NCBI RefSeq assembly: GCF_021021555.1
Contig: NZ_JAINWA010000001.1
Span: forward strand, 1-64,000
Direction of reading: 5' to 3'
Origin: Teretinema zuelzerae
Lineage (GTDB): Bacteria > Spirochaetota > Spirochaetia > Treponematales > Treponemataceae
DNA: 64,000 nt
In this document: one piece after another, positions 1-64,000 of the stretch
Numbering within the stretch: position 1 is the first letter of the stretch
Layout of the letters: every line of letters starts with the position of its first letter
The notes under the pieces: generated by a model
The model's database searches: none
Told to the model about the DNA's origin: nothing
Seen by the model: the letters and a program-made list of their open reading frames with translations, nothing else
Program-made: the position numbers and the translations under genes

Positions 1-2955
1 CTCAAGCAGATATTGATGGACTTTCCTATCTTACTACACACAAAACGTTGTTCGGATGGTAACCGGTACTCAACAAACCGTAAGTGTTCGTTTATCAGGT
101 ACATCTGAAACAAGTGCTGCGGATTATGCTTGGACTTCTGACAACCCCTCTATCCTGCAAATCGTTGATAATGGTGGAACTGCGGTATTATCAGGAATCA
201 GTGCGGGTGTCGCTCGTGTTACAGTGAAGCACGCCTCCTGTGTTTATCCGCTTGATATTACTGTAATTATATCAAATACACTCCAAGACGCAGCCTCAAG
301 TCCTTACATCACATCAAGCCAAAACATTCTTTCCGTTACCAAGGGAGGATCTTCTAAAACGCTTTCAGTGACACTCGCTGGTGGAAGTGAATCGGATAAC
401 CAACATTTTTGTGGACGGTTGATCGTGGAGATCTTATTCAGCTTACCTCGAATGGTCAAAGCGCAGTCGTGAAAGGTATTTCCGCTGGAGAGTGCCGTCT
501 TACTGTCACTCATCCAAATCGACATATCCATTCCCCTTGGTGGTAATTGTTGATGAAGCGGCCCCATCTTCAAACCTCTATAAACCCTTCGCTTCCAATT
601 GTATCAATGAAACCTGCTGATTCAGCACAAACTGTCACAGCTACCTTAGTTGGCGGTACAGCTGAAGATAAATATGGCTTTGTATGGAGCGGATAACTAT
701 AATGTTATAGACCTTACCTATTCTGCAAATACAGCGGTCATAACGCCCCGACAAAGGAAAAGCTGAAATAACTATCTCGCATCCAAAATCTCCGTATGAT
801 GGGAAGATAATTGTCAGGTCACCGAATATTCTCAATTTGCTTTTTCTCAGTCATCAATGACGATTGCTGAAGGTACGACTCAATTTGTTGCAATGCAGGT
901 TCCGGCTATCGAAGGAGAGTATTCCGGTAGAGTTACCTATGCAACTGACAACTCAAAGATTGTAACAATCACTGGCACTAATAAGGTCGCTCAGGTAACT
1001 GCTCTTGCAACTGGAACAGCGATTGTTACTGCTACAAGCCCTTCCGGAGCTAAAAGCGACTTAATGATTTATGTTAAGAAAGCTACTGAGATGACAGCTC
1101 CTATATTACGTCTCAAACCAATGTCCTTGCGATGAAAATTACTGATTCTCAGAGATCTGTGAGTGCTTCGATTGTCGGAGAGGGAATCTCGACTCCAGAC
1201 CAGTATAATCTACAATGGAAAAATTACTGATCCATCTATTGCAAGTCTTATAGGCACCTCTGGATCAAATATCATCGTTAAGCCGTTAAAAGCCGGTGAA
1301 ACGTCCATACGGATTTCTCACCCGAAGACATCAACTATCTATACCATACATGTACAGGTAGAAGGATCAAATGCTGGAATCTCGCTAAACAAGAACTATA
1401 TAGCAACAGAGACCGGTAAAACGGTTGAAATATCTGCAAATATAGATCTTGGTACAAGCGAGGACTATAAAGCTATTACATGGAGCGCTGATAAGGTCGG
1501 TGGTGCTGAGATCGTGTCAATTCTCGGAAGCGGGAAAACAGTCGCCCTTTATGCCTTATCTACCGGAAAAACCACGGTTACGGCCGAGTTCAAGGGAAAA
1601 ACAGCTAAATGTGATGTGTTGATAGCTGCATCAAGGCAATTCAGTTTTTGATACCCAGTCAATGCGTCTACAACCTGGTCAAAAGAAGACTTTCAAGTAT
1701 GTCTTGATTCCTGAGGATGCTTCGATAAATTGGATGACCAATTCAAATGATTTTGTAACGTACGCTGTTGATACGAGCTCAAAAACAGTGACCGTTACAG
1801 GCCTTTCCGAAGGAGTTACAAAACTTTCCGGAACAGCGAACAGTATGAGCGCAAGTATCAATATTACTTGTGCTTGGGATTATAAGCTGAGCATAAATAA
1901 GACGCTTATTTAAGACTGACCAAAATATGATTCATCAAACCCACAATTGTACATAATTAGTTATGAGGTAAACCCTGCTGATGCTCGCATTGATTTGCTC
2001 ATTGATAATGATATTGCAACATATACCATTGATAAGACTAAACGGGAGATTTACATACGTCCAACAAAGGAAGGAACCGCTAATTTCTCGGTTTCAGCAA
2101 CAAATGTGTATAATAATTACAAATTCGGAACACAGACCTGTAGCCTAAATTTCGGATATAGCCGCCTTACAGTAAAACCAGTGATAATCTCCAAGCAAGG
2201 ATCGTATTCAAGGTATAACGCTGAAGGTGGTATGTTGGTCTTAGGTGATGGAGAAGATGTATCAGTCTCTTTGTCCGTTGTAGAAGAGACGCTTCATACT
2301 CAATTAGCAATGTGCAATATGTTAATGCAACTTCATCTCCGACTCCAATAGTGCTAAGTCAACCGTCAACAGACTGTGGAATGTCAAGCATACGGTAGAT
2401 TACATTATTTATGAAACGGCTTGTTACTCATGATACATATTTCAAAAAGATAATGACCGGCTAACAGTAAGATGGGAACATGCAGTGTATAATGGTGATA
2501 ACCAATACTGGTATGCTTCATTCGGAAATAACTTGTATTTGTTCGCTATAAAGATGATGGCGGGACTCATACTGGGTATAATGCCTATATTTCACCAAAT
2601 CTTCCGAACGGAAACGGTAACTCAAGCTGGACGTCAATTACAACATGGTCTCCAACTTTTGTTAGGCAAGAGCGTTCTACTCCGTTACGAATGTCTGAAT
2701 CTGACTATAAAGCCAATACAGATTATTATTGGCCAGAACATGAACAAAGATATTCGTATAAAGTTGGGGAAGTGGTATGATCATCATGGAACCTGGTCTG
2801 CATGGATATAAATGAAGCTGCAAAAGTACCATCACTTGATAATCGATTATCAGCACAGTAACAGCCGGTATATTAATGGAACGGTTGTACGGCCAAGCGG
2901 AAATCAAGCCTTCCAGATTCCGATTGTTGTAGAGACAAGAAAGTGTACTAAATAG
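1..2955 (+). pseudogene. Ig-like (Big_2-type) repeat surface protein, frameshifted, 5' end outside the window
   Basis: Successive open segments in changing frames all encode bacterial Ig-like repeats with the Big_2 pattern: a Trp-Ser/Thr strand (for example TWSADK) followed by a Gly-Xaa-Thr/Ala-rich strand (for example STGKTTVTAEFKG). At least six repeat units can be read, and the last frame ends at the TAG at 2953-2955, just before a terminator. Frame changes occur near 400-475, 535, 700, 750, 1125, 1160, 1650, 1915, 2290 and 2460. The frames are well preserved between breaks, so single-base indels account for almost all of the damage. Such proteins are usually exported surface or adhesin-like proteins; no signal peptide can be judged because the start lies before the window. 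This is either a decaying gene or uncorrected sequence error. Confidence 0.75.
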
Positions 2956-2970
2956 TAAGTACTACCTTAT

Positions 2971-2998
2971 AAGGCCGTCCCAACAGACGGCCTTTTTT
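2971..2998 (+). terminator. Rho-independent terminator after the Ig-like gene
   Basis: A 9-bp perfect stem (2971-2979 with 2986-2994, arm AAGGCCGTC) with a 6-nt loop runs into a run of six T residues. It lies 15 bp after the stop codon of the Ig-like gene and is oriented to end plus-strand transcription. Confidence 0.85.
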
Positions 2999-3093
2999 GT
3001 AACCGTAATACGCAAATTACTTAGTTCAGAATTATTAATTCTGAGTTAATATGTAATTTCATGTCTTAATTTCGATTTTTGTATTATTATCTG

Positions 3094-3206
3094 CTGAACA
3101 TTTGCTTAACCTGCATTGCGTACATTGGCGCACTTTTTGCCGAGGAGCAAAGCGACGACTAGCAAAAAGTGTGACAATAGCAATGTAGGTTGAAGCAGTT
3201 GTTCGA
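3094..3206. repeat. attC-like imperfect palindrome (integron recombination-site candidate)
   Basis: About 113 bp fold on themselves. The left arm 3094-3140 pairs with the right arm 3162-3206 around a 21-nt loop at 3141-3161. Inner arms are GCACTTTTTGC and GCAAAAAGTG. Outer arms are CTGCATTGC and GCAATGTAG, with TGCTTAAC against GTTGAAGCA (one extra G). GCTTAAC fits the integron R'' consensus RYYYAAC. The right-hand core departs from GTTRRRY, being GTTGAAG or GTTCGAC depending on the boundary chosen. Length, long stem and extrahelical bases suit an attC site, and large integrons are known in Treponema. No integrase gene is in the window. Confidence 0.45.
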
Positions 3207-3332
3207 CGATATTATTGGCCTATTATATAGTTTCACATCCTTATAAATTCAGATATCCAATAAATCTTACAATTGATAGACCACATATATACACTTTATT
3301 AATCGTGAAAAAATATTGGTCTGAGTTAGAGC

Positions 3333-3814
3333 TTATTTTCTGTCTTCAATTGCTTTTTCAATCCAGTCTGCAAGATTTTCTTTTATATCATTATAAGCGT
3401 CTGTACTTTTAGGATTATAACATTCTACATAATCAGATAATTTTTTACCACTATTACAAGTAAATTGTTCAAAAGGGTTGTTCCCTTATAGCAAGTTCCT
3501 GTTTTTGGGTCTTTCAAATTATGTATGTAAATACCAACAGCCCTCTTTTTTCATTCCAAGCTTTTACAATTTCATGTTTAACCACGGTCTTTATAAGTAT
3601 CTTCACCTATAAGAACAACTACACAACTTTTTCCATCCATATTTTCATCAATCCATTTTTCAATTGCTTTATCCCCACCTTTCTTTACTGTTTCCCAGTC
3701 ATTCTTCGAGACAGGTTCATCTCCATCAATAGCACCCATGTTCCTAATTTGTTGAACTCTAAAAACATCGTTGTCGTAATGAAAACTGTAAAAAACTCTT
3801 CTTTTTGTTGCCAT
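3333..3814 (-). pseudogene. thsB: Thoeris TIR-like sensor ThsB, frameshifted
   Basis: The gene starts at ATG 3814 after an AAAGGAG ribosome site, 21 bp downstream of thsA. The first 78 residues contain RVFYSFHYDND, a helix with KKGGDKAIEKWID and the strand SCVVVLIGEDTYKDR. This closely matches the start and core of Bacillus cereus ThsB (PF08937 TIR-like family). After a stop caused by a frame change near 3581, two further frames continue the protein (VKHEIVKAWNEKRG, then IYIHNLKDPKTG, then a C-terminal part ending DWIEKAIEDRK) to the TAA at 3333-3335. Three indels reconnect about 160 residues, slightly shorter than the B. cereus protein. In Thoeris, ThsB senses phage and makes a cyclic ADP-ribose isomer that activates ThsA. 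As sequenced the protein would be truncated. Confidence 0.82.
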
Positions 3815-3835
3815 ATAAATGCTCCTTTTTGTGTT

Positions 3836-5260
3836 CTATTGCCTTGAATTCAATGTATTGATTATTTTTAAAACGGTTTTAATTATCACTGAGTTATCAA
3901 TAGTAGTATCACCAAGTAGTTTGAAATCGTCAAGTAAATATTCATGATTAGGAAAGAATCCTTAAATGAAGCAATAATTTGATCCCAAAGGCATTTTGAC
4001 ACAAATCCTGTGGCTCCAATAGGAATTAATAAGAGTCCATTCTCAAAAGCAATGTTGAACTCATCAATTACTCCAGTTGCTTCTTCAAGAACTCCGGTAG
4101 TTTTGTTCTTTCTGTTTCCAAAAACAAAAATTGCAATACCAGCTAAGGGTATAAATCTTTTCGATATTCGACCCATAATTCTTTTAAGTTTTTTCCGTGA
4201 GTTTCAAATTGAGGGAAAGGTCTCATAATTAAGTAATTGTCCATGTTTTGATTTCTTTCACTTTCCATATTATCTAAAACCCCGTTAATTACAGCACTAC
4301 CAACACCCCAGCCAAAGCCTGTCAGAATCTTGTATGAATTATTTGAAAGAGACTTGCTAAGTCATGTAGAAGTTCTACAGCTCTTTTTTCACCAAAACTT
4401 CCATAATTTTCAGCGCTACCTGATATTAAAATTGTTGTCCGTAAAAATCTAGATTCTACTTCCTTAAGAATTGTAGTTATTTCGGGATATTCATTTATCC
4501 ATAATGGATTTAATCCGTATTTTTTTAAGGAGTTCGCTCTAAGTTCTTGCCTTCTCTGCAATCTTGTATCCGTTTCTTTTTTATGAAATAATAGTCTGGT
4601 TTTATATTCTGGCCTAATGTTGTTCTTATACGACTAATTAAGTAGTCAAGATTGGGATCAGTAAAACTGAATCCGATAAATAAAAATGTTCTAGAAACAT
4701 AGTCACTTTTAAATGCATTACTAAACAATTCTCTTTTTTTATTATAATCTTCATACTCATGTTTTGTTAGAACTGTTTCAGATACAGTTTCAATATCTCC
4801 ATGCATTTTGTATATAATTGCATCTCGCTTTGGTAGATTTACTGTCAAATCTGATTGTGCTTTTTTAATATCAGGTGTTTTACCCTGTTCTAATAATGCG
4901 TTTTCAATTAGTCTATCATAATTGGTGGTCCAATATATTTGAATTGGAAGTCTAGCTAGAATCCGATGATTATCAGAGACTGACATTTTTGTTTTACCAT
5001 ATTCTTCGACAAGTATTTGGTCTAGTTCTCCCCTAACTCCTCCATGATCGTCAACAAAAAATTGAGCCAATGAAGTTAAATCATGTTGCTCATCATTAAT
5101 GTCAAGCCCAAGCTTATCAGCAACTGGTTTTAATAGTTTTTCCAATCGAAAAACCTTGAGATACCGACATTCCTGATCCAATAAACGCTACAGCATTTTT
5201 TTCTTTCAACGCTTTTACATAGTTATTTATAAACGATTCAATATCCCTATCTAATTTCAT
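3836..5260 (-). pseudogene. thsA: Thoeris effector ThsA (SIR2-SLOG NADase), frameshifted
   Basis: The start is ATG 5260, preceded by AAGGAG. The first frame encodes AFIGSGMSVS (the SIR2 nucleotide-binding Gly motif) and breaks near 5150. The next frame carries ILARLPIQIYWTTNYDRLIE, YKMHGD (catalytic His) and FLFIGFSFTDPNLDYL. After a break near 4560 come the linker and the SLOG start (ISGSAENYGS). After further breaks near 4340 and 4170 come GFGWGVGSAVINGVL, PFPQ and PIGATGFVSK, and a last break near 3970 leads to the end at 3836. Order and motifs match Bacillus cereus ThsA: an N-terminal SIR2 NADase and a C-terminal SLOG sensor that binds the ThsB signal and triggers NAD+ depletion. About 475 residues are recovered by five single-base corrections; no in-frame nonsense substitution was found. 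Confidence 0.85.
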
Positions 5261-5362
5261 TCTATTACTCCTTCATTTAATACAAATTTTCTATAATCTA
5301 TTGAGCATAAAGCGGAAAACAAAATAGGTGTAATTTTTTCATCTCATTGCGCCGCAGGCGTC

Positions 5363-5374
5363 CGTCGAACAACT
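5363..5374. repeat. 12-bp sequence CGTCGAACAACT, inverted copy of 3197-3208
   Basis: CGTCGAACAACT at 5363-5374 is the exact reverse complement of AGTTGTTCGACG at 3197-3208, which forms the outer end of the attC-like palindrome. The two copies bracket the Thoeris genes as inverted repeats 2.2 kb apart. No partner palindrome was found beside this copy. Confidence 0.6.
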
Positions 5375-6042
5375 ATTTGGCTGTTCTCAATAAATAATAT
5401 GTTTATGTTAAACAACAAGATAATATGATAAATATAGATTGAAAAAATAAGATTGATAGAAACTACGAATCTAACAATTCTCGTATGTAGCTTGTCTGGA
5501 GTGATAGATTCACAGTTGCTTGTTTGTCCATGTAGAATCTTCTTGTGTACATGAAAAGAATCAATATTATCTTGTTTTAGGACATTAATATGGTTTTGAT
5601 AAAATATGTTAAAAGAAACTAGTAAAGAACCACAAAAAATCATTAGTTAATGAATAGTTATTACATATAGTATCCTCAAGTAAATCTTTGTTGTGAATTC
5701 ATACACTTCAAAGGGTTTTCTACTGATCAGTATAACATGATCTAAAAAAATGTCACTGATTTTATTTTATATAGTTATTCTTTGTGTTGACTTAAACCTA
5801 AGTTCTTCATTTTGATCTTTGAATTTCCACTATTTAGAATATTTCTAATGCCTTATTAGTCTTATTACTGATATCCAGAAGATTCGATCTTCTTTTTTTC
5901 AACTATTCGGAGTATGTATTAGTTAACAAGTGTGCTTTCTTAGGATTCTTACTCCCTATAAGAAAAGTAGGGTTTAATTTAACACTGCCTTTTTGAAAAA
6001 CCAGATTGTTTTCATCCTTGTTGATTGAGTGAATTCTATTGC
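5375..6042. other. AT-rich stretch without a convincing gene
   Basis: No open frame here has a good start site or a recognisable product. A 99-residue open frame on the minus strand (5344-5643) overlaps the 12-bp repeat and has biased AT-driven composition, so it is not called. The only structured element noticed is the hairpin at 5877-5900. Confidence 0.6.
5877..5900 (+). terminator. Weak AT-rich terminator-like hairpin
   Basis: Stem AGAAGAT/ATCTTCT (5877-5883 with 5887-5893), 3-nt loop TCG, followed by a T-run. The stem is low in GC and no gene is assigned upstream of it on the plus strand. Confidence 0.35.
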
Positions 6043-6117
6043 ATGAACAACAAGGGTATCGTATTTTGGCACATTGTGGGTATTATTGTAATTCTTACTT
6101 CTGTAATAGGTATTTGA
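6043..6117 (+). CDS. Possible 24-residue hydrophobic peptide
   Basis: An ATG at 6043 opens 24 codons whose product is mostly hydrophobic (FWHIVGIIVILTSVIG) with a short charged start (MNNKG), so it could be a single membrane segment. A strong terminator lies 38 bp after the stop. No clear Shine-Dalgarno or promoter is visible. It could be a small membrane peptide, a type I toxin-like peptide, the remnant start of a longer transporter gene, or chance. Confidence 0.2.
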   Translation: MNNKGIVFWHIVGIIVILTSVIGI

Positions 6118-6154
6118 GTGATATTCAAGTGGTTCGTAAGTGTTATCAACAAGA

Positions 6155-6180
6155 AAGGCCAGTACCTATGTACTGGCCTT
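6155..6180. terminator. Strong hairpin, probable bidirectional terminator
   Basis: An 11-bp perfect stem (AAGGCCAGTAC at 6155-6165 with 6170-6180) and a 4-nt loop. On the minus strand it lies 63 bp past the end of the lipoprotein gene at 6243; on the plus strand it follows the possible 24-residue peptide. Flanking T-runs are short (three T on the plus side). Confidence 0.6.
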
Positions 6181-6242
6181 TATATGATAGTACCTACATT
6201 AAAGTTGGGTGATCAAAGATTCTCCAAAGTGATGTTTATACA

Positions 6243-6734
6243 CTATTTTTTGGTATAAGTAAGAATGATTGGATATTTAAGCTGATTATACTCATCTCTT
6301 TCTGGCGATTCTGAGAAGTATACCTCCTTTGCTGTTATGCTTTTTTTCTGCCTGAGATATGATTCATTACCAGGAAGTCTGTCTTCGGGAATAATATCAT
6401 TATCTGAGAATCCTCTTGTCGTTTGAAGAGTTATTTCAGTATCTGAAAATGTGTATGTACCAGAATATGAAGATATGGAGACTGTATCATCGACATATTG
6501 TAGAATAACACTTTGTTCAAAGGTTCCGTCATCGTTTACAGTCATCACGTGCTCTACAAGTTTAATTGCGACTGGCATAAAATATGAGTTTGTATATCCA
6601 GATTTATATACATATGTACTCATCCATGTTCCTACATACGGATTTTCTTGTGAAGAGCGACTTTGAAATTTCTTACACCCAATGTTTAAGAGGGAAAGAC
6701 ATATGAGTAATAGCACAAGAGGTCTGTTTCTCAT
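6243..6734 (-). CDS. Small lipoprotein of unknown function
   Basis: The 163-residue product begins with a classic lipoprotein signal (hydrophobic LVLLLICLSL, then lipobox LNIGC with Cys at about residue 20). The mature part has alternating polar and aromatic strands (GTWMSTYVYK, GTYTFSDTEITLQTTRG), which looks like a small beta-barrel of the lipocalin-like or META-like kind, but no family is firmly recognised. Its ATG overlaps the stop of the giant polyvalent gene upstream (6731-6734), so the two are probably translationally coupled. Location in the outer or inner membrane cannot be told. The pairing with a mobile-element polyvalent protein suggests an element-encoded envelope protein, for example for entry exclusion; that is inference. 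Confidence 0.75.
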   Translation of the reverse strand: MRNRPLVLLLICLSLLNIGCKKFQSRSSQENPYVGTWMSTYVYKSGYTNSYFMPVAIKLVEHVMTVNDDGTFEQSVILQYVDDTVSISSYSGTYTFSDTEITLQTTRGFSDNDIIPEDRLPGNESYLRQKKSITAKEVYFSESPERDEYNQLKYPIILTYTKK

Positions 6735-9700
6735 AATTGCAGCTCCGCATCGGTTTTACTTCGTTGTTGACTCAGGCTAATTGTCTTAATCTTGATAGGT
6801 GGTACCCCTTCAACATCTTTCGCATTATAGAAAAATCGTGACTTACCATTATCAGAGATAACCAAGGGCTCTTTTACAGCCTCTTTTAGTTTTAATCCGG
6901 CCTTCAATATATCGGAAAGCTCTAAGAATCGTGGATCATGAGAATTGCTCATCCCCATAACATGCTGAGCTTTTTTTGCGGCCAAACCAACAAACTTCTC
7001 CCCTGTAACCGGGTTGTATGGCTCATATCTAGATCTGCTTTCACTCACCTTTTGCCTGATTTTTTCTCCGTCACGTGCTTGTTGTCCAATTTCACTCATG
7101 GTATTTTGACAAATCACGCTCGCTTTATTCCCAAGCTCGAAAATTCTGGTATAACACTTCTCATCATAAGATCGTTTGAGATCTTCCTCAAGGTTCTTCT
7201 GAAATGCCTCCATCGTGTCTTTCGTAGTTTCAAATCGAGCACCGAGAGATGTTGCCGCTAGATACTTACCAAGATATTTATCTGGTGTTGTTTCATTACA
7301 CTCGACAATAATTTCAGGATTCTTGTTCTGTTCTGGTAATTTTGGAAGTTTTTCCTGATTATATACAGACGATTTAGGATAATAGCGATAGACATTCTGA
7401 TGTTTGGTTGCAACATCAAATGTTGTAAGATTTATCCCTACAGAACCTTTCTTAATACCTGCCCCATGCCGTTTTGCCTGTTCGTAGGTAATAAGCTCGT
7501 AGTCTTTTCCTCCTGCTTCCTGTGTCATAATTTGCGCAATGATTTGATTCATTCCACGAAACGCTCTTCCTGTTTCTGCAGAACGGATTGCTTGTGGTAC
7601 AAGTGTTATGGAAGCATTCTTAGCCGGTTGACCAAGGAAGGGGGCGGAACTTGACTTAAGCGAAGCAAGAATCCGTTCTGTGTGTAGCTGATTATACGAC
7701 TTTTTAGGTTCTTCTATCGCTTCTTTAACTTCAGTCTGTTGAGGGTTTTTCAGGTCTTTCTGTATTTCGAGGTATCTCTCTCTTTCAGCGAGCGCTTTAT
7801 TGAATAAGTAATTTCCTTGTTCTATACCATCGAGACTGAAGTTTTTTTTGACTAGAAAACTATCAAGTCCGTGTATAGACGAAAGTGGCGTACCCTGTTC
7901 ATGGTCTATATCAGAAACAAATGCTGCATATAAAACGTCATCTGCTGATAATACATATTCTTTCTGGCTGACAAAGCCTGACTCATCATGAGCTAGCGGC
8001 CCCGCCATAACCGAAGTAATGTCTTGTAATGATTTCCCTTCGGGAAACAAGGGTTCAGCAGGGTCAATACCGATGCTTACATAAAAATGCTTTCTGTCCT
8101 GCTCATTGGTTAACACAAAAGACTCCAATGAATTTGCTTCTTTTCTGTTATCTTCCATCGTTCTTCCTCCATTTCCTCTTGAATATTCTTGTTGTGATTC
8201 TTGTACAAAACCACTGTTGACAAGCTCAGATTTACGTATTATATTTTTACTGTAAGCGACTGAATTGGACTTAACTCGCATTTGGAGCGTAAAGGTCAAT
8301 TCAGTCGCTTTTTCTTTGTCGTTTACATATCGTAAAAGACCATCCTGTGCCCATCGTTCAATTCCCGCTTCATTTTTCCCATAGAGCGAAGTGATCCAGT
8401 TTGCCTCTACTTGGTGGTCTGCATTTTTATGTCGGAATGAAATAATAACGGGCTCGCCGTTTTTATCTTGAATGTCATACACCCCCACCAGTGAAGCTCC
8501 ATCTCTCGACGCAAACACGTAATATGGGTTTGCAAGCTCCTTGAAGACCCTCTTAATGATATTTTTATCCAGTCCATCGGAATGCCCATGTTGGAACCGT
8601 TGGCCAGGCTGTACCGGCTCCAGATACAACGCACGTGCAATTTTATCGCGGTACATAGCTATTTTTGTGTCAGGTAACCCATTTACTGTAAGGGCGAAAG
8701 GTGTCTTTTCTGTGATAGTGATAAACACATTTGGTTTACCTATATCCGCTCGTGAGATACCCTCAAGAGCTGCAAAAAGTCCAGCGGTAATGTCCGTTCG
8801 GAAGAGGTTCTCATTACGTTCTTTTCCGTTATATTCTTCCAAAACTTTTGATGCTACAGACTCATCCGTTGTTTGTGTAATTACAGTTAGTCCTTCAAGC
8901 GCGAAAGTCGCATCGGTCGTTGTTCGCTCCTTTACCTCTGCTTGTGACATAAACGAGAAATAAGAGCCTCTATAATGATGGAGGTCAAATTCTTCTGATG
9001 TGGCTCCGGCAATATAGAAGTCCATGAAACACCCTTCTTTCATGTGCTCTTTGATAGCAGTGCATAAAAGGGTGTCCTGAGCAAGTTCATCTGAAAGAAT
9101 TGGAAATGCCCATAGTGCACCTGTTTGAACGCTTATAGTCTGAAATTGTCTCGCCATGTCATTGGAAGAGACGGTTTCAAACCATTCTTTTGAGTAATAC
9201 CGTATGCCTCCAATTCGAGCATCGGCACTGGTAAATGCTACAGGAACCCAGTCCGTATTATTCCATCTATCATTTTCATTGATTTTTTCGGCTATATCGC
9301 GCAATACCATCGGATTAATGATTTTCTCTTGAGTAAACTCCGGTAATCGTGTTTTTAGTAGTGGATCACGCCCCTGAGTCTTAACATGAATGGTATCCCA
9401 GGTATTCGATTCGTATAATCCAAAAGAATCATGGTCAAGAATAATATGACCAAGTAAAAGAGGCCGCCCATCTGTCCCGATCAATGTTGATTCAAGGTCT
9501 TTGGTGATTGCTTCATCTTGTGGTGTTTGAGACACATTCCCTGAAGGATGATTATGGACAAATACAATTTTAGTATTTGTTCGTACAGCATAGTCTTTAA
9601 CGTGCTCTCCCAGTTCACTAGTGAGTGAAAAAAGAGCCACTTTTGTGGGTAAATAGCTGGAAATCGCTAACTGGTCAGTGATAACCCCATCAGGGGTGAC

Positions 9701-11980
9701 GAAAAGCACACGGAATGTTTCAAATCGTTTATCGCGATAAATATGTAATGCTTGGTGAAGTTGCTCCCATCCTTCACGGGTAATTTTTCCATCTTGACCG
9801 GTTGCCACCTGAGCGCCTTGAATATCAAAAATACCGTGCTTTTTGAAATCTCTAAAGGCTGTCCATAATCCGCTTTTTGTTCCCTTGAGAATCCCCTTGG
9901 TATATTTTCTTTGCGCTGCCTTTACCTCTCGAATATGCTCCCTCGTTATCGTGGGATCTCCTTCGATTATTTCAGTAACACTTCTCCCTTCTTCCCTCTC
10001 TTGCGCACTATATTCTGCCGCCTTTTCAAATAACTCTAGCTGAGTAAACGTACCCGTCAGTAGAGAATGTTCCTTTTCTTCCTTTTTTCTTTCCTCTTCC
10101 TTCTTCTCAAGTTCCATCAACTTGAGGGTAAGTCGCATACCTTCTTTATCGATTTCTTGTAGGCTTGAATGTAGTTGCGTTTCCTTTTCACGATACGCTC
10201 TTAGGCTTTCGCTTTCTGGAGTAAAATCATATCGAACGGCATTGTATCTTTCAGCAAGTTCCTTTTTTTGTCCTTCGAGGTTGCGTGCTAGTTCTTCAGC
10301 ACCGCCTGATTCACTTTGCAATAATAGCTTCCTATCAATGGCTCCTATTTCTGTACTGATTCTTTTCAATTCCTGCTCGAAAAGAATTCTGCGTTCTTCA
10401 TTTATTTTTTCAGTTATACTTCTCGCTTCTTTCTCAAGTCTGTTTTTTTCCACGGCCAGGCTATAGATCTCTTTTTGAAGCTCTTCGATAGTGACTTCCT
10501 GAGGAATAGCAGGAATAGCTTTGCTCGTAGTATTTTCCAGAACAAGACCGGACTTACTCACCTCTTGCTGTTTACTTGTATAACGCTCTCTATACTGCTC
10601 TAAAAGTCTATTAACCAAAGGTTCTATATTTTCTTTGAAAGGAAGATATTTCACACTACCGGGCTTCGCTATTTTTTCATTGATTTTGTTTATAGAGTCT
10701 ATCGAAAAGTTGTCAACCACCTCTTGTTCACGAATATGCGTGATCTGTGCATACTCTTCTATCGCACGGGCAAAACACTCACACGTTCTGCTCCAATATG
10801 CGCCTTTTACATCTATCATCTGTCCACGGAATTCCACCGCAATTTGGTTTTCAAGAGTTCCTGGAATATCGGAAGCGTGCCATGCATTTAGTTCTTTGCC
10901 GGACAAATGATCCATAAAGTGCGCATATTCGTGAATTGCCGTCAGGCTTGCTTCGGCTTCACCTCCAGCAAAGGAAATACCGATTGCCCGATAGTACGGG
11001 GTAAAAAGACCGATATACTTTGAAGCGTGCATCTTTGTGTTTCCTGCATGGCTTACTTTTAGCCCCCATGCTTGTGAAACATCAGAGATATTTCCAAATA
11101 CTGAATGAACTCGATCAAGAGCTATTTTTAGCTCCTCAATCTCCTTTTTGGATATATTCTCACCGTTCTGTCGTTTAACCCGTATGCCATACGTTTGCAG
11201 CAACGAATCATCAAGATTTGTATCCCCATACGAGGTTTCCCGACCCTTAGTCCAGGTCGATTCCCAGTCGGCCTTCTGTAGCTCCATATCGAGTATTTTC
11301 TGGTTAACATCATCAAGGCATTCACGGTGCATTCTAAATATGCCGCCCCGATTTAATGTTCCTCCATACGCGTTATTCATGTCTTGAATGAAATAAAAGG
11401 CTTCTACCCCCATTCGTCCGCTTTTAGTGCTCTTTAAGGAAACCCTGGATGGTTTATGTTCTATATGCGGGTATCTATGGGTGTACGTGTTACTTATTGA
11501 ACGTGCATCAAATCTACCAGGGATTATTGGTATATCTTTTTCTCTTATTGCAGGGTATTCATTTATTCCCTCTTTTAACGCTTTTGCACGTGACTCTTCG
11601 TTTAGCTTTGCGACTGCTACGAAGGCGGCACGGTCAAACTCAAGATGATAATTGACCAAGGCGGCATATACATCAAGCGAGACTTTATAGATACGTGGAT
11701 TATGGAGTTTGCCATTCTCATCACGCCGTAATTCATCGGATTCACGAAGTAAATACACATTATCACGTACCTTGTACGCAGGAATGTCATAGTTGGTATT
11801 TCTTCGTATGTGTACTGGTGGAAGATAGGAAGGGTATTCTTCTTCCAGTATTGTTTTCCGGTTTGCAAGGTAAACTTTATCCGGTTCTACTCCCGTGTAA
11901 TCAATAAAACCATCAGCTCCGACTGAAGGGATATATTTATAAGTATTGCTTGAAGCTTGTCTAAAGTCAGAATCGCTCAT
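6731..11980 (-). CDS. Giant polyvalent mobile-element protein (HExxH, JAB/RadC-like, MuF-C-like, ArdC-N-like)
   Basis: The 1749-residue protein chains several domains. Residues 300-410 hold HEYAHFMD (H350, E351, H354), a zinc-protease-like core in a context like the LPD1 domain of polyvalent proteins. Residues 480-640 are coiled coil. Residues 740-860 form a RadC-like JAB domain with VHNHPSG and a following Asp (about 810-822). Residues 1085-1250 resemble the MuF C-terminal/PBECR group (WAQDGLLRYVNDKEK). Residues 1430-1545 resemble the ArdC ssDNA-binding N-domain (GRAFRGMNQIIAQ, LITYEQAKRHG, IKKGS). Polyvalent proteins are injected or transferred with phage or conjugative DNA and are thought to neutralise host defences. 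The frame is intact, unlike the genes at 1-5.3 kb. Domain names rest on recalled motifs. Confidence 0.75.
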   Translation of the reverse strand: MSDSDFRQASSNTYKYIPSVGADGFIDYTGVEPDKVYLANRKTILEEEYPSYLPPVHIRRNTNYDIPAYKVRDNVYLLRESDELRRDENGKLHNPRIYKVSLDVYAALVNYHLEFDRAAFVAVAKLNEESRAKALKEGINEYPAIREKDIPIIPGRFDARSISNTYTHRYPHIEHKPSRVSLKSTKSGRMGVEAFYFIQDMNNAYGGTLNRGGIFRMHRECLDDVNQKILDMELQKADWESTWTKGRETSYGDTNLDDSLLQTYGIRVKRQNGENISKKEIEELKIALDRVHSVFGNISDVSQAWGLKVSHAGNTKMHASKYIGLFTPYYRAIGISFAGGEAEASLTAIHEYAHFMDHLSGKELNAWHASDIPGTLENQIAVEFRGQMIDVKGAYWSRTCECFARAIEEYAQITHIREQEVVDNFSIDSINKINEKIAKPGSVKYLPFKENIEPLVNRLLEQYRERYTSKQQEVSKSGLVLENTTSKAIPAIPQEVTIEELQKEIYSLAVEKNRLEKEARSITEKINEERRILFEQELKRISTEIGAIDRKLLLQSESGGAEELARNLEGQKKELAERYNAVRYDFTPESESLRAYREKETQLHSSLQEIDKEGMRLTLKLMELEKKEEERKKEEKEHSLLTGTFTQLELFEKAAEYSAQEREEGRSVTEIIEGDPTITREHIREVKAAQRKYTKGILKGTKSGLWTAFRDFKKHGIFDIQGAQVATGQDGKITREGWEQLHQALHIYRDKRFETFRVLFVTPDGVITDQLAISSYLPTKVALFSLTSELGEHVKDYAVRTNTKIVFVHNHPSGNVSQTPQDEAITKDLESTLIGTDGRPLLLGHIILDHDSFGLYESNTWDTIHVKTQGRDPLLKTRLPEFTQEKIINPMVLRDIAEKINENDRWNNTDWVPVAFTSADARIGGIRYYSKEWFETVSSNDMARQFQTISVQTGALWAFPILSDELAQDTLLCTAIKEHMKEGCFMDFYIAGATSEEFDLHHYRGSYFSFMSQAEVKERTTTDATFALEGLTVITQTTDESVASKVLEEYNGKERNENLFRTDITAGLFAALEGISRADIGKPNVFITITEKTPFALTVNGLPDTKIAMYRDKIARALYLEPVQPGQRFQHGHSDGLDKNIIKRVFKELANPYYVFASRDGASLVGVYDIQDKNGEPVIISFRHKNADHQVEANWITSLYGKNEAGIERWAQDGLLRYVNDKEKATELTFTLQMRVKSNSVAYSKNIIRKSELVNSGFVQESQQEYSRGNGGRTMEDNRKEANSLESFVLTNEQDRKHFYVSIGIDPAEPLFPEGKSLQDITSVMAGPLAHDESGFVSQKEYVLSADDVLYAAFVSDIDHEQGTPLSSIHGLDSFLVKKNFSLDGIEQGNYLFNKALAERERYLEIQKDLKNPQQTEVKEAIEEPKKSYNQLHTERILASLKSSSAPFLGQPAKNASITLVPQAIRSAETGRAFRGMNQIIAQIMTQEAGGKDYELITYEQAKRHGAGIKKGSVGINLTTFDVATKHQNVYRYYPKSSVYNQEKLPKLPEQNKNPEIIVECNETTPDKYLGKYLAATSLGARFETTKDTMEAFQKNLEEDLKRSYDEKCYTRIFELGNKASVICQNTMSEIGQQARDGEKIRQKVSESRSRYEPYNPVTGEKFVGLAAKKAQHVMGMSNSHDPRFLELSDILKAGLKLKEAVKEPLVISDNGKSRFFYNAKDVEGVPPIKIKTISLSQQRSKTDAELQL

Positions 11981-12040
11981 TGTATTTTTGCTCCATCGAA
12001 CAGTTGTTAAAAGAATGATTGCTCAGGTGGGATAAAAAAA

Positions 12041-12066
12041 TAATTAGCTTCATATGAAGCTAATTA
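12041..12066. repeat. Palindrome copy 1 (AGCTTCATATGAAGCT core)
   Basis: A 26-bp perfect palindrome centred on CATATG, 18 bp after the stop of the ArdC-like gene and 60 bp before the polyvalent gene start. It belongs to a family of six similar sites between 12.0 and 15.3 kb. Confidence 0.85.
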
Positions 12067-12084
12067 TTTAAATTGTTACATTTC

Positions 12085-12903
12085 TTACAGTGAAAGCCCT
12101 TGTTGATGTTCTTGTTGTCTAGTTCGTGCGACTGTTCGCACTTTATCATTTTCAAGATTCATACCTCGGGAGATAAAACGATCTTTTGCAACTTCTGCGT
12201 GATATAAGGTTGTAAGAAGTGTAGCTCCGTGTGTTTTAATTGAAGCATCCTTCATGGCAAGTAGTGGAGCCTGTGGAATAAAATTTCCTTTGAATTCTTG
12301 AGTCATACGATAACGTGAAAGTTCTTGAGCGATAAGCCGTGCTTTTTCATCCGTTATCTTCTGTTCTGCACTACTACTTACCTTATCAAGTATTTCGGGA
12401 AACCGATTTGTCTTGGTATTCTCTACAACTGTTTTAATCTTTTCTTGAACCAGTGCTCGATCAAGTGTTAAGCCTGATTCTCGTATTAAAGAATACTCTT
12501 TCAGTTGTTCAATATTGTACATGTAGTAGTATTTCTGTTTCGGATGTTTTTCGTCGAATGCTTTTCCAGTTGAAGGATGTACATCAGTTGCATGAGCGTA
12601 ACGGTTTACATAGGCAATGGGTGTTGGTTCCATTCCTGGGCGAACACGTAATTTCAGATTATTGACTTCGCTTTCTGATAACCATCTGGATTCTTTGAAG
12701 CCTTGCTCAGCAGCACTCATTTCGAGCATGAGTGCATTAACGCCTTTAAATATAACTCCGGAAGTTGGATTGTACGCTATATCACGTTCAATCTTTCCTT
12801 CTTTGAGCCATGGTGCTTTTCCGGTTAATGTAAGATTTTGATAAGTTCGTTCAAATTTTTTATAGAACAGTTCGTCAGTGATCTGCCGTTCTCTGATACT
12901 CAT
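12085..12903 (-). CDS. ArdC N-domain-like (ssDNA-binding anti-restriction type) protein
   Basis: The chosen start is ATG 12903, preceded by GAGAGG; an in-frame TTG at 12933 lacks such a site. The N-terminal 120 residues show the ArdC-N/DUF1738-type layout: YNPTSGVIFKGVNALML, then RWLSESEVNNLKLRVRPG and PIAYVNRY. In ArdC this domain binds single-stranded DNA and helps an incoming plasmid evade restriction; it is also common in polyvalent proteins. The C-terminal half (LIAQELSRYRMTQEF) is helical and unassigned, and no C-terminal zinc peptidase is seen. The gene precedes the giant polyvalent gene on the same strand (104 bp gap with palindrome copy 1). A good promoter lies at 13002-13031. The protein probably acts in the cytoplasm during element transfer. 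Confidence 0.7.
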   Translation of the reverse strand: MSIRERQITDELFYKKFERTYQNLTLTGKAPWLKEGKIERDIAYNPTSGVIFKGVNALMLEMSAAEQGFKESRWLSESEVNNLKLRVRPGMEPTPIAYVNRYAHATDVHPSTGKAFDEKHPKQKYYYMYNIEQLKEYSLIRESGLTLDRALVQEKIKTVVENTKTNRFPEILDKVSSSAEQKITDEKARLIAQELSRYRMTQEFKGNFIPQAPLLAMKDASIKTHGATLLTTLYHAEVAKDRFISRGMNLENDKVRTVARTRQQEHQQGLSL

Positions 12904-13001
12904 AGACACCTCTCTGATGAGGAAATCAATCAATGCTCACGAATAATGTTTCGTAAGAAAAAACGAGTGATTGATTCTGTCGTTGAGTTCAGCTTGTAGT
13001 T

Positions 13002-13031
13002 AGTATAACAACAACCACTTGTATGCGTCAA
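13002..13031 (-). promoter_or_regulatory. Promoter of the ArdC-like/polyvalent genes
   Basis: On the minus strand, TTGACG (13026-13031) and TATACT (13002-13007) are separated by 18 bp. The -35 box is only 10 bp from the -35 box of the opposite promoter at 13042, so the two promoters are back to back and could share a regulator. Confidence 0.7.
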
Positions 13032-13041
13032 TGTCATTGTA

Positions 13042-13069
13042 TTGCACTTTTTGTTATTCGCTGTATAGT
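13042..13069 (+). promoter_or_regulatory. Promoter of the 13077 gene, probably leaderless
   Basis: TTGCAC (13042-13047), 16-bp spacer, TATAGT (13064-13069). The start codon at 13077 is 7 nt after the -10 box, so transcription would begin at or next to the ATG. No Shine-Dalgarno is present. Confidence 0.65.
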
Positions 13070-13076
13070 GATTTAT

Positions 13077-13523
13077 ATGAACAATAGAATTCTGAGTGTT
13101 GAGATATTGAATGCACCTCATTTTTATACTCTCTATGCTGATGGTCATGAGGACACCATGATTGAAAAACCAAACGGTGTTGAATTACTCTATCCCCCTC
13201 ATGCTGTGTTATTTCTGTATTACACATTCCCTGCTCATCGAAGAGTATATTGTGTAAGAAATTCTGAAACTGGGAAAAGCTCTTTACCTGGCTTATCCAT
13301 GCCAGTATCGATACTATTTAAGCAGTATGCCTCTCGGGTTGATAAAACAAAACGCGCAGTCTCATATCTTCGGGAACACTATCCTGATTATACATATTCA
13401 TTATCTGATTCGTTTTATACACGACTTGGAATACACTTGCTCACAAAAGGCAAGCTATCGTATGAAGCGATTGATTCATTACTTCAAAGGAGTCTTTCTC
13501 ATGGATGTTTTACTCACACCTGA
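13077..13523 (+). CDS. Hypothetical protein, first gene of a two-gene operon
   Basis: A 148-residue protein starting MNNRILSVEIL. An upstream in-frame ATG at 13023 lies before the promoter and is not used here. No domain is recognised; the protein is basic and aromatic, with no signal peptide or membrane segment, and ends with a helical stretch (LSYEAIDSLLQRSL). It overlaps the downstream PilZ gene by 23 nt, implying coupled translation, and is divergent from the ArdC-like gene. With a PilZ partner it may belong to a cyclic-di-GMP-linked pair, but that is only context. Confidence 0.65.
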   Translation: MNNRILSVEILNAPHFYTLYADGHEDTMIEKPNGVELLYPPHAVLFLYYTFPAHRRVYCVRNSETGKSSLPGLSMPVSILFKQYASRVDKTKRAVSYLREHYPDYTYSLSDSFYTRLGIHLLTKGKLSYEAIDSLLQRSLSHGCFTHT

Positions 13524-14208
13524 TGTTATATCTCGTCTTGATATTGCAAGTGTATCAATTCATAGTACGAACACAATACAACCTTCCGTTGTATTTGCTT
13601 TTTCAAAATCTCATATCTCGTTCATTTCAAAAGAAAAGCCAGATCAATTCATTGATCCCACCTTCGTGAAGATTACAACCAGATTGGATTCATTTTCACT
13701 TCCGGTATCATATGAAACGACTATGCAAACAAAAACAAGACATTGGATATTCACCTTTTCTTATTCACCGGACACAATCGAGCCGCCTTTGCATGATACA
13801 TGGATGACCCTTCTCGATATTACACACGTTCAGCGGTTGCGCGCCGATGTACGCGTGAGCGCATCTAAGAAGAATATAGATGCGCTTCGCATGAATCCAA
13901 TGGCGACTGAAGTCTTTTTTCATGAAACAAAATTGGATTGTTCTATACAGAATATTTCTTTTTCAGGAGCACGATTGCTATGCATTGAAAACAACTTGAT
14001 CGAAGGCGACGACAAGCTAGTACTTAAAATTCCATTTACGTCTCCCAGTGAAATTGCAACCCTTCGCGCTGTCGTATTGCGAAAACAGATAATTGATATT
14101 GCCGGAACTTCTTGTGTTGATATTGCGGTACGTTTTTTTGAACCAATCGATTTAGTACTTCGCTCACGTCTTGCCGACTACTTTCAAAAACAATCTATCG
14201 AGAATTAG
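13501..14208 (+). CDS. PilZ-domain protein
   Basis: The start ATG 13501 (MDVLLTPDVISRLD) has AAAGGAG at a good distance, inside the upstream gene's 3' end. The 235-residue protein has an N-terminal half of unassigned type and a C-terminal PilZ domain with RADVR (RxxxR) and NISFSGARL (D/NxSxxG), the two c-di-GMP-binding motifs, followed by the usual barrel strands. It is therefore a probable cytoplasmic c-di-GMP receptor. The stop codon TAG at 14206-14208 lies inside palindrome copy 2. A strong terminator at 14279 closes the operon. Finding a PilZ protein inside a mobile-element segment is unusual. Confidence 0.75.
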   Translation: MDVLLTPDVISRLDIASVSIHSTNTIQPSVVFAFSKSHISFISKEKPDQFIDPTFVKITTRLDSFSLPVSYETTMQTKTRHWIFTFSYSPDTIEPPLHDTWMTLLDITHVQRLRADVRVSASKKNIDALRMNPMATEVFFHETKLDCSIQNISFSGARLLCIENNLIEGDDKLVLKIPFTSPSEIATLRAVVLRKQIIDIAGTSCVDIAVRFFEPIDLVLRSRLADYFQKQSIEN

Positions 14209-14228
14209 CTTCATGTGAAGCTAATTCT
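14201..14228. repeat. Palindrome copy 2 (AGCTTCATGTGAAGCT core), contains a stop codon
   Basis: A 28-bp palindrome, perfect except for the central CATGTG. It contains the TAG stop of the PilZ gene. Confidence 0.85.
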
Positions 14229-14239
14229 CTCAAGCCATA

Positions 14240-14263
14240 AATTAGCTTCACATGAAGCTAATT
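14240..14263. repeat. Palindrome copy 3 (AGCTTCACATGAAGCT core)
   Basis: A 24-bp palindrome 11 bp after copy 2, with the central step reversed (CACATG), so copies 2 and 3 are mirror images and could also pair with each other. Confidence 0.85.
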
Positions 14264-14278
14264 AACTGAGACCGATTA

Positions 14279-14311
14279 AGCCCTGAACACTCTGGTTCAG
14301 GGCTTTTTTTT
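14279..14311 (+). terminator. Rho-independent terminator of the 13077-14208 operon
   Basis: A 10-bp stem (AGCCCTGAAC at 14279-14288 with 14295-14304) followed by a long T-run to about 14311. Confidence 0.9.
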
Positions 14312-14355
14312 CTTCTAAACTTGTCTAGCTCTCTCTAATCATAACTTTTCTGGTG

Positions 14356-14472
14356 TGTGGTACAAATAAGTCCATACCATACAAGGAAATATATCGCAAG
14401 TGTGGTACTAATGAATCTATGTGGTACAGATATATCTATATATAACAAAGAATTAACCCGCCTTGTACCACG
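14356..14472. repeat. Iteron-like repeats with the motif TGTGGTAC
   Basis: Three direct copies at 14356-14372, 14401-14417 and 14420-14436 share TGTGGTAC, then AT two bases later, then TC at the end (17 bp each). An inverted partial copy (TTGTACCACG) is at 14463-14472. Such sets bind replication initiators or repressors in plasmids and phages. No gene is found from 14312 to 14758. Confidence 0.6.
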
Positions 14473-14542
14473 CCCTTTATCTTGCCCTGTATGCGGGCCA
14501 GTAGGATATCATTGACAAGCCCACATCTTCTTCATTGATGAG

Positions 14543-14566
14543 AATTAGCTTCATGTGAAGCTAATT
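14543..14566. repeat. Palindrome copy 4 (AGCTTCATGTGAAGCT core)
   Basis: A 24-bp copy in the gene-free region between the iteron-like repeats and the 14659 inverted repeat. Confidence 0.85.
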
Positions 14567-14600
14567 TAATTAGTAGCTTGATAACCTCGAATTTGGGAAA

Positions 14601-14621
14601 ATAGCTTCATGTGAGGCTAAT
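14601..14621. repeat. Palindrome copy 5, one arm degenerate
   Basis: This copy reads ATAGCTTCATGTGAGGCTAA, with one A-to-G change in the right arm compared with the others. Confidence 0.75.
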
Positions 14622-14658
14622 TCTTTCTTGTCTGTCGCGGAACTTAATTTTTGCTCTA

Positions 14659-14713
14659 GATACTATCCACATGAGGGAGGCCATTAAAGAGCCGGACGAT
14701 TGTGGATAGTATC
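14659..14713. repeat. 13-bp perfect inverted repeat with a 29-bp loop
   Basis: GATACTATCCACA at 14659-14671 and TGTGGATAGTATC at 14701-14713. The loop is GC-richer than its surroundings. No gene overlaps it. It could be an RNA hairpin, a recombination site or an operator pair. Confidence 0.6.
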
Positions 14714-14758
14714 TCGCATGCTACTATGATTTTTTTGTATAGAAGATTAAGCAGCAGG

Positions 14759-14785
14759 GCAACAGGTGTTATAAACACCTGTTGC
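14759..14785. terminator. 12-bp perfect hairpin after the YHYH-SH3 gene
   Basis: Arms GCAACAGGTGTT and AACACCTGTTGC with a 3-nt loop. It sits 18 bp past the end of the minus-strand gene at 14803. There is no T-run on either side, so the terminator role is not proven. Confidence 0.5.
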
Positions 14786-14802
14786 AAAAGAAATATATGA
14801 TT

Positions 14803-15207
14803 CTATTTTTCCGTTCTTAGTAATGAAGTTGAAATCCACGCAGTGCCAGCAAATAACTCTTCCGACTCAACATTTGCCCAATTTCCTTCAACACTTAATA
14901 TCGTTACATAGGAATCTTTTTTTATCACTTTTAGTATTTCAAACGTTGACCCTGGACCTGTTCGTAAATTAGCATCTTGAATAACATGAACCTTGCTTCC
15001 TACGTCGGACGAGGATATTGTCGTTTTCGGTGTTTCTGAAGTTTTTGCCTTTTCCGAGGGAGTACTGGATTTGCCACCATTATGATAATGGTAGGTTCCT
15101 GTCTTTCTGTTATAGTGTCCTCCATTCGCATCAGTTCTCCCACTATGACCAAATGTTAGTGTTGCACATACACTCAGAAATAATAAAACCATTAAAGACT
15201 TTTTCAT
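14803..15207 (-). CDS. Secreted YHYH-SH3 protein
   Basis: The start ATG 15207 (MKKSLMVLLFLS) follows AAGGAAGG; the in-frame TTG further upstream is part of that ribosome site. A signal peptide covers about 19 residues (cleavage near LTFG-HSG). The mature protein begins with the YHYH motif region (HSGRTDANGGHYNRKTGTYHYH), followed by a Ser/Thr/Lys-rich linker and a C-terminal bacterial SH3 domain (NLRTGPGSTFEILKVI and NWANVES). YHYH regions occur in secreted and phage-borne proteins, and SH3 domains usually bind cell-wall peptides, so a periplasmic or surface location is likely. No partner gene is evident. Confidence 0.8.
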   Translation of the reverse strand: MKKSLMVLLFLSVCATLTFGHSGRTDANGGHYNRKTGTYHYHNGGKSSTPSEKAKTSETPKTTISSSDVGSKVHVIQDANLRTGPGSTFEILKVIKKDSYVTILSVEGNWANVESEELFAGTAWISTSLLRTEK

Positions 15208-15298
15208 AAGTTCCTTCCTTAACAAGCAAAAGATTCTTTATTATCTATTCAAATATTGAACAAATCTATTATAAAATAATTTATGTTCTTAACAGCCA

Positions 15299-15322
15299 AA
15301 ATAGCTTCATGTGAAGCTATTT
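15299..15322. repeat. Palindrome copy 6 (AGCTTCATGTGAAGCT core), contains a stop codon
   Basis: A 24-bp palindrome. The stop codon of the minus-strand TPR gene (15317-15319) lies inside it, just as the PilZ stop lies inside copy 2. Confidence 0.85.
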
Positions 15323-16063
15323 CATGACTACGGCACGTAATTTTTTTCGTGAATCCTTCCATTCAGAACTAATTTGGTGATAGTAACAGAGAGCTTGCTC
15401 TTTGCTTCCTTGTTTGTAGGATTCTGGATACTGCTCTGGTTCTTTCATTTTTCCTGTTATTAAATCGATTATGATGTGATTGGTTTCAGTTGCCCTTTCA
15501 TATGCTTTAATTACCCCAGAATAATTATTGTTTATTTGAAGTTCTATAAATAGCTTTCCAAAAATATAGTGATATGAGTTCTTAGGAAAAAACAACAATT
15601 CTTCTGTCGCTTCCATATATTGCTTGCTACTCGCAAACCAGTACATCAGTTTTACGCGTGCCTCCATGTGATCCGTTTCATCAAGTGTGAGCAAATATTG
15701 AAACTGTGATATTGCATCAGTGGTTAGATTCTCATCCCACAATGCTGTTCCATATCCATATATACTACGAAGATATGGGCGGAATTGTATGCTCCAGAAA
15801 TTCCCTATGTATTCATCAAACTCGGTTTGATTTGTACGTTCAAGAAAACTCTCCAACCCTTTTTTATAAAATTCTAAACGTTTCTTATTACTTTTTGCAT
15901 ACAAGGCAAGGATATTGTATGCATCACAACATAAGGGATCGAGTTGAAGCGCTCTTAACGCCATAGTTTTTTTTTCTTCAGTTTTTATTGAGTCCCAGGC
16001 ATCCCATACATATTCACGGGCTTGCTGAATCGGGTCAAAGAGGCATTTTATTTCTTCTGCCAT
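15317..16063 (-). CDS. TPR-like repeat protein
   Basis: The start ATG 16063 follows TAAGGAG. The 248-residue protein is all-helical with repeated TPR-type signatures (AYNILALYAKS, AISQFQYLLTLDETDHMEARVKLMYW, YSGVIKAYERATETNH). Its closing section (PESYKQGSKEQALCYYHQISSEW) is like that of ST7/tetratricopeptide hypothetical proteins in bacteria. It has no signal peptide and is likely a cytoplasmic scaffold. It starts only 15 bp after the transposase stop on the same strand, so it may be read from the same transcript or have lost its own promoter to an insertion. No specific role can be given. Confidence 0.7.
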   Translation of the reverse strand: MAEEIKCLFDPIQQAREYVWDAWDSIKTEEKKTMALRALQLDPLCCDAYNILALYAKSNKKRLEFYKKGLESFLERTNQTEFDEYIGNFWSIQFRPYLRSIYGYGTALWDENLTTDAISQFQYLLTLDETDHMEARVKLMYWFASSKQYMEATEELLFFPKNSYHYIFGKLFIELQINNNYSGVIKAYERATETNHIIIDLITGKMKEPEQYPESYKQGSKEQALCYYHQISSEWKDSRKKLRAVVMK

Positions 16064-16078
16064 GGCCGTCTCCTTACG

Positions 16079-17344
16079 TTAACTCACCTTGCTATCCTTT
16101 TTCGCATTTACTCGGAGGTATTTATCTATAAGAATTTGAGTGACTTCTGGCATATGAGTATATAAATGACGATTGTCATAAAAATCGCAGAAACGAATAT
16201 CATAAAACGATTTACCGCACATAGCTTTTATTCCAATTTTTTCGCTCATTACAATTGTAATTTGCTTGTTTCGACATTCCGGTGCATCGATAACGAACTT
16301 AAAGTTCTCGAATGAGAACACTCCCTGGCTATTGGTTTTCCGAATAACTCGTGCTGTTAAAAGCGTATCCAGGAATGTGGTGTCTTCCAAAGGTACAAAT
16401 CGGCTATCATCTTTTGCAGGAGGAACAGAAAATTGTTTATTAAATTGTTCTATATATACCTGTGTTAAGAAAGAATTTGCTTCTTCAATTGTCTTAATTC
16501 CTCGTATTCGAAATTCTGTCGGTAAACGCCCTTGAAGTGTTTGCCATAATCGCTCAATTCTTCCTTTAGCTTCGGGTGATCCCGCTGGAAATAAGGAAAT
16601 ATCTAATTCTTCAAGAATTTCTCCCATTTGTGTTTTTGCTTCAGATTTCCCTTTTAATTGTTCCTCTATACTTATTTTGTCCCTATCTTTTCGATTTACA
16701 AAGAACACACCTACACGATCCGGGTAAATATTTAAAGGTATTCCATGGTTTTCAAGTGTTTGACGTGTTACTTCAAGATATCCTAGAAGACATTCATTTT
16801 TGCACAAGTATAATCCAGTGATTTTTCCTGTTGCATCATCTTGATATCCGTGGAGCGAATACTTTTCTCCAGTATTAAGCCAATCATAAGGACTTGCATC
16901 TGCTTGAAGCAATTCTCCAAAACACTCTCTTCGTGGTCTTGGAGGATGCGGTTGCTTTAATTTCCTTGGCCGCCGTCGTTTCGGACTTTTTATACCTGCA
17001 TTTTTTAAAATATTCGTTATTGTTGTTTTGCTATAACGAATTCCTTCATATTCCGCTAATAATTCTCTAAAGTGAACAAAATTTGTTGTTCGGTATGCAT
17101 CAGACTGTTTTAACTCGACTATTCGTTTTTTAATTTCCTCAGGGATTTTTGATGCAGGCGCTCGTCCTTTGTTCCCATGAATAAAAGCTGCTGCGCCGAT
17201 CGTTCTATAGGCTCGTTTTAGCTGTTTAACCCGTTGTTGAGTAATTTTCAAACGATCAGCGCATTCAGAAACAGTAAACATTCCTTCGCATGCACCCTTG
17301 ATGAAATACGCTCGTTCAAAGGTTTTTTGTAATTCATTTTCCAT
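16079..17344 (-). CDS. ISNCY-like transposase (rve-type DDE)
   Basis: The start ATG 17344 (MENELQKTFERAY) has AAGAGG upstream. The 421-residue protein begins with a helix-turn-helix (FTVSECADRLKITQQRVKQL) and a second HTH-like part (ISKTTITNIL-type helix), then an RRR-rich stretch, then an rve-type catalytic core: LLQADASPYDW (first Asp), a middle Asp near NIYPDRVGVFF, and SPEAKGRIERLWQTLQ (Glu). This order is typical of the ISNCY (ISDol1-like) group, where lengths of 400-450 residues are usual. The gene looks complete. Terminal inverted repeats could not be delimited with confidence; the hairpin at 17372-17422 is the best candidate for one edge. Confidence 0.85.
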   Translation of the reverse strand: MENELQKTFERAYFIKGACEGMFTVSECADRLKITQQRVKQLKRAYRTIGAAAFIHGNKGRAPASKIPEEIKKRIVELKQSDAYRTTNFVHFRELLAEYEGIRYSKTTITNILKNAGIKSPKRRRPRKLKQPHPPRPRRECFGELLQADASPYDWLNTGEKYSLHGYQDDATGKITGLYLCKNECLLGYLEVTRQTLENHGIPLNIYPDRVGVFFVNRKDRDKISIEEQLKGKSEAKTQMGEILEELDISLFPAGSPEAKGRIERLWQTLQGRLPTEFRIRGIKTIEEANSFLTQVYIEQFNKQFSVPPAKDDSRFVPLEDTTFLDTLLTARVIRKTNSQGVFSFENFKFVIDAPECRNKQITIVMSEKIGIKAMCGKSFYDIRFCDFYDNRHLYTHMPEVTQILIDKYLRVNAKKDSKVS

Positions 17345-17371
17345 AACTTTACCTCTTTTCAAGAATTTCAT

Positions 17372-17422
17372 ATAATTTACAATAACTAGTAAAAAGAATC
17401 TTTATTAGTTATTGGTAAATTA
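17372..17422. repeat. 17-18-bp inverted repeat at the transposase 5' side
   Basis: ATAATTTACAATAACTA at 17372-17388 pairs with 17405-17422 with one extra base, around a 16-nt loop. It lies between the transposase start and the next gene, and contains that gene's stop codon. It may be an insertion-sequence end, an operator or a terminator. Confidence 0.55.
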
Positions 17423-17766
17423 TCAAAAGTGCTTGACAGATACATAGTAATCAACATAAACGCTATCCCGACCAATTCAAGCAGCACCGCATCGAAGAGC
17501 AATTTTTTTCTCTTCCTGTTATTTCTTTCATACCTGTTATTGAAGAATAGCTTCAATCTTCCGGAAATAATTGCTTCATACGTTGCATTTCGTTCTGTTT
17601 TATCGATCACGAAAACAATCTCGAGTTCTTTTTTACTGAACAACTTGATAGTCCGCATTCTTAATTCATTGAGAAAATCCGAAGAGAAATACCGTTCTTC
17701 GTATCCTCTGATATCAAAATCGGAAAAAAGATCATCGTAATTATCTATAGCGATTTGCACACTCAT
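17386..17766 (-). CDS. Hypothetical membrane-anchored protein, possibly C-terminally truncated
   Basis: The start ATG 17766 (MSVQIAIDNYDDLFSDFDIRGY) follows GAGGGTG. The 126-residue product has a soluble N-terminal half (DFLNELRMRTIKLFSKKELEIVFVID) and one hydrophobic segment near the end (AVLLELVGIAFMLITMYL). It then ends in a short polar tail whose stop codon lies in the inverted repeat beside the transposase gene. That position, and the abrupt end after a single membrane segment, suggests that the original C-terminus was cut off by an insertion. No family name is assigned. Confidence 0.6.
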   Translation of the reverse strand: MSVQIAIDNYDDLFSDFDIRGYEERYFSSDFLNELRMRTIKLFSKKELEIVFVIDKTERNATYEAIISGRLKLFFNNRYERNNRKRKKLLFDAVLLELVGIAFMLITMYLSSTFDNLPITNKDSFY

Positions 17767-17944
17767 GGCACCCTCAACCAATACTGCGCCGACGGCGAAC
17801 AGCCGATACTTAGTATAACACTTGAAGTTAGAAACCCGCATTATAAGCACAGCAGCCGGATGCCGTTGCCGGTTATATTTCCTAAAAAGGCCGACTATTT
17901 CGCTTGTACCGTTTGATAATCATTGCAATAAAAGGGTTTATCTC

Positions 17945-18385
17945 TCATAGCAACCTGAGTTCAAAACCTTTTTTTGAATTTCCATTAAACCCAAGCGATT
18001 CATAAAATTGATGCGCTTCGATCCTTTTTGAACTGCTTAACAATACTACTTTATAGCAATTATTCGCTTTTGCTAGTTCAACGGCATTTTCCACCAATAT
18101 TTTGCCTATTCCTTTTCTTCTGTGTCTGATTGAAGTGATGACATTTTCAATTATTCCATAAGGCCTGCCGGATCGCGTTAAATTGTCGATTATTGCTATA
18201 TTACAGGTTCCGACAATTTCATTATCCTCAATCGCAACTAAATACGTCAGCACATGTTGGAATTCGCTTTTTTTCCAAATGGCTTCCGCGTTGTGTAAAT
18301 CCAATTCATCATCTTCCGGATTCAATTCTTTATACAAATCAAGTATCTTTGGCAGATCATTAATTGACGCTTTTCTGACTTTCAT
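17945..18385 (-). CDS. GNAT-family N-acetyltransferase
   Basis: The start ATG 18385 (MKVRKASINDLPKIL) has GGAGG five bases upstream; the ATG at 18397 is part of that ribosome site. The 146-residue protein shows the GNAT fold: an N-terminal beta-alpha with NDLPKILDLY, the central strand VAIEDNEIVGTCNI, motif A SIRHRRKGIGKILVENAVELA (R-x-x-G-x-G for acetyl-CoA), and motif B HQFYESLGF. It would acetylate an unknown small-molecule or protein amine in the cytoplasm. It stands at the right edge of the AT-rich block. Confidence 0.85.
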   Translation of the reverse strand: MKVRKASINDLPKILDLYKELNPEDDELDLHNAEAIWKKSEFQHVLTYLVAIEDNEIVGTCNIAIIDNLTRSGRPYGIIENVITSIRHRRKGIGKILVENAVELAKANNCYKVVLLSSSKRIEAHQFYESLGFNGNSKKGFELRLL

Positions 18386-18630
18386 TTTTTCCTCCATCGC
18401 CGTGGACGATGATCGCGAGCAAATTATAACCAGCCCTCAAGAAAGGGTAGATATAATAGAGAAATTATACCCCAAAACCTATGCCGCCGAAACAGGCTAC
18501 AGGAAAAGACTATTTGGAAGTTAGTACTTTCAAGTATTTTATCATAAAATTCACTGCTTTTAAGGGAAAAAAGTGTAAGCATCCTTTTTATGCTGCAAGA
18601 GATTTTGCATCTCATTGCGATCGATCTTGT

Positions 18631-18659
18631 TTGACAACTCAGCCTGCTATAGATACTAT
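18631..18659 (+). promoter_or_regulatory. Promoter of the MFS gene, probably leaderless
   Basis: TTGACA (18631-18636), 17-bp spacer, TACTAT (18654-18659). The ATG at 18670 is 10 nt after the -10 box and no Shine-Dalgarno is seen. Confidence 0.65.
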
Positions 18660-18669
18660 TGTTTCCACT

Positions 18670-19956
18670 ATGAAGACGGCAGAAAACTCGTTAATTACAA
18701 CCTTGATCGGTTTGCGCGGGAACGCACGCGCGTGCGTATATACAGAACCCATGTGGGGACTTTCCATGAGCCTCTGTCTCCCCTATGCGTCTATTTACAT
18801 GCTGGCGCTCGGCATTAAAGATGCCGACATCGGCTTATTGACTACGGTCGGAATGTTGTCGCAGGTGGTGTTCGGACTGCTCGGCGGAGTCATCACCGAC
18901 AAAATGGGACGCCGCAAAACCACGGCGGTCTTTGATTTCCTTGCCTGGTGCGTGCCCTGCGTTATCTGGATGTTCGCCCAAAATTTCTGGTTCTTTCTTG
19001 GAGCCCAGCTCGTCAACGGGATGTGGAAGGTGACGCAGAATTCCTGGGACTGTCTTCTCGTAGAAGATGTGGAAAAAGACCAGATAACCAAGGTCTATTC
19101 CCTCGTGATCATCGCAAGCCATCTCTCGGCTCTCTTCGCGCCGATTGCGAGCTTCCTTGTCGCCCGGATATCCCTCGTTCCCGCGGTCAGGATTCTCTAC
19201 CTTAACGCTTTCATCGTCATGACCGCCAAGATATTCATCCTGTATGCCGCGTCCCATGAAACCTCGACCGGCGTAGTGAGAATGCGGGAAACAAAGGGGA
19301 AAAGCATCCCATCGCTCCTTGCGGGATACGGAGGGGTTATCAGAATCATTCTCCGCTCGAAGGGAAGCATATTCTCCCTCGTCATCGCAGCTCTCGTGGG
19401 CGCCGTCGGCATGGTGAACACCACCTTCTGGCAGGTAATCGCAAGCAGAAAGCTCCTCGTGCCGGACGCTGTTCTGCCCTTCTTCCCGATGCTGAGATCG
19501 TTCATTGCCATGTTTTTTCTGTTCACGGTAATCCCGAGGGTAACCGCTACCCCGCGACTACAAAAACCCTTGCTCTTTGGTTTTATTTCTTACTTCATCG
19601 GGCAGAATATACTGGCCCTCATCCCCGCTCCGGCACACGCGCTTGCTGCCCCGGGATACGCGCTCCTTGCTTTTTCGCTGGCGTTCGACGGTTTCGGCGC
19701 AGGCATTCTCGCGATGCTGGCGGAATCACTCGTCGCCTTGTACGTAGACAAAAAGGAGCGCGCGCGGGTTATGGCCGTCCAACACATGATCATCATGCTG
19801 GCTACCGCCCCCTTCGGCTGGATAAGCGGACTCCTGTCCAGTATTTCGCGAACCCTGCCGTTCCGGCTGACTATCGTGCTGATATTCCTGGGCATTATCA
19901 CCACGTTGCGATACTACCGGACGATCGAGGACTGTCACGAAAATCAAGTCGATTAA
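18670..19956 (+). CDS. MFS transporter
   Basis: The start MKTAENSLITTL at 18670 is chosen over ATG 18481 because a good promoter sits between them. The 428-residue protein has about 11-12 hydrophobic segments and the MFS loop motif GGVITDKMGRRK between the second and third helices. A weaker repeat lies in the C-terminal half (LYVDKKERARVMAV). The substrate is unknown; the overall style is that of drug/sugar efflux-type MFS proteins. It is the first gene of the GC-rich block, and composition changes sharply just upstream. It appears to be a single-gene transcript. Confidence 0.85.
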   Translation: MKTAENSLITTLIGLRGNARACVYTEPMWGLSMSLCLPYASIYMLALGIKDADIGLLTTVGMLSQVVFGLLGGVITDKMGRRKTTAVFDFLAWCVPCVIWMFAQNFWFFLGAQLVNGMWKVTQNSWDCLLVEDVEKDQITKVYSLVIIASHLSALFAPIASFLVARISLVPAVRILYLNAFIVMTAKIFILYAASHETSTGVVRMRETKGKSIPSLLAGYGGVIRIILRSKGSIFSLVIAALVGAVGMVNTTFWQVIASRKLLVPDAVLPFFPMLRSFIAMFFLFTVIPRVTATPRLQKPLLFGFISYFIGQNILALIPAPAHALAAPGYALLAFSLAFDGFGAGILAMLAESLVALYVDKKERARVMAVQHMIIMLATAPFGWISGLLSSISRTLPFRLTIVLIFLGIITTLRYYRTIEDCHENQVD

Positions 19957-20055
19957 CACTACTTGATTTATAGTCGATATTTGATTTCAGTCCTCCTGCA
20001 TGTACCCGAAGCCGGAGGAAACGGGCGGCTTTGGGGCGGGTCTCAGGCTGAACGG

Positions 20056-22092
20056 TTAGCGTATAGCGATGTTTTCTTCAAGCGAGCGCAGGGCGCCGGT
20101 CATTGTATCGTTTGAGACGAGACCGGATTTTCCGAGGAAAATGAAGAAGAGGTTTTTATTCTTGGGCATAGTGACGGAATCCAGTATGAAAGTTCCGTGA
20201 ATCTTGCCGGCTTTTGAATTGCCTTCCTCGACATACGGGACGCCTGAGTACGGGTGTTTTCTTTCAAGCGCGTAATTCTGCCATTCGTCATGGAAGGTTT
20301 TCGGCAGGCGGGGATCAGGTTCGGTCATGCGCATGATATAGGCGAAGTTGTTCGGGTCCGAACCCTCCGCGAGAATCGCCCTGCGCACGTCCCAGACGGG
20401 TTCGTCGTTTTTCAACAGGAAGTTAAGATTAATAAGCATGAGGGTTTTATCCTCGATCGGAACGACGGGGTCGAAAGCCTTCAATGAAAAATCTCCGGCA
20501 TCAAGAGCCGCAGTTTTGCCGTTTTCGTACGAAAACGACATTTGTTTCAGCGGGCCTGAAAGAAAATCGGGACGAGCGAAAAAGGCCTTCCATTCTTCCA
20601 GTGTTCCCATATACGAAATCCCGACGAAGTCCACCAAATGTTTCATGTCCCACATCCAATCGGTTCGATCCGCGCTGGAAATGTCCTTGTACAGGAGAGA
20701 AACGCCCTGAGGTGTCGGAGTCGAGAAAATAATGATCATCTGGTCGGCGTATTCCATCAGCCATTGATGTATATCCCACCGGCGGCCCCAACGATCTACA
20801 TGAGAACCGGTATACAAAGGATCGCCCATGGAAGTAATGCGGACGCCGATATCGGAAGACGTCACTTTGCGTTCGTATTTTATGCCTTTGACGATATGAT
20901 CCATGAGAATCCTGGGATTATCAGTGTATTCGGCGGGGGAGACGGAATCAGGATGTTCTATATCGAGAAAAAATATGCCTGAATTCTCGTACGGCTCGCC
21001 CCAATACACTTTGCCGTTCTCTCCGATGTCGGAGGAATTCGCCTGTATGTTCGACATGAACCAGGAATTATCGTTGCTCCCCTGCAGACACAATTGCGGA
21101 AAAGCCGAGACATAGATGGAGTTCAGAACCTTCAGCGAATTCGGGCCGTTCGGGAAGAGATCATCCCTGTTTTCTTCCAGAAGAGCCGCCATGCCCTCGG
21201 AAGCGATTTCCCGATTTCTGAGAGACAGCCACTGTACGAGATCACGATAGGGCATCGGCAAGGCCGTCTCTTTAACCGTGGTGCGCGTCAGTTTTTTTGT
21301 GAATATCGAGAAACCGAAATTCAGGCGCGAGTATAGTATCGCTTTGCCGGGAATGATGTCCTTCATGCCGAGCGCATAGCAGAAATCGTCCTTTTTGCTG
21401 AGAACAATCCCGATTACCTTGAAAGAAGAATCGAGAAGAGGTCCGCCTGAGTTTCCGGGATTGGTCGCGATGGAGCTTTTCAGGTATTCCCATTCGCCGT
21501 TTTCCGGTTCGGGAAGCGTATCGAGCAGGCGGCCTTCGCGTATGACGATGCCCTCGCCGTATGCATTGCCGGCGGTATATATCGTTTTGTTGAACTGCGC
21601 TTCATCCGCGATTTCGAACCATGAAGAGCACTCGAAGTCTTTTACGGTGAATACCACATAATCCCTGTTCGACGAGTAGGAAACGACGGTATCGATTTCG
21701 CGGACTATCTCCTCGGTCTTGCCGCTGCCGGTACGTATTTTTTGCCGAATGTAGCGTTCGGTGAATACAAGAGAATCCCGATCGAGGCCTAATACATGGG
21801 CTGCCGTCACCAGTTCAGTCCGGCTGACGGCGAAAGCGGTCCCCAGACCGATGTACGGATCGTTCCGTTCCTTGAAATCGAGAAGGTTCCAATGGGGTTC
21901 AGCCTCATATGAAAGAGAATCCGAAGTTGGTTTCTTCGCAACGACTTCGTAGCAATTGGAGTTTATCATTTCTACTGTTTTTGAATTAATCGCGGCGCCC
22001 TCTCCCCTGGCTGAGTCGCCGGAGGAGGCGCAGGAAGCAAAACCGACCAGGAACACCGCTGCGAGAATGACTGGAAAGACTGTCTTTTTCAT
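20056..22092 (-). CDS. Trypsin-like serine protease lipoprotein
   Basis: The 678-residue protein has a lipoprotein signal (MKKTVFPVILAAVFLVG, lipobox FASC, Cys21). An S1/HtrA-type protease domain follows with all three catalytic residues: TAAHVLG (His99), SNRDYVVF (Asp144) and NPGNSGGPL (Ser215). No PDZ domain is evident. The 400-residue C-terminal region (from about 290) is unassigned and contains many aromatic and Asp-rich beta-type segments. It is probably anchored on the periplasmic or outer face and degrades or processes envelope proteins. It is divergent from the 22204 gene. Lengths this great are unusual for simple HtrA proteins, so the C-terminal part may set substrate choice. Confidence 0.8.
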   Translation of the reverse strand: MKKTVFPVILAAVFLVGFASCASSGDSARGEGAAINSKTVEMINSNCYEVVAKKPTSDSLSYEAEPHWNLLDFKERNDPYIGLGTAFAVSRTELVTAAHVLGLDRDSLVFTERYIRQKIRTGSGKTEEIVREIDTVVSYSSNRDYVVFTVKDFECSSWFEIADEAQFNKTIYTAGNAYGEGIVIREGRLLDTLPEPENGEWEYLKSSIATNPGNSGGPLLDSSFKVIGIVLSKKDDFCYALGMKDIIPGKAILYSRLNFGFSIFTKKLTRTTVKETALPMPYRDLVQWLSLRNREIASEGMAALLEENRDDLFPNGPNSLKVLNSIYVSAFPQLCLQGSNDNSWFMSNIQANSSDIGENGKVYWGEPYENSGIFFLDIEHPDSVSPAEYTDNPRILMDHIVKGIKYERKVTSSDIGVRITSMGDPLYTGSHVDRWGRRWDIHQWLMEYADQMIIIFSTPTPQGVSLLYKDISSADRTDWMWDMKHLVDFVGISYMGTLEEWKAFFARPDFLSGPLKQMSFSYENGKTAALDAGDFSLKAFDPVVPIEDKTLMLINLNFLLKNDEPVWDVRRAILAEGSDPNNFAYIMRMTEPDPRLPKTFHDEWQNYALERKHPYSGVPYVEEGNSKAGKIHGTFILDSVTMPKNKNLFFIFLGKSGLVSNDTMTGALRSLEENIAIR

Positions 22093-22203
22093 GAAATCAC
22101 CTTACTATGTATGGGCATTTTACGTGATGAACCCCTAGTATATAACGTAAATCCCTAACGAGTAAATCTCGATATTGCGGATTACGGAAAAAGGAGAGAC
22201 GGT

Positions 22204-22773
22204 ATGAGAAGATTAGCGGCGGCGGTTATTTTTATTGCGGTAGTGCTTGGGCCTGCGGCGGCGCAGAAGAAAAAGGCGGCCGAATACGCGAAGGAAAACG
22301 ACTTTTCCTTTTTCTTTCCCGAATACAAACATACTCGAAATTTTACCGACATAGACGAGGCGTACGATCATATCGAGGCGTCGATGCATAAGCTGAAAAA
22401 GACAATCGGCATGCCGAAGGCTAAAGGACTGGCGGCGAAACTTATCGGTCCAGAACGCGCGGACAAAAAGCCGATCAGCGTCTCGTACTTCCTTTCGGCT
22501 AGCGACTCCAACGGCGCTGTGAATGTACACAAGGAGGGATCCGGGATCGAGTCTTCTTTGAAGAATCTGATAACCGCTTCGATCGTATACGTCGTGTTCT
22601 GCGACGATAGAGCTGTTTCGATATCCGAGTTCTACATTAAAGACGGATACCGTTTCAGTTCTAATTCGCAACCGAAAAAGTTTACCTTCGGGAAGGACGA
22701 ATATTCTGCCGTGTATCCCTTCGGGTGGGGCCTCGACAAAGCCTTCGAGTATCTGAAAAAGGAACGAGACTGA
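22204..22773 (+). CDS. Hypothetical exported protein
   Basis: The start ATG 22204 has AAAGGAGA upstream. The 189-residue product has a signal peptide (MRRLAAAVIFIAVVLGPAAA-QKK). The mature part is a mixed alpha/beta domain with FSFFFPEYKHTRNFTDIDEAYDHI and a Lys-rich helix (MHKLKKTIGMPKAKGLAAKL). No known family is recognised. It is divergent from the protease lipoprotein gene and both are exported, so they might share regulation. Confidence 0.7.
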   Translation: MRRLAAAVIFIAVVLGPAAAQKKKAAEYAKENDFSFFFPEYKHTRNFTDIDEAYDHIEASMHKLKKTIGMPKAKGLAAKLIGPERADKKPISVSYFLSASDSNGAVNVHKEGSGIESSLKNLITASIVYVVFCDDRAVSISEFYIKDGYRFSSNSQPKKFTFGKDEYSAVYPFGWGLDKAFEYLKKERD

Positions 22774-22809
22774 ATCCTGAGATTCGATGCAGCGTCGCTC
22801 CCCTTTCCG

Positions 22810-23565
22810 TTACATCATCCTGCCTGCTGCGCGCGCGAGGAATTTCCGGGGGGCGAAGCGGGTGAAAAAGGCGGTCAGTTTCCAGATAGCGGTCGGAAGA
22901 ATAGCGGCTTTGCCTTTTTCGGCCGCCTTGAGGGCGCGGCTGACGACGAGGGAGCTCGGTACGAGACCCTTCATGCCGTGGTCCTTTTTGTTCGCGGCGA
23001 TTTCGAAGAACTCGGTGGCGACGGGGCCGGGGCAGAGAGCGGTAACAGAGATGCCGCGGGCTTCGAGTTCTACGGCAAGGGCTTCGCTGAAGCTGAGCAC
23101 GTAGGACTTCGAGGCGGCGTAGACGGCCATCGTGGATATCGGAAGGAAGGCCGCGAGGGAGGCCACCTGTATGATGGAGCTACCCGTTGCCATGTACGGG
23201 AGCGCGTCGTAGGTGAGCGCGGTCAGGGTTCGCACGTTAAGGTCAACCATGCCCAGGTTGTCGCCGCGCGAAAGGTCGGAGAAATTCCCGATCTTTCCGT
23301 AGCCTGCGTTGTTCACGAGGATGCGCACGGAAGGCTTCTCGGCGGCAAGCTTCGCCGTGATAATCGAGATGCCTTCGTCGGTAGACAAGTCGGCTTCGAT
23401 GATGACGGCGCGGGCATTCTTCAATTCGCCGGCGAGGGATTCAAGGCGCGCACGTCTTCTGGCGACGAGCCAGATTTCGTCTATTCCTTCCCGCCCGTCT
23501 ATCTGCCGGGCGAAGTCCGAACCCATTCCGCTGGAAGCTCCGGTTACTATGGCAATCTGTTTCAT
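22810..23565 (-). CDS. Short-chain dehydrogenase/reductase
   Basis: A 251-residue classical SDR. It has the NAD(P)-binding TGASSGMG near the N-terminus, NNAG at about residue 90, Ser in IIQVASLAAF, and the catalytic YAASK (Tyr-x-x-x-Lys). The C-terminal region (PGPVATEFFEIA) is also typical, and the length is the family norm. The resemblance is to the YqjQ/DltE-type group of SDRs; the substrate is unknown. RR after the first strand (LVARRRARLE) suggests NADPH preference. The gene ends 37 bp from the convergent gene at 22773 and starts downstream of the GH5 gene with a 73-bp gap. Confidence 0.88.
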   Translation of the reverse strand: MKQIAIVTGASSGMGSDFARQIDGREGIDEIWLVARRRARLESLAGELKNARAVIIEADLSTDEGISIITAKLAAEKPSVRILVNNAGYGKIGNFSDLSRGDNLGMVDLNVRTLTALTYDALPYMATGSSIIQVASLAAFLPISTMAVYAASKSYVLSFSEALAVELEARGISVTALCPGPVATEFFEIAANKKDHGMKGLVPSSLVVSRALKAAEKGKAAILPTAIWKLTAFFTRFAPRKFLARAAGRMM

Positions 23566-23638
23566 TCTGTTTTTTCTCCTTGAGCGATACCGTTAATATC
23601 AGCATACCGAAACAGGAAGGCTACTCAATTTTTTCCGC

Positions 23639-25360
23639 TCAGTTTCCCGTTTGGGCTTTGGTGAAAGCGTCGATGAGGACGCGGTTCGCCCAAGCGGGAT
23701 CGGGGTAGCCGCGGTCGTTTCCGTAAATTCCGAAGGCGCTTTCGTGCCAGGTGTGATAGTTGTAGTTGATCGAGTACTCGGCAAGGATGTCCAGGATATC
23801 GGCGATCCAGATTTCTCCGCCGCGGTTCTCCGCGAAAGCTTCGCGCATCAGGCCGAATTCACCGATGTAAAGCGGCACGTTGCGCGTTTTTCCGTAGTCG
23901 GCGTACTCCCTGAAGACCGATTCAAGATACGCCTTGTTCCACACATGGACCGAGTCCGCGGAGTAGTAATCGAGGCGGACGACGACGCGCGACGACGGAT
24001 CGGCTTTCTTGATTTTAACCCAGCCGCTCGCCTTGTACCCGTTGCCTTGCGTGATTTTCAAGGGAGAGCCGTGGTCGCTGATGTTGGCGTCGCCGGTTGA
24101 GCCGCTGATCTCAAGCGCAGTTTTTGCGGTGCGTCCGCCCGCTTTTTTGGCGAACGAGCCGCTCGAGTCTTCAGACCAATAATACCAGCCTGACTCGGAA
24201 TCCGCCGCTGAGCGGTATACGACGCCGAGGGATCTTCCCTCGGGATCGAACTCTTCTATTTCCAGATCCGAGACGAGAACTGAGCCCGAACGGCCGAGCG
24301 AGCGGGCTTGAACGGTCGGGTGGCCCAGTTTGAATCTATCGTTCGCGGGATAGTGAACGGCCCCTTCGAGGTAAATCCACCCGTCGCGGTCTACAGGAGC
24401 GGCGGGATTGGAGTCGGTAAAACCGGCCCATCGTTTATTTTTCGCCTCGATCCGGTTATTGTCGGGCCAGACGGCATACGAGCCTTTATAGCTTGTCCAA
24501 CTTGCATTTTGGTGACTAAAGGGCATCGGATCGTAGAGGTGGAATTCATAAACGAGTTGTCCGCTCGGATCTTTCAGTCCCTGGGGGAAGTAGAGGTTCT
24601 GTTCGATTTCCGCCGTTGTTCCGTTTTTAAGCCAGATGGCGCGCTCGACGAAGATGAGGTGGCGCTGGTTGACGGAGCGGATCGAGTCGATGAGGTTTTG
24701 CGCGAGGGTTTCCCACTGCTTCATGCCGGAGACGGGAACCGGCTCGTTGAGGATGCCGAAGCCGAGAACGCCGCTTTCGCCTGCGTACCTGCGGGCGATT
24801 TCCTTCCAGAGCGCGCCGAGGCGTTTCTGGTTAGCGGGGTTGTTCCACAGGGCGTCGCCCTGCCCGATCGACTGGTAGCCGCCCTGGGGATAGTGCATGT
24901 TGAGAAGAAGGCGGATGCCCTGCTTTTTCGCGGCTGCTATGTTCTGGTCGAGCCAGGCGAAGCCCGCTTCCTTGTAGGCGTAGGGTTTAGAGTCGTCTTC
25001 GAAGAGCCCGTAATTGATGTAGAAGCGCACCGAGTTAAAGCCCATCGCGGCTGCCGCGGCGTAGTCGTCCATCGTGTGGTGCGTAAAGCCGTTCGCGCTC
25101 GAAGGATTCGACCACACCGAGTTCCCGAACGCGACCCCGCGCACCGTGTACGGAGAGCCGTCCGGCTCGACAAGCAGGGTTCCCCGAGCCTGAATCAGAT
25201 CTCCCCTATCCTGCCCGGTTACAGGCGCTGTCGACAGTCCGGAACCGGACTTCTCGCCTGTTCCTGCGGAATATGCCGGAGAAACTGCGAAAAACACGAA
25301 GGCGAGGAAAGAAATCAAAGAAAGATAAAAAGGCGAATTGTTTGAGCGAAGTGTATTCAT
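23639..25360 (-). CDS. GH5 cellulase-like glycoside hydrolase with an inserted beta-rich domain
   Basis: The 573-residue protein has a signal peptide (cleavage near AYSA-GTG at about residue 32). The GH5 barrel shows RFYINYG, LNMHYP, the acid/base in GILNEP (Glu206), EFHLYDP (His274) and the nucleophile in YIGEFG (Glu501). GH5 enzymes cut beta-1,4-glucans or mannans with retention. The gap between His274 and Glu501 is about 150 residues longer than usual. Residues 320-470 form a beta-sandwich-like segment (WIYLEGAVHYP, GSVLVSDLEIEEFDPEG, YKASGWVKIKK) resembling a carbohydrate-binding module. It is therefore probably an exported polysaccharide-degrading enzyme with an internal CBM. Nothing adjacent is an obvious partner. 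Confidence 0.85.
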   Translation of the reverse strand: MNTLRSNNSPFYLSLISFLAFVFFAVSPAYSAGTGEKSGSGLSTAPVTGQDRGDLIQARGTLLVEPDGSPYTVRGVAFGNSVWSNPSSANGFTHHTMDDYAAAAAMGFNSVRFYINYGLFEDDSKPYAYKEAGFAWLDQNIAAAKKQGIRLLLNMHYPQGGYQSIGQGDALWNNPANQKRLGALWKEIARRYAGESGVLGFGILNEPVPVSGMKQWETLAQNLIDSIRSVNQRHLIFVERAIWLKNGTTAEIEQNLYFPQGLKDPSGQLVYEFHLYDPMPFSHQNASWTSYKGSYAVWPDNNRIEAKNKRWAGFTDSNPAAPVDRDGWIYLEGAVHYPANDRFKLGHPTVQARSLGRSGSVLVSDLEIEEFDPEGRSLGVVYRSAADSESGWYYWSEDSSGSFAKKAGGRTAKTALEISGSTGDANISDHGSPLKITQGNGYKASGWVKIKKADPSSRVVVRLDYYSADSVHVWNKAYLESVFREYADYGKTRNVPLYIGEFGLMREAFAENRGGEIWIADILDILAEYSINYNYHTWHESAFGIYGNDRGYPDPAWANRVLIDAFTKAQTGN

Positions 25361-25403
25361 GAGGTCAAGTATACACCAGGACGAGGGGGCGGCGTAGTAG
25401 CGT

Positions 25404-25441
25404 TTTCTTGCCTATACCTACCGGTAGGTATAGGCAAGAAA
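25404..25441. promoter_or_regulatory. 38-bp perfect palindrome between divergent genes
   Basis: The two halves meet at CCTACC/GGTAGG, with outer arms TTCTTGCC and GGCAAGAA; all 38 bases are self-complementary with no loop. It lies upstream of both the GH5 gene (start 25360) and the prepilin-peptidase/T2SS operon (start 25581). A two-fold symmetric operator or cruciform is more likely than a terminator in this position. Confidence 0.6.
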
Positions 25442-25580
25442 TACCTGCGAAGCCAGGGGGAGCCGCGTCTTGAGAGCTATCGGGAAGGGGCGCAGCCAGT
25501 CGCTAAAAGGGAGAGCTGTTCCCCCTCCTCCGTTCTTGTATTCCGGGCCGGCAACGCTGATCCCGGGCTATGAAAGGCGC

Positions 25581-26033
25581 ATGGACTACGATTTTCTGGA
25601 TTGGGCGCGGTTTTGGGCGTTCGCGTTTTTGTACGCGAGGGCGGCGGTAGAGGACGCGAGGACGATGAGGATGCATACCCGTCCACTGGAGGCGGCAGCG
25701 GTTCTGTTTTCGGCGGAAGGTTTCGCGCATTCTGCAGGGTGCGCGGGAGCGGGTTTGTGGTTTCTCGCGGCGAGGACGATGGCGGACGCTGCGGCGGGAG
25801 GAAGGAAGACGGCGGGAAACGGGGACCTTGCGGCGTGCATGCTGCTAGGCGCCTGGGGAGGATTCGAGTTCGCGGCGAAGGCGATAACGGCCGGGACGGT
25901 TTTGTGCACGGGGGCCCTCGTCGATGCGGAATTCAGGAAGGGGAAACGGAGGATGCCCTTTGTGCCGGCGCTCGCGGCGGGTGCGTTGTGGACGATCGCG
26001 TCGGGACTTGCGTCGGGTTTTCTGTCCGGTTGA
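25581..26033 (+). CDS. Reduced prepilin peptidase-like (A24) membrane protein
   Basis: The start ATG 25581 (MDYDFLDWARFW) is preferred to 25470 because the upstream codons encode an implausible Pro-rich stretch; GAAAGG precedes it. The 150-residue protein has about four hydrophobic segments. VEDARTMRMHTRPL recalls the first catalytic Asp motif of A24 prepilin peptidases (usually DLRxRRIPN), and NGDLAACMLLGAWGG recalls the second (GxGDxK). The N-terminal methylase part of PilD/GspO is missing, as in small archaeal-type enzymes. As the first gene of the type II secretion operon, it would process the GspG pseudopilin and related proteins. Motifs are divergent, so activity is uncertain. Confidence 0.6.
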   Translation: MDYDFLDWARFWAFAFLYARAAVEDARTMRMHTRPLEAAAVLFSAEGFAHSAGCAGAGLWFLAARTMADAAAGGRKTAGNGDLAACMLLGAWGGFEFAAKAITAGTVLCTGALVDAEFRKGKRRMPFVPALAAGALWTIASGLASGFLSG

Positions 26034-26097
26034 GGCTTGCTGTTTTTTTTGAAGCGGATATTGGGCCAGAAAGACGGATCGAGGGCGATGTCGGGGC

Positions 26098-28241
26098 ATG
26101 GAACGCATTAGTAATCGCTCGCTTCGATGTCATTGCTTGTTCGCATCATCGCCCGCTCGCTCGCTCGCGGTCTGTCTCGCTCTTTGTCTCTGCGCTTCGC
26201 CGGCGAGGGCGGAAACAAATTCAGGCGGGAAGCTGAAAACCGCGGCCTTCGATTTTGTGAACCAGGAGTACGGGGATATTCTCTACGCGTTGTCTCTCTG
26301 GAGCGGCTTTACGCTGACGGCCGACGACACGGTGAATGGGCGGGCGACGTTCCGGTATCGGGGCGCCGAGTTCCGGGAGGCGTTTTCGCTTTTTCTGAAA
26401 ACTGAAAATCTCTATGCGCAGGAATCAGGCGGGGCGTGGACGGTGTCGAGAATGTCGCTTTCACGGACCGACGGCGGGTCGGAAGCAAACGGCGGGTCGA
26501 GCTCGGCAAGCGGCGGCGATAAAGATGCCGAATGCGAGTGGGTTCTGGACGCGTCGGGGGTGAGCGCGGAGAAGATGCTCGAACGAATTTCGAGGGAGAG
26601 CGGGCGGACCATCGTGTGGGAGGTGCTGCCGAACCGGCTGCTTTCTATCCACGCGCGGACGCAGTCGGTCGACGAACTAGCGGCCCTGGTGATAAAGCCG
26701 TTTCCGGGATGGGCGGCATTCGACGACGGAAGCGCTCTTCACATTAAACAGGCTTCTCTCGGTGAGGCTAATCCTGCCAGGGAGAGCGCGAGCGGTTTAT
26801 ATATAGAAAAAAAAGGAAGTTTGTATTCGGTCGATATCCGGCAGGCGCGGCTCGGCGAGGCGGTGGACCGGCTTTCGCGCGAGGAAGGAAACGCCTGCGT
26901 GAGTCTATTAAAATCAGACCCGATGATAGCCTCTCTCCGCGTCGAGGACCGATCGTGGGACGAGGTGTTCACCCTCGTCGCGGAGCAGGCGGGCGCCGAG
27001 TGGATCGAGAGGGACGGGATACGCTACATCCTGCCGGCCTCCCAGGACGCGCAGAAAAAAATCCGCGAGGGAGGCTGGGATTGGCGGGTGTATACGCTGA
27101 CGAACGTGAGGCCTTCCGGAGCGAAGAACCTTTTGGCCGCGCGTTTTCCGAATCTGCGCTGCGAGGCGGCAGGAGACGGAGGAGTCATCCTCCTGCAGGG
27201 CGAAAGCTCGGCTTTGGAAGAGGGAGAGCGGTATCTCGAGCTGGTGGACAGGAGCCAGCGAAGTTCGCTCGTCGTCCTGAAATATATTTCCGCGGAAGAA
27301 TTATTCAAGAGCCTGCCTCCTTCGGTTAAGAAGGAGGATCTGACGGATACGGGCACCGGGAAGTCGGTGTTCTTTACCGGGCCGGAGGGCTTGAAGAAGA
27401 CTTTTCTCGCAGAGCTTGCCGAGATCGACCGGCCGAAGACACGGTTGCGTTACGACCTGTTGATCATGCAGTTCGAAAGCTCGTCCGCCGTTTCCTGGGG
27501 CACGAGCGCAGAGATGGCGCGCATGGAAAGGGGCGACGCGAGCGCGGTCGCGGGCAGATTCGGAAACCTGCTGGGATTGAACTTCGACGTGATCACCCTC
27601 TTCGGCTATACATTTTCGGCGCGGCTCGACGCGGCTCTTTCGGAGAACCGGGCGAAGGTGTACGCCGACACGACGCTTCACGGCATATCGGGAGAGCGCG
27701 TCTCTTTCAAAAACACGACGACGTACCGCTACCGCGATTCGAACATCGACCCTGAAACGGGGAAACCGATGTATTCGGGGGTGACGAGGGAAATCGTATC
27801 GGGCATCACGGTGGATATTTCGGGCTGGGTGTCCGGCGACGGGATGGTGACGATGACGGTCGCGGCCGCGGTGTCCAAGCGGGGAGCCGACGTAGCCTCG
27901 GCCTCGTCGAATCCGCCGCCTACATCGGAGCGGAACGTAACCACCAAGGTGAACGCCGCCGACGGAGAACCGGTTATTTTAAGCGGACTGCGCCAGGACG
28001 ACCGGAACGAGGGAACGGCCGGAGTACCGATCGTCTCGAAAATTCCGATTCTTGGAAGCCTGCTTTCGCAGCGGGAAAAAAAGAGAGAAAAAACGGAAAT
28101 GGTGATGTACATCGTTCCGCATGTATGCGCCGAAGACAGCGAGGACGACGGAGAGGAAGGCGCGAGGGAGCTCGCGGCGACGGCCTACGAGAGAATCGTC
28201 GCGCCGCGTCTTGTAGAGGCGGCGTACGGGAGGGCGGAAAG

Positions 28242-28245
<4 letters not shown>
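26098..28245 (+). CDS. gspD: Type II secretion secretin GspD-like
   Basis: The 715-residue protein has a signal peptide (LCLCASPARA-ETN). An N0/STN-like domain follows (FVNQEYGDILYALSLWSG, FTLTADDTVNG), then one or two further ring domains (VDRLSREEGNACVSLL, VYTLTNVRPSGAKNLL). The C-terminal secretin domain runs from about 440 to 690, with VSWGTSAEMA, GEPVILSGL, VPIVSKIPILGSLL and VMYIVPHV. It would form the outer-membrane channel of a type II secretion system. A Ser/Gly-rich linker (GGSEANGGSSSASGGDK) lies at about residues 125-140. gspE starts in its last codons (ATGA at 28242-28245), showing tight coupling. Confidence 0.88.
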
Positions 28246-30034
<1,789 letters not shown>

Positions 30035-30038
<4 letters not shown>

Positions 30039-30886
30039 CGGGTAAAAAAAGGGAGGCGTTCATCGAGTCGCTCGGGACGCTCGTGGAAAGCGAATGCACG
30101 GCGCGCGAGGCGCTCACGGTTCTCGCGAAAGAAGACGAAGCCGCCGGAGCTCTCCTTGAACGAATCGAACGGGGCGAGCTCTTTTCTGCGGCCTTTTGCG
30201 AAGAAGGATTCGCGAAGGGCTCCCAATGGAAAGGATTTCTCGCCCTCTTCGAAACGACCGGACGGCTCGATCAGGGGCTCGCCCTTATGAGCGAATCGCT
30301 CGAGCGTTCCGACCGTTTCGCTTCGCGGCTTGCCGGCTCCCTCGCCTACCCGCTTCTCGTCCTCCTTCTGTGTTCGGCCGTTTCCCTGCTCGCCCTCGCC
30401 GTATTCCTTCCGGCCCTGCAAAACTCGAACCTCCCGCTCGATGCTCTCAGCCTCGAGCGGATGCGAACGGGAGCATTGACGGCTCTCGTCTTTCCGCTCG
30501 TCAGCGTTCCCGCCTGCGCGGCTTTTTTCGTCCTGCCGCTGGCGCGAAGGGAAAAAGAAGCCGCGTTCTGGGCAGTCCTTGAACGCCTCGCAAGCTCGAA
30601 GCTTCCGCTCGACCAGTGTTTGCGCGCTTCAGGCGCGAGCGGCGGAATCGAAACGAGGGAACCCTACCTGTACTACTCGCTTTCGTCGGCGGAGACAACC
30701 GGAGACTACGAGCGCGCCTTCGCGAAAAACTCGCGCTACTGCGCCCGGCGGCTCGACGACGCCCATGAACTGTCGGGAAAACTGATGGAGCCGGCTCTCC
30801 TCGGAATCGGCGGAATCGACGTGCTTCTGCTTGCCTGGAATTTCTTTCTGCCGATTCTCTCCGCCGCGGGAAGCATCGGCGCGTGA
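30035..30886 (+). CDS. gspF: GspF-like inner-membrane platform protein, short
   Basis: The 283-residue protein (family norm about 400) has a soluble N-terminal part resembling the first T2SSF domain (FIESLGTLVESECTAREALTVLA, FLALFETTGRLDQGLALMSESLERS). Transmembrane segments follow (AYPLLVLLLCSAVSLLALAVFLP; ALTALVFPLVSVPACAAFFVL), then a shortened second repeat (FWAVLERLASSKLPLDQCLRASG) and a final hydrophobic segment. It is the inner-membrane platform that couples GspE to pseudopilin extraction. It overlaps gspE by 4 nt. The shortening of both halves suggests a minimal system. Confidence 0.8.
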
Positions 30887-30929
30887 CCGTAAACCGAAGC
30901 GAAAACAATACGCACGCCGGGAGGCAACA

Positions 30930-31385
30930 ATGAAAACAACAGTAAACCGCATATCCGAAAGCGCCGGAGAGGACGACGGATTCACCTTCGTGGAAACCCT
31001 CATTGTCCTCGCGATCATGGCGGTGTTGAGCGCGGGGATCGGAATTCCCGCGCTCAGCCACATCGAACGCGCGAGAGAAATTTCTGCGAGGACGCAGATC
31101 GATGCATTCAGGACGGCTCTTCATACCTACAACCTCGACTGCGCGCAATTCCCCACGACAGACCAGGGACTCGCGGCGCTCTGGAAATTACCGGAACTCC
31201 ACCCCGTTCCCGCGAACTGGAGGGGCCCCTACCTCGACCGACCGCCGCGGCTCGACCCCTGGGGATCGCCCTGGCAATACCGGAGTCCGGGAGCGGAGAA
31301 CCTTCCCTGGACGCTCTCGTCCTACGGAGCGGATAAAAAAGAAGGAGGCGAAAAAGATGGCGCGGATATTTCCAGCTTCGACTGA
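30930..31385 (+). CDS. gspG: Major pseudopilin GspG
   Basis: The start ATG 30930 (MKTTVNRISESAG) has GGGAGG upstream; the longer frame from 30831 is within gspF. The prepilin cleavage site is EDDG-FTFVETLIVLAIMAVLSAG, with Glu at +5 and a hydrophobic helix. The C-terminal domain is classic GspG: HTYNLDCAQFPTTDQGLAALW, NWRGPYLDRPPRLDPWGSPWQYRSPG and LSSYGADKKEGG-x-DI. The length of 151 residues is normal. It forms the pseudopilus shaft after processing by a prepilin peptidase, presumably the 25581 product. The next small gene starts inside its last codons. Confidence 0.93.
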   Translation: MKTTVNRISESAGEDDGFTFVETLIVLAIMAVLSAGIGIPALSHIERAREISARTQIDAFRTALHTYNLDCAQFPTTDQGLAALWKLPELHPVPANWRGPYLDRPPRLDPWGSPWQYRSPGAENLPWTLSSYGADKKEGGEKDGADISSFD

Positions 31386-31536
31386 AGAAGGATCAGTCAC
31401 TGCATTCATGATCGCCGCGGTGATCCTTACCATCGCCCTGCTCGGCCTCTGGGAAGCCGGCGTTGCGCGAAGCGAACGCCAGACGGCGATCCTGGAAAAG
31501 GCCCTCGTCGCAGAACAAGCGGAAGACGGCAGATGA
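31357..31536 (+). CDS. Small pseudopilin-like or single-TM protein
   Basis: A 59-residue product starting MARIFPAST and overlapping the gspG end by 29 nt. EEGSVTAFMIAAVILTIALLGLWEAG looks like a pseudopilin or GspK-type start: acidic, Gly, then a long hydrophobic helix. The usual Glu at +5 is absent and only 20 residues follow the helix. In position it replaces the gspH-I-J-K block of full systems. It probably sits in the inner membrane as a minor component; the assignment is by position and shape. Confidence 0.5.
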   Translation: MARIFPASTEEGSVTAFMIAAVILTIALLGLWEAGVARSERQTAILEKALVAEQAEDGR

Positions 31537-31850
31537 ATTACATCGACGTGCTCTGCGCGCTTTGCATCGCGGCAATCGCTCTTCCGCCCCTTGCTTCCAG
31601 AGGCTTCCTCGTCTCGAAACGAGAAGCGGCCGCCGCGATCCGCGCGAAAACGCTCTGCGCTCTCGCGGCCGAGAAACAACTATTCGAGAGCGATTGCGAA
31701 TCGGGAACGCCGGAAGCCGCGCTCAGCCGATGGCCGCAGGCATCCTTCGAAATAGAAGAAGCAGACGGAAAGACCCTCCGCTATTTGCGGATCGAAGCGC
31801 TCGGCCGCCCCTGGTATTTCCCCGGCGAAACGGCGACCGCCGACGACTGA
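31533..31850 (+). CDS. Small pseudopilin-like protein
   Basis: A 105-residue product starting MNYIDVLCALCIAAIALPPLA with one N-terminal hydrophobic helix and a periplasmic-type domain (SFEIEEADGKTLRYLRIEALGRPWYFPG) that resembles the small beta domain of GspI/GspJ minor pseudopilins. No cleavage Gly with +5 Glu is seen before the helix. It overlaps the upstream gene by ATGA. A minor-pseudopilin or assembly role is suggested by position. Confidence 0.5.
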   Translation: MNYIDVLCALCIAAIALPPLASRGFLVSKREAAAAIRAKTLCALAAEKQLFESDCESGTPEAALSRWPQASFEIEEADGKTLRYLRIEALGRPWYFPGETATADD

Positions 31851-31868
31851 CGACGAAAAGGAGGACCC

Positions 31869-33224
31869 ATGCGCGCGACCGCACTCATGCCGGAAGGCTC
31901 GTACAGCTCATATCTGATGGACTATCAAAAACCGAAGCCGTCGACGCGGCAGCAGAACGAGTTTCTTCGCGCCGTCCACCCGTTTTACCCGGACGGCACA
32001 CGCGTCGACCGGAGAACCCTTGACGACGGAAACACCCGCTCGCTCCTGCTCACCCTCGTCTCTGCCCGCCGCGAATATCCGCGCGGAGTCCGCTTTGTGA
32101 CCGCGGAGATGATACGGAATGCAAAACGCATATCCCCGCTTCTCCGCGGCCTGAGTCTTCCCCGGGAAAAAAAGAAAGGAGAATACCACGCGGGAAAAGC
32201 AGCGCTCCTCCTTTCGTCGCTTGTACTTCTCTGCCTTTCCGCGGGCGTACTCGCCTCCTTCCGAAACCCGGGAAGCGCCGCGGAACCCATAGCGGAACCC
32301 ATAGCGGAACCGATTGCGGAAGTCGTCGCATCGGATGAATCAGCGTCGGCGCGTAAGCCGCCGCTCGCCGACGCAACGCCGGCTGATCGGGCCGCGCAGA
32401 GCGAAACCTTTTCCGCGCTTTTTAACTCGGCAATTCGCGCGGCGGCCTTGCATAAGGGAACGGTTCGGGAACTGTCGTTTTCAAGAGGCGAACGGCCGCT
32501 CATGAAAGCGCGCTATGAAATTATAAACGCGGCGGACGCGCTGGCCGGATTCGCGGAGGACGAGAACGGGGTAACCATGGCGAGCGGAGAGATACGCTGG
32601 AACGGAGGCATCGCAGAAGCTCATGTCGAACTTTCAGTCAGAGGCGCCGCGCTTGAACTACAGGGGCAGGATGCGATCCGGCCGGACGCGATCGCGGCGG
32701 ACGCTATCCCGGCAGCAGAGCGCGCGCGGAGGAATCTATCCGAAATGGAACGCCTTGCGCGCGCGACGGGACGGCATCCGCTTTCCGTTCGAACAGCGAA
32801 CGAAAACACCCAGTTTCTCCTGGGCATGGAAATCGAAGAAAACGCGCTCCCGCTTTTTTTCGCCGACCTCGCGAACGCATACCGTGATGCAGGAATGAGA
32901 GTGGAATCGTTCGCTATCCGAAAGAAACCGACAGACGACTCCTTATTTTGCATCGACGCGGAATTGCGCGCGGAAACGGAAACCGCTTTACACCCGACAC
33001 CACTTCCTCCCGAGGACATGATTCGCAAAGCCTTCGCCAGTAAAAAAAAGAATGCGAACAAACCGGCGGGACTCGCGGTGCGAACGAAGGCCGCGGATGA
33101 GGTCGAGGGGACGATCATCGGAAACATCGAGGAGGAGGACGGCTCGCGCTGGATATTCACGCGGCTCGGCGACGGCACGGTGCGGGAGCGGCTCGCATCT
33201 AGCGAAAAGGAGATTCTGAAATGA
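31869..33224 (+). CDS. Single-TM assembly-like protein of the secretion operon
   Basis: The start ATG 31869 has AGGAGG. The 451-residue protein has a 100-residue cytoplasmic part (with PFYPDGTRVDRRTLDDGNTRS), one transmembrane helix at about 112-132 (AALLLSSLVLLCLSAGVLAS), a short tandem repeat (three copies of AEPI) and a large periplasmic alpha/beta region (about 180-450). The layout matches GspL or PilN/GspM-like proteins that link ATPase to secretin, but sequence similarity is not recognised. It is coupled to the next gene by an ATGA overlap (33221-33224). It is likely a lineage-specific replacement for GspL/M. Confidence 0.5.
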   Translation: MRATALMPEGSYSSYLMDYQKPKPSTRQQNEFLRAVHPFYPDGTRVDRRTLDDGNTRSLLLTLVSARREYPRGVRFVTAEMIRNAKRISPLLRGLSLPREKKKGEYHAGKAALLLSSLVLLCLSAGVLASFRNPGSAAEPIAEPIAEPIAEVVASDESASARKPPLADATPADRAAQSETFSALFNSAIRAAALHKGTVRELSFSRGERPLMKARYEIINAADALAGFAEDENGVTMASGEIRWNGGIAEAHVELSVRGAALELQGQDAIRPDAIAADAIPAAERARRNLSEMERLARATGRHPLSVRTANENTQFLLGMEIEENALPLFFADLANAYRDAGMRVESFAIRKKPTDDSLFCIDAELRAETETALHPTPLPPEDMIRKAFASKKKNANKPAGLAVRTKAADEVEGTIIGNIEEEDGSRWIFTRLGDGTVRERLASSEKEILK

Positions 33225-33763
33225 ACAATATCAAGGCGTTCGCGCGCGAGGTCTCGCGGGCGATTTTGCTCTGTGCATTGCTATGTTCCTGCGCGACGGC
33301 GAAGCCCTTCGGAAGAACGGGAACCCTGCAAGGGATGATTTACGACACGGCGAACCGGCCGGTTCCCGGCTATGCGATCGGGACGGGCGCGTTCAACAAA
33401 ACTGAAACAGACATCAACGGACGGTTCGCGCTCGAGCGGGTTCCCTACGGCGAGACGGTGCTTCGGGGCGAAGGGAAACGCCATGCGTCGGTTTCGCAAA
33501 CGGTCGAGTTCTCCGATCCGCGCATTGTCGCGTACATCCGCGTTCCGTCGAGAATCGCGGTGTATCGGCAGATCGACGGCGCGCTTTCTGAAGGAGGCGC
33601 GGAGGAAGCGCGGGCGCTGCTCGAATCGCTACCGGAGGAAGAGCGGGTGACCCGGGCGTGGAATGTGTACGCAGCGATAGGCGATTGGCTTGCCTCCGGC
33701 TCGGAACGCGAAGACGAAGCGCTTGAACGGGTCGAGCGTTGGGCGAAGGAGGTTCGCGAATGA
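33221..33763 (+). CDS. Lipoprotein with carboxypeptidase-regulatory-like domain
   Basis: A 180-residue protein with a lipoprotein signal (AILLCALLCSC, Cys at about 24). A CarboxypepD_reg-like beta-sandwich follows (GTLQGMIYDTANRPVPGYAIGTGAFNKTETDINGRFALERVPYG), then a helical C-terminal part (GGAEEARALLESLPEEERV). Such lipoproteins can act as secretin pilotins or as surface scaffolds. Position between the assembly-like protein and the cargo genes fits a pilotin-type accessory role; that is inference. Both ends overlap neighbours by ATGA. Confidence 0.65.
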   Translation: MNNIKAFAREVSRAILLCALLCSCATAKPFGRTGTLQGMIYDTANRPVPGYAIGTGAFNKTETDINGRFALERVPYGETVLRGEGKRHASVSQTVEFSDPRIVAYIRVPSRIAVYRQIDGALSEGGAEEARALLESLPEEERVTRAWNVYAAIGDWLASGSEREDEALERVERWAKEVRE

Positions 33764-34242
33764 ATGTACGGACAACGGCCGGTCTCGCGGTATTGATCGC
33801 CGCGCTGACGGCATTCGGTTGCGCGGCGGACGGCGGCGAGTTCTTCGAGCTGTTCGCAAACGGCGGAGCAAAACCCTGCGTGGTTTCGGCACCGAAAATG
33901 TCGATCGGCGAGTCGGCGGGAAACTTCGCTATCGCGGGAATCGTATTCGACGCGATCAATTGCTCGAATAAGGAAATATCGGAAATCGAAGCGGTCATGT
34001 TCTGCACGAATTCGAGCGGAGAGCCGGTAGAGATCGCCGGCGGAAACCCGGTGCTGGCGCGGGCGGAAATATCTCTGGCGCCGGGAGAGCGGAAAACGCT
34101 CGCTCTCAGCCTCGACGCAAAACTCAACTCGATTCCCGAAGAAAACTGGACCATCGATCCGTGCGAAATCGTACGGGTCTCTTTCAGCGACGGCTCGAGC
34201 TGGCGGGACCGGTCGTTTTTCGCGATCGGCGTGGAGGACTGA
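33760..34242 (+). CDS. Small lipoprotein of the secretion operon
   Basis: The start ATG 33760 overlaps the previous stop. The 160-residue protein has a signal and lipobox (LIAALTAFGC, Cys at about 21). The mature domain is beta-rich (FAIAGIVFDAINCSNKEISEIEAVMFC, ISLAPGERKTLALSLDAKL) and resembles FxLYD/immunoglobulin-like small domains that handle strand pairing in lipoproteins. No firm family call. It lies directly before the C11-protease gene (one-base gap). Confidence 0.6.
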   Translation: MNVRTTAGLAVLIAALTAFGCAADGGEFFELFANGGAKPCVVSAPKMSIGESAGNFAIAGIVFDAINCSNKEISEIEAVMFCTNSSGEPVEIAGGNPVLARAEISLAPGERKTLALSLDAKLNSIPEENWTIDPCEIVRVSFSDGSSWRDRSFFAIGVED

Positions 34243-34243
34243 T

Positions 34244-37200
34244 ATGAAACGAGGTACGCTATCGGGTTTTCGCGCGCTCGCGATCAAAACTGCTCTCCTT
34301 GTCGTTCTGAGTTCCTGTTCGAAGGATCTTCCCTTCGAGCGGCTGGCGGAATTCGCAGTTCCAGAACAGCCGGCGCCGAAAGGCTTCGCCGTTCAAACTG
34401 ACGACGCTCCGGGAGGGAGGATTGAACGGTCTCCGATGAAAACCGCCTACGAGGCAGGAGAGCTTGTTCGAGTCTCCGCCCTTCCCTCGGCCGGCTGGGA
34501 GTTTTCAGGCTGGGGCGGCACGATCTCGGGAACGGAAAAGACGACGGAGAATCCGCTCGTCCTGAACGTCGAAAAAGACGAGTGGATCATTCCACGCTTC
34601 GCGCGCGTTCCCGAACCGGCAGTACCGCCGCCGCCCGACCCGGAACCCGTCTGGTCGATCCGCTGCGACTCGGCTCGCGGAGGAATCGCGGAAACCTCGC
34701 CGATTAAAACCGGATACGCCACCGGAGAACTCGTAAAAATGACGGCCGTTGCTGACGAAGGATGGACCTTCGCCGGATGGTTCGGCACGGCGGAAACGGA
34801 TTCGCTCGATCCGGTGCTGGTGATCCAGGCGGCGCGGGACGAATGGATAATTCCCCGATTTACGGAAATCCCCGCGCCCGACGCTCCGCCGGAGGAACCG
34901 CGATGGACGCTACGGGTCGACGGAGCCGAGGGCGGAGTCGCGAGCTTTGAGCCGGGAAGCTCGAGCTACGCTTCAGGCGATTATGTAAAGCTTTCGGCTG
35001 AATGCTCTGAAGGATGGCGTTTCCTCGGTTGGACGGGAACGGCTGAAAGCGCGTCGAACCCGCTCATTATTACTATTGAACGGAGCGAATGGATCGTGCC
35101 CCTGTTCGAGAAAATTCCCGAACCTCCGATTGAAGAGATCCCGGAACCGGTCCGCTGGAAGATCCGCGTCGATGATCGGCCAGGCGGAAGCGTTACAGCG
35201 GAACCGGAGAAAACAGAATACGAAGACGGCGAACAGGTGCGGTTGATCGCGCAATGCGAAAGCGGCTGGAAATTCGCCGGCTGGAGCGGAACGCTGGAAA
35301 AATCGGGATCGATGGATGTCGGCGACGAAATACTCCTCATCGAAGCGCGGGCGAACGAGTGGATTATTCCGCTTTTCAGAGAAGAAGCTGAAGTTCTCCC
35401 CGAGCCGCCGCCTGAACGTTTTACCGTAAAAATAGACTCTGCCGAGGGAGGATCGGTCGAACGGTCTCCCGCTTCCATGGATTATGCGCCTGGAGAATTC
35501 GTCAGGCTCGCCGCGACGGCGCAAGCCGGTTGGGAGTTCGCCGGATGGTCGGGAACCATCGGCGACAGTGCGGCAACCGGAATCCGCAACAATCCATACA
35601 TCCTCGAAGTGCGGCGAAACGAGTGGATCATCCCGGTCTTCAGCAGAATCCCGGAGCCTGAACCGAAACCCGAGCCCGAACCCGAGCCTCCGCCGAGATT
35701 GTATACCCTCAAAACCGAATCTTCGGCCGGAGGATCAGTACGCGCGGTTCCTTCGAAGACGGGCTATGCGGAAGGCGAGTATGCAAGAATTACGGCGGTT
35801 CCCTCGCCCGGCTGGCGATTCAGCGGTTGGAGCGGAACATACGCGGGCACTGAAGACGACATTTTTATCCGCATGACGGACGACCAGTGGATTGTCGCCA
35901 AGTTCGCTTTAATTCCGGTCGCGGCGGAATACACGCTAAACTCGACCGTTTCGGGAAGCGGCCGGATCATCCGCTCTCCGGAGAAGGCCGTGTATGCGGC
36001 CGGCGAGACGGTCGAACTGGCAGCCGAGCCTTCCCCCGGATACCGCTTCGTCGAATGGACGGGAGATCTTTCCGGGGACGCGGAAAACGAGACCATCAAG
36101 ATGAACGCGAATGCCTCGGTATCCGCGCGATTCGAAAAAAGAGAATGGACCTTCATCGTATATATGGCGGCAGACAACGATCTGGAAGCGGCGGCTATTC
36201 TCGATATCAATGAAATGGAAGCGGCGGAAACCGGCTCGATGAAGGGAGACATCCTGGTGTTGATCGACAGGAGCCCCGCCTACGATTCAACGAACGGAAA
36301 CTGGAGCGACACGAGGCTCTACAAAATCAAGCGGGACCCGGCCGGATCCGACACGGTAATCCGGTCGCAGAGAATCGAGTGCCCCGCGCTCGGCATAACG
36401 GAGAACCAGCAGACGGAGCTCGATCTCGCGCTCCCGAGCACGCTTTCGCTGTTGCTCGACCACGCGAAGACGGCGTATCCGGCGGCGAATTACGGGCTCA
36501 TTTTCTGGGGCCACGGTACCGGCTGGAGGTCGGATGAAACTGCGGGCGGAAGTCCCGCAGAAAGCATGAAGGCCCTGGCCATAGACGATACGTCGGGAAC
36601 TTCCATGACCCTCGCGCAGGCGGGAAACGCCGTTCGAAACAGGGGGATCGCCGCGATCGGCATGGATACCTGCTTCGGAGGAATATTAGAAGTGGCGAGG
36701 GAATTTTCGGATTGCGCCGCATGGCTCGTCGGATCGCCGGGAGCGATTCCTTCCGCCGGCTGGAATTACGCGGCGCTGTTCACCCTCTTCGGAACAAGCT
36801 CACTGACCGCTGAACAATTCGCCTCCGCGGCCGTGGATCAGTTTCGCGTCCAATACGCGCTGACTCCGAATACCGGCATATCGGCGATACGTCTTTCGGC
36901 CGTCCCTGCGCTCTCGTCCGTCTTCAACGCCTTCATGGAAAATGCGGCCGCGGGGATTCAAAACAGATCGTCTCAGACTCTTCTTAAATCGATTGCCATG
37001 GATGATTCGCGGCTATATCGATTCGCTTCATACCCGACCGATTCCTATATCGATATCAGGTCGTTCGCAGATTTGATTCTCTCGGCGCGCGACGGACTTT
37101 TTTCTTCGGCGACAATAAAAAACCGCGCCCTTACGCAGGCCGCAAGCCTTAAAACCGCGCTGAACGCGGCTGTTCCCCTCGGCTGGGAACAGGGAGGTCA

Positions 37201-37402
37201 AGGCGAAGGGCATATGGGCGTCCACCTCATTCCGCTGATGGCTCAGGGAACGCCGAAGGCGAGCCACGAGGCGGGCTACATTCGCGGATCGGGAGCGGCG
37301 AATCAAAGCCGCTTCGTCCTTGAATCTACCGGATGGGTCCCGAACAAGACTGCCGCGGGCAGCCTCCTGGACAAACTCTTTTATACCTATTTTGAGGATT
37401 AA
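34244..37402 (+). CDS. Lipoprotein with seven InlB-type repeats and a clostripain (C11) protease
   Basis: The 1052-residue protein has a lipoprotein signal ending VVLSSC (Cys25). Between about residues 50 and 630 are seven repeats of the divergent InlB B-repeat type, each with GG-x-(I/V)-x-x-P, a YxxGE step and GWxFxGWxG. These are joined by Pro/Glu-rich spacers (PEPEPKPEPEPEPPP). The C-terminal 420 residues are a C11 peptidase: WTFIVYMAADNDLE, then LIFWGHGTGW (His757) and GMDTCFGG (Cys810), the catalytic dyad. Clostripain-type enzymes cut after Arg or Lys. As a lipoprotein beside the secretion and Rhs genes, it may be exported and process the toxin or surface targets; that link is inference. 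Confidence 0.85.
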   Translation: MKRGTLSGFRALAIKTALLVVLSSCSKDLPFERLAEFAVPEQPAPKGFAVQTDDAPGGRIERSPMKTAYEAGELVRVSALPSAGWEFSGWGGTISGTEKTTENPLVLNVEKDEWIIPRFARVPEPAVPPPPDPEPVWSIRCDSARGGIAETSPIKTGYATGELVKMTAVADEGWTFAGWFGTAETDSLDPVLVIQAARDEWIIPRFTEIPAPDAPPEEPRWTLRVDGAEGGVASFEPGSSSYASGDYVKLSAECSEGWRFLGWTGTAESASNPLIITIERSEWIVPLFEKIPEPPIEEIPEPVRWKIRVDDRPGGSVTAEPEKTEYEDGEQVRLIAQCESGWKFAGWSGTLEKSGSMDVGDEILLIEARANEWIIPLFREEAEVLPEPPPERFTVKIDSAEGGSVERSPASMDYAPGEFVRLAATAQAGWEFAGWSGTIGDSAATGIRNNPYILEVRRNEWIIPVFSRIPEPEPKPEPEPEPPPRLYTLKTESSAGGSVRAVPSKTGYAEGEYARITAVPSPGWRFSGWSGTYAGTEDDIFIRMTDDQWIVAKFALIPVAAEYTLNSTVSGSGRIIRSPEKAVYAAGETVELAAEPSPGYRFVEWTGDLSGDAENETIKMNANASVSARFEKREWTFIVYMAADNDLEAAAILDINEMEAAETGSMKGDILVLIDRSPAYDSTNGNWSDTRLYKIKRDPAGSDTVIRSQRIECPALGITENQQTELDLALPSTLSLLLDHAKTAYPAANYGLIFWGHGTGWRSDETAGGSPAESMKALAIDDTSGTSMTLAQAGNAVRNRGIAAIGMDTCFGGILEVAREFSDCAAWLVGSPGAIPSAGWNYAALFTLFGTSSLTAEQFASAAVDQFRVQYALTPNTGISAIRLSAVPALSSVFNAFMENAAAGIQNRSSQTLLKSIAMDDSRLYRFASYPTDSYIDIRSFADLILSARDGLFSSATIKNRALTQAASLKTALNAAVPLGWEQGGQGEGHMGVHLIPLMAQGTPKASHEAGYIRGSGAANQSRFVLESTGWVPNKTAAGSLLDKLFYTYFED

Positions 37403-37403
37403 C

Positions 37404-40400
37404 ATGATGAAAACACCCAGTAAACGGATTTTAGCCGCCATGCTTATTTCATGGCTGACGAGCGCTCATGCTCAGAATACGCCGGGACAGACATACGTCA
37501 GCTACGACTCTGTAAACGGAAGAACGACCTACACAGTGCCGGGAGGAGAAGCGGAAAGCGGAGGCGAAAGCGGCGGTTCGAGCGCCGGAGACAGCACCAA
37601 CGCCGATATTGCGGAAGCTGAATCGATCGTCTCGGAAGCCGCATCGCTTAAGACGGAAGTTGCCGCGGAAACAGATAAATCGAAGGAAGCAGCTGAAACC
37701 GCAAAGGCAGAAGTCTCCGAGGAAAAGGCGAACGCCGATTCCGACAAAGCGGGAGATCCGGTCAGGATAACGACGGGCGAGTTCTATCTTGAAGAATCGG
37801 ACTTCGAGTTTCCGCGGATCTACGCGAGCAATTCTCCCGGCGGTCCTTCCTTCGGGAAAGGGTGGTTTTTCTTCGCCGATTCGCGCATCATCCGCGGAGT
37901 CGATATCGGAGCGCTCAGCGCGAAAAACAGAATCAAAAGCCGGATAATCGATCCGCTTCAAGAAAAATGGGAGCGCGCCGATCTTCTCGCCGCCCGGACG
38001 GCGTCCTGCGCGGATGAAGCCCGGGAAGCGAAACGCATATTGAATGAAGCGCTCGAAGAATACGAACTCGTCAGGGATCAGGCAGATCGCGCAATGGCTC
38101 TCGCGTCCCGCAACACGCTGTCCTGGTGGAGCGGATTGCCGATTGGATGGATGGGCATAGGAAACGACTCGTTGCTCTTGATAAATCCCGAAGGAGTTCC
38201 GCATATTTTCATTCCGGACGGCGCCGGCGAATGGAAAGCCCTCGACCCGGACGCGGCCCGAACCGACAGGATCGCCAGCATCGACCGCGCGGACGCGCTT
38301 TCAGCGCAAGGGTTCGTGTATACCGCATCGGACGGCGCATCGTACCGCTACGATTCAAACGGACTGCTGATCCGGGCGGAAAAACGCAATCCTTACGGAG
38401 ACCCGCTGATTCGGGAAATCTCGCGGAATACAGCGACCGGCGGAATACGGGAAATCATCGACGCCTACGGGTACCGGTACGCGGTCGAAGGCGAGAGGCA
38501 GCGCATCGACGCGATCGTCGACCCGCTGGGGAGAAAAATCGTATACAACCATGGAAGCGACGCGTTGAGTTCCGTCACGGACTTTGAAAACGACTCGATA
38601 GGATACGGGTATTCCCTGGGCAGATTGGCCGAAATCGTAAAACCCATGAACGCGAAAACAAAAATCATTTACGGACAAACCGATCGGAAAGGAAGGCCTC
38701 TGGTTACCGAAACCGTTAACGAGGAAGGACACCCGGAATATTTTGAGTACCGCCCGGCTGAACGGAAAACGCTGTGGACCTCTCCGGACGGAGACAGAAA
38801 AATAATCGAGTGGGATGAATTGCACCGGACGGTATCGATCGAGGAAAGCGGAAAGCCGACTATCAGATATATCAGAGATCAGGCGACCGGAGACGTGCTC
38901 CGGGAAGAAAGCATGCAGGGAACGACCGTGCATGAATACGACCAGCGGGGAAACAGAACAACGACGCTTTATCCCGACGGTTCGCGCGAGATTCTGAGCT
39001 TCGATGAAAACGACCGGCTCGTCGAGCGACTAAGCCGGGGCGGAACGCTTGAAACCTATCAATGGGATGCATGGGGAGTATCCGGAGTCTTCAGAGAAGG
39101 ACGGCCTCTTAAAACGATCGAGCGGAATCAAAACGGATTCATCGTCAAAATCGTTGAAGACGGAAAATACATCGCGAACATCCAACGCGATGCGCATAAC
39201 AAACCGATACGGATTCTCCAGGGTGCAGGAGACGAAATCATCCAGTCCGATCTTGCGTGGGACTCGGCGGGACGAATAATTTCTTTCATCGACGGCGAAC
39301 GAAGAAAAATTGAATGGAAATACGGACGCCATGCAATGATAATTTTCGATCAGGCTGGCCTCGAAACCTCGTGGAAATGGAATAGCAGAAAAGACATCGT
39401 CGAGATTATCGAGAAGGACACGGTGGGCGGAGAAACGAGAAAAAGGGAAACAGTATTCGACAAACGGCACCTGCCCCTCAAGGAAACGCTGAACGGAAAG
39501 GAAATCGCGCGATACGCCTGGACGGCCAAAGGAAAAAAAGCGTCGATCATCCGGGGGAGACTCCGCACGGACTTTGCATATTCAATAGAAGGAAAAGAAG
39601 AGCTGACGCAAACATATGCCGGCAGCGAACCGTTCCGCATCGTCAGGACTAAAGAGCTAACGCCGTCCGGAGCGATCATCACCGTTCAGGACGGGTCGAA
39701 TAGAGCGCAAACGCTGCGCTACGACAGCGAAAACCGGCTGTTATCGAAGCAAAGCGGAAATCTCGCGCCTGAATCTTTTGCATGGGACCCTGACGGATCT
39801 ATCGCCCGATTAGAAACCCGCCTGGGAGGAATCGTCGACCTGCAGGGAAACAAAAAAACCGGAGAGTTCAAACAGTTCCGAAACGGCGAACTGGCTTCGC
39901 GGATGGTTAAGAGCCCTGCGGGTAAAATTCTTGAATACACCGACGAAAACGGAAGCCTCGTTTCAAACGAATACGATTCGACTGGTTTTTTGATTCGGGA
40001 ACGACGCAGCGCCGGATTTGTTTCGTACGAACGGGATAAGACGGGAACAGCGGTTTCGCGGAACGTGTTCGGTGCCGACGGAGAGTTGATCGAATCAGTG
40101 TCGATATCGCGCTCGCATGATCTTCGCTCTGCGGTCGTCCTGGAAGGCGGAATATACCGCAGGGAATACCGGCTCAACGGATGGGGGGAAGTCACAGGAT
40201 TCGCCGACGGGGAAAACAACCTCCGCTCGTTTGATCGGGACGCGTTCGGCCGCGTTGAGGTCGAAACCGATCCGTACGGAAATGAGACCCGCTATGAATA
40301 CGACGATTTCGGGGAGATTTCGAAAATCGTGTATTGCGACGGCTCCTTCGAGGCATACGAACGAAACTCGGCAGGACTCGTCGTCCGGGAAACAGACGCA

Positions 40401-42815
40401 GCTGGAGTTTCGGCAGAATACGACTACGACGCAGGAGGCAGACGCATCTCCGAATATACACGCGGAGGGGTGCGCCTTTCCCGTACATTTGATGATAGCG
40501 GGCGGACGCAAACGCTTAACCGTGGAGACGATAACGCCCTCGTCTTCAATTTCGAATATTCTTCCGACGGAAAAACTATCGCTTCCAAAGACGCTTCCGG
40601 AAACTCCATGATCTCGGTCTTCGACGGATTCGGCCGCCTGGTCGGGGAAACAAACAGACTGCATGTTTCATCGACGCATCGGTGGGATGCCCGAAGCCGC
40701 GCGATAGAAGGCATCGATGGAAACGGGGTCAAGACTTCAAGGAGATATATCTCGGACGGAAGCAAAATAATCGAAGAAACCGGCGGCGGCGGCAGAATCG
40801 AAATAATCAAGGACGCCGCCGGAAGGGAGATCGCGAGAGGCAACGACACGACGAAAATCGAATTCGATTTCGATCAGGCTGGACGAATCGTCGGACAGAA
40901 AGATGCGTTGAGCGGCGCTGAAATGCAATTCTTCTATGATAAGGCCGGTCGGATGATCCGCGCGAAGGGAAGCGGGAGAGACGTCAGACGGCGGTTGGGA
41001 AAAAACGATGAAATCCTGGAACTAAGGGATCTGTCCAACGGGTTAACGATAACGTTCGCATACGATGCTCGAGGAAGAGAAATTCGCAGAACCTTCGCTA
41101 ACGGCATACAGATCGAGCGCGGATACGACGAGGCGGGAAGAATCAGTTGGATACGCGAAAAAAAGATAACAGGGGAAATACTGAGAGCCGAAGCGTGGGC
41201 TTACGATGAAAACGGAAGGCGCCGGCTGGGGGTCGACGAAGAGGGAATGATAACGCGATACTCATGGAATTCGCGCGGAGAGCTGGTCTGCGCAGAAACG
41301 CCGGCGGATGCGGAGGGAGGAGATGGGTTGGAGCGGGTTATTTTTTCGCCTGAAGACATCCGCACGGCTGTTTCGCTCATGGGGAAATTTCTACCCGGTG
41401 CGGCTCCCTCAGTCAGCGAATCGCAGGTGGTCCGCAAAGAACGCTATGCCTACGACCAAAATGGAAACATGACCGAAATCAGGCTCGGAGGAAGTTCTAT
41501 TCGAATGGAATACGACGCGGAAAACAGATTGACTAAGCGAGGCGAGGCCTCATTTTCGTACGATAAAAACGGCAATCTCGTGAAAATGTTTGACTTGCGA
41601 AATTCGCTAGTATGCTCGTATAATGACAAAAACAGGATGGTCCGTTCGGTCGTTGCCGACGGAATGAGAAACTCGATCGTATCGACGGATTACGCGTACG
41701 ACGGGTACGGCCGGCGCTCGTCTATCCAGGATGACGGAGCCGGAGCTATGGTCGCCAGTTATATCGGCACGGAGTTTGATATGTTTTCAGTGAAGCCTGT
41801 TCAATCTGCCGCTTTCGCTACCGACGATTCTTCCGGCTCGAGGTATCGATGGATCGGAGATGCCGAGTCCTCCCGCTCGACTTCCGTGCCGTCGCCGTCC
41901 GGCGGTGAGACTGCGCATTCGCTGTCATCCCGCGAGCTTCTGACCCTGGGAGGATTCCCGGCGGCTTCATCGGTCGACGGAGCGAACTACTACTACGGAA
42001 TATCCGTGAACGAATCCGTCGCCTCTCTCTCCGACGAGTCCGGCGCTTTCCAAAAGCTGCCGCGCATGAACGCGTTCGGCGGAATCGATGAACTCGCTTC
42101 AAACTCGTCTCTGCTCGGTTCATCCGTATTCGACCATCCCTCCTTCGTCTCCAAATACCGCTCGCCCGCCACCAGTTTGATGGACTTCGGCTACCGCGAC
42201 TACGCCCCCTCCCTCGCCCGCTTCACCACCCCCGACCCCATCCGCGACGGCTACAACTGGTACACCTACTGCGCCTCCGACCCGATTAATTTCGTGGACT
42301 TGTGGGGATTACTCCTTACGCTTTCTGTGGATAAGGACAGTCAAAAGATGACCATTACATTTAAGGACGGTCAAATAACATCGACTAAAACAATCAATGT
42401 TACAACAGCTGTTGTGTCAAAAAAAAACAGTAAGAATAATACAACATTTAATGAAGACGCCAACCGCACTCAACAAACAGGCGACTCAACTACGCATCCC
42501 ACTCAATTTCCTAACGGAACATATGATGTTACCGGCACTATGAAACCAAGCGATTCAAGGTTTGGAGAAACGCAATTTATCACGAACGCTTCGCAAATGT
42601 TGAAAAACACAGAAGGCAATTTTGTTAAGGACATGGGGTATAATATTCATTTTACACCATTGACAAATACAAATGGCTGCATTGGTATTCTTAATCAAGC
42701 GGATATGGATTCTCTTCTCAGTATTCATGCTATGAACGTCGACACTTTTGACAACAGAACGATTGTTAACGTATTTGGAAATTCAACAGTAGGCGAGGGA
42801 AACAAAAACAAATGA
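37404..42815 (+). CDS. Sec-signalled Rhs/YD-repeat polymorphic toxin with a YkuD-like C-terminal tip
   Basis: The start ATG 37404 (MMKTPSKRILAAML) follows GAGGATTAAC. The 1803-residue protein has a signal peptide (cleavage near SAHA-QNT), a Glu/Ala-rich helical region (60-130), a DUF6531-like entry (GDPVRITTGEFYLEESDFEFPRIY), and many YD repeats (YDSENRLLSKQSG, YDEAGRISWIREK). The Rhs core ends at YRDYAPSLARFTTPDPIRDG and NFVDLWG (residue about 1634). The last 170 residues are a different, AT-rich domain with GTYDVTG, YNIHFTP and NTNGCIGIL. This is the His...GC(I) signature of YkuD-like L,D-transpeptidases (Tlde1-type toxins), which attack peptidoglycan. It is the last large gene of the secretion operon. 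Confidence 0.87.
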   Translation: MMKTPSKRILAAMLISWLTSAHAQNTPGQTYVSYDSVNGRTTYTVPGGEAESGGESGGSSAGDSTNADIAEAESIVSEAASLKTEVAAETDKSKEAAETAKAEVSEEKANADSDKAGDPVRITTGEFYLEESDFEFPRIYASNSPGGPSFGKGWFFFADSRIIRGVDIGALSAKNRIKSRIIDPLQEKWERADLLAARTASCADEAREAKRILNEALEEYELVRDQADRAMALASRNTLSWWSGLPIGWMGIGNDSLLLINPEGVPHIFIPDGAGEWKALDPDAARTDRIASIDRADALSAQGFVYTASDGASYRYDSNGLLIRAEKRNPYGDPLIREISRNTATGGIREIIDAYGYRYAVEGERQRIDAIVDPLGRKIVYNHGSDALSSVTDFENDSIGYGYSLGRLAEIVKPMNAKTKIIYGQTDRKGRPLVTETVNEEGHPEYFEYRPAERKTLWTSPDGDRKIIEWDELHRTVSIEESGKPTIRYIRDQATGDVLREESMQGTTVHEYDQRGNRTTTLYPDGSREILSFDENDRLVERLSRGGTLETYQWDAWGVSGVFREGRPLKTIERNQNGFIVKIVEDGKYIANIQRDAHNKPIRILQGAGDEIIQSDLAWDSAGRIISFIDGERRKIEWKYGRHAMIIFDQAGLETSWKWNSRKDIVEIIEKDTVGGETRKRETVFDKRHLPLKETLNGKEIARYAWTAKGKKASIIRGRLRTDFAYSIEGKEELTQTYAGSEPFRIVRTKELTPSGAIITVQDGSNRAQTLRYDSENRLLSKQSGNLAPESFAWDPDGSIARLETRLGGIVDLQGNKKTGEFKQFRNGELASRMVKSPAGKILEYTDENGSLVSNEYDSTGFLIRERRSAGFVSYERDKTGTAVSRNVFGADGELIESVSISRSHDLRSAVVLEGGIYRREYRLNGWGEVTGFADGENNLRSFDRDAFGRVEVETDPYGNETRYEYDDFGEISKIVYCDGSFEAYERNSAGLVVRETDAAGVSAEYDYDAGGRRISEYTRGGVRLSRTFDDSGRTQTLNRGDDNALVFNFEYSSDGKTIASKDASGNSMISVFDGFGRLVGETNRLHVSSTHRWDARSRAIEGIDGNGVKTSRRYISDGSKIIEETGGGGRIEIIKDAAGREIARGNDTTKIEFDFDQAGRIVGQKDALSGAEMQFFYDKAGRMIRAKGSGRDVRRRLGKNDEILELRDLSNGLTITFAYDARGREIRRTFANGIQIERGYDEAGRISWIREKKITGEILRAEAWAYDENGRRRLGVDEEGMITRYSWNSRGELVCAETPADAEGGDGLERVIFSPEDIRTAVSLMGKFLPGAAPSVSESQVVRKERYAYDQNGNMTEIRLGGSSIRMEYDAENRLTKRGEASFSYDKNGNLVKMFDLRNSLVCSYNDKNRMVRSVVADGMRNSIVSTDYAYDGYGRRSSIQDDGAGAMVASYIGTEFDMFSVKPVQSAAFATDDSSGSRYRWIGDAESSRSTSVPSPSGGETAHSLSSRELLTLGGFPAASSVDGANYYYGISVNESVASLSDESGAFQKLPRMNAFGGIDELASNSSLLGSSVFDHPSFVSKYRSPATSLMDFGYRDYAPSLARFTTPDPIRDGYNWYTYCASDPINFVDLWGLLLTLSVDKDSQKMTITFKDGQITSTKTINVTTAVVSKKNSKNNTTFNEDANRTQQTGDSTTHPTQFPNGTYDVTGTMKPSDSRFGETQFITNASQMLKNTEGNFVKDMGYNIHFTPLTNTNGCIGILNQADMDSLLSIHAMNVDTFDNRTIVNVFGNSTVGEGNKNK

Positions 42816-43471
42816 ATAGCAGAACCCTAACCTTTATCCCATTGCTCCTTTTCTTGATCTTCCTTTCCAGCTTTTTCATCAGTTGCAATACATCTGAGTA
42901 TATTGTTGATTTTGATTCGACAAATGACACCTCGAAAATACTGGCAGTGTCAAAAAATAAGGAAAGGATCATTCTTGACGAGTACCCCCTATTTCCTGGA
43001 CTAACAAGAGATAGCATATTAGTGAATAGAGCTGGAGCATTCTATGAAAATGGAAACGTTCTTGTTATGGTACCAAATAAAAATACAACAAAAAATATTA
43101 TAGCATGGAATGATTTTTCATATTTAATCGATATTATTTTTATTGAGCCCGGAAATAAAAGAATCACGACGCTTTTCAGCAATCATGATAGTTATGTCAG
43201 CATTGTACCAGATGCAAAAGCAACACATGCGATAATCGCATTCGATAGAGATAAGACGCTGACTCTGCTTCGTGTAGACCAAAAAGGAAAAATACTTCAG
43301 GAGGTTCAATACAAATATCGTGTGCTATATCCTGATTTCATCGGCGTAACAGAAAAAACCGGGAAAGAAGTTATCACCTTATCATGTATTGAAAATGAAG
43401 AGAAAATTTCCATAGATTGGAAAAACGGAATCATCACGCAGATTTCGTATATGGAATCTCAATACGAATAA
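42812..43471 (+). CDS. Candidate immunity lipoprotein for the Rhs toxin
   Basis: The start overlaps the Rhs stop (ATGA). The 219-residue product has a lipoprotein signal (LLLFLIFLSSFFISC, Cys at about 25) and a beta-rich mature region (KILAVSKNKERIILDEYP, YVSIVPDAKATHAIIAF, LTLLRVDQKGKILQEV) that looks like a beta-propeller fragment. Immediately following the toxin tip, sharing its low GC, and being exported, it is well placed to neutralise a periplasmic peptidoglycan-acting toxin. No immunity family is recognised, so the role is inferred from context. Confidence 0.65.
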   Translation: MNSRTLTFIPLLLFLIFLSSFFISCNTSEYIVDFDSTNDTSKILAVSKNKERIILDEYPLFPGLTRDSILVNRAGAFYENGNVLVMVPNKNTTKNIIAWNDFSYLIDIIFIEPGNKRITTLFSNHDSYVSIVPDAKATHAIIAFDRDKTLTLLRVDQKGKILQEVQYKYRVLYPDFIGVTEKTGKEVITLSCIENEEKISIDWKNGIITQISYMESQYE

Positions 43472-43495
43472 TTCTTGAAATTCGACAAAACAACT

Positions 43496-43528
43496 GGTTA
43501 CTCCTATACTAGGGGTAACCGTTTTTTT
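43496..43528 (+). terminator. Terminator of the secretion/toxin operon
   Basis: Stem GGTTACTCC (43496-43504) with GGGGTAACC (43512-43520), 7-nt loop, then a T-run to 43528. It lies 24 bp past the immunity gene and marks the operon end. Confidence 0.88.
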
Positions 43529-43572
43529 AAAATTGCGTTAAAATAAAAATACTATGCTAAGGCAGGTCGGGA

Positions 43573-44337
43573 ATGAGCAAGAACAAGGTTCTGAGCCTCA
43601 TGCTTTGTTCATCAATGTTAATCAGATTCGCGGCTTCCGCGGCGGCGCAGGAGGAAATTCTTATAGTCGCCGAGGAATGGCCTCCGTTCACCAGCACTAA
43701 ACTCTACAAACAAGGCCCGCTGGTCGATATCATAGAGCATGTCTTTAAAGATTCTGCATACACGGTAAAAATCGAATTCTACCCGTGGGCGAGAGCGCTC
43801 GCAATGGTGCAAAAAGGCGAAGCAGACTGCATAATTGGCGCCTTTAAAACGATTGAAAGAATGCAGTACCTGGAATATCCCGAACCTCTGATGTCGCAGG
43901 AAACAGCTCTCTTCCAATTGTCGAAGAACGATTTCGCTTTTTCCGGGTTGCAGGACTTGTCAGATCGCAAAATCGCCAGAGTGCATTGGGCATCGAACAG
44001 CGATGCATTCGATCGATTAAACGGTCCGACTATCATCGACCTTGTCAATCTGACGCAATGCATACGAATGCTTCTTGCAGAAAGAGTCGACTATATCGCC
44101 GGTCCGACTATGAACGTCGAATACCTGATAAAAACATGTTTTCCGGATTCCGTAAATCTAATAACAAAAACCGATCCACCGTTAGCTCAACAGAACATGT
44201 ATTGCGCAATTTCAAAGAAATCGAAATCAGCCGCAGGCATCGCAAGAGAAATTAACGCCAAGATTGCGGCATTCAAACAAAACGGGGTATATGATAAAAT
44301 ACAGCATGAACATATTGAATTGCAAATGCTTGATTAA
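43573..44337 (+). CDS. Periplasmic amino-acid-type solute-binding protein (SBP_bac_3)
   Basis: The 254-residue product has a signal peptide (cleavage near SAAAQ). SBP_bac_3 features are EEILIVAEEWPPFTS, IIEHVFKDSAYTVKIEFYPWARALAMVQKGEADCIIGAFKTIERMQYLEYPEP, and the closing MYCAISKKS. It would bind a polar amino acid or similar small ligand in the periplasm. There is no permease or ATPase nearby, so it either uses a distant transporter or acts as a sensor. The next small exported protein overlaps its 3' end. Confidence 0.85.
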   Translation: MSKNKVLSLMLCSSMLIRFAASAAAQEEILIVAEEWPPFTSTKLYKQGPLVDIIEHVFKDSAYTVKIEFYPWARALAMVQKGEADCIIGAFKTIERMQYLEYPEPLMSQETALFQLSKNDFAFSGLQDLSDRKIARVHWASNSDAFDRLNGPTIIDLVNLTQCIRMLLAERVDYIAGPTMNVEYLIKTCFPDSVNLITKTDPPLAQQNMYCAISKKSKSAAGIAREINAKIAAFKQNGVYDKIQHEHIELQMLD

Positions 44338-44689
44338 AAGGGTTATGGCATGTTTGATTTTCGTATCCCCGCTCGCATCCCCGATATCCGCATCAGCCGA
44401 GGAAACGATAACCGGGGTTTACTCGATTCAAAACGCGGTAGAAGACTACCGGGGAACGCGTTCTTTTGAAATCTCGCGGAATCAATACCAGGAATACGTA
44501 ATTACCGCTGACAGATCATTCGAAAGCGTCGCCTACTACGACGCCGAACATCATGAACTGTTCTGCGTGATAGAAACCGCCCACCAATACAACACCCTGA
44601 TGAAGTTCCGAATCGAAGGCGGCGCGCTCACGGTTTATTCGCTTTACTCAGAAAAATGGAACGAATATCCCGGAGTCGATAAAAAATAA
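44291..44689 (+). CDS. Small exported protein overlapping the binding protein
   Basis: The likely start is ATG 44291 (after CGGGGTAT); ATG 44306 is also possible. Either gives a basic n-region and a hydrophobic core (MACLIFVSPLASPISASA), so a signal peptide of about 30-35 residues. The mature part (about 95 residues) has an antiparallel beta pattern (ITGVYSIQNAVEDYRGTRSFEISRNQYQEYVIT). No family recognised. It overlaps the binding-protein gene by 47 nt in another frame, suggesting coupling. Confidence 0.6.
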   Translation: MIKYSMNILNCKCLIKRVMACLIFVSPLASPISASAEETITGVYSIQNAVEDYRGTRSFEISRNQYQEYVITADRSFESVAYYDAEHHELFCVIETAHQYNTLMKFRIEGGALTVYSLYSEKWNEYPGVDKK

Positions 44690-44712
44690 ACGAGGGACAT
44701 ACGAGGCAAATC

Positions 44713-44740
44713 CGGGACCGGCTCGATCGAGCCGATCCCG
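44713..44740. terminator. GC-rich hairpin between convergent genes
   Basis: A 16-bp perfect core CGGCTCGATCGAGCCG (44719-44734) with flanking GGGA/TCCC pairs. It lies between the ends of the 44291 (+) and 44748 (-) genes, so it could terminate both. Confidence 0.6.
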
Positions 44741-44747
44741 AAAATCT

Positions 44748-45803
44748 TTAGAACCTGCCGGTGCCGAGGGTGAACGCGAGCGTGCCCATGAGCCGGCGGG
44801 GAACCGGCAAACCGCCGGTGAAATCACCGGTCTTGAGAATCCACTCCCTGTCGTCGGCGCCCCATGCGGCGGTTAAGCCCCACTTGATGGAGAAATAATC
44901 GAAGGGAGAGAAAGTAATTGAGGGCGACGCCATGCCCGAACCGTCCACCCAGTTCTGCGTCCACAGAACCTGGGCCGACACTTCGTCGCTAAAGGGAAGC
45001 TCGCTCCACGACAAACTCAACGCGGAATTGTGCTTCGCGGAATAACCTCCGATATCGGCCATCATCACTGGCATGGCAGACCCTGAAAATTCAGCGATTA
45101 ATCGATCATACAAACGTGACGAGTACTCCTCGTCAGTGCTTCCCCATCCCAGAAAAAGATACTCGCCGTACGCAGTGAATTTCCATTCGGAGTTGACGTA
45201 CATGCCGCCCAGGGTCGCCGCGTAATGGAGGCCGTCGTCCGGAACGGAGCTTGCGTATACGGGAACGGGCGATAAGGGATCGAGAGAATCTTCGAGAACG
45301 GCGGAATCGAGGCCCCAGTAGACGGCCTGATCCGTGAAAACCTGAAGCTTTCCGAAACCGGTCGAGTACCCGAGAACCGCTCGAGGCGCGAGGTTCTTTT
45401 GGTAAAAGGCGCCGAGGGTCAGCTCACCGTTTCCCAGTATCGGATTCTTCGGAGGGGTTACGAGAAAGTCTCCCTTGACGCCGAATGCCGCGTCCTGAAT
45501 GCGCGGAGCGGACGTATCCGATAGATACGAGTCCTTCACGGCGCCGTAGAAGTACAGGGTGTTCAAACCGAGCGGCAGGGACACGCGGAGGGCAACGGGT
45601 CCTTCAAGGTCTGCGCCGGGATCGTCGAGATCCTTTACGCCTACGCTCAAGGGATCGGCAATCTGATAGAAGCGGCTCACGCCCCACCCCGCGCTCTGTT
45701 TGCCGAAGCGGAAAAAGAGCCGCTCGTTCCAGTTAAAATCCGCGAAGAGCTCCAGGATCTCGGCGGTCTCCAGGGGAAATTCCGTCTGAAGCTTTCCGCT
45801 CAC
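44748..45803 (-). pseudogene. 5'-truncated outer-membrane beta-barrel protein
   Basis: The 351 residues show an OMP pattern: alternating aromatic strands (FFRFGKQSAGWGVSRFYQIADPL, LNTLYFYGAVKDSYL, KFTAYGEYLFLGWG) and a C-terminal Phe after a short strand (TLAFTLGTGRF), the usual BAM signal. The frame opens with a GTG at 45803 with no ribosome site or signal peptide. A few in-frame codons upstream (VRSYR) continue the pattern to a stop near 45827. The barrel's first strands and signal therefore seem to be lost. If expressed it would not reach the outer membrane. Confidence 0.6.
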
Positions 45804-45854
45804 GCGATACGACCGAACCGGTATCTGTCAATATACATATAGTACTCGCTAAAC

Positions 45855-45882
45855 CAAAAAAAAGACCGGCCAAACGCCGGTC
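45855..45882 (-). terminator. Rho-independent terminator of the chemotaxis receptor gene
   Basis: On the minus strand, a 7-bp GC stem (GACCGGC/GCCGGTC, 45864-45882) with a 5-nt loop is followed by nine T residues. Confidence 0.92.
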
Positions 45883-45905
45883 CTTCATGCGATGCGAGCA
45901 GAAGC

Positions 45906-47534
45906 CTACAGGCCCGCTCGATCAAGCGCCTTTTTTATCGCCGAGAGGCCTTCGGAATTGAGCTTTCCGATTTCCTCGACCTGGCCGGCTTCGGACGCTA
46001 TCGACTGGACATTGCCGCGAACCTCCGAAAGCTCGCTTTCCACTCGCTCCGCCGCATGAGACAGGGCGACAAGGCTTTCTCTCGCCTTGTCTATCTGCAC
46101 ATCTAGCGAGGCTACAGCAGTCCGCAGTTCGTTCGTGCTGGATACCGAATCCGCGACGCCGCGGTTTATTTCCTCGGTTCCGCGCGAAAGTTCGTCAAGG
46201 CCGTTGATGATTTCGTCCATCGCTCCGGAAACGAGCGAGGCTTCGCGGGCGATGGAAGCGAAAGACTGCACCGCGCGGAGGTTTCCGTCCGAAGCGATGC
46301 GGATATCGCTGATCGTCGCCTTCACCGTATCGTTCACCGCCCTGACGCTCTTGCTCGTCTGCTCGGAAAGTTTTCTGATTTCGTCGGCAACGACCGCGAA
46401 GCCCTGTCCGTATGTTCCCGCATGGGCGGCTTCGATCGCGGCGTTCATCGCCAACAGGTTCGTTTGGGCGGCTACCGCGCTGATCACCTTAACGATATCA
46501 AGAATAGCTCCCGTTGAGGATTCTACCTTTTTCATCGATTCGGATGAATGGGAGACGACCTGCTGGCCTTCTTCTGTGCTATGCGTCAACTCGTTCACCG
46601 CCTCCCGCCTCTCGCGGGTCACCCCTGCGATGTTATGGATGGAGGCCGTCATCTCTTCGACAGCCGCGGAAGTCTGGTTTATTACGCTGCTCTGGGCTTC
46701 CGTGCTGGTGCGCACGGTGCGGGAATTCGAACTGATTCCGTCGAGCTCGCCGCCGAGCTTGCGGCTGTCGTTCAAGACTTCGCGCATCGAGTTGCCCGCG
46801 GTATCTGCGAGGGCAAGCGCCTGCGATGAAAGATCCTTCGTGCGCGCCGCGGACGACGAAAGCTGATCACCGCGCGAAAGAGCGTCTCCGGACGCTTCCA
46901 TGGCTCCGCGGAGTATGCCGACCTGCCGGTCGCTCTTTGCTCCCGATTCCTTCGCGAGCCGGTTGAAACGGGTAGTCCGGGAAAACACACCCCACAGGCT
47001 GAATGCCACGCAGAGGCTTAAAACCGAAACTATTGCGACGTCGTCGAACTGGGGAGACCCGCCGGTTTCGCGCGCCCAGGGTATCACGCGCAAAAACGCG
47101 TTGAGCACGACGGCGAGAATTGAAATGCCCGCGATAGGGAACACCTGCCACTTGTAAAAACCGACGAGAATCGTCAGCCCCATGGCGAACATATTCATGA
47201 ATCCGATCAGATAGTATTCCAGATATCCGTTGCAGTTCGGATTCGTAAAAACGAGAGAGCTCAGGACGACGGAGAGCACAAAGCTCAACGCGAGGCTCGC
47301 CTGGCGGGCTCTGCCGTACAACACCATCGCAGAGATGACGACGAACACCGCGAACAGAACGCCGATTATCGGCCGCTCAAGTCCGGAGCTCCTGATCACC
47401 AGAGTCATAATCAACGCAAGACACGATAAAAAGGCCGACACATAAAAAAGCACCCGGGCGACCGTCGTAAACTCGTCGTCCTCCGACAAATAGGCCGCTT
47501 CCAGGCGCTTCTCGACAAACTGTAAACTTCGCAT
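45906..47534 (-). CDS. Methyl-accepting chemotaxis protein with a multi-TM N-terminus
   Basis: The 542-residue protein has about six transmembrane helices in its first 200 residues ([37 protein letters not shown] and so on). No periplasmic ligand domain or HAMP is present. The MCP signalling hairpin follows, with the conserved tip [24 protein letters not shown] and [19 protein letters not shown]. It would relay a membrane or intracellular cue to CheA/CheW and control the flagellar motor. This layout (MASE-like sensor plus MCP) occurs in spirochaetes. It has its own terminator and no chemotaxis neighbours. Confidence 0.9.
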
Positions 47535-47631
47535 ACTTCTATTATATCCACTCGCGCAAAAAAAGGAAATAAAATGCGTGCGCTCTCAACCTGCGGTAAG
47601 CTTAACACGCTTCACTTTTGCGCTCCCCGCC

Positions 47632-48268
47632 AACCGCCAGCGTACCTCGCTTTTCCGCGCGCACTCCCCGCCAACCGCCAGCGCGTCACGCTTTCCCGCG
47701 CGCTCACCGCCAACCGCCAGCGCCGCTCGCTTTCCCGCGCGCTCACCGCCAGCCGCCAGAGTACCTCGCTTTCCCGCGCGCGCTCACCGCCAACCGCCAG
47801 CGTACCTCGCTTTCCCGCGCGCTCACCGCTAACCGCCAGCGTACCTCGCTTTCCCGCGCGCTCTCACCGCCAACCGCCAGCGCAACACGCTTTCCCGCGC
47901 GCTCATTCGCCAACCGCCAGCGCAACACGCTTTCCCGCGCACTCACCGCTAACCGCCAGCGTACCTCGCTTTCCCGCGCGCACTCACCACCAACCGCCAG
48001 CGTACCTCGCTTTCCCGCGCGCTCCCCACCAACCGCCAGCGCGTCACGCTTTCCCGCGCGCTCCCCGCTAACCGCCAGCGTACCTCGCTTTCCCGCGCGC
48101 ACTCACCGCCAACCGCCAACGCCGCACGCTTTCCCGCGCGCTCACCGCTAACCGCCAGCGTACCTCGCTTTCCCGCGCACTCACCGCCAACCGCCAGCGT
48201 ACCTCGCTTTCCCGCGCGCACTCACCGCCAACCGCCAGCGTACCTCGCTTTCCCGCGCACTCCCCGCC
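47632..48268. repeat. 16-unit ~39-bp minisatellite with hairpin cores
   Basis: Sixteen units of 38-42 bp fill the gap between two minus-strand genes (47535-48301). Each has AACCGCCAG, then CG plus a variable five-base loop plus CGCT (AGCG-N5-CGCT stem), then TTCCCGCGCG and a CACC- or CCCC-ending joint. Loop variants include TACCT (most common), CGTCA, CCGCT, CAACA and CCGCA. Degenerate GCGGTAAG-containing sequences flank the array at both ends (47593-47600 and 48270-48277). Open frames running through it are by-products of the repeat. Confidence 0.9.
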
Positions 48269-48301
48269 GGCGGTAAGAGTATCACCCCGCGATGCGAGCG
48301 A

Positions 48302-49426
48302 TCACTGGCGTTTGATAGCGGAGAGTTCGGCGGCGGCCCGGGAGAGGTCGGCGGGGATGGGGATGTTCTGCGGGCACTTGGGGACGCATTCGCCGCACTG
48401 GACGCAGGCGTCGGCGCGTGCGGAGGCAAAGTCGGGATTGTGCCAGTTCCAGCGGGCCTCGCGGGCGTTGGAGTATTTGCCCCAATCGTTCCAGAGGGCG
48501 AAATTCCGGGGGATGTCTACTCCGTGCGGACAGGGCATGCAATACCGGCACGCGGTGCAGCCGTTGCGAACCCGGCTGTCCAGGACCTGCTTCGCTCGTT
48601 CAAGGGCCGCCTCTTCTTCGGCGTTCAATGGCGCGGGGGAATCGCAGATCCTCAAATTTTCTTCAAGCTGTTCCATGCTTCCCATCCCGCTGAGCAGCAC
48701 CCGGATATTCCGGTCTCCGGCTAAAAAGCGCAAGGCCCACTCTACCGCGGTGGAAGCCGGATTGATTGCACGGAGCGGGGCCATCGCGTCTTGCGGGAGG
48801 GCGGCGAGCGATCCGCCTTTCAGCGGCTCCATGATTACGACCGGGATGCCCAGCTCGCGGGCAAGGTCCGCGCCGCGTTTTCCCGCTTGGTCGTTCACAT
48901 CCATATAATTGAGCTGGATCTGGCAGAAATCCCACTTCCGCGCTTTGAGAATCCGCTCGAAGTCGCCGTAGGGTCCATGGAAGGAAAAACCGAGCTTCCG
49001 GATCTTCCCCTCCGCGCTGCATTCCTCCAAGGCCTCGGGAACGCCGAAAGAAAGCATCTCCTGCCAGCGCTGGCCGTTCATCGCGTGCAAGAGGTAAAAA
49101 TCAATATAGTCGGTGCGAAGATTCGCCAGCTGTTTTTCCACGAATGAGCGCGCGTCCTCCCGGGAATGGACGAGCCACACCGGAAGCTTCGTCGCGAGCT
49201 GATAGCGCGAACGATCAAAACCGGAGAGAACCGAACCGACAAAGGCTTCGCTCTTCCCGTCGTGATAGGGCCAGGCCGTATCGAAATAGGTGACTCCCGC
49301 CTCAAGAGCCCGCTCCAGCATCTTGCGGGAAGCTTCCTCGTCGATCTTCCCTTTTTTAACCGGGAAGCGCATACAGCCGAATCCCAATAACGAAACCTTT
49401 TCCTCGCCGAGCGTGCGGTATTCCAT
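48302..49426 (-). CDS. Aldo/keto reductase with a C-terminal ferredoxin-type domain
   Basis: The start ATG 49426 (MEYRTLGEEKVSLLGFG) follows AAGGAGGG. The first 280 residues are an aldo/keto reductase barrel: LGFGCMRFP, TYFDTAWPYHDGKSE (catalytic Asp/Tyr region), IDFYLLHAMNG and VVIMEPLKGGSLA. The C-terminal 90 residues have two clusters, CTACRYCMPCPHGVDIP and CVQCGECVPKCPQNIPIP, expected to hold two [4Fe-4S] centres. This architecture (374 residues) is common in anaerobes, where the enzyme probably reduces an aldehyde or ketone with ferredoxin or NADPH. It appears monocistronic. Confidence 0.92.
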   Translation of the reverse strand: MEYRTLGEEKVSLLGFGCMRFPVKKGKIDEEASRKMLERALEAGVTYFDTAWPYHDGKSEAFVGSVLSGFDRSRYQLATKLPVWLVHSREDARSFVEKQLANLRTDYIDFYLLHAMNGQRWQEMLSFGVPEALEECSAEGKIRKLGFSFHGPYGDFERILKARKWDFCQIQLNYMDVNDQAGKRGADLARELGIPVVIMEPLKGGSLAALPQDAMAPLRAINPASTAVEWALRFLAGDRNIRVLLSGMGSMEQLEENLRICDSPAPLNAEEEAALERAKQVLDSRVRNGCTACRYCMPCPHGVDIPRNFALWNDWGKYSNAREARWNWHNPDFASARADACVQCGECVPKCPQNIPIPADLSRAAAELSAIKRQ

Positions 49427-49607
49427 TCTGAACCCTCCTTGCAGAATCTGCATTATAATGAAAGAAACTGTGTAAAATATCTCCAATTTATCCAAATTGC
49501 GCCGAGCGGACACTTGAACAAACCGCTTGTCCTGTACAAAATATACCATGCCCCGGCGCCTTCCGCACCCTTGTAGCGCGCGAACATTCCCGGGCGAGGA
49601 GAACTGA

Positions 49608-50750
49608 TTGCCCTCGATCAAAACGGCAGTATCTATTGCCGGAAAAGGATCCACCGAACTTCAAATCTACAACATCATCACGTTCGGAGGATTGCTGTTC
49701 AGTTTAAAATCGACCATGCTGGCCGAAACCCTGAGCCTGTCGATCTTCCATATAACGCTCAACGCCCTGTTCATCGGAATGCTCGCTCTCCTGTACTTCC
49801 GCTCGCGCGTACTCCGCCGGCTCGACACCCTCGGCTACGCGAGCCTCGGCCTCGTGGTCCTCTGCCACCTGCCCGTTCTCTGGTTCACCGGCGGCGGAGT
49901 CGAAGGCGGCACCCCCCTGGTCATGCTGCTCGTGCTCACCTACGCGATTCTGTTGGCGAGCGAAGCCAGCCGCAGAAAAGGCGCCTTCATCACCTACCCC
50001 TCGGTCCTGGCCATACTCGTAGAAAGCGTCATACTCTTCCATATCGAATACATTCGCCCGGACCTCATCCTGAGGCACGGAACTCAAGCGGCCCGGATGT
50101 GGGACACCGGACTTTCCATGTTGATCGTCATGGCCTGCCAATATGTTATACTTACCATCTTCATCAGGCGCAACGAGCTCCGCCTGAGAAAAACGCGGAG
50201 CTACTCCCGCGAACTCGAACGCCTCGTTTCCTGCGACGCCATGACCGGACTTCTCAACCACTGCTACGGCCTCGAACGCCTGCAAAAGGAAATACAGCGC
50301 GCGCGCCGCCACGGCTACCCTCTGTCGCTCGTCATGATAGACCTCGATTTTTTCAAACGCATCAACGACAGCCTCGGGCACGCCGCTGGAGACCGGGTCA
50401 TCATATCGATAGCAGACGCGATTAAACGGGGGATCAGGACCGAGGACTGCGCCTGTCGCTACGGGGGCGAAGAATTTATACTCATTTTACCCCACACCGA
50501 ACTCCAGGAAGCGGAATTCGTTACAGAGCGCGTCGCGGAAATTCTCTACCTCGACACTCTTAAAAACCTCTGGCCCGTAACCTTAAGCGCCGGAATCGCG
50601 ATGAGCCGCAACAACGACACCGCGAACACCCTCATCGACCGCGCCGACGCCCTTTTATACCGTTCCAAGCGCGAAGGGCGCAACCGCATCACTCTCGAAA
50701 CATCACAGGATCTTCAAAAGACCGAGGCAGACATCGCAGACAGGGTTTGA
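49608..50750 (+). CDS. Membrane diguanylate cyclase (GGDEF)
   Basis: A TTG start at 49608 has GAGGAG in the right place. The 380-residue protein has about six hydrophobic helices (residues 22-185), then a GGDEF domain with DAMTGLLNHCYG, MIDLDFFKRINDSLGHAAGD and the signature RYGGEEF. It should make c-di-GMP from GTP. The product could be read by the PilZ protein at 13501, although the two are far apart. No I-site RxxD is clear five residues before GGEEF. It has its own promoter region. Confidence 0.9.
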   Translation: MPSIKTAVSIAGKGSTELQIYNIITFGGLLFSLKSTMLAETLSLSIFHITLNALFIGMLALLYFRSRVLRRLDTLGYASLGLVVLCHLPVLWFTGGGVEGGTPLVMLLVLTYAILLASEASRRKGAFITYPSVLAILVESVILFHIEYIRPDLILRHGTQAARMWDTGLSMLIVMACQYVILTIFIRRNELRLRKTRSYSRELERLVSCDAMTGLLNHCYGLERLQKEIQRARRHGYPLSLVMIDLDFFKRINDSLGHAAGDRVIISIADAIKRGIRTEDCACRYGGEEFILILPHTELQEAEFVTERVAEILYLDTLKNLWPVTLSAGIAMSRNNDTANTLIDRADALLYRSKREGRNRITLETSQDLQKTEADIADRV

Positions 50751-50817
50751 GATTCCTCGTTCGGAGCCCCCTCATGCTGAAGTTCCATGAACGGCGGAAT
50801 CGCTTCACCCTGCTCTT

Positions 50818-52308
50818 CTAGACTGCTTTCCGCATAGATGCGCGGTGCGCTTTCCACGCGAAAAACACGAGGGCGGCAGCCAGGGGCAGAGCCGCGATCG
50901 CGTAGGGGTTTCCCTGAAACAGATGATAGAGCCAGAAGCGAAGCTGGTTGCCGCCGTCGGTAAAGGCGGTAATCTCGCGGCCTGAAGCGCCCACGTCCAT
51001 GCCCGCCTTCAGCGCCTCGCGCGTGAACACCGGAGAGAGACTCGACGAGAACCAGAGAAAGGTCGCCAGTACGGGCAGGGCCGCGAGCACAGCCCGGATC
51101 ACGTTGCCGCGCAGAATGAGAACGGTCAGCGACATGATGGAAATCAGGTTCGGCAGGTCTCCCACGGGAATCACCCGGTTGCCCGGCAGGATAAAGGCGA
51201 GCGCGAGCGAAATCGGCATTAGAATCAAGCCGGTGGCGATCACGGAAGGATTCGTCATCAAAAAGCCCGTATCCATCGCGATCGAAAGTCCCGTAAAGCT
51301 CGGGAACTTCCGCTCCACCAGCTCCTTCACTGCGCGCGATACCGCGCCCATGCCCTCGCCGATCAAACCGCCGCAGCGGGGCAGCAAAAACATCACCGCC
51401 GCGATATTCACCGCCATTTCCAGCAGTTCTCGGATGCCGTAACCGGCCAGAAAGGCCAAAAAGGCGCCCACCAGAAAGCCGATCACCATCGGCTCTCCCA
51501 AAAGGCTCTCCGCCGCCGGAATCGCTGCGGTTTTTTCGCGGGAAGACTCGCCGATGGCGCTGGCAGCATCCGCTGAACCGCCGCTCTCGGAACCGCCGCT
51601 CTCGGAACCGCCGCTCTCGGAACCGCTCGCATCGCCGCCGATATTCCGCTTTCGCGAAGGGTTCCAGGAAAGGCGTCGAAGGCCGGGAACGCGGTCGAAC
51701 AGCCAATCTACGCACACCGCGTACGGCAAAAGGCCTGCCACCGAAAGAGGGCTCACCGCGATGCCGTCCAATCCGGTCTCGCGCAGCACATGGGGGGCGC
51801 TCCACTCGGCGCACTTGATCGTGTATACGGTAATCAGCACCACGGACGCAATTCCCAGAAAAACGCTGCCGGTAGCCCCCTGGATAATGACGCCCAGAAA
51901 GGCGAAATGCCAGTAATTCCATAAATCGACATAGAGGTTGCGCGTCATGCGCGTCGCCAGCATCGCGAGGTTCACCAGCATCGCAAGGGCGATCGCCAAC
52001 GGAGTAAGGGACGCGGACCAGGTAATAGCGGCAAGGGGCGGCCAGCCGATGTCGAGCACCGGATAATCAAGGCCGCGAACCTTTATGATCGAATCGATGG
52101 CAGGGCTTATCTGCGAAACGAAAAAGGTGAACACCACGAAAATGCCCGCGAAACCCGCTCCGATCTGTATCGCCGAACGAAGCGCGTCGGAGGCCTTCAT
52201 GCGCGCGGCAAAGGCCAGAATCAGCATAAAGGCGGGAAGAATCACATACGCCTTATACGAAAAAAAAGCGGTAAAACCTGAGCCGAGGATTTCAATAAAG
52301 GTTGTCAT
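50818..52308 (-). CDS. Galactitol-type PTS EIIC permease
   Basis: The start ATG 52308 (MTTFIEILGSGF) is preferred to the GTG at 52314; a promoter sits 7 nt upstream. The 496-residue membrane protein matches the PTS GatC/SgcC (EIIC-Gat) family: KASDALRSAIQIGAGFAGI, IGWPPLAAITW, DLWNYWHFAF and the late segment FTDGGNQLRFWLYHL. A cytoplasmic loop at about 235-265 carries a three-fold SESGG repeat, followed by an Ala/Ser linker, which is not typical. No EIIA, EIIB or HPr genes are adjacent, so it may work with distant partners or as an independent transporter. Confidence 0.82.
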   Translation of the reverse strand: MTTFIEILGSGFTAFFSYKAYVILPAFMLILAFAARMKASDALRSAIQIGAGFAGIFVVFTFFVSQISPAIDSIIKVRGLDYPVLDIGWPPLAAITWSASLTPLAIALAMLVNLAMLATRMTRNLYVDLWNYWHFAFLGVIIQGATGSVFLGIASVVLITVYTIKCAEWSAPHVLRETGLDGIAVSPLSVAGLLPYAVCVDWLFDRVPGLRRLSWNPSRKRNIGGDASGSESGGSESGGSESGGSADAASAIGESSREKTAAIPAAESLLGEPMVIGFLVGAFLAFLAGYGIRELLEMAVNIAAVMFLLPRCGGLIGEGMGAVSRAVKELVERKFPSFTGLSIAMDTGFLMTNPSVIATGLILMPISLALAFILPGNRVIPVGDLPNLISIMSLTVLILRGNVIRAVLAALPVLATFLWFSSSLSPVFTREALKAGMDVGASGREITAFTDGGNQLRFWLYHLFQGNPYAIAALPLAAALVFFAWKAHRASMRKAV

Positions 52309-52315
52309 ATGCACG

Positions 52316-52345
52316 AGTGTAGGTTACCGCTGAAAGATCAGTCAA
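52316..52345 (-). promoter_or_regulatory. Promoter of the PTS EIIC gene, probably leaderless
   Basis: On the minus strand, TTGACT (52340-52345), 18-bp spacer, TACACT (52316-52321). The ATG is 7 nt after the -10 box. Confidence 0.6.
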
Positions 52346-52403
52346 GTGACGATATCACTTATTATCTTTCGGATAAATTCAGCTAACTGAAAGGTATAAA
52401 TTA

Positions 52404-52433
52404 TTGACATATACCGCTATATAGGGAGATACT
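52404..52433 (+). promoter_or_regulatory. Promoter of the STAS gene, probably short leader
   Basis: TTGACA (52404-52409), 18-bp spacer, GATACT (52428-52433). The ATG at 52443 is 9 nt after the -10 box. Confidence 0.5.
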
Positions 52434-52442
52434 GATACAGAA

Positions 52443-52766
52443 ATGGAAGCAGCGGAAGAACCTCATCACAGAAGAAAAAATACATTCGCCTTCGCTGTTC
52501 AGGAACTGGAAGAAGAAAACGGCATCGTCCGCCTCGACCTGTCGGCGCTCCCGTCGGTCGACGCGCAGGGAATGCGCGCGCTGATAGACCGCTGCAAACA
52601 ATGGAAAAAGCAGGGAGTCGAAGTCCGCTTCTCCGGCACGTTAAAGGACAACAACGCGCAAAGAAGCTTCGATTTGGTCAAACTGCAGGAACTCCTGGAA
52701 AGCTACTTCGCTTCGGAGGCCAGGGCCGCTTCCTCGGGCTCCAGGAAGGCTTCGCTGGACACATAG
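52443..52766 (+). CDS. STAS-domain protein (anti-sigma antagonist-like)
   Basis: The 107-residue protein has FAVQELEEENGIVRLDLSALPSVDAQGMRALIDRCKQWKKQGVEVRFSG, the STAS beta-alpha pattern with the conserved D-x-x-G-x-x-A/L loop. In SpoIIAA-type proteins a Ser or Thr in this loop is phosphorylated; here the loop is SVDAQGMRAL with Ser just before Asp. It probably partners with an anti-sigma factor kinase elsewhere. Its 3' end overlaps the convergent XRE gene by 64 bp. Confidence 0.75.
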   Translation: MEAAEEPHHRRKNTFAFAVQELEEENGIVRLDLSALPSVDAQGMRALIDRCKQWKKQGVEVRFSGTLKDNNAQRSFDLVKLQELLESYFASEARAASSGSRKASLDT

Positions 52767-53071
52767 CGCTTTACGGCGGCCTGCACAGCCTCCCGAATCT
52801 CCCGCTCAAGAATGCGTTCCGGAGTTTCCCTTTCTTCGATCTCCGCCAAAGTTTCTTCGGCGATAGGCTCGAATAAACGAGGAACGCTCACCCCCAGACA
52901 CCTGGCGATGGTATCGACCGTTTCCAGAGACACTCCGCGCGTTCCGTTTTCAATATGAAACAAAAAGGTCGGAGTAAGATCCGTTAGTTCCGCCAGGCGA
53001 ACCCGGCGCCAACCCAATTCCTTGCGAAGCATTTTGATATTGGTTCCTAAAACCAGTTTAATGTTGCTCAC
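52703..53071 (-). CDS. XRE-family transcription regulator
   Basis: Starts with GTG 53071. The 122-residue protein has an N-terminal Xre/Cro HTH (LGTNIKMLRKELGWRRVRLAELTDLTPTFLFHIENGTRGVSLETVDTIARCLGV) and a C-terminal acidic helix (ETPERILEREIREAVQAAVKRYV), probably for dimerisation. It has a -10-like TATGCT 6 nt before the start. It may regulate itself or the overlapping STAS gene. Confidence 0.85.
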   Translation of the reverse strand: MSNIKLVLGTNIKMLRKELGWRRVRLAELTDLTPTFLFHIENGTRGVSLETVDTIARCLGVSVPRLFEPIAEETLAEIEERETPERILEREIREAVQAAVKRYVSSEAFLEPEEAALASEAK

Positions 53072-53213
53072 ACTGATAGCATAATACGTTCTGAATTAAT
53101 TTTCACTGGAAACAATGTAAATTCTCCATTATCTACACTTTTTCAATTATCTGCACAGGTGATTCAGCCCTTTTAGGTGCAACCTCAAGCCTGGAAGAAG
53201 AGTCTAATACTGC

Positions 53214-53927
53214 ATGTTGAATACAGTACAAAACCTTGCCGTATGGGGTGATTCTATTTTAAAAGGCGTCGTGCAGGGATACGGCGGCAAACGATACGGA
53301 GTATGCGAACGCAACTGCCTGAGCGTTGCCGGACGCGAACTGGACATCGCAGTAATTAACCGCTGCTACTTCGGGAGCACCATCACAAAAGGCAAAACCA
53401 TCATGCTGAAAGACATCGAACACTCGATTGCCTGCGATTCGGCGATCATCGAATTCGGCGGAAACGACTGCAATTATAACTGGAACGAAGTATGCGAATT
53501 TCGGGACAGAAAGCACCAACCGGCGACTCCCCTTCCGCAATTCGTCGAAACGCTTCAGGAATTGATAGACACCGCACGGAGCAACAGAATCCGTCCCATC
53601 CTGATGACCCTGCCGCCCTTGGATCCCGAACGATACATCAAGACGATCTCGCGGGGTTTGGATGAACAGTACATCAGAAACTGGCTCGGGGATATTCACT
53701 ACCTGTACCGCTGGCACGAAATGTATTCGCTGGAGGCGACCAAGCTCGCGCTTAAAAACAACTGCTTCATGATAGACATGCGCAAGGCCTTTCTCGCCGA
53801 ACACAACTACCAGCGCCTCATCTGCGAAGACGGCATCCACCCGAACGAAGCCGGCCACGAGTTCATGGCCGCCGTGCTCATCGAAACCACGCGCGACGCC
53901 CGCAGGAACAACGTGCAGGTAGCATGA
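53214..53927 (+). CDS. SGNH/GDSL-type hydrolase
   Basis: The 237-residue protein has block I VWGDSILKG (Ser nucleophile), block III IEFGGNDCNYNW (oxyanion Asn) and block V EDGIHPNEAGHEF (Asp-x-x-His). It lacks a signal peptide, so it is probably cytoplasmic. Family members are esterases, lipases or carbohydrate deacetylases. It stands alone between the XRE gene and the MNT gene with no clear operon partner. Confidence 0.88.
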   Translation: MLNTVQNLAVWGDSILKGVVQGYGGKRYGVCERNCLSVAGRELDIAVINRCYFGSTITKGKTIMLKDIEHSIACDSAIIEFGGNDCNYNWNEVCEFRDRKHQPATPLPQFVETLQELIDTARSNRIRPILMTLPPLDPERYIKTISRGLDEQYIRNWLGDIHYLYRWHEMYSLEATKLALKNNCFMIDMRKAFLAEHNYQRLICEDGIHPNEAGHEFMAAVLIETTRDARRNNVQVA

Positions 53928-53941
53928 ACGGATCGCGGATC

Positions 53942-54334
53942 TCAACCGTCCCCGCGTTCGAACAACAGCCTGCCCCGAGATCGGACCCGCTCTGCGAAGG
54001 CGTCGGTCGCGGATGTGATATCGACAAGATCCACCGGGAAAGCCGAACGTTCCGCGATGCGATAGAGTCCAAGAAGGGACCCGCCTTCCAAAGCAAGATC
54101 TATATCGGAGTTTAAAGTGAAAGGGAGAGCGTCCTCGAAAGTTGAACCGAATCCCCAGATTTTCTGGATACCGGAATCGGCAAGGGACAATTCAACGGCG
54201 AGCCGTGCACCCTCCGCCTGAGCTTCAATGCGCCGGACTGCGCTAACCTCTGTGTTTCTCCGGTTGGCAGCTGAAATGCGCCGGACTGCCGCGAGAAAGT
54301 CGAACTTCAGAGAGCCCGGATCATGTTCGCTCAT
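53942..54334 (-). CDS. MNT-type nucleotidyltransferase (HepT partner)
   Basis: The start MSEHDPGSLKF at 54334 overlaps the HepT gene by 14 nt. The 130-residue protein has the minimal nucleotidyltransferase signature IQKIWGFGSTFEDALPFTLNSDIDLAL (GS-x9-12-D-x-D) and a later strand VDLVDI. In HepT-MNT toxin-antitoxin modules MNT adenylylates and silences the HEPN toxin. Gene order here is toxin then antitoxin on the minus strand, as usual. Confidence 0.85.
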   Translation of the reverse strand: MSEHDPGSLKFDFLAAVRRISAANRRNTEVSAVRRIEAQAEGARLAVELSLADSGIQKIWGFGSTFEDALPFTLNSDIDLALEGGSLLGLYRIAERSAFPVDLVDITSATDAFAERVRSRGRLLFERGDG

Positions 54335-54806
54335 ACGACTCAAGCTCGGAGGCAAGGACATCGAGAAAATCCAGATACCGTTTTACTCCGCGGGTATAAG
54401 AACCAACCGCGCCGGGGACATTTTTCTGCAACAGCATAAGTCGTTCGGAATCGAAGGGTCGATTATAGAGATTTCGAAACACATGACGGAACGCCCGGAT
54501 TTCGTCCCAGACAAGGTTCTCCTCATGAGAAAAAAAGCGCGGCCTGACTCCCTGTATATCCAGAATCATTCGGGAAAGCAAATCTTTTTGCCAACTATCC
54601 CGGGAAAGACCGTTTTCAAAAAACTTCGAAATCCGGTAACAGGTATTTTCAACGCATCCATAGATATTATGAATGGTATAGCCGAGCGCCGCGTAATCAA
54701 GCTCGTCGGAAGAACCATGCGCGATGCGCTCCTCTGCCCGGCGGTTGCTGACAACAAGCGGTTCAACAAGACTCGCATCCAGCTCCAACTCGGACTTGAG
54801 CCTCAT
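54321..54806 (-). CDS. HepT-like HEPN protein with altered catalytic motif
   Basis: ATG 54806 (MRLKSELELDASLVE) has GAGGA nearby; ATG 54833 is an alternative start. The 161-residue helical protein matches the HepT-like group: YTIHNIYGCVENTCYRISKFFENG, RMILDIQGVRP and IRAFRHVFRNLYNRPFD. In relatives the last motif usually reads RHVFRHxY, where the His after R-x4 is part of the RNase site. Here it is Asn (RHVFRNLY). The protein may thus be an inactive or altered HEPN. It forms a bicistron with the MNT gene. Confidence 0.82.
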   Translation of the reverse strand: MRLKSELELDASLVEPLVVSNRRAEERIAHGSSDELDYAALGYTIHNIYGCVENTCYRISKFFENGLSRDSWQKDLLSRMILDIQGVRPRFFSHEENLVWDEIRAFRHVFRNLYNRPFDSERLMLLQKNVPGAVGSYTRGVKRYLDFLDVLASELESYERT

Positions 54807-54880
54807 AATGTCCTCTACGCGTCGCGTTTCCATGCCTGTAAATGTACAGCCTTTTCAGAACCTTCGCCAGAGAGGATACT

Positions 54881-55561
54881 TCATCGCGCGGACAGTTTTC
54901 TGAACACAAAGGCGAATCGGACGGCGAACACGTACCAGGGTATGAGCGAAAGCACGGAGAAAACCAGGCCGACTGTGCCGGCGGTAGAAGGGATCATCAT
55001 CAATATTCCGGAGGAAAGTCCCCATGCGGCAGATGCTTTGCCGAACAAGGGGCTCCTGAACATGATGATCGACAGGATCAGCAGGGTAACGCCGTTGAGC
55101 ACGTAATAGGAGTCGAAGGCCGTGCCCTGCCAGCCGGAAAGCACCGCGGTGCCCGCTGTTGCCAGAAGAACGCGGGCGTCTGCATCGGCGGTTCCTGAAT
55201 ATTCGCGGGCAAGGGCGAACAGCTCAAAGGTCCGGTTGGACGAAATATAGGCGGCTATTCCGATCAAGCCCAGCATCACCGCGATCTGCATCATCCCTTT
55301 ATTAATCCCTTTCAGGGTATGGTAGAAGGCCAGATAGATCACTGAAATGAGAATGTTGTTCACCAGGATAAACAGATCGGCGTGGAAAAAGCCGAGCAGC
55401 GGGTTGGCGGAAAAAAGAGCGAACCAGTCTTCTATTGAGCCGGGAATCCCGGTTGCCGCGAACACGACCAGCTGAACCGGAATAATAACGAGCATGATAA
55501 GGGTTGCGAAAAAGGCGCACGCGAACAAAGACGCGTACTCTCCTGAATCTCTTTTTTCCAT
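54881..55561 (-). CDS. Six-TM membrane protein (DUF4386-like)
   Basis: The 226-residue protein has about six hydrophobic helices: CAFFATLIMLVIIPVQLVVFA, LFILVNNILISVIYLAFYHTL, MQIAVMLGLIGIAAYIS, NGVTLLILSIIMF and the last at VGLVFSVLSLIPWYVFAV. The first loop GIPGSIEDWFALFSANPLLG and the central pattern recall DUF4386 proteins. No function is known. The gene is upstream of, and divergent to, the sugar ABC operon, with an intergenic region of 180 bp. Confidence 0.75.
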   Translation of the reverse strand: MEKRDSGEYASLFACAFFATLIMLVIIPVQLVVFAATGIPGSIEDWFALFSANPLLGFFHADLFILVNNILISVIYLAFYHTLKGINKGMMQIAVMLGLIGIAAYISSNRTFELFALAREYSGTADADARVLLATAGTAVLSGWQGTAFDSYYVLNGVTLLILSIIMFRSPLFGKASAAWGLSSGILMMIPSTAGTVGLVFSVLSLIPWYVFAVRFAFVFRKLSAR

Positions 55562-55647
55562 TGGCGTTTAGCTCCTTGTTTTTCGAAGTGTATCCGGCGA
55601 TCAGCAATTCGGCAACAAAAAAAGAGCGCGCCGTGTTCACAATTTTG

Positions 55648-55702
55648 TTGACAGCCTGTCAAACGATGCTATACTTCGGTTTATAGGTGTTACGTAACAC
55701 CT
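55648..55702 (+). promoter_or_regulatory. Promoter and LacI-type operator of the sugar operon
   Basis: TTGACA (55648-55653), 16-bp spacer, TATACT (55670-55675). Nine bases after the -10 box is an 18-bp perfect palindrome AGGTGTTACGTAACACCT (55685-55702) with the central CG typical of LacI-family operators. A bound repressor would block the polymerase just after initiation. The LacI gene at 60286 is the obvious candidate. Confidence 0.75.
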
Positions 55703-55741
55703 GGCGAATGTGGTTGAGGAGAAATCTAGAGGAGGAAGGAA

Positions 55742-57022
55742 ATGATGAAAGTTGCAACGAAAATCGCGGTCGCCGGATTGATGGCGGCAGTGATCGCGGG
55801 AGCTGCAGGATGTACTGGAGGAGGATCGAAAAAGGCGAAGGAAGCCTCGGTCAACATGTTCCAGCTTAAAGTGGAAATCAAGGACGCCCTTGACGGATAC
55901 GCGGCGGCGTACACGGCGGCAAACCCCGGAACCAGGGTAACCGTGGAAACCCTCGGCGGCGGCGGAGACTACGGCGGAGCGCTCAAGGCAAAGGCCCAGG
56001 CAGGACAGATGCCGGACATCTTCGTGATCGAAGGACTCGGCGGATACGAAATCTGGAAGGATTATATCGCGGACTTGAGCGGCGAAAGCTGGGTGCAGGA
56101 CACCGACCTCGCCATGAAGGTAGGCGGAAAGGTCGTGGGATTCCCCGTGGCGATCGAAGGATACGGACTCGCCTACAATGCGGAAATCCTTAAAAAAGCC
56201 GGAATCGATCCGGCGAAGCTCACTACAAGAGCGGCCTACGAAGCGGCCCTGAAAACGCTTGACTCCAAAAAAGCGGAACTCGGAATCGACGCGCCCGTGG
56301 CGATGGCGGCATCGGTCGCCGGCGGAATGTGGTGGGTCGCGGCCCAGCACAACCTTGCCTGCTACTGGGGCGGCGGACTCGAGTTCACCGATACTACCGT
56401 AATAAACAAGGCGCTCAAGGGAGAGCTGGACATTCCCCGCTTTACCCAATACGCAAAGTATCTCCAGCTCCTCTACAAATACGCGGACCAGAAGATCCTG
56501 CTGAACGGAAGCTACGACGACCAGGTCGGCGCCTTCGCCCAGGGAAAGACAGCCTTCCTGCATCAGGGCAACTGGGTAGACCCGAACCTCAAACAGCTCG
56601 GCGTCACCTTTGAAATCGGCTACGCGCCCCACGCCTTCCTCGATACCGAGCAGAAGGGCCTGTATCTGTTCGCTCCGAGCTGGTACTGCGTAAACGCGAA
56701 GAGCGCCAATCTTGACGCCGCCAAAGCCTTCCTCAAGGCGATGGCGACCACGCCGGAAGGACACGACTACATGGTCAACAAGGCCGGCATGATCCCGGCG
56801 TTCAAGTCCGTAACGCTCAAGCCCTCCGGACAGCTCAGCCAGGCCCTCATGGCGGCGAACGCCCGCGGCGGCAACTACGGCGTATTCTTCGGAATGCTGC
56901 CCGACGGAGCCGGCCAGAACGTATTCGGCCCGATCTTCGACCTGTTCGCCCAGAATCCGGACAAGATGGACCAGTTCATAACCGACATGCAAAAAGCGGT
57001 AGCGGGACTTCCCAAAATGTAA
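55742..57022 (+). CDS. Sugar ABC transporter substrate-binding lipoprotein
   Basis: The start ATG 55742 has AGAGGAGGAAGG. The 426-residue product has a lipoprotein signal (MAAVIAGAAGC, Cys at about 24). SBP_bac_1 family features are KDALDGYAAAYTAANPGTRVTVETLGGGGDYGGALKAKAQAGQMPDIFVIEG, GFPVAIEGYGLAYNAEILKKAGID and GSYDDQVGAFAQGKTAFLHQGNW. It binds a mono- or oligosaccharide in the periplasm and passes it to the two permeases downstream. A GC-rich hairpin after the gene may keep its level above that of the permeases. No ATPase gene is present, so a shared MsmK/UgpC-type ATPase is expected. Confidence 0.93.
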   Translation: MMKVATKIAVAGLMAAVIAGAAGCTGGGSKKAKEASVNMFQLKVEIKDALDGYAAAYTAANPGTRVTVETLGGGGDYGGALKAKAQAGQMPDIFVIEGLGGYEIWKDYIADLSGESWVQDTDLAMKVGGKVVGFPVAIEGYGLAYNAEILKKAGIDPAKLTTRAAYEAALKTLDSKKAELGIDAPVAMAASVAGGMWWVAAQHNLACYWGGGLEFTDTTVINKALKGELDIPRFTQYAKYLQLLYKYADQKILLNGSYDDQVGAFAQGKTAFLHQGNWVDPNLKQLGVTFEIGYAPHAFLDTEQKGLYLFAPSWYCVNAKSANLDAAKAFLKAMATTPEGHDYMVNKAGMIPAFKSVTLKPSGQLSQALMAANARGGNYGVFFGMLPDGAGQNVFGPIFDLFAQNPDKMDQFITDMQKAVAGLPKM

Positions 57023-57048
57023 AACGCCCCTTGCCTCGCGGCGGGGTG

Positions 57049-57063
57049 CCCGCCCGGGGCGGG
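57049..57063 (+). promoter_or_regulatory. Intercistronic GC hairpin
   Basis: CCCGCC/GGCGGG with a 3-nt loop in a GC-only stretch between the binding-protein and permease genes. Without a T-run it is more likely an mRNA-stability element than a terminator. Confidence 0.5.
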
Positions 57064-57096
57064 AGCCCGCCAAGTCCAGTATCGAGGAGTTTCTTC

Positions 57097-57984
57097 ATGA
57101 AGCAAAGCCGAATCGTCAACGCGCTTTTCATCGCGCCCTGCGCGATCGCATTCACGCTTATCATCGTCGTACCGTTTTTTTTCGGCCTCTATTATTCGAT
57201 GACCGACTGGAACGGCGTAAACGACAACGTCGCCTTCGTGGGGCTCAGGAACTTCCGGTACCTGTTTTCCGCGCCGGATTTTCTCTTTTCGTTTCTGATA
57301 ACCATAGCTTACACGGTCATCAACATCGTATTGGTGAACGTCGTCAGCTTTGCTATTTCCCTTATCGTAACGAGCGACATACGCTTCCGCAATTTTTTCC
57401 GCGCCGGGTTTTTCGTCCCCTACCTGATTGGCGGAATCGTGCTCGGCTACATCTGGCAGTTCATCCTGAACAATATCGTCACGGGCTTGGGTAAAACCCT
57501 CGCCCTCGAATTTCTGCAAGTGTCCCTCTTGAGCCGCCCGGACACGGTCATCTGGACGATGGCGGCAGTCAATACCTGGCAGTACGCCGGCTACATCATG
57601 CTGATCTACGTAGCGGCCATCCAGGGAATACCGGCGTCGTTAATGGAAGCCGCCAACGTAGACGGAGCGAGCTATCCTTCCCGGGTGGTTCACATCCTGA
57701 TTCCGATGATGGCAAACGCGTTCACAATATCGCTCTTTCTCACGCTCACCTCGTCGTTCAAGCAGTTCGACATGAACTTTACGCTCACTAACGGAGGGCC
57801 GGCGACGCGCTTTCTGGACCAGCCGGTCAAGGCGAGCCAGCTGTTGGCGATGAACATCTTCAACACCGCGACCGCCAACCGCATGGCGGAAGCCCAGGCG
57901 AAAGCGGTAATACTCTTCGTCGCCCTGGTGCTGGTAGCCCTGGTGCAGGTTTCGGTCAATAAAAAGAAAGAGGTGGAAATGTGA
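57097..57984 (+). CDS. Sugar ABC transporter permease (MalF-type)
   Basis: The start ATG 57097 (MKQSRIVNALFIAPC) has GAGGAG. The 295-residue protein has six transmembrane helices: IAFTLIIVVPFFFGLYYSM, FLITIAYTVINIVLVNVVSFAI, YLIGGIVLGYIWQFIL and others. The EAA loop is SLMEAANVDGASYPSRVVHILIPMM, which contacts the ATPase. Typical for carbohydrate CUT1 transporters. It overlaps the next permease by one base (TGATG). Confidence 0.92.
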   Translation: MKQSRIVNALFIAPCAIAFTLIIVVPFFFGLYYSMTDWNGVNDNVAFVGLRNFRYLFSAPDFLFSFLITIAYTVINIVLVNVVSFAISLIVTSDIRFRNFFRAGFFVPYLIGGIVLGYIWQFILNNIVTGLGKTLALEFLQVSLLSRPDTVIWTMAAVNTWQYAGYIMLIYVAAIQGIPASLMEAANVDGASYPSRVVHILIPMMANAFTISLFLTLTSSFKQFDMNFTLTNGGPATRFLDQPVKASQLLAMNIFNTATANRMAEAQAKAVILFVALVLVALVQVSVNKKKEVEM

Positions 57985-58841
57985 TGACGGAAAAAAAACT
58001 GAAACAGACCATTCTGGAAGGGCTGACCATACTGATGTTTCTTCTGTTCATGGTTCCCTTCGCCCTGGTCGTGCTCAATTCGGCGAAAACGTCCAAAGAA
58101 ATAATCTTCAACGTAATGGCGCCGCCTGAACGCTGGGGACAGCTCTTTACGAACATATATCTGATATTCAGCAATTCCACGGTGCACTACATGGAAGCCT
58201 TCGGAGACAGCGTCGCAATCACCTTCCTGTCTCTCCTGGTCATCGTGCTCTTCTCCTCGATGTGCGCCTGGGTGCTGGTGCGGAACAAGACGAAATGGTC
58301 GCAGATCATCTTTATGATATTCGTGGCGGCCATGGTAATCCCCTTCCAGGTGCTCATGTATCCGCTGGTCCGCTGGATGCGCATAGTGGGAGAAACCATC
58401 CACTTCCGCCTGTTGGGAACCATCCCGGGAATCGTGTTCGCCTACCTCGGATTCGGAAGCCCGCTTTCCATCTTCGTGTTCCACGGCTTCATCAAAACGA
58501 TTCCCTGGGAACTTGAAGAATCCGCCACGATAGACGGCTGTTCGCGGGCCCGGACCTTTTTCGAGATAGTCTTTCCCCTGCTCCAGCCCATCATCGTAAC
58601 GGTGCTGATTTTGAACGGAATCTGGATATGGAACGACTACCTCTTGCCCCTGCTGGTGCTCGGCTCCAACGGTGCTGTCCAGACGATTCCGATCGCGGTA
58701 ACCGCCTTTGCCGGGGCCTATCTCAAACAGTGGGATCTCATTCTGACCTCAACCCTGATCGCCATGCTGCCGCTGATCGCGCTGTACCTCTTGGCCCAGC
58801 GCTACATCATCCGGGGAATGGTGGAAGGTTCGATAAAATAA
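57984..58841 (+). CDS. Sugar ABC transporter permease (MalG-type)
   Basis: ATG 57984 shares its A with the previous stop codon. The 285-residue protein has six helices and the EAA-type loop ELEESATIDGCSRARTFFEIVFPLLQP. The N-terminal VPFALVVLNSAKTSKEI and NDYLLPLLVL are MalG hallmarks. It pairs with the 57097 product. Confidence 0.92.
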   Translation: MTEKKLKQTILEGLTILMFLLFMVPFALVVLNSAKTSKEIIFNVMAPPERWGQLFTNIYLIFSNSTVHYMEAFGDSVAITFLSLLVIVLFSSMCAWVLVRNKTKWSQIIFMIFVAAMVIPFQVLMYPLVRWMRIVGETIHFRLLGTIPGIVFAYLGFGSPLSIFVFHGFIKTIPWELEESATIDGCSRARTFFEIVFPLLQPIIVTVLILNGIWIWNDYLLPLLVLGSNGAVQTIPIAVTAFAGAYLKQWDLILTSTLIAMLPLIALYLLAQRYIIRGMVEGSIK

Positions 58842-58864
58842 ACGAGCGATTGCAAGGAGACGGT

Positions 58865-60220
58865 ATGAAAATCGTATTGGTAGGAGCAGGGAGCGCCCAG
58901 TTCGGCTGCGGCACGCTGGGAGACATCTTCTGCAGCAAAACTCTGGCGGGAAGCGAGATCACGCTTTTGGACATCAACGCCGAGGCGGCGGATAACACGC
59001 TGAAAACGGCAAAGGCCTTTATCGAGGCGAACAAGCTGCCGTTCACGGTGAACGCGACCACGGACAGGAGGGCGGCCTTCAAGGGAGCTTCTTTCATCAT
59101 TTCTTCTATAGAAGTGGGAAACCGCTTCCAGCTGTGGGACGAAGACTGGAAGATTCCGATGCAGTACGGAGTGCATCAGGTCTACGGGGAAAACGGCGGG
59201 CCCGGAGGCGTATTCCACGCCCTCAGGATCATTCCGCCGATTCTGGCCATCGTAAAAGACGCGATGGAAATCTGCCCCGAGGCGTACATCTTTAATTACT
59301 CGAACCCGATGACGGCAATCTGCACGGCGGTAAAGCGCGCGTTCCCGCAAGCCCGCTTCATCGGCATGTGCCACGAGATCGGTTGGCTTTCAAAGTGGCT
59401 CCCGCGCATGCTCGGCAAAAAAAAGGAAGACCTCTTTTTCCGCGCCGCCGGGCTCAACCACTTCAGCTGCATGCTGGAGCTCAAGGACGCCGTTACCGGA
59501 CGGGACCTCTACCCCCAGGTGCTCGAAAAAGCCCACGACTTTTTCCTGCATGAACCCGGCTACAGCGACCTTCTGGACCAGTGGCGCGCTACCGGAAAAA
59601 TGGAAGAGTCCGAACAGTTCGACAAGCAGGGCGCCCTGATCAAGAGCCGCTACGAATGGGCGGACCGCCGCCTGGTCAAGTTCATGCTGGAAAAATACAG
59701 CCTCCTGCCCATCACCACGGACAGCCACTTCGGCGAATATCTGGGCTGGGCCTGGGACGTGGTGGACCACCGCGGCATCGTGGACTTCTACGACGCCTAC
59801 AAGATCATGCTCTCGCAGACGACGCGGCACGAAATCAAGCTTGAAACCAGCGAGCGCGTGGTGCCGATCATCGACGGAATCCTGAACAACGAAGGATTCG
59901 AGGAATCGGCGGTGAACCTGGTCAACAACGGATTAATCGACGAGCTTCCCTCCTGGATCGCGGTCGAAGTCCCCGCCGTAATAAACAGCGCGGGAGTCAA
60001 CGGCATTCCGGTCAAACATATCCCCAAAGGCTACGCGTCTCTCCTGCGTTCGTACTGCGGGGTGTACGACCTGACTGCCGAGGCCGCGATCACGGGCAGG
60101 AAGGACTACGTGATCCAGGCCCTGCTGGCAAATCCGGTGGTCCATCAAGCCTCGCGCCTGGAAGAGATGACGAACCGGATGATAGACCAGCAGCCGCGCT
60201 GGCTCGGTTACTTGAAATAA
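58865..60220 (+). CDS. Family-4 glycoside hydrolase (NAD- and Mn-dependent)
   Basis: The start ATG 58865 (MKIVLVGAGSAQFG) follows AAGGAGA. The 451-residue enzyme has the Rossmann GAGS, the GENGGPGG loop, NYSNPM, and the metal-binding GMCHEIG (Cys169, His170, Glu171), all GH4 hallmarks. GH4 enzymes cut glycosides or phospho-glycosides by an NAD-dependent oxidation-elimination route. The CHE triplet and the lack of a phosphate-binding NST-like motif suggest an alpha-galactosidase, alpha-glucosidase or glucuronidase-type member rather than a 6-phospho-glycosidase. It is expected to process the sugar imported by the adjacent transporter, in the cytoplasm. Confidence 0.92.
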   Translation: MKIVLVGAGSAQFGCGTLGDIFCSKTLAGSEITLLDINAEAADNTLKTAKAFIEANKLPFTVNATTDRRAAFKGASFIISSIEVGNRFQLWDEDWKIPMQYGVHQVYGENGGPGGVFHALRIIPPILAIVKDAMEICPEAYIFNYSNPMTAICTAVKRAFPQARFIGMCHEIGWLSKWLPRMLGKKKEDLFFRAAGLNHFSCMLELKDAVTGRDLYPQVLEKAHDFFLHEPGYSDLLDQWRATGKMEESEQFDKQGALIKSRYEWADRRLVKFMLEKYSLLPITTDSHFGEYLGWAWDVVDHRGIVDFYDAYKIMLSQTTRHEIKLETSERVVPIIDGILNNEGFEESAVNLVNNGLIDELPSWIAVEVPAVINSAGVNGIPVKHIPKGYASLLRSYCGVYDLTAEAAITGRKDYVIQALLANPVVHQASRLEEMTNRMIDQQPRWLGYLK

Positions 60221-60222
60221 GG

Positions 60223-60274
60223 GCCAAAAATGTGCAGAATGCGTTTACTAATGCGCGTTCTGCGCGTTTTTGGC
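60223..60274. promoter_or_regulatory. 21-bp imperfect hairpin before the LacI gene
   Basis: Arms 60223-60243 and 60254-60274 match at 18 of 21 positions around a 10-nt loop; ends are GCCAAAAA and TTTTTGGC. It lies 2 bp after the GH4 stop and 11 bp before the LacI start. It may end the operon, control lacI, or both. Confidence 0.55.
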
Positions 60275-60285
60275 GGAATAATCTA

Positions 60286-61338
60286 ATGGCAACCATCAAA
60301 AAAATCGCCCGGCTGGCAGGAGTAAGCCCCACCACCGTATCGAACGTGCTTCACGGCAACACCGCCAAGGTCTCCCCGGCGACCCTGGAAAAAGTGAACG
60401 CAATTTTAAAGCAGGAAAAATACGCGCCGAACATGGGCGCCATAATACTCGCGCACAACAACTCTCGCATCATCGGCGTGATCATGTTCGTCCAGCCGCG
60501 CGACAACGAAACGGTCATCGAAGACCCGTTCACCTCGGCCATTCTCGGCTCCCTTGAACAGGAAATCAAAAACTCGGGCTACTTTACCATGATCCACACC
60601 ACGGGAGACGAAGAAGACGTGCTCCGCCTCGCTTCTACCTGGAAGCTCGACGGTCTGGTGCTTTTATGGGTGCCGGACGAAATGTGCGGGCGCATCCTTG
60701 ATTCTGTAGAAACCCCGATCGTCTTTATCGACTGCTATTACCATGGGGACCATCCCCGCTACCGGAACATCGGCCTGGACGACCGCCGCGGCGGCAGGGA
60801 GATCGCGAACTACTTGATGAGCATGGGGCACCGGAACGTAGCTTTTCTCGCGAACGCCTCGGAGATTCCCGGAAGCGACCTCTCCCGTTTCGAAGGCTGC
60901 CGCTTGTCCTACGCGGAAAGCGGAACAATCCTTTCGATCGACTGCTTTATCCCGCTATCCAAAGAGGCGCACGAACGGGAAGCCCAGTACGACGCCGTCC
61001 TTGCGGATACAAGGGAGTTCACCGCACTTATCATGTCCTCCGACTACTACGCCGCCGAAGCGATCCTCCACTACCAGGCCCAGGGCATCGACGTCCCCGA
61101 GCGCGTATCCATCACCGGCTTCGACGACAACATCTTCGGCCGCCTCATCCGCCCTCGCCTCACCACCGTCCACCAGGACGTAGCCGCCAAAGGCCGGCTC
61201 GCGGTAGACACGCTTATGCGATTAATCCGCGGCGAAGAAACGGCCGAACGCGACGTCCGCCTCCCCGTCCGCCTGGAAATCAGGAATTCTGTGAAGCGTT
61301 TTCCGGAAAATGCAGGAGTACTGAACGATGGACTTTAA
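60286..61338 (+). CDS. LacI-family transcription regulator
   Basis: The start MATIKKIARLAGVSPTTVSNVLHGN at 60286 gives the classic N-terminal HTH; the frame upstream (from 60232) is in the hairpin. The 350-residue protein has the hinge AKVSPATLEKVNAILKQEKYAPN and a periplasmic-binding-like effector domain (VIMFVQPRDNETVIEDPF, VFIDCYYHGDHPRYRNIGLDDRRGG, SITGFDDNIFGRLIRPRLTTVHQD). It likely represses the upstream operon via the palindrome at 55685-55702 and is released by the imported sugar or its product. Confidence 0.93.
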   Translation: MATIKKIARLAGVSPTTVSNVLHGNTAKVSPATLEKVNAILKQEKYAPNMGAIILAHNNSRIIGVIMFVQPRDNETVIEDPFTSAILGSLEQEIKNSGYFTMIHTTGDEEDVLRLASTWKLDGLVLLWVPDEMCGRILDSVETPIVFIDCYYHGDHPRYRNIGLDDRRGGREIANYLMSMGHRNVAFLANASEIPGSDLSRFEGCRLSYAESGTILSIDCFIPLSKEAHEREAQYDAVLADTREFTALIMSSDYYAAEAILHYQAQGIDVPERVSITGFDDNIFGRLIRPRLTTVHQDVAAKGRLAVDTLMRLIRGEETAERDVRLPVRLEIRNSVKRFPENAGVLNDGL

Positions 61339-61351
61339 TGGATATACTCGT

Positions 61352-62164
61352 TTACTTCATTCTATCGATGATGATTTGTAGCATTTTCAGGGAACGTCGA
61401 TTGATAATTTTTTCAACGTGATTGATATAGCTGATTGCAAAATGGGTGAATAATTGCCTTACTTCACTATCGATTTTCTTGAATTTCCAATGATACATAT
61501 AAGGCGTAAAAAGCGACTGTACTTCAGTATTCAATAGATATGAATCCAGATAATTAATTTCGCAAAATTTCTGAATCGTATTTATTTTCCCAAAATAAAA
61601 GCTGTTCTCGCTTACAAGCGTTTGCAGCTTCTCATTTGCATCGTTTGTATTACCTTTCAAACACGTATCCAGTTCAATCAAGAACTTGTCAAAATAATCG
61701 AACCATCCGCTGCCGACTCCTCTATAACAGTTGATTGATGTGATTCCATTACCGGTACCTCCGGTAGAATTAGGCATTAACATGAAATTTCCGATCGTTA
61801 CATACTTCTTCTTGAATGCCGTGATCGTCGCATCAAACGAACTTTCCGTGATCAAATTTTTGTATTGATCTTCTTTGCCAAACAAAGTATTGAAGGTATT
61901 GATCGTGTCTCCTCTATATTTTTTTCCGGAACCGATTTCTTCAAACGATAATTCAGGCAATCTTCCATACCAAATCAAGAACAGTATTGCCCGAGCCAAT
62001 TCTGTATCGTCTTCGTCAAAACTTCCATTTGTCGTGAGGCCAAAATCTCTATCGTGCTCAAGCTCCGAAAATGAAAAAAAACGCAATTCATTAATATAGC
62101 CGTGTAACTTTGAATTCACAAAGTCGGAAATCAACTGTATTGAATCCTTGCAGGTAAAACTCAT
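61352..62164 (-). CDS. Hypothetical protein, last gene of a WYL-linked operon (DUF6994-like)
   Basis: The 270-residue protein starts with MSFTCKDSIQL, one base overlapping the stop of the membrane gene upstream. RGDTINTFNTLFGKEDQYKNL, YVTIGNFMLMPNST, SINCYRGVGSGWFDYFDKFLIEL and the C-terminal helical part match my recollection of DUF6994-type proteins, whose function is unknown. It is soluble with no signal. The ATG-TAA overlap ties it tightly to the membrane protein, so the two probably work together. Confidence 0.65.
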   Translation of the reverse strand: MSFTCKDSIQLISDFVNSKLHGYINELRFFSFSELEHDRDFGLTTNGSFDEDDTELARAILFLIWYGRLPELSFEEIGSGKKYRGDTINTFNTLFGKEDQYKNLITESSFDATITAFKKKYVTIGNFMLMPNSTGGTGNGITSINCYRGVGSGWFDYFDKFLIELDTCLKGNTNDANEKLQTLVSENSFYFGKINTIQKFCEINYLDSYLLNTEVQSLFTPYMYHWKFKKIDSEVRQLFTHFAISYINHVEKIINRRSLKMLQIIIDRMK

Positions 62165-62703
62165 TATCTACTCACTTTTCGGGTAGTTATTATACACCAA
62201 ACGACAACAATCAGGAACAGAATGATAGAGCCCGTTGATAAAAGGGAATTACAGTACATGAATAAAGAGTAATTGTCATTAATGAAATCGGTTGAAGAAC
62301 CTGCATGATGTAATTGTACCGACTGAAAACCCAGAAAATCCACGGAACCCATAAACGGGATAATTGTACAGAGTTTTTTCGATAATGCGTCAATCAAGCC
62401 GATTTTTTCCATGCCGTACCGGATTTCTCGTTTTCTGGTTTCCATGAGAACAGAAGACAAGTGTAAAGAGGTACATTCATTTTCAATAGCGGCAAACTGT
62501 ATGGGCATATTCGTTAAAAATCTCCGGGCACGTGTTTCTATCCGCTTGTGCGTCTCATGTACAAATAGCGTTAGCAGTGTCCAGCAAAGCAGCTTCAGGA
62601 GTGATGGATTAAAGTCCGAGATGGATAAAAAGGAGATGACCATGATAAAAGGACAAAACCTACAAAGAACGTGCAGAAAAACAAATACATTCTTTTGAAT
62701 CAT
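62164..62703 (-). CDS. Three-TM membrane protein of unknown function
   Basis: The 179-residue protein has two N-terminal hydrophobic helices (FVFLHVLCRFCPFIMVISFL and SLLKLLCWTLLTLFV), a central soluble segment (HKRIETRARRFLTNMPIQFAAIENECTSLHLSSVLMETRKREIRYGMEKIGLIDAL) and a C-terminal helix (TGSIILFLIVVVWCIITTRK). No family is recognised. It starts with an ATGA overlap on the gene at 62700. Confidence 0.65.
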   Translation of the reverse strand: MIQKNVFVFLHVLCRFCPFIMVISFLSISDFNPSLLKLLCWTLLTLFVHETHKRIETRARRFLTNMPIQFAAIENECTSLHLSSVLMETRKREIRYGMEKIGLIDALSKKLCTIIPFMGSVDFLGFQSVQLHHAGSSTDFINDNYSLFMYCNSLLSTGSIILFLIVVVWCIITTRKVSR

Positions 62704-63326
62704 CGTATTACTCCTTCTTTGCTTATTTCGTTATAAATCACCCAAGCCGGTTTCAGGAGCAGTCTATATATATTCTTTTTATCAAGCATGTTCGCTTCCA
62801 TGAGATCCAACAAAGGAGTCCCCCGAATCTTCCAGGATGAGGATACTGGTTTGTCAAAGCATCCCCGGCGCTTATATTGCACAAGAAGTCTATGAGGCTC
62901 ATCGCGATCAAGGGTGAACAGCCGAAGAATAGCGGTAAATTGATGTTCCCAAAATAACCAGCCACAGGTTTCCCGCAAAAGATCCGCAAACTCTGCGGGT
63001 GCTGACTCGTTTTTATGCCCTTCAAGAATCTTTAATAACGCTTCTTCGCTTTTATTTTGGCTGTTGTAGAGAGCCAGACAAAAAGCAAGCCGATATACTG
63101 TATCTGGTTGTAGTCGTACGCAAATTTCGCGAAACGTATAGCCGTACTCTTCGTCGTTCCTGCCGCTACGACAAAAGATATGTGTATTTACCCAGCAATC
63201 TCCGGCTTTAATGGAATGAAGAAGGTCGCCGCTCCGGAAGTTTTTCCCCTGACAGTCCGTTTCAAGGGCTGCAGGCGCCTCGGAGAATGCAACGATAGAT
63301 TGTTGGATACGTGTATAATCAAGCAT
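62700..63326 (-). CDS. Hypothetical protein, first gene of the WYL-linked operon
   Basis: The 208-residue soluble protein begins MLDYTRIQQSIVAFSEAP. It has helical and mixed segments (TVYRLAFCLALYNSQNKSEEALLKIL, ETCGWLFWEHQFTAILRLFTL). No known domain is recognised. The -10 TATACT lies 6 nt before the ATG (see 63333), so the mRNA is probably leaderless. It is followed with ATGA overlap by the membrane gene, giving a compact three-gene unit. Confidence 0.65.
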   Translation of the reverse strand: MLDYTRIQQSIVAFSEAPAALETDCQGKNFRSGDLLHSIKAGDCWVNTHIFCRSGRNDEEYGYTFREICVRLQPDTVYRLAFCLALYNSQNKSEEALLKILEGHKNESAPAEFADLLRETCGWLFWEHQFTAILRLFTLDRDEPHRLLVQYKRRGCFDKPVSSSWKIRGTPLLDLMEANMLDKKNIYRLLLKPAWVIYNEISKEGVIR

Positions 63327-63332
63327 GGAATC

Positions 63333-63338
63333 AGTATA
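63333..63338 (-). promoter_or_regulatory. -10 box of the three-gene operon
   Basis: TATACT on the minus strand, six bases before the ATG at 63326. The upstream -35 is weak (TTCAGT with a 15-bp spacer), so an activator may be needed; the adjacent WYL protein is a candidate. Confidence 0.5.
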
Positions 63339-63377
63339 CCGTCGAGGTATATCACTGAATGATGTACCTGATTTTTT

Positions 63378-64000
63378 TTATACCGATATATGTGTATTCA
63401 TCTCTTTTACATGCCATTCCCAATCTTTGACTAACTGCGGAGGCTCAAGCGGATAGGCATACGATCCTTTTGACAGAAGAAACTCGATAACCTTCCCGTA
63501 TTGGGTGCTGGTAAACTCGAGCAAGATCCCGTCCGGCAATTCGGTAACCTGTTGATCATTCGCCCATTTGCGTTCCGTTACCCATAAAGCGAACTCGCTT
63601 AAAAACTTTAATTTAAAGTGGAATGATTCCGAACCGGCAAAAACGCCAAAGAAACTGTTTCCATGGATGGAGCGGTAGTCCCAGGAATCAGGAAGTTGAA
63701 ATCTCGTTGAAGTAAGGGCTATGTTTTTAATTCTCGAAAGCGAGAATGTTCTTACTCCCTTTCGTTCTTCCGCATAGCCCAGAAGGTACCAGGCGCCATT
63801 ATCAAATACCAGTTGATATGGGTGAACTAGCCGGCGTTCAAAGGGTTTTTTCCATTCGCTTTGATAATCAAATACGAGTATACGGTTTTCTTTCAGACCT
63901 GACACGATTAATTCCCAAAGATCAGTATTAATTGGATATGTCGCCGGTGTAGGGGCAATTATGCGTGTATCCAGCGAGGCGTAATCAGGGATAGGTGAGA
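63378..64000 (-). CDS. WYL-domain regulator, N-terminus outside the window
   Basis: The frame is open from the stop at 63378 to the window end, and the upstream codons (NTDLWELIVSGLKENRILVFDY) continue the domain, so the gene is partial. The WYL region shows KPFERRLVHPYQLVFDNGAWYLLGYAEERKGVRTFSLSRIKNI (W/Y-x-L and the Arg-rich loop). A helical C-terminal extension (WCX-like) follows (FWVTERKW-type segment, ILLEFTSTQYGKVIEFLLS). WYL proteins bind nucleic-acid or nucleotide ligands and often control defence genes. It is upstream of, and on the same strand as, the three-gene unit at 61352-63326. Confidence 0.82.
   Translation of the reverse strand, partial: SPIPDYASLDTRIIAPTPATYPINTDLWELIVSGLKENRILVFDYQSEWKKPFERRLVHPYQLVFDNGAWYLLGYAEERKGVRTFSLSRIKNIALTSTRFQLPDSWDYRSIHGNSFFGVFAGSESFHFKLKFLSEFALWVTERKWANDQQVTELPDGILLEFTSTQYGKVIEFLLSKGSYAYPLEPPQLVKDWEWHVKEMNTHISV

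What the first reader, a model, noticed from the sequence alone, without database searches (positions are those of the whole stretch)
25581..43471. A type II secretion operon that ends in its own protease and Rhs toxin-immunity cargo
Seen: 13 plus-strand genes packed with ATGA overlaps or very short gaps, from a prepilin peptidase-like gene through gspD, gspE, gspF, gspG and small pseudopilin-like genes to a C11-protease lipoprotein, a Sec-signalled Rhs protein and a candidate immunity lipoprotein, closed by a terminator at 43496. Known: polymorphic toxins of the Rhs type are mostly linked to type VI, type V or bare Sec export, and T2SS export has been proposed for some. Inference: this is a reduced, dedicated secretion machine for a polymorphic toxin, possibly matured by the linked protease. 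GspC, GspH-K, GspL and GspM are not recognisable, and a novel 451-residue one-TM protein and two small proteins stand in their place.
Basis: partly seen in the sequence, partly recalled or inferred. Interest (0 to 1): 0.88.

Follow-up and report, generated by a model that had tools for sequence, protein, structure and literature searches.

The report
Secretion operon carrying its own toxin
Relatives of Treponema carry one co-inherited operon that joins a stripped-down type II secretion machine to a surface protease and, in most genomes, a large Rhs toxin; in this genome the toxin's tip is predicted to be a bacterial cell-wall enzyme, which suggests the machine exports a weapon against rival bacteria.

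Summary
In detail: 13 tightly packed plus-strand genes (25581-43471) end at a strong terminator (43495). It is not a chance neighbourhood. In 80 named Treponema/Spirochaetales loci the order gspD-E-F-G, small gene(s), ~410-450 aa gene, lipoprotein, lipoprotein, C11 lipoprotein recurs. A Sec-signalled Rhs gene follows C11 directly in 33 (about 40 counting diverged copies) of 55 testable loci. Across 245 genomes, Rhs is found in 85 of 93 genomes with this GspD class and 16 of 152 without it. A second, complete T2SS class in the same family is not Rhs-linked (1 of 26). The window genome has one secretin, one Rhs, one C11 and no T6SS sheath. The 'novel' 451-aa protein is predicted to be a fused, shortened GspL-GspM. 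The 105-aa protein looks like a GspI-type pseudopilin made without a leader peptide. The Rhs tip has an L,D-transpeptidase fold with His/Cys intact, is followed by an overlapping lipoprotein gene, and belongs to a module that moves between Rhs bodies. Export of Rhs by this T2SS, and any maturation by C11, remain inference. C11 is the more constant cargo, so 'dedicated to the toxin' is only partly supported.

The parts
25581..26033 (+). short (150 aa) prepilin-peptidase-like protein (GspO-like), motifs DAR and GNGD
   Evidence: PF01478 E=0.012, below cut-off; only A24-like hit in the genome; both Asp motifs read in the sequence
26098..28245 (+). gspD, outer-membrane secretin, 715 aa
   Evidence: PF00263 94 bits; only secretin in the genome; 35-47% identical full-length relatives
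28242..30038 (+). gspE, assembly ATPase, 598 aa; 21-bp tandem repeat inside the C-terminal CxxC region
   Evidence: PF00437 310 bits; repeat 29492-29838
30035..30886 (+). gspF, inner-membrane platform, 283 aa
   Evidence: PF00482 59 bits
30930..31385 (+). gspG, major pseudopilin, 151 aa
   Evidence: PF08334 103 bits; TIGR01710 121 bits, above its cut-off
31357..31536 (+). 59-aa single-helix protein, possibly the N-terminal helix of a GspK-like pseudopilin without its globular domain (tentative)
   Evidence: small ORF with one hydrophobic helix in the same position in many relatives
31533..31850 (+). 105-aa GspI-type pseudopilin without leader peptide (MNYIDVLCAL: Met at mature +1, acid at +5)
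   Evidence: ATGA-overlapping start; 37 of 53 loci have E/D exactly at residue 5, only 2 a possible Gly(-1) leader
31869..33224 (+). 451-aa fused GspL-GspM-like assembly protein: cytoplasmic domain, one TM (103-130), two ferredoxin-like periplasmic domains, small C-terminal beta domain
   Evidence: AlphaFold2 model, pLDDT 76; XcpY Z 7.7, PulL 7.2, EpsL 6.9; EpsM 4.9; PilM 5.1
33221..33763 (+). lipoprotein with CarboxypepD-reg-like domain, T2SS core accessory, possible pilotin
   Evidence: PF13620 E=1.2e-4; present in both T2SS classes; lipobox in most relatives
33760..34242 (+). 160-aa probable lipoprotein of unknown role, marker of the C11/Rhs-type operon
   Evidence: recurs directly before C11; usually a lipobox in relatives
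34244..37402 (+). C11 (clostripain-like) protease lipoprotein with 7 InlB B-type repeats
   Evidence: PF03415 124 bits, PF18998 207 bits; clostripain 9cip E=2.8e-14; lipobox read in sequence (LSSC)
37404..42815 (+). Rhs protein, 1803 aa: Sec signal peptide, YD/RHS repeats, Rhs core (DPINFVDLWGL), C-terminal tip
   Evidence: PF05593 152 bits; TIGR03696 core above cut-off; SPI-type signal
42309..42812 (+). toxin tip of Rhs: L,D-transpeptidase fold; invariant Y111, H114, T121, G123, C124
   Evidence: YkuD E=2.3e-4, 7.6e-8 in a homologue; model pLDDT 81; Csd6 Z 13.5, YkuD 11.5, Tlde1a 9.8
42812..43471 (+). candidate immunity lipoprotein, 219 aa, overlapping the Rhs stop codon
   Evidence: ATGA overlap; lipobox FISC; exported small proteins in the same place in relatives
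43495..43521 (+). intrinsic terminator closing the operon
   Evidence: 12-pair stem and T7 tail

Best explanation
The operon is one co-inherited unit. A reduced T2SS (GspD, E, F, G, a leaderless GspI-like and a very small pseudopilin, a fused GspL-GspM, a short prepilin peptidase and a core lipoprotein) carries its substrates across the outer membrane after Sec export. Its constant partner is the C11 lipoprotein protease, and its commonest toxin partner is the Rhs protein. Proposed steps: (1) Sec exports C11 and Rhs to the periplasm (signal sequences shown); (2) the T2SS moves them to the surface (inferred from linkage, co-occurrence and the absence of another secretin); (3) the Rhs shell encloses its tip and cuts itself at the conserved DPxNxxDxxG-L site (inferred from the Rhs family), with C11 possibly processing Rhs or a surface target (speculative); (4) in a neighbouring bacterium the L,D-transpeptidase/carboxypeptidase-like tip attacks peptidoglycan (fold and catalytic residues predicted, activity inferred); (5) the overlapping lipoprotein protects the producer's own envelope (inferred from position and lipobox). 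I put about 0.68 on T2SS-mediated Rhs export with an antibacterial cell-wall tip; processing of Rhs by C11 alone is about 0.3.
For: Conserved order in 80 loci. Co-occurrence 85/93 versus 16/152, and absence from the complete T2SS class, 1/26. One secretin, one Rhs-bearing frame and one C11 in the genome, no T6SS sheath. Correlated distances GspD-Rhs 0.85, C11-Rhs 0.90. Rhs mostly with SPI signals, C11 and both accessory proteins mostly lipoproteins. 451-aa fold like GspL and GspM. Tip L,D-transpeptidase fold. Tip module shared at 50-53% identity with a Rhs whose body is only 30% identical. Exported small protein directly after LDT-type tips.
Against: No experiment exists. About 15 of 55 loci lack an adjacent Rhs although the machine and C11 are intact, so C11 may be the main substrate and Rhs a passenger. 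In several genomes Rhs lies on another contig or elsewhere, and five genomes have strong Rhs without the class A secretin. Vertical inheritance in one family inflates both the Fisher and the Mantel results. Some tip types (FDCADVS-like, several C39-like) have no obvious adjacent immunity gene. GspC and a globular GspK were not found.
Confidence: 0.68

Rival explanations
1. The T2SS exists to display or secrete the C11 protease. Rhs is a frequent hitchhiker at the operon's 3' end and leaves the cell by another route, or stays periplasmic.
For: C11 is present in essentially every operon long enough to test, and Rhs is missing next to it in about a quarter. C11 is usually a lipoprotein; lipoproteins such as pullulanase and SslE are known T2SS substrates (established knowledge).
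Against: Rhs core presence tracks this T2SS class across 245 genomes, including genomes where it sits elsewhere. No T6SS sheath and no other secretin were found in the window genome. Distances of C11 and Rhs correlate at 0.90.
Confidence: 0.2
2. The gene cluster makes a short type IV pilus-like fibre used for adhesion or predation, and the Rhs and C11 proteins decorate or process it; protein secretion is not its job.
For: T2SS and type IV pili are homologous; the secretin also scores against PilQ; the N-terminal domain of the 451-aa protein resembles PilM; PilT-like ATPases exist elsewhere in the genome.
Against: GspG passes its T2SS equivalog cut-off. The periplasmic domain matches T2SS GspL best, with PilO close behind. 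The operon holds no pilT and no PilA-like major pilin. The minor pseudopilins are shrunken rather than expanded.
Confidence: 0.08
3. The Rhs tip is not an antibacterial toxin but a self-directed cell-wall remodelling enzyme (as Csd6 and Pgp2 shape helical cells), exported to modify the producer's own peptidoglycan.
For: The best structural matches of the tip are the cell-shape carboxypeptidases Csd6 and Pgp2, and the host is a spirochaete.
Against: The tip is swapped between Rhs bodies and replaced by unrelated domains in relatives, including M23. It occurs in short stand-alone cassettes. An outer-membrane export machine makes no sense for self-remodelling.
Confidence: 0.07

Closest known systems
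Type II secretion system (Gsp/Out/Xcp)
   Same: Secretin, ATPase, platform protein and major pseudopilin in the canonical order; GspL- and GspM-like periplasmic folds; Sec-dependent lipoprotein and soluble passengers.
   Different: GspL and GspM are predicted fused in one short protein, the minor pseudopilins are reduced (one leaderless, one only ~60 aa), no GspC or globular GspK was seen, and cargo genes are built into the operon.
Chlamydial T2SS, described as lacking homologues of minor pilins and GspLM (PMC6668835)
   Same: A reduced T2SS outside Proteobacteria in which GspL and GspM are not found by sequence.
   Different: Here a GspL-GspM equivalent is predicted by fold, and protease and toxin cargo genes are linked. 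Spirochaete T2SS as such were already reported (PMC6668835).
Rhs/YD polymorphic toxins assigned to 'T2SS/Sec' (Zhang 2012, PMC3482391)
   Same: Signal peptide, RHS repeats, core self-cleavage motif, exchangeable C-terminal tips, adjacent immunity gene. L,D-peptidase tips were already noted there.
   Different: That survey lists only a signal peptide and no neighbourhood signature genes for the T2SS route. Here the machine itself is the neighbour across a bacterial family.
Tlde1 T6SS effectors (PMC9638812)
   Same: L,D-transpeptidase fold; His and Cys ten residues apart (H121/C131 there, H114/C124 here).
   Different: Carried on a Rhs body next to a T2SS; Asn replaces the second motif His; only a marginal Pfam Tlde1 hit in one homologue.

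Membership tests
Type II secretion system | GspD secretin | tested here: met
   PF00263 94 bits, above cut-off. Best NCBIfam model is GspD but far under its equivalog cut-off (85.8 versus 351), so it is divergent.
Type II secretion system | GspE ATPase, GspF platform, GspG major pseudopilin | tested here: met
   PF00437, PF00482, PF08334 above cut-off; TIGR01710 above cut-off
Type II secretion system | GspL and GspM inner-membrane assembly proteins | tested here: met
   By predicted fold only: domain 178-257 matches XcpY/PulL/EpsL at Z 6.9-7.7, domain 284-370 matches EpsM at Z 4.9. No sequence match. These Z values are middling.
Type II secretion system | Minor pseudopilins H, I, J, K | tested here: inconclusive
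   One GspI-type N-terminus without leader and one ~60-aa helix in conserved positions; no family hits
Type II secretion system | GspC | tested here: inconclusive
   No family hit. A three-stranded C-terminal domain of the 451-aa protein (415-443) could stand in for it, but this is untested.
Type II secretion system | Prepilin peptidase | tested here: inconclusive
   PF01478 E=0.012, below cut-off; both Asp motifs present; only candidate in the genome
Type II secretion system | Exports folded proteins across the outer membrane | not testable with these tools
   Needs a secretion assay
Rhs polymorphic toxin | RHS/YD repeats and Rhs-associated core | tested here: met
   PF05593 152 bits; TIGR03696 54.8 bits, above cut-off
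Rhs polymorphic toxin | Exchangeable C-terminal tip | tested here: met
   Tip 50-53% identical to one in a Rhs of 30% identical body; unrelated tips in other relatives
Rhs polymorphic toxin | Adjacent immunity gene | tested here: inconclusive
   Overlapping lipoprotein gene present; protection not tested
L,D-transpeptidase (YkuD) | YkuD fold with catalytic His and Cys | tested here: met
   Y111, H114, T121, G123, C124 invariant in 15 homologues; Z 13.5 to Csd6, 11.5 to YkuD. The Pfam score of the window tip is just under cut-off (22.2 versus 23.4).
L,D-transpeptidase (YkuD) | Acts on peptidoglycan stem peptides | not testable with these tools
   Needs an enzyme assay
Peptidase C11 (clostripain) | C11 catalytic domain | tested here: met
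   PF03415 124 bits, clostripain structure 9cip E=2.8e-14
T6SS-exported Rhs | T6SS in the genome | tested here: not met
   No VipB/TssC sheath in the genome

The most novel reading that the evidence does not exclude
This is a distinct T2SS subtype of the Treponema family, specialised for interbacterial attack: a minimal machine with a fused GspL-GspM and a leaderless pseudopilin that exports Rhs proteins whose exchangeable tips are mainly cell-wall enzymes, with a surface protease as an obligatory partner.
Probability: 0.42. Interest if true: 0.87.

Novelty: new variant of a known kind. Interest (0 to 1): 0.78.

Why it matters
Rhs and other Sec-signalled polymorphic toxins of two-membrane bacteria have been labelled 'T2SS' on the strength of a signal peptide, with no linked machine (PMC3482391). 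Here the machine is the neighbour across a whole bacterial family, so the export question can be tested in cultured strains with one gene removal. It also shows how far a T2SS may be pared down (GspL and GspM in one protein, a pseudopilin that appears to need no prepilin peptidase), which bears on how pseudopili assemble, and it points to a weapon system in abundant gut spirochaetes.

Tried and rejected
Sequence searches for the 451-aa protein gave nothing: no Pfam or NCBIfam hit, and the BLAST-level whole-genome search found only itself among 59 genomes. Only position plus alignment and folding revealed it. Profile searches of three tip families against solved-structure sequences found nothing meaningful. 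Export of Rhs by a T6SS was considered and dropped for this genome. A partial second gspD copy in the genome proved to be the redundant end of contig C1, not a second system. A homologue of the window immunity protein next to related tips was sought and not found. No paper describing the linkage was found, but subscription journals and preprints are not in that library.

Full report
What is there. The window holds 13 plus-strand genes from 25581 to 43471 without internal stops, with six 4-base ATGA overlaps and few short gaps, closed by a strong terminator at 43495. Pfam and NCBIfam identify GspD, GspE, GspF, GspG, a C11 protease with seven InlB-type repeats, and a Rhs protein with a Rhs core. 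The first gene is a weak prepilin-peptidase match with both catalytic-Asp motifs, and it is the only such hit in the genome. The whole genome (3.6 Mb, 3 contigs) has one secretin, one GspE-type assembly ATPase besides PilT-like ones, RHS-repeat matches confined to this one Rhs frame among those listed, one C11 and no T6SS sheath.

Is the linkage real? In relatives fetched by GspD, the order gspD-E-F-G, small gene(s), ~410-460 aa gene, CarboxypepD-reg lipoprotein, second lipoprotein, C11 recurs in seven of the first ten. A scan of genome contigs gave 80 named Treponema/Spirochaetales loci, including cultured T. ruminis RU1, T. bryantii B25 and NK4A124, and Treponema sp. JC4. C11 was found in 58. 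Of the 55 with at least 1.2 kb beyond C11, 33 have Rhs by phmmer as the next gene, and about seven more are diverged or cut YD-repeat proteins by eye. Roughly 15 end at C11 or continue with unrelated genes. In the genomes G001 and G002, where the operon runs off its contig, another contig carries C11 next to Rhs, so the linkage is probably under-counted.

Co-occurrence. In 245 genomes of the family, 93 have this GspD class (class A), and 85 of these have a Rhs core match; of the other 152, 16 do (Fisher p about 3e-39, not corrected for relatedness; class assignment partly by hand from the listed matches). Of 84 operons in genomes with a strong Rhs match, 54 have it on the same strand within 16 kb downstream. 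A second T2SS class (B) is complete: it has a separate minor pseudopilin, ~300-aa GspK-like, GspL-like and GspM-like genes and the same CarboxypepD-reg lipoprotein, and the two examples checked without Rhs also lack the second lipoprotein and C11. Of 26 genomes with class B only, one has Rhs, although Rhs does lie near class B in two other genomes examined (L146, L150). Pairwise protein distances in 34 loci correlate: GspD-GspE 0.94, GspD-C11 0.82, GspD-Rhs 0.85, C11-Rhs 0.90. That shows co-inheritance, not function.

The machine. The 451-aa protein has no sequence match, but 54 positional homologues gave an AlphaFold2 model of mean pLDDT 76: a small cytoplasmic domain, one TM helix (103-130), two ferredoxin-like periplasmic domains and a three-stranded C-terminal domain. 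Aligned to solved structures, residues 178-257 best match GspL periplasmic domains (XcpY Z 7.7, 2.1 A over 78; PulL 7.2; EpsL 6.9), residues 284-370 match EpsM (Z 4.9, 2.4 A over 74), and residues 8-74 match PilM (Z 5.1). Those Z values are middling and the ferredoxin-like fold is common, but the combination of domain order, topology and operon position supports a fused, shortened GspL-GspM.

The 105-aa gene starts MNYIDVLCAL. In 53 loci the equivalent gene has Glu or Asp exactly at residue 5 in 37, an ATGA-coupled start in 35, and a possible Gly(-1) leader in only two (a few of the 53 are mis-assigned to gspG). From general knowledge, mature GspI begins with a Met at +1 and Glu at +5, so this looks like a GspI-type pseudopilin translated without its leader. 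The 59-aa gene may be a GspK-like N-terminal helix; this is tentative.

The cargo. C11 and the two accessory proteins mostly carry lipoboxes, whereas Rhs proteins carry ordinary signal peptides (heuristic predictor). The window Rhs has the DPINFVDLWGL core site and then a 168-aa tip. The tip scores as YkuD (E 2.3e-4 alone, just under cut-off; 9 of 15 homologues hit YkuD, best 7.6e-8). Its model (pLDDT 81) matches L,D-transpeptidase/carboxypeptidase folds: Csd6 Z 13.5, Pgp2 13.3, YkuD 11.5, Tlde1a 9.8. His114 and Cys124 are invariant and ten residues apart, as in Tlde1a (H121, C131; PMC9638812). The tip is 50-53% identical to one on a Rhs whose body is only 30% identical, and it also occurs in short stand-alone frames: the module-swapping signature of polymorphic toxins. 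Other linked or family Rhs proteins carry C39-like, FDCADVS-type or M23 tips (M23 E 1.7e-16). For LDT-type tips with enough downstream sequence the next gene usually overlaps or nearly touches and encodes a small exported protein or lipoprotein, the expected place for periplasmic immunity. For FDCADVS-type and some C39-like tips no obvious immunity gene follows.

How it most likely works. Sec brings C11 and Rhs into the periplasm (signals shown). The reduced T2SS carries them across the outer membrane (inferred). C11 stays anchored as a surface lipoprotein (inferred), and Rhs delivers an L,D-transpeptidase-like tip against a neighbour's peptidoglycan (enzyme type predicted, target inferred), with the overlapping lipoprotein protecting the producer (inferred). 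Cutting of Rhs by C11 is possible but has no evidence here.

Relation to what is known. T2SS were already detected in Spirochaetes, and reduced chlamydial T2SS lack recognisable GspLM and minor pilins (PMC6668835); an earlier survey found few T2SS outside Proteobacteria (PMC4793230). Zhang et al. 2012 (PMC3482391) label Sec-signalled polymorphic toxins 'T2SS/Sec' with a signal peptide as the only signature and list no neighbourhood genes; they also mention L,D-peptidase domains in toxins. I found no paper describing a T2SS operon with built-in C11 and Rhs genes, within a library that lacks subscription journals and preprints. I therefore rate it a new variant of a known kind.

Limits. The genomes are mostly MAGs and many loci are cut by contig ends. 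ORF calling was simple, and signal-peptide and lipobox calls used a home-made rule. Relatedness inflates the statistics. Nothing about secretion, processing, toxicity or immunity was tested.

Noticed in passing
window 1-26629 and G000:C1:1577603-1604152 (L023, L142): The first 26.6 kb of contig C1 recur at its end at 99.1-99.6% identity with almost only indels: an untrimmed circular overlap, so C1 may be a closed circle of about 1.58 Mb in a 3.6 Mb genome. The 'second gspD copy' is this artefact.
   Followed up: partly
window 1-18000: Low-GC stretch (0.31-0.48 against about 0.6 nearby) with a 1749-aa ORF at 6731-11980 that looks ArdC/RadC-like by eye and a probable transposase at 16079-17371: likely a mobile element.
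   Followed up: no
window 29492-29838: Degenerate 21-bp tandem repeat (about 16 copies) inserted in frame in gspE between the two CxxC pairs of its C-terminal zinc-binding region; not seen as a long insert in the shorter relatives.
   Followed up: partly
window 47620-48268: 39-bp tandem array of about 16 copies downstream of the operon.
   Followed up: no
L135 10075-12764, L146 3996-4889, L166, L170, L172: Short frames with a piece of Rhs core and/or a tip, some followed by exported small proteins: orphan toxin cassettes next to or away from the main Rhs.
   Followed up: partly
L117, L119, L132, L162: Rhs proteins with an FDCADVS...GHT tip are followed by a DegP/HtrA-like gene or an opposite-strand gene rather than an evident immunity gene: either no self-toxicity or immunity elsewhere.
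   Followed up: no
G000:C1:510127, C1:1564464, C2:18740: PilT-like ATPase genes (342 aa frames) in a genome with a single secretin; two of the copies score identically on different contigs, perhaps an assembly duplication.
   Followed up: no
L150 1-9210, L146 1-12074: In two genomes a Rhs gene also lies beside the complete class B T2SS, so the Rhs association is not strictly confined to class A.
   Followed up: partly

Follow-up and report, generated by a model that had tools for sequence, protein, structure and literature searches.

Polymorphic toxins of the Rhs/YD type, such as WapA and the T6SS Rhs proteins, are built from YD repeats, a core-end motif and a variable tip, with an adjacent gene. 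L,D-transpeptidases can link envelope proteins to the wall, and YkuD of B. subtilis is the bacterium's own enzyme and not a toxin tip. An L,D-peptidase toxin carried on Rhs proteins, some with exported immunity, was predicted in 2012, with the cell wall as its expected target (Zhang et al. 2012, PMC3482391). In the parts of that study available to us, the entry for this Tox-LD-peptidase names RHS repeats together with the Sec pathway, and a subset of its immunity proteins is secreted or transmembrane. The T6SS effector Tlde1a acts on peptidoglycan, and the available text mentions a sec signal for its immunity protein, Tldi1a, in the methods (PMC9638812).

Here we describe a locus of the spirochaete Teretinema zuelzerae, found in the first 64,000 nucleotides of contig NZ_JAINWA010000001.1 (the window). 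With good confidence, we propose that the tip of a Sec-exported Rhs protein is a peptidoglycan-cutting antibacterial toxin, and that the overlapping gene encodes its periplasmic immunity lipoprotein.

The Rhs carrier and its reading frame

The features of the locus are listed in Table 1. The Rhs part of the carrier frame ends in DPINFVDLWG, with codons to 42305, and the following 169 residues constitute the tip. GTYDVTG, GYNIHFTP and NTNGCIGIL are all present in it, and the lipoprotein gene starts within the carrier stop through an ATGA overlap (42812-42815), so that the tip motifs after NFVDLWG and the overlapping gene of the original prediction are confirmed in the sequence. In Pfam and TIGR03696-type profile searches the carrier matched neither a PAAR nor a VgrG domain. 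An in-frame TTG at 37320, 5' of 37404, was judged a less likely start.

Table 1. Features of the T. zuelzerae locus (window positions).
Feature	Position	Strand	Evidence and remarks
Rhs/YD-repeat carrier gene	37404..42815	+	1803 aa; Pfam RHS_repeat 4.4e-45, DUF6531 1.7e-5; TIGR03696 Rhs_assc_core 1e-14
Predicted carrier signal peptide, MMKTPSKRILAAMLISWLTSAHA followed by Q	37404..37472	+	read from sequence
Rhs-associated core end (...DPIRDGYNWYTYCASDPINFVDLWG)	42075..42311	+	TIGR03696 match, E 6.3e-16
Putative toxin tip, divergent YkuD/L,D-transpeptidase-type domain	42306..42812	+	169 aa; below-cut-off Pfam YkuD match (2.3e-4)
Catalytic-type His, tip residue 115	42648..42650	+	invariant in 22/22 aligned tips
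Thr-Asn-Gly-Cys, tip residues 122-125	42669..42680	+	(S/T)HGC counterpart; Cys125 presumed nucleophile
Putative immunity lipoprotein gene	42812..43471	+	219 aa; starts MNSRTLTFIPLLLFLIFLSSFFISC-N; lipobox FISC; in the tip's low-GC block
Lipoprotein signal, lipidated Cys25 predicted	42812..42883	+	from sequence; simple h-region/lipobox test positive
Intrinsic-terminator-like hairpin, 3' of lipoprotein gene	43495..43521	+	12-pair stem then TTTTTTT

It is extremely improbable that the cassette is a dead remnant, since the 1803-aa frame is open, the invariant residues are all kept and the gene overlap is intact. Decay of such genes does have a precedent, in that a number of bovine T. pedis pseudogenes derive from RHS genes according to the available part of one report (PMC8049484), and the T. 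zuelzerae genome has two further Rhs core matches, one ending without a tip and the other followed by 103 aa.

Relationship of the tip to YkuD

When 24736 Pfam families were searched with the tip alone, YkuD (PF03734) was matched at E 2.3e-4 with 22.2 bits, 1.2 bits lower than the curated cut-off of 23.4 bits; within the whole carrier the same match has an E of 0.015. Among the 22 aligned tips 10 match YkuD at E <= 0.01 (best 7.6e-8) and 12 fall short, with two relatives' tips above the cut-off (G479, 33 bits; G291, 26.7 bits). Profile-profile comparison of the tip family with canonical YkuD (hhalign; a 34-row alignment excluding the YkuD protein L122, which has an internal stop) gave a probability of 65 or 89%, depending on direction. 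With reversed sequences or further groups of Rhs tips as controls the values were 0.1-0.8%; these controls included one group that looks YkuD-like by eye (L077, L112 and L113; 0.46%), of which L112 alone has a weak Pfam match (0.0097). A 22-tip profile run against 177635 PDB sequences returned three matches with E < 1, all of them weak (best 0.029) and all to B. subtilis YkuD. AlphaFold modelling of the tip from three sequences (its own and two relatives) gave a mean pLDDT of 39.8, too low for the model to be of use.

Gly71, His115, Thr122, Gly124 and Cys125 are invariant in all 22 tips of the alignment, which omits a partial 23rd relative (the G416 tip, L051). The position between Thr and Gly is variable among tips and is occupied by Asn in T. 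zuelzerae, where canonical (S/T)HGC has its inner His. Judged from its sequence, then, the tip is a divergent YkuD-type domain, and this side of the original prediction stands, with a profile match just under the cut-off. The suggested affiliation with the Tlde1 family (DUF2778, PF10908) did not hold: its profile matched none of five genomes (our own and four relatives) at E <= 10 and none of the 22 tips at E <= 0.01, in a search where 3 of 14 control genomes matched, none above the cut-off.

Distribution and cassette behaviour

The tip or a relative of it was found in 23 of 274 genomes of the bacterial family, that of T. zuelzerae included. By our reading of the loci, the carriers are full-length Rhs proteins in 8 cases, Rhs fragments or orphan cassettes in 9 and double-glycine-leader proteins in 4, with two left without a class. 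Contrary to the original prediction, it is not unusual for an exported Rhs protein to end in a YkuD-type tip: the combination recurs on full-length Rhs proteins in 8 genomes of the family, our own included, and Tox-LD-peptidase with RHS and Sec was already listed in the available part of the 2012 study (PMC3482391). A Peptidase_C39 exporter is present in all four genomes with a leader-type carrier and in neither of two others searched. Searches for relatives of the single tip in viral contigs, genome contigs, plasmids and phages returned none, nor did a 4-row alignment in viral contigs.

The same tip occurs on different carriers and different tips occur on related carriers, and carrier labels placed on the tip tree require 9 changes against a minimum possible of 3. 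In the 120-base step that contains the tip start, GC content falls from 0.64 to 0.38, with values of 0.547 for the Rhs carrier, 0.377 for the tip and 0.353 for the lipoprotein gene. With its varied carriers, the GC drop at its start and an exported next gene, the tip has, in sequence terms, the behaviour of a toxin cassette.

A peaceful function was also considered, in which the tip is the producer's own L,D-transpeptidase and, with help from the lipoprotein, forms covalent links between the producer's peptidoglycan and the Rhs or another protein. The tip does belong to the same enzyme family, and L,D-transpeptidases can attach envelope proteins. At E <= 0.001 it is moreover the only YkuD match in the genome, and therefore no spare copy of a housekeeping enzyme; the lack of a second match also favours own-wall use. 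We nevertheless hold this to be quite unlikely, as the tip is found on unrelated carriers and in orphan cassettes, its GC differs from that of its carrier, the partner genes of YkuD-type tips belong to differing families, which is typical of immunity genes, and other Rhs tips of the bacterial family include wall hydrolases and nucleases.

The lipoprotein and other partner genes

An exported gene comes next after the tip in 18 of 21 cases (excluding L040, at a contig end, and L051); for background ORFs the figure is 50 of 165 (Fisher 1.3e-6). Of the three misses, L034 and L045 seem exported on visual inspection, and in L031 a signal-like stretch lies in a different frame.

For comparison we examined 39 other Rhs tips, a non-random sample. 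In the first set, 30 loci were read from 42 Rhs core matches; 10 YkuD tips, 4 tips of <= 81 aa and 1 near copy were set apart, and the remaining 15 tips went to Pfam. The second set came from 26 further loci, taken from the best-scoring matches listed, of which 25 were read and 24 used (omitted were L106, whose match contains a stop, and one tip of 54 aa). Pfam named five wall hydrolases among the 39 (M23 twice, Amidase_2, NLPC_P60 and a pesticin-type muramidase). All five are followed by an exported gene, which is not the case for two HNH tips (alike) or one GH-E tip. There are exceptions to this pattern: L097, a tip of glutamine-deamidase type, is likewise followed by an exported gene, and downstream of one of the HNH tips (L109) the second gene has a lipoprotein-like start. 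Over the other Rhs tips judged, an exported gene comes next in 30 of 35.

These counts bear on whether the YkuD-type fold might have been redirected to a non-wall target, for example proteins inside the target cell, as its lost canonical inner His and short His-to-Cys loop might suggest. This is very improbable given the frequency of exported next genes after YkuD-type tips, the non-exported next genes of the three recognisable nuclease tips, and the activity on peptidoglycan reported in the available text for Tlde1a, whose His-Cys spacing (H121, C131) is equal (PMC9638812).

For the lipoprotein itself, a search of 268 other family genomes gave no relative, its three weak Pfam matches (E 0.05-0.17) include no immunity family, and its AlphaFold model, computed alone, has a mean pLDDT of 47.4, again too low for use. 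A discoidin-type domain is carried by 13 of 21 partner genes and is absent from the T. zuelzerae lipoprotein, which is also unrelated to the partner of the closest tips (L035/L036, about 50% identical). Ten of the 20 other partner genes, compared with Pfam at E <= 0.01, matched NADase_transloc or nothing, with no Imm16 or Imm57. Comparison of the lipoprotein with all 20 gave only a faint hint of kinship to L042 (1 of 300 shuffles as high, in one of 20 comparisons; hhalign probability 1.6), which we set aside as evidence. Terminator-like sites in the region number 3 against 1.8 expected, a statistically weak excess.

The tip could be a toxin whose lipoprotein serves as a surface anchor or delivery partner and not as immunity protein, a role proposed for MafA of Neisseria in the part of the source available (PMC3482391). 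The lipoprotein's lack of relatives in the searched family genomes, and of the discoidin-type domain of most partners, would fit. We regard this as unlikely, because the MafA gene lies upstream, whereas the lipoprotein gene lies 3' of the carrier and overlaps the tip, and because its GC is low like that of the tip and unlike that of the carrier. The arrangement originally predicted, in which a Sec-exported Rhs protein bears a toxin tip of YkuD type and the lipoprotein gives immunity, is instead supported by the profiles, the invariant residues, the cassette behaviour and the exported neighbours.

Proposed mechanism and significance

We propose that the Rhs protein would leave the cytoplasm via Sec, its C-terminal tip being a cysteine L,D-transpeptidase/carboxypeptidase-type antibacterial warhead that may be freed from its Rhs shell on reaching a neighbouring cell. 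In the target periplasm Cys125 and His115 would together break the stem peptides of peptidoglycan at the bond that follows residue 3, and the terminal D-amino acid would be trimmed or exchanged, leaving a weaker wall. The lipoprotein, co-produced with the tip and periplasmic, would block it, presumably by direct binding. The resemblance to a known enzyme family, the intact catalytic residues, the varied carriers and the export-type signals of carrier and partner are computed; toxicity, substrate, direct binding by the lipoprotein and a route across the outer membranes are inferred.

More tentatively, and with rather less than even confidence, Treponemataceae-type spirochaetes may possess an arsenal of polymorphic toxins that reach the target periplasm and go no further. 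Exported Rhs proteins and bacteriocin-type, C39-exported double-glycine carriers would share interchangeable wall-cutting tips. Exported proteins would give self-protection, often with a glycan-binding domain of discoidin type that might keep the immunity protein on wall or surface glycan at the site of toxin action. The tip and its partner offer a concrete candidate mechanism for competition between treponemes and their neighbours, and raise the testable question of how a Sec-exported Rhs protein exits one diderm cell and enters the periplasm of another. Complete secretion systems number zero in each of ten treponeme genomes tabulated in the available part of one report (PMC8049484). A tip common to two unrelated export routes and a discoidin-type domain on partners provide handles for laboratory work.

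Comparison with known systems

The T. zuelzerae system has the same general layout as WapA and T6SS Rhs proteins, and differs from Rhs/YD toxins in general in that its carrier, in a spirochaete, has a signal peptide and lacks a PAAR or VgrG match; a further difference is that exported genes follow 30 of the 35 other tips judged. In B. subtilis YkuD (1y7m, 4a1i, 2mtz) the P-x-G motif, the His and the GC align with the tip profile; however, its His-Cys stretch is six residues longer and it has GCIRM where the tip has GCIGI. The Tlde1 T6SS effectors, according to the available text, are likewise altered L,D-transpeptidases acting as antibacterial toxins, and the His-to-Cys distance is 10 residues in both Tlde1a (H121-C131) and the T. 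zuelzerae tip (H115-C125) (PMC9638812). Unlike Tlde1, the T. zuelzerae tip is carried on an exported Rhs protein and has TNGC in place of (S/T)HGC.

The closest parallel is with Tox-LD-peptidase, as far as the available parts of the source describe it (PMC3482391): both have an L,D-peptidase domain ending an RHS toxin, Sec export and a linked immunity-type gene. Of the conserved H, S and C of that family, the H and C are invariant in the treponeme tips, and Thr replaces the S in 22 of 22. The immunity families named there, Imm16 and Imm57, were not found among the treponeme partners scanned, Spirochaetes are absent from the printed phyletic list of the Tox-LD-peptidase row, and 'double-glycine' is absent from the available main text, with one occurrence in the full record. 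So far as that source goes, the T. zuelzerae system is a variant of the L,D-peptidase Rhs toxins predicted in 2012, to which the treponeme clade, the discoidin-type domain on 13 of 21 partners and the swapping of carriers are apparently new.

Relationship of the Rhs tip to YkuD domains

The open frames of the Rhs gene and of the lipoprotein gene behind it both agree with the original prediction. The Rhs protein opens with MMKTPSKRILAAMLISWLTSAHAQ, a signal peptide by inspection, and contains RHS repeats, DUF6531 and an Rhs-associated core, and its 169-residue tip begins directly after NFVDLWG. The tip start falls inside a step in GC content, and the low GC persists from there through the lipoprotein gene (see table).

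The tip had been assigned to the YkuD-type enzymes and compared with Tlde1 effectors, and of these the YkuD relationship stood, while that to Tlde1 did not. Against the tip alone Pfam YkuD gave E 2.3e-4 and 22.2 bits, below the curated cut-off of 23.4; within the whole Rhs protein the match had E 0.015, which is why it was absent from the scan at E <= 0.01. It is the sole YkuD match at E <= 0.001 in this 3.6-Mb genome. Ten of the 22 aligned tips (a 23rd, partial, was omitted) matched YkuD at E <= 0.01, the best at 7.6e-8, and none matched Tlde1 in the same Pfam scan; the sole non-YkuD family was an Ig-like domain in one member (0.0093). Residues G71, H115, T122, G124 and C125 (tip numbering) are invariant in all 22, and by eye His and Cys are 9-10 residues apart in 21, the exception (L052) having a long loop and a canonical THGCIR. 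The catalytic positions given for Tlde1a are H121 and C131 (PMC9638812).

A PDB search with the 22-row tip profile returned three sequences at E < 1 (0.029 to 0.084), all of them B. subtilis YkuD, with P-x-G, His and GC covered in the alignment. Comparison by hhalign of the tips with 34 aligned spirochaete YkuD domains gave 65% (E 6e-5, 79 columns); with the direction swapped it gave 89% (E 2e-6). The controls were the tips in reverse, a group of three other tips (L077, L112 and L113) and two unrelated groups of Rhs tips, of which one was also run in reverse; they gave 0.5% or less, and two control groups scored 0.15 and 0.77 against the tips themselves. Structure prediction for the tip was too poor in quality for use. 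We infer activity, substrate and neutralisation: the tip is most likely an L,D-carboxypeptidase/transpeptidase toxin, which would act on stem peptides in the periplasm of the target cell and which the lipoprotein would hold off in the producer cell.

Features in the window and in related genomes
Feature	Position	Remark
Peptidase_C11 (clostripain-type), seven InlB-B-like repeats (Flg_new_2), lipoprotein-like start	34244-37402	just upstream of Rhs gene
Rhs gene	37404-42815
GC 0.64	42180-42299
GC 0.38	42300-42419
Tip	42306-42812	end of Rhs gene
Lipoprotein gene	42812-43471	ATGA overlap with Rhs gene
Terminator-like hairpin	43495-43521	3' of lipoprotein gene
Repetitive region	47574-48221	overlapping ORFs of PPTASVPRFPARS-like repeats, both strands
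Peptidase_C39 exporter domain, G218	C53:18879-19274	minus strand; toxin gene start near C53:19454
Rhs protein with related tip, G203	L161:1-2007
Two tandem genes, G203	L161:1980-3488
YkuD match, G015	C34:85381-85743	862-aa open frame
YkuD match, G026	C1:779623-779886	1030-aa open frame
Discoidin-type domain	L032:5564-6484	further occurrence, not assigned to a tip
Discoidin-type domain	L034:4677-5531	further occurrence, not assigned to a tip
Discoidin-type domain	L076:2370-3218	further occurrence, not assigned to a tip

Distribution and carriers of the tip

When 296 genomes of the phylum were searched with the single sequence, four matched, including this one, all of one family (Treponemataceae), and a 4-row profile matched 23 of 274 family genomes, this one included, in 6 of 20 genera. 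The two contigs found in genome_contigs are titled as Treponema sp., one from water-buffalo rumen. With the 22-row profile matches were found in nine of the 296 genomes, again including this one, and two of the nine lie outside the family. The first (G203, from another family of the same class) has a related tip on an Rhs protein, and behind it stand two tandem genes, by eye apparently related and exported, as though the immunity gene had been duplicated; the second (G245, of the same order) has a stand-alone exported YkuD-like protein. Near the middle of a locus of genome G091 (L163, minus strand) there is likewise a short, exported, stand-alone tip-like protein, and the end of the next protein resembles a discoidin-type domain. 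Few genomes of the family have a YkuD match (19 of 269); in three of them (this one, G291 and G479) the match is a tip, and in the remaining 16 it falls within an open frame of 147-445 aa. The long YkuD-matching frames of G015 and G026, from other spirochaete families, are possibly further YkuD-bearing toxins.

By our own classification the carriers in the 23 genomes are full-length Rhs proteins (8), Rhs fragments or short orphan cassettes (9) and short double-glycine-leader proteins (4; L032, L044, L045 and L046), with 2 not placed. A signal-like start was seen by eye on seven of the eight full-length carriers, the start of L037 being unread. The four leaders (...EELLEVNGGK, ...EELLTVNGGK, ...EEMIQVNGG and ...DELKTKVIGGQ) are of bacteriocin type, and a Peptidase_C39 exporter was found in all four genomes with such a carrier and, at E <= 0.001, in neither of the other two searched (this genome and G182); in G218 the exporter domain adjoins the toxin gene. 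On a tree of 22 tips the carrier types are intermixed: they need 9 changes, where the minimum is 3, and this is close to the mean of 10.6 for shuffled carriers, with a value as low as that observed in 29 of 200 shuffles. From the carrier variety, the interleaved tree and the GC step, the tip looks like a toxin cassette.

Partner genes of the YkuD-type tips

The gene after the tip is exported in 18 of 21 cases; among background ORFs the figure is 50 of 165 (Fisher 1.3e-6). Export was called by a simple home-made signal test, and the background set is crude and includes spurious ORFs. Thirteen of the 21 partners (L031, L033-L039, L041, L043, L044, L050 and L052) have a common C-terminal domain behind variable N-terminal regions; in nine it is named by Pfam NADase_transloc and/or NCBIfam NADase_discoid (discoidin-type glycan-binding), and in the other four (L031, L036, L037 and L038) it was recognized by BLAST and our own profile, into which three of these four had gone. 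The partners at L045, L046 and L048 are a separate family, and the corresponding tips cluster too. The L031 partner gene (G182) is broken, with a signal-like start in one frame and the remainder in another.

The window lipoprotein is an outlier among the partners: a search of 268 other genomes gave no relative, and Pfam and NCBIfam scans gave no discoidin-type domain. Its gene overlap, its export signal and a composition in common with the tip mark it as a putative immunity protein.

Other Rhs tips of the family

Rhs cores are present in 81 of 125 family genomes. In a non-random sample of 39 other Rhs tips (loci within L065-L119), Pfam identified wall hydrolases (M23 twice, Amidase_2, NLPC_P60 and a pesticin-type muramidase), HNH (twice), GH-E and a glutamine deamidase; one further match, to YkuD, was weak, two more were both weak and doubtful, and 27 tips had no match. 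By the same signal test the next gene is exported in 30 of 35 judgeable cases; the five exceptions follow L065, L118 and the three nuclease tips (two HNH, one GH-E). Exported genes follow 5/5 wall-hydrolase and 0/3 nuclease tips, a contrast in which the two HNH tips are closely related and one of them has a gene with a lipoprotein-like start two places downstream. This fits a proposed requirement of wall-directed tips for periplasmic protectors, the counter-case being an exported gene after the deamidase-type tip.

The discoidin-type domain was not found in the short stretches available downstream of the M23, Amidase_2, NLPC_P60 and pesticin tips. It is found in the genes after L077, L112, L113 and L108, whose tips have a His and later a Cys motif and may be further L,D-transpeptidase-like toxins; profile comparison, which covered the first three, gave no support for this likeness.

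Comparison with known toxins

Zhang et al. predicted in 2012 a group of Tox-LD-peptidase toxins that carry RHS repeats, are linked to the Sec pathway and act on the wall, with secreted or TM immunity proteins in a subset (PMC3482391); spirochaetes are not among the taxa in the Tox-LD-peptidase row of that paper. In the literature on Treponema Rhs and polymorphic toxins, represented mostly by titles and abstract openings, no L,D-peptidase toxin of treponemes was seen, and the term 'NADase-type glycan-binding' was not found in the literature searched. The kind of toxin is therefore already known, by prediction; what looks new within the literature searched is the treponeme clade, together with its two sorts of carrier and the discoidin-type partners.
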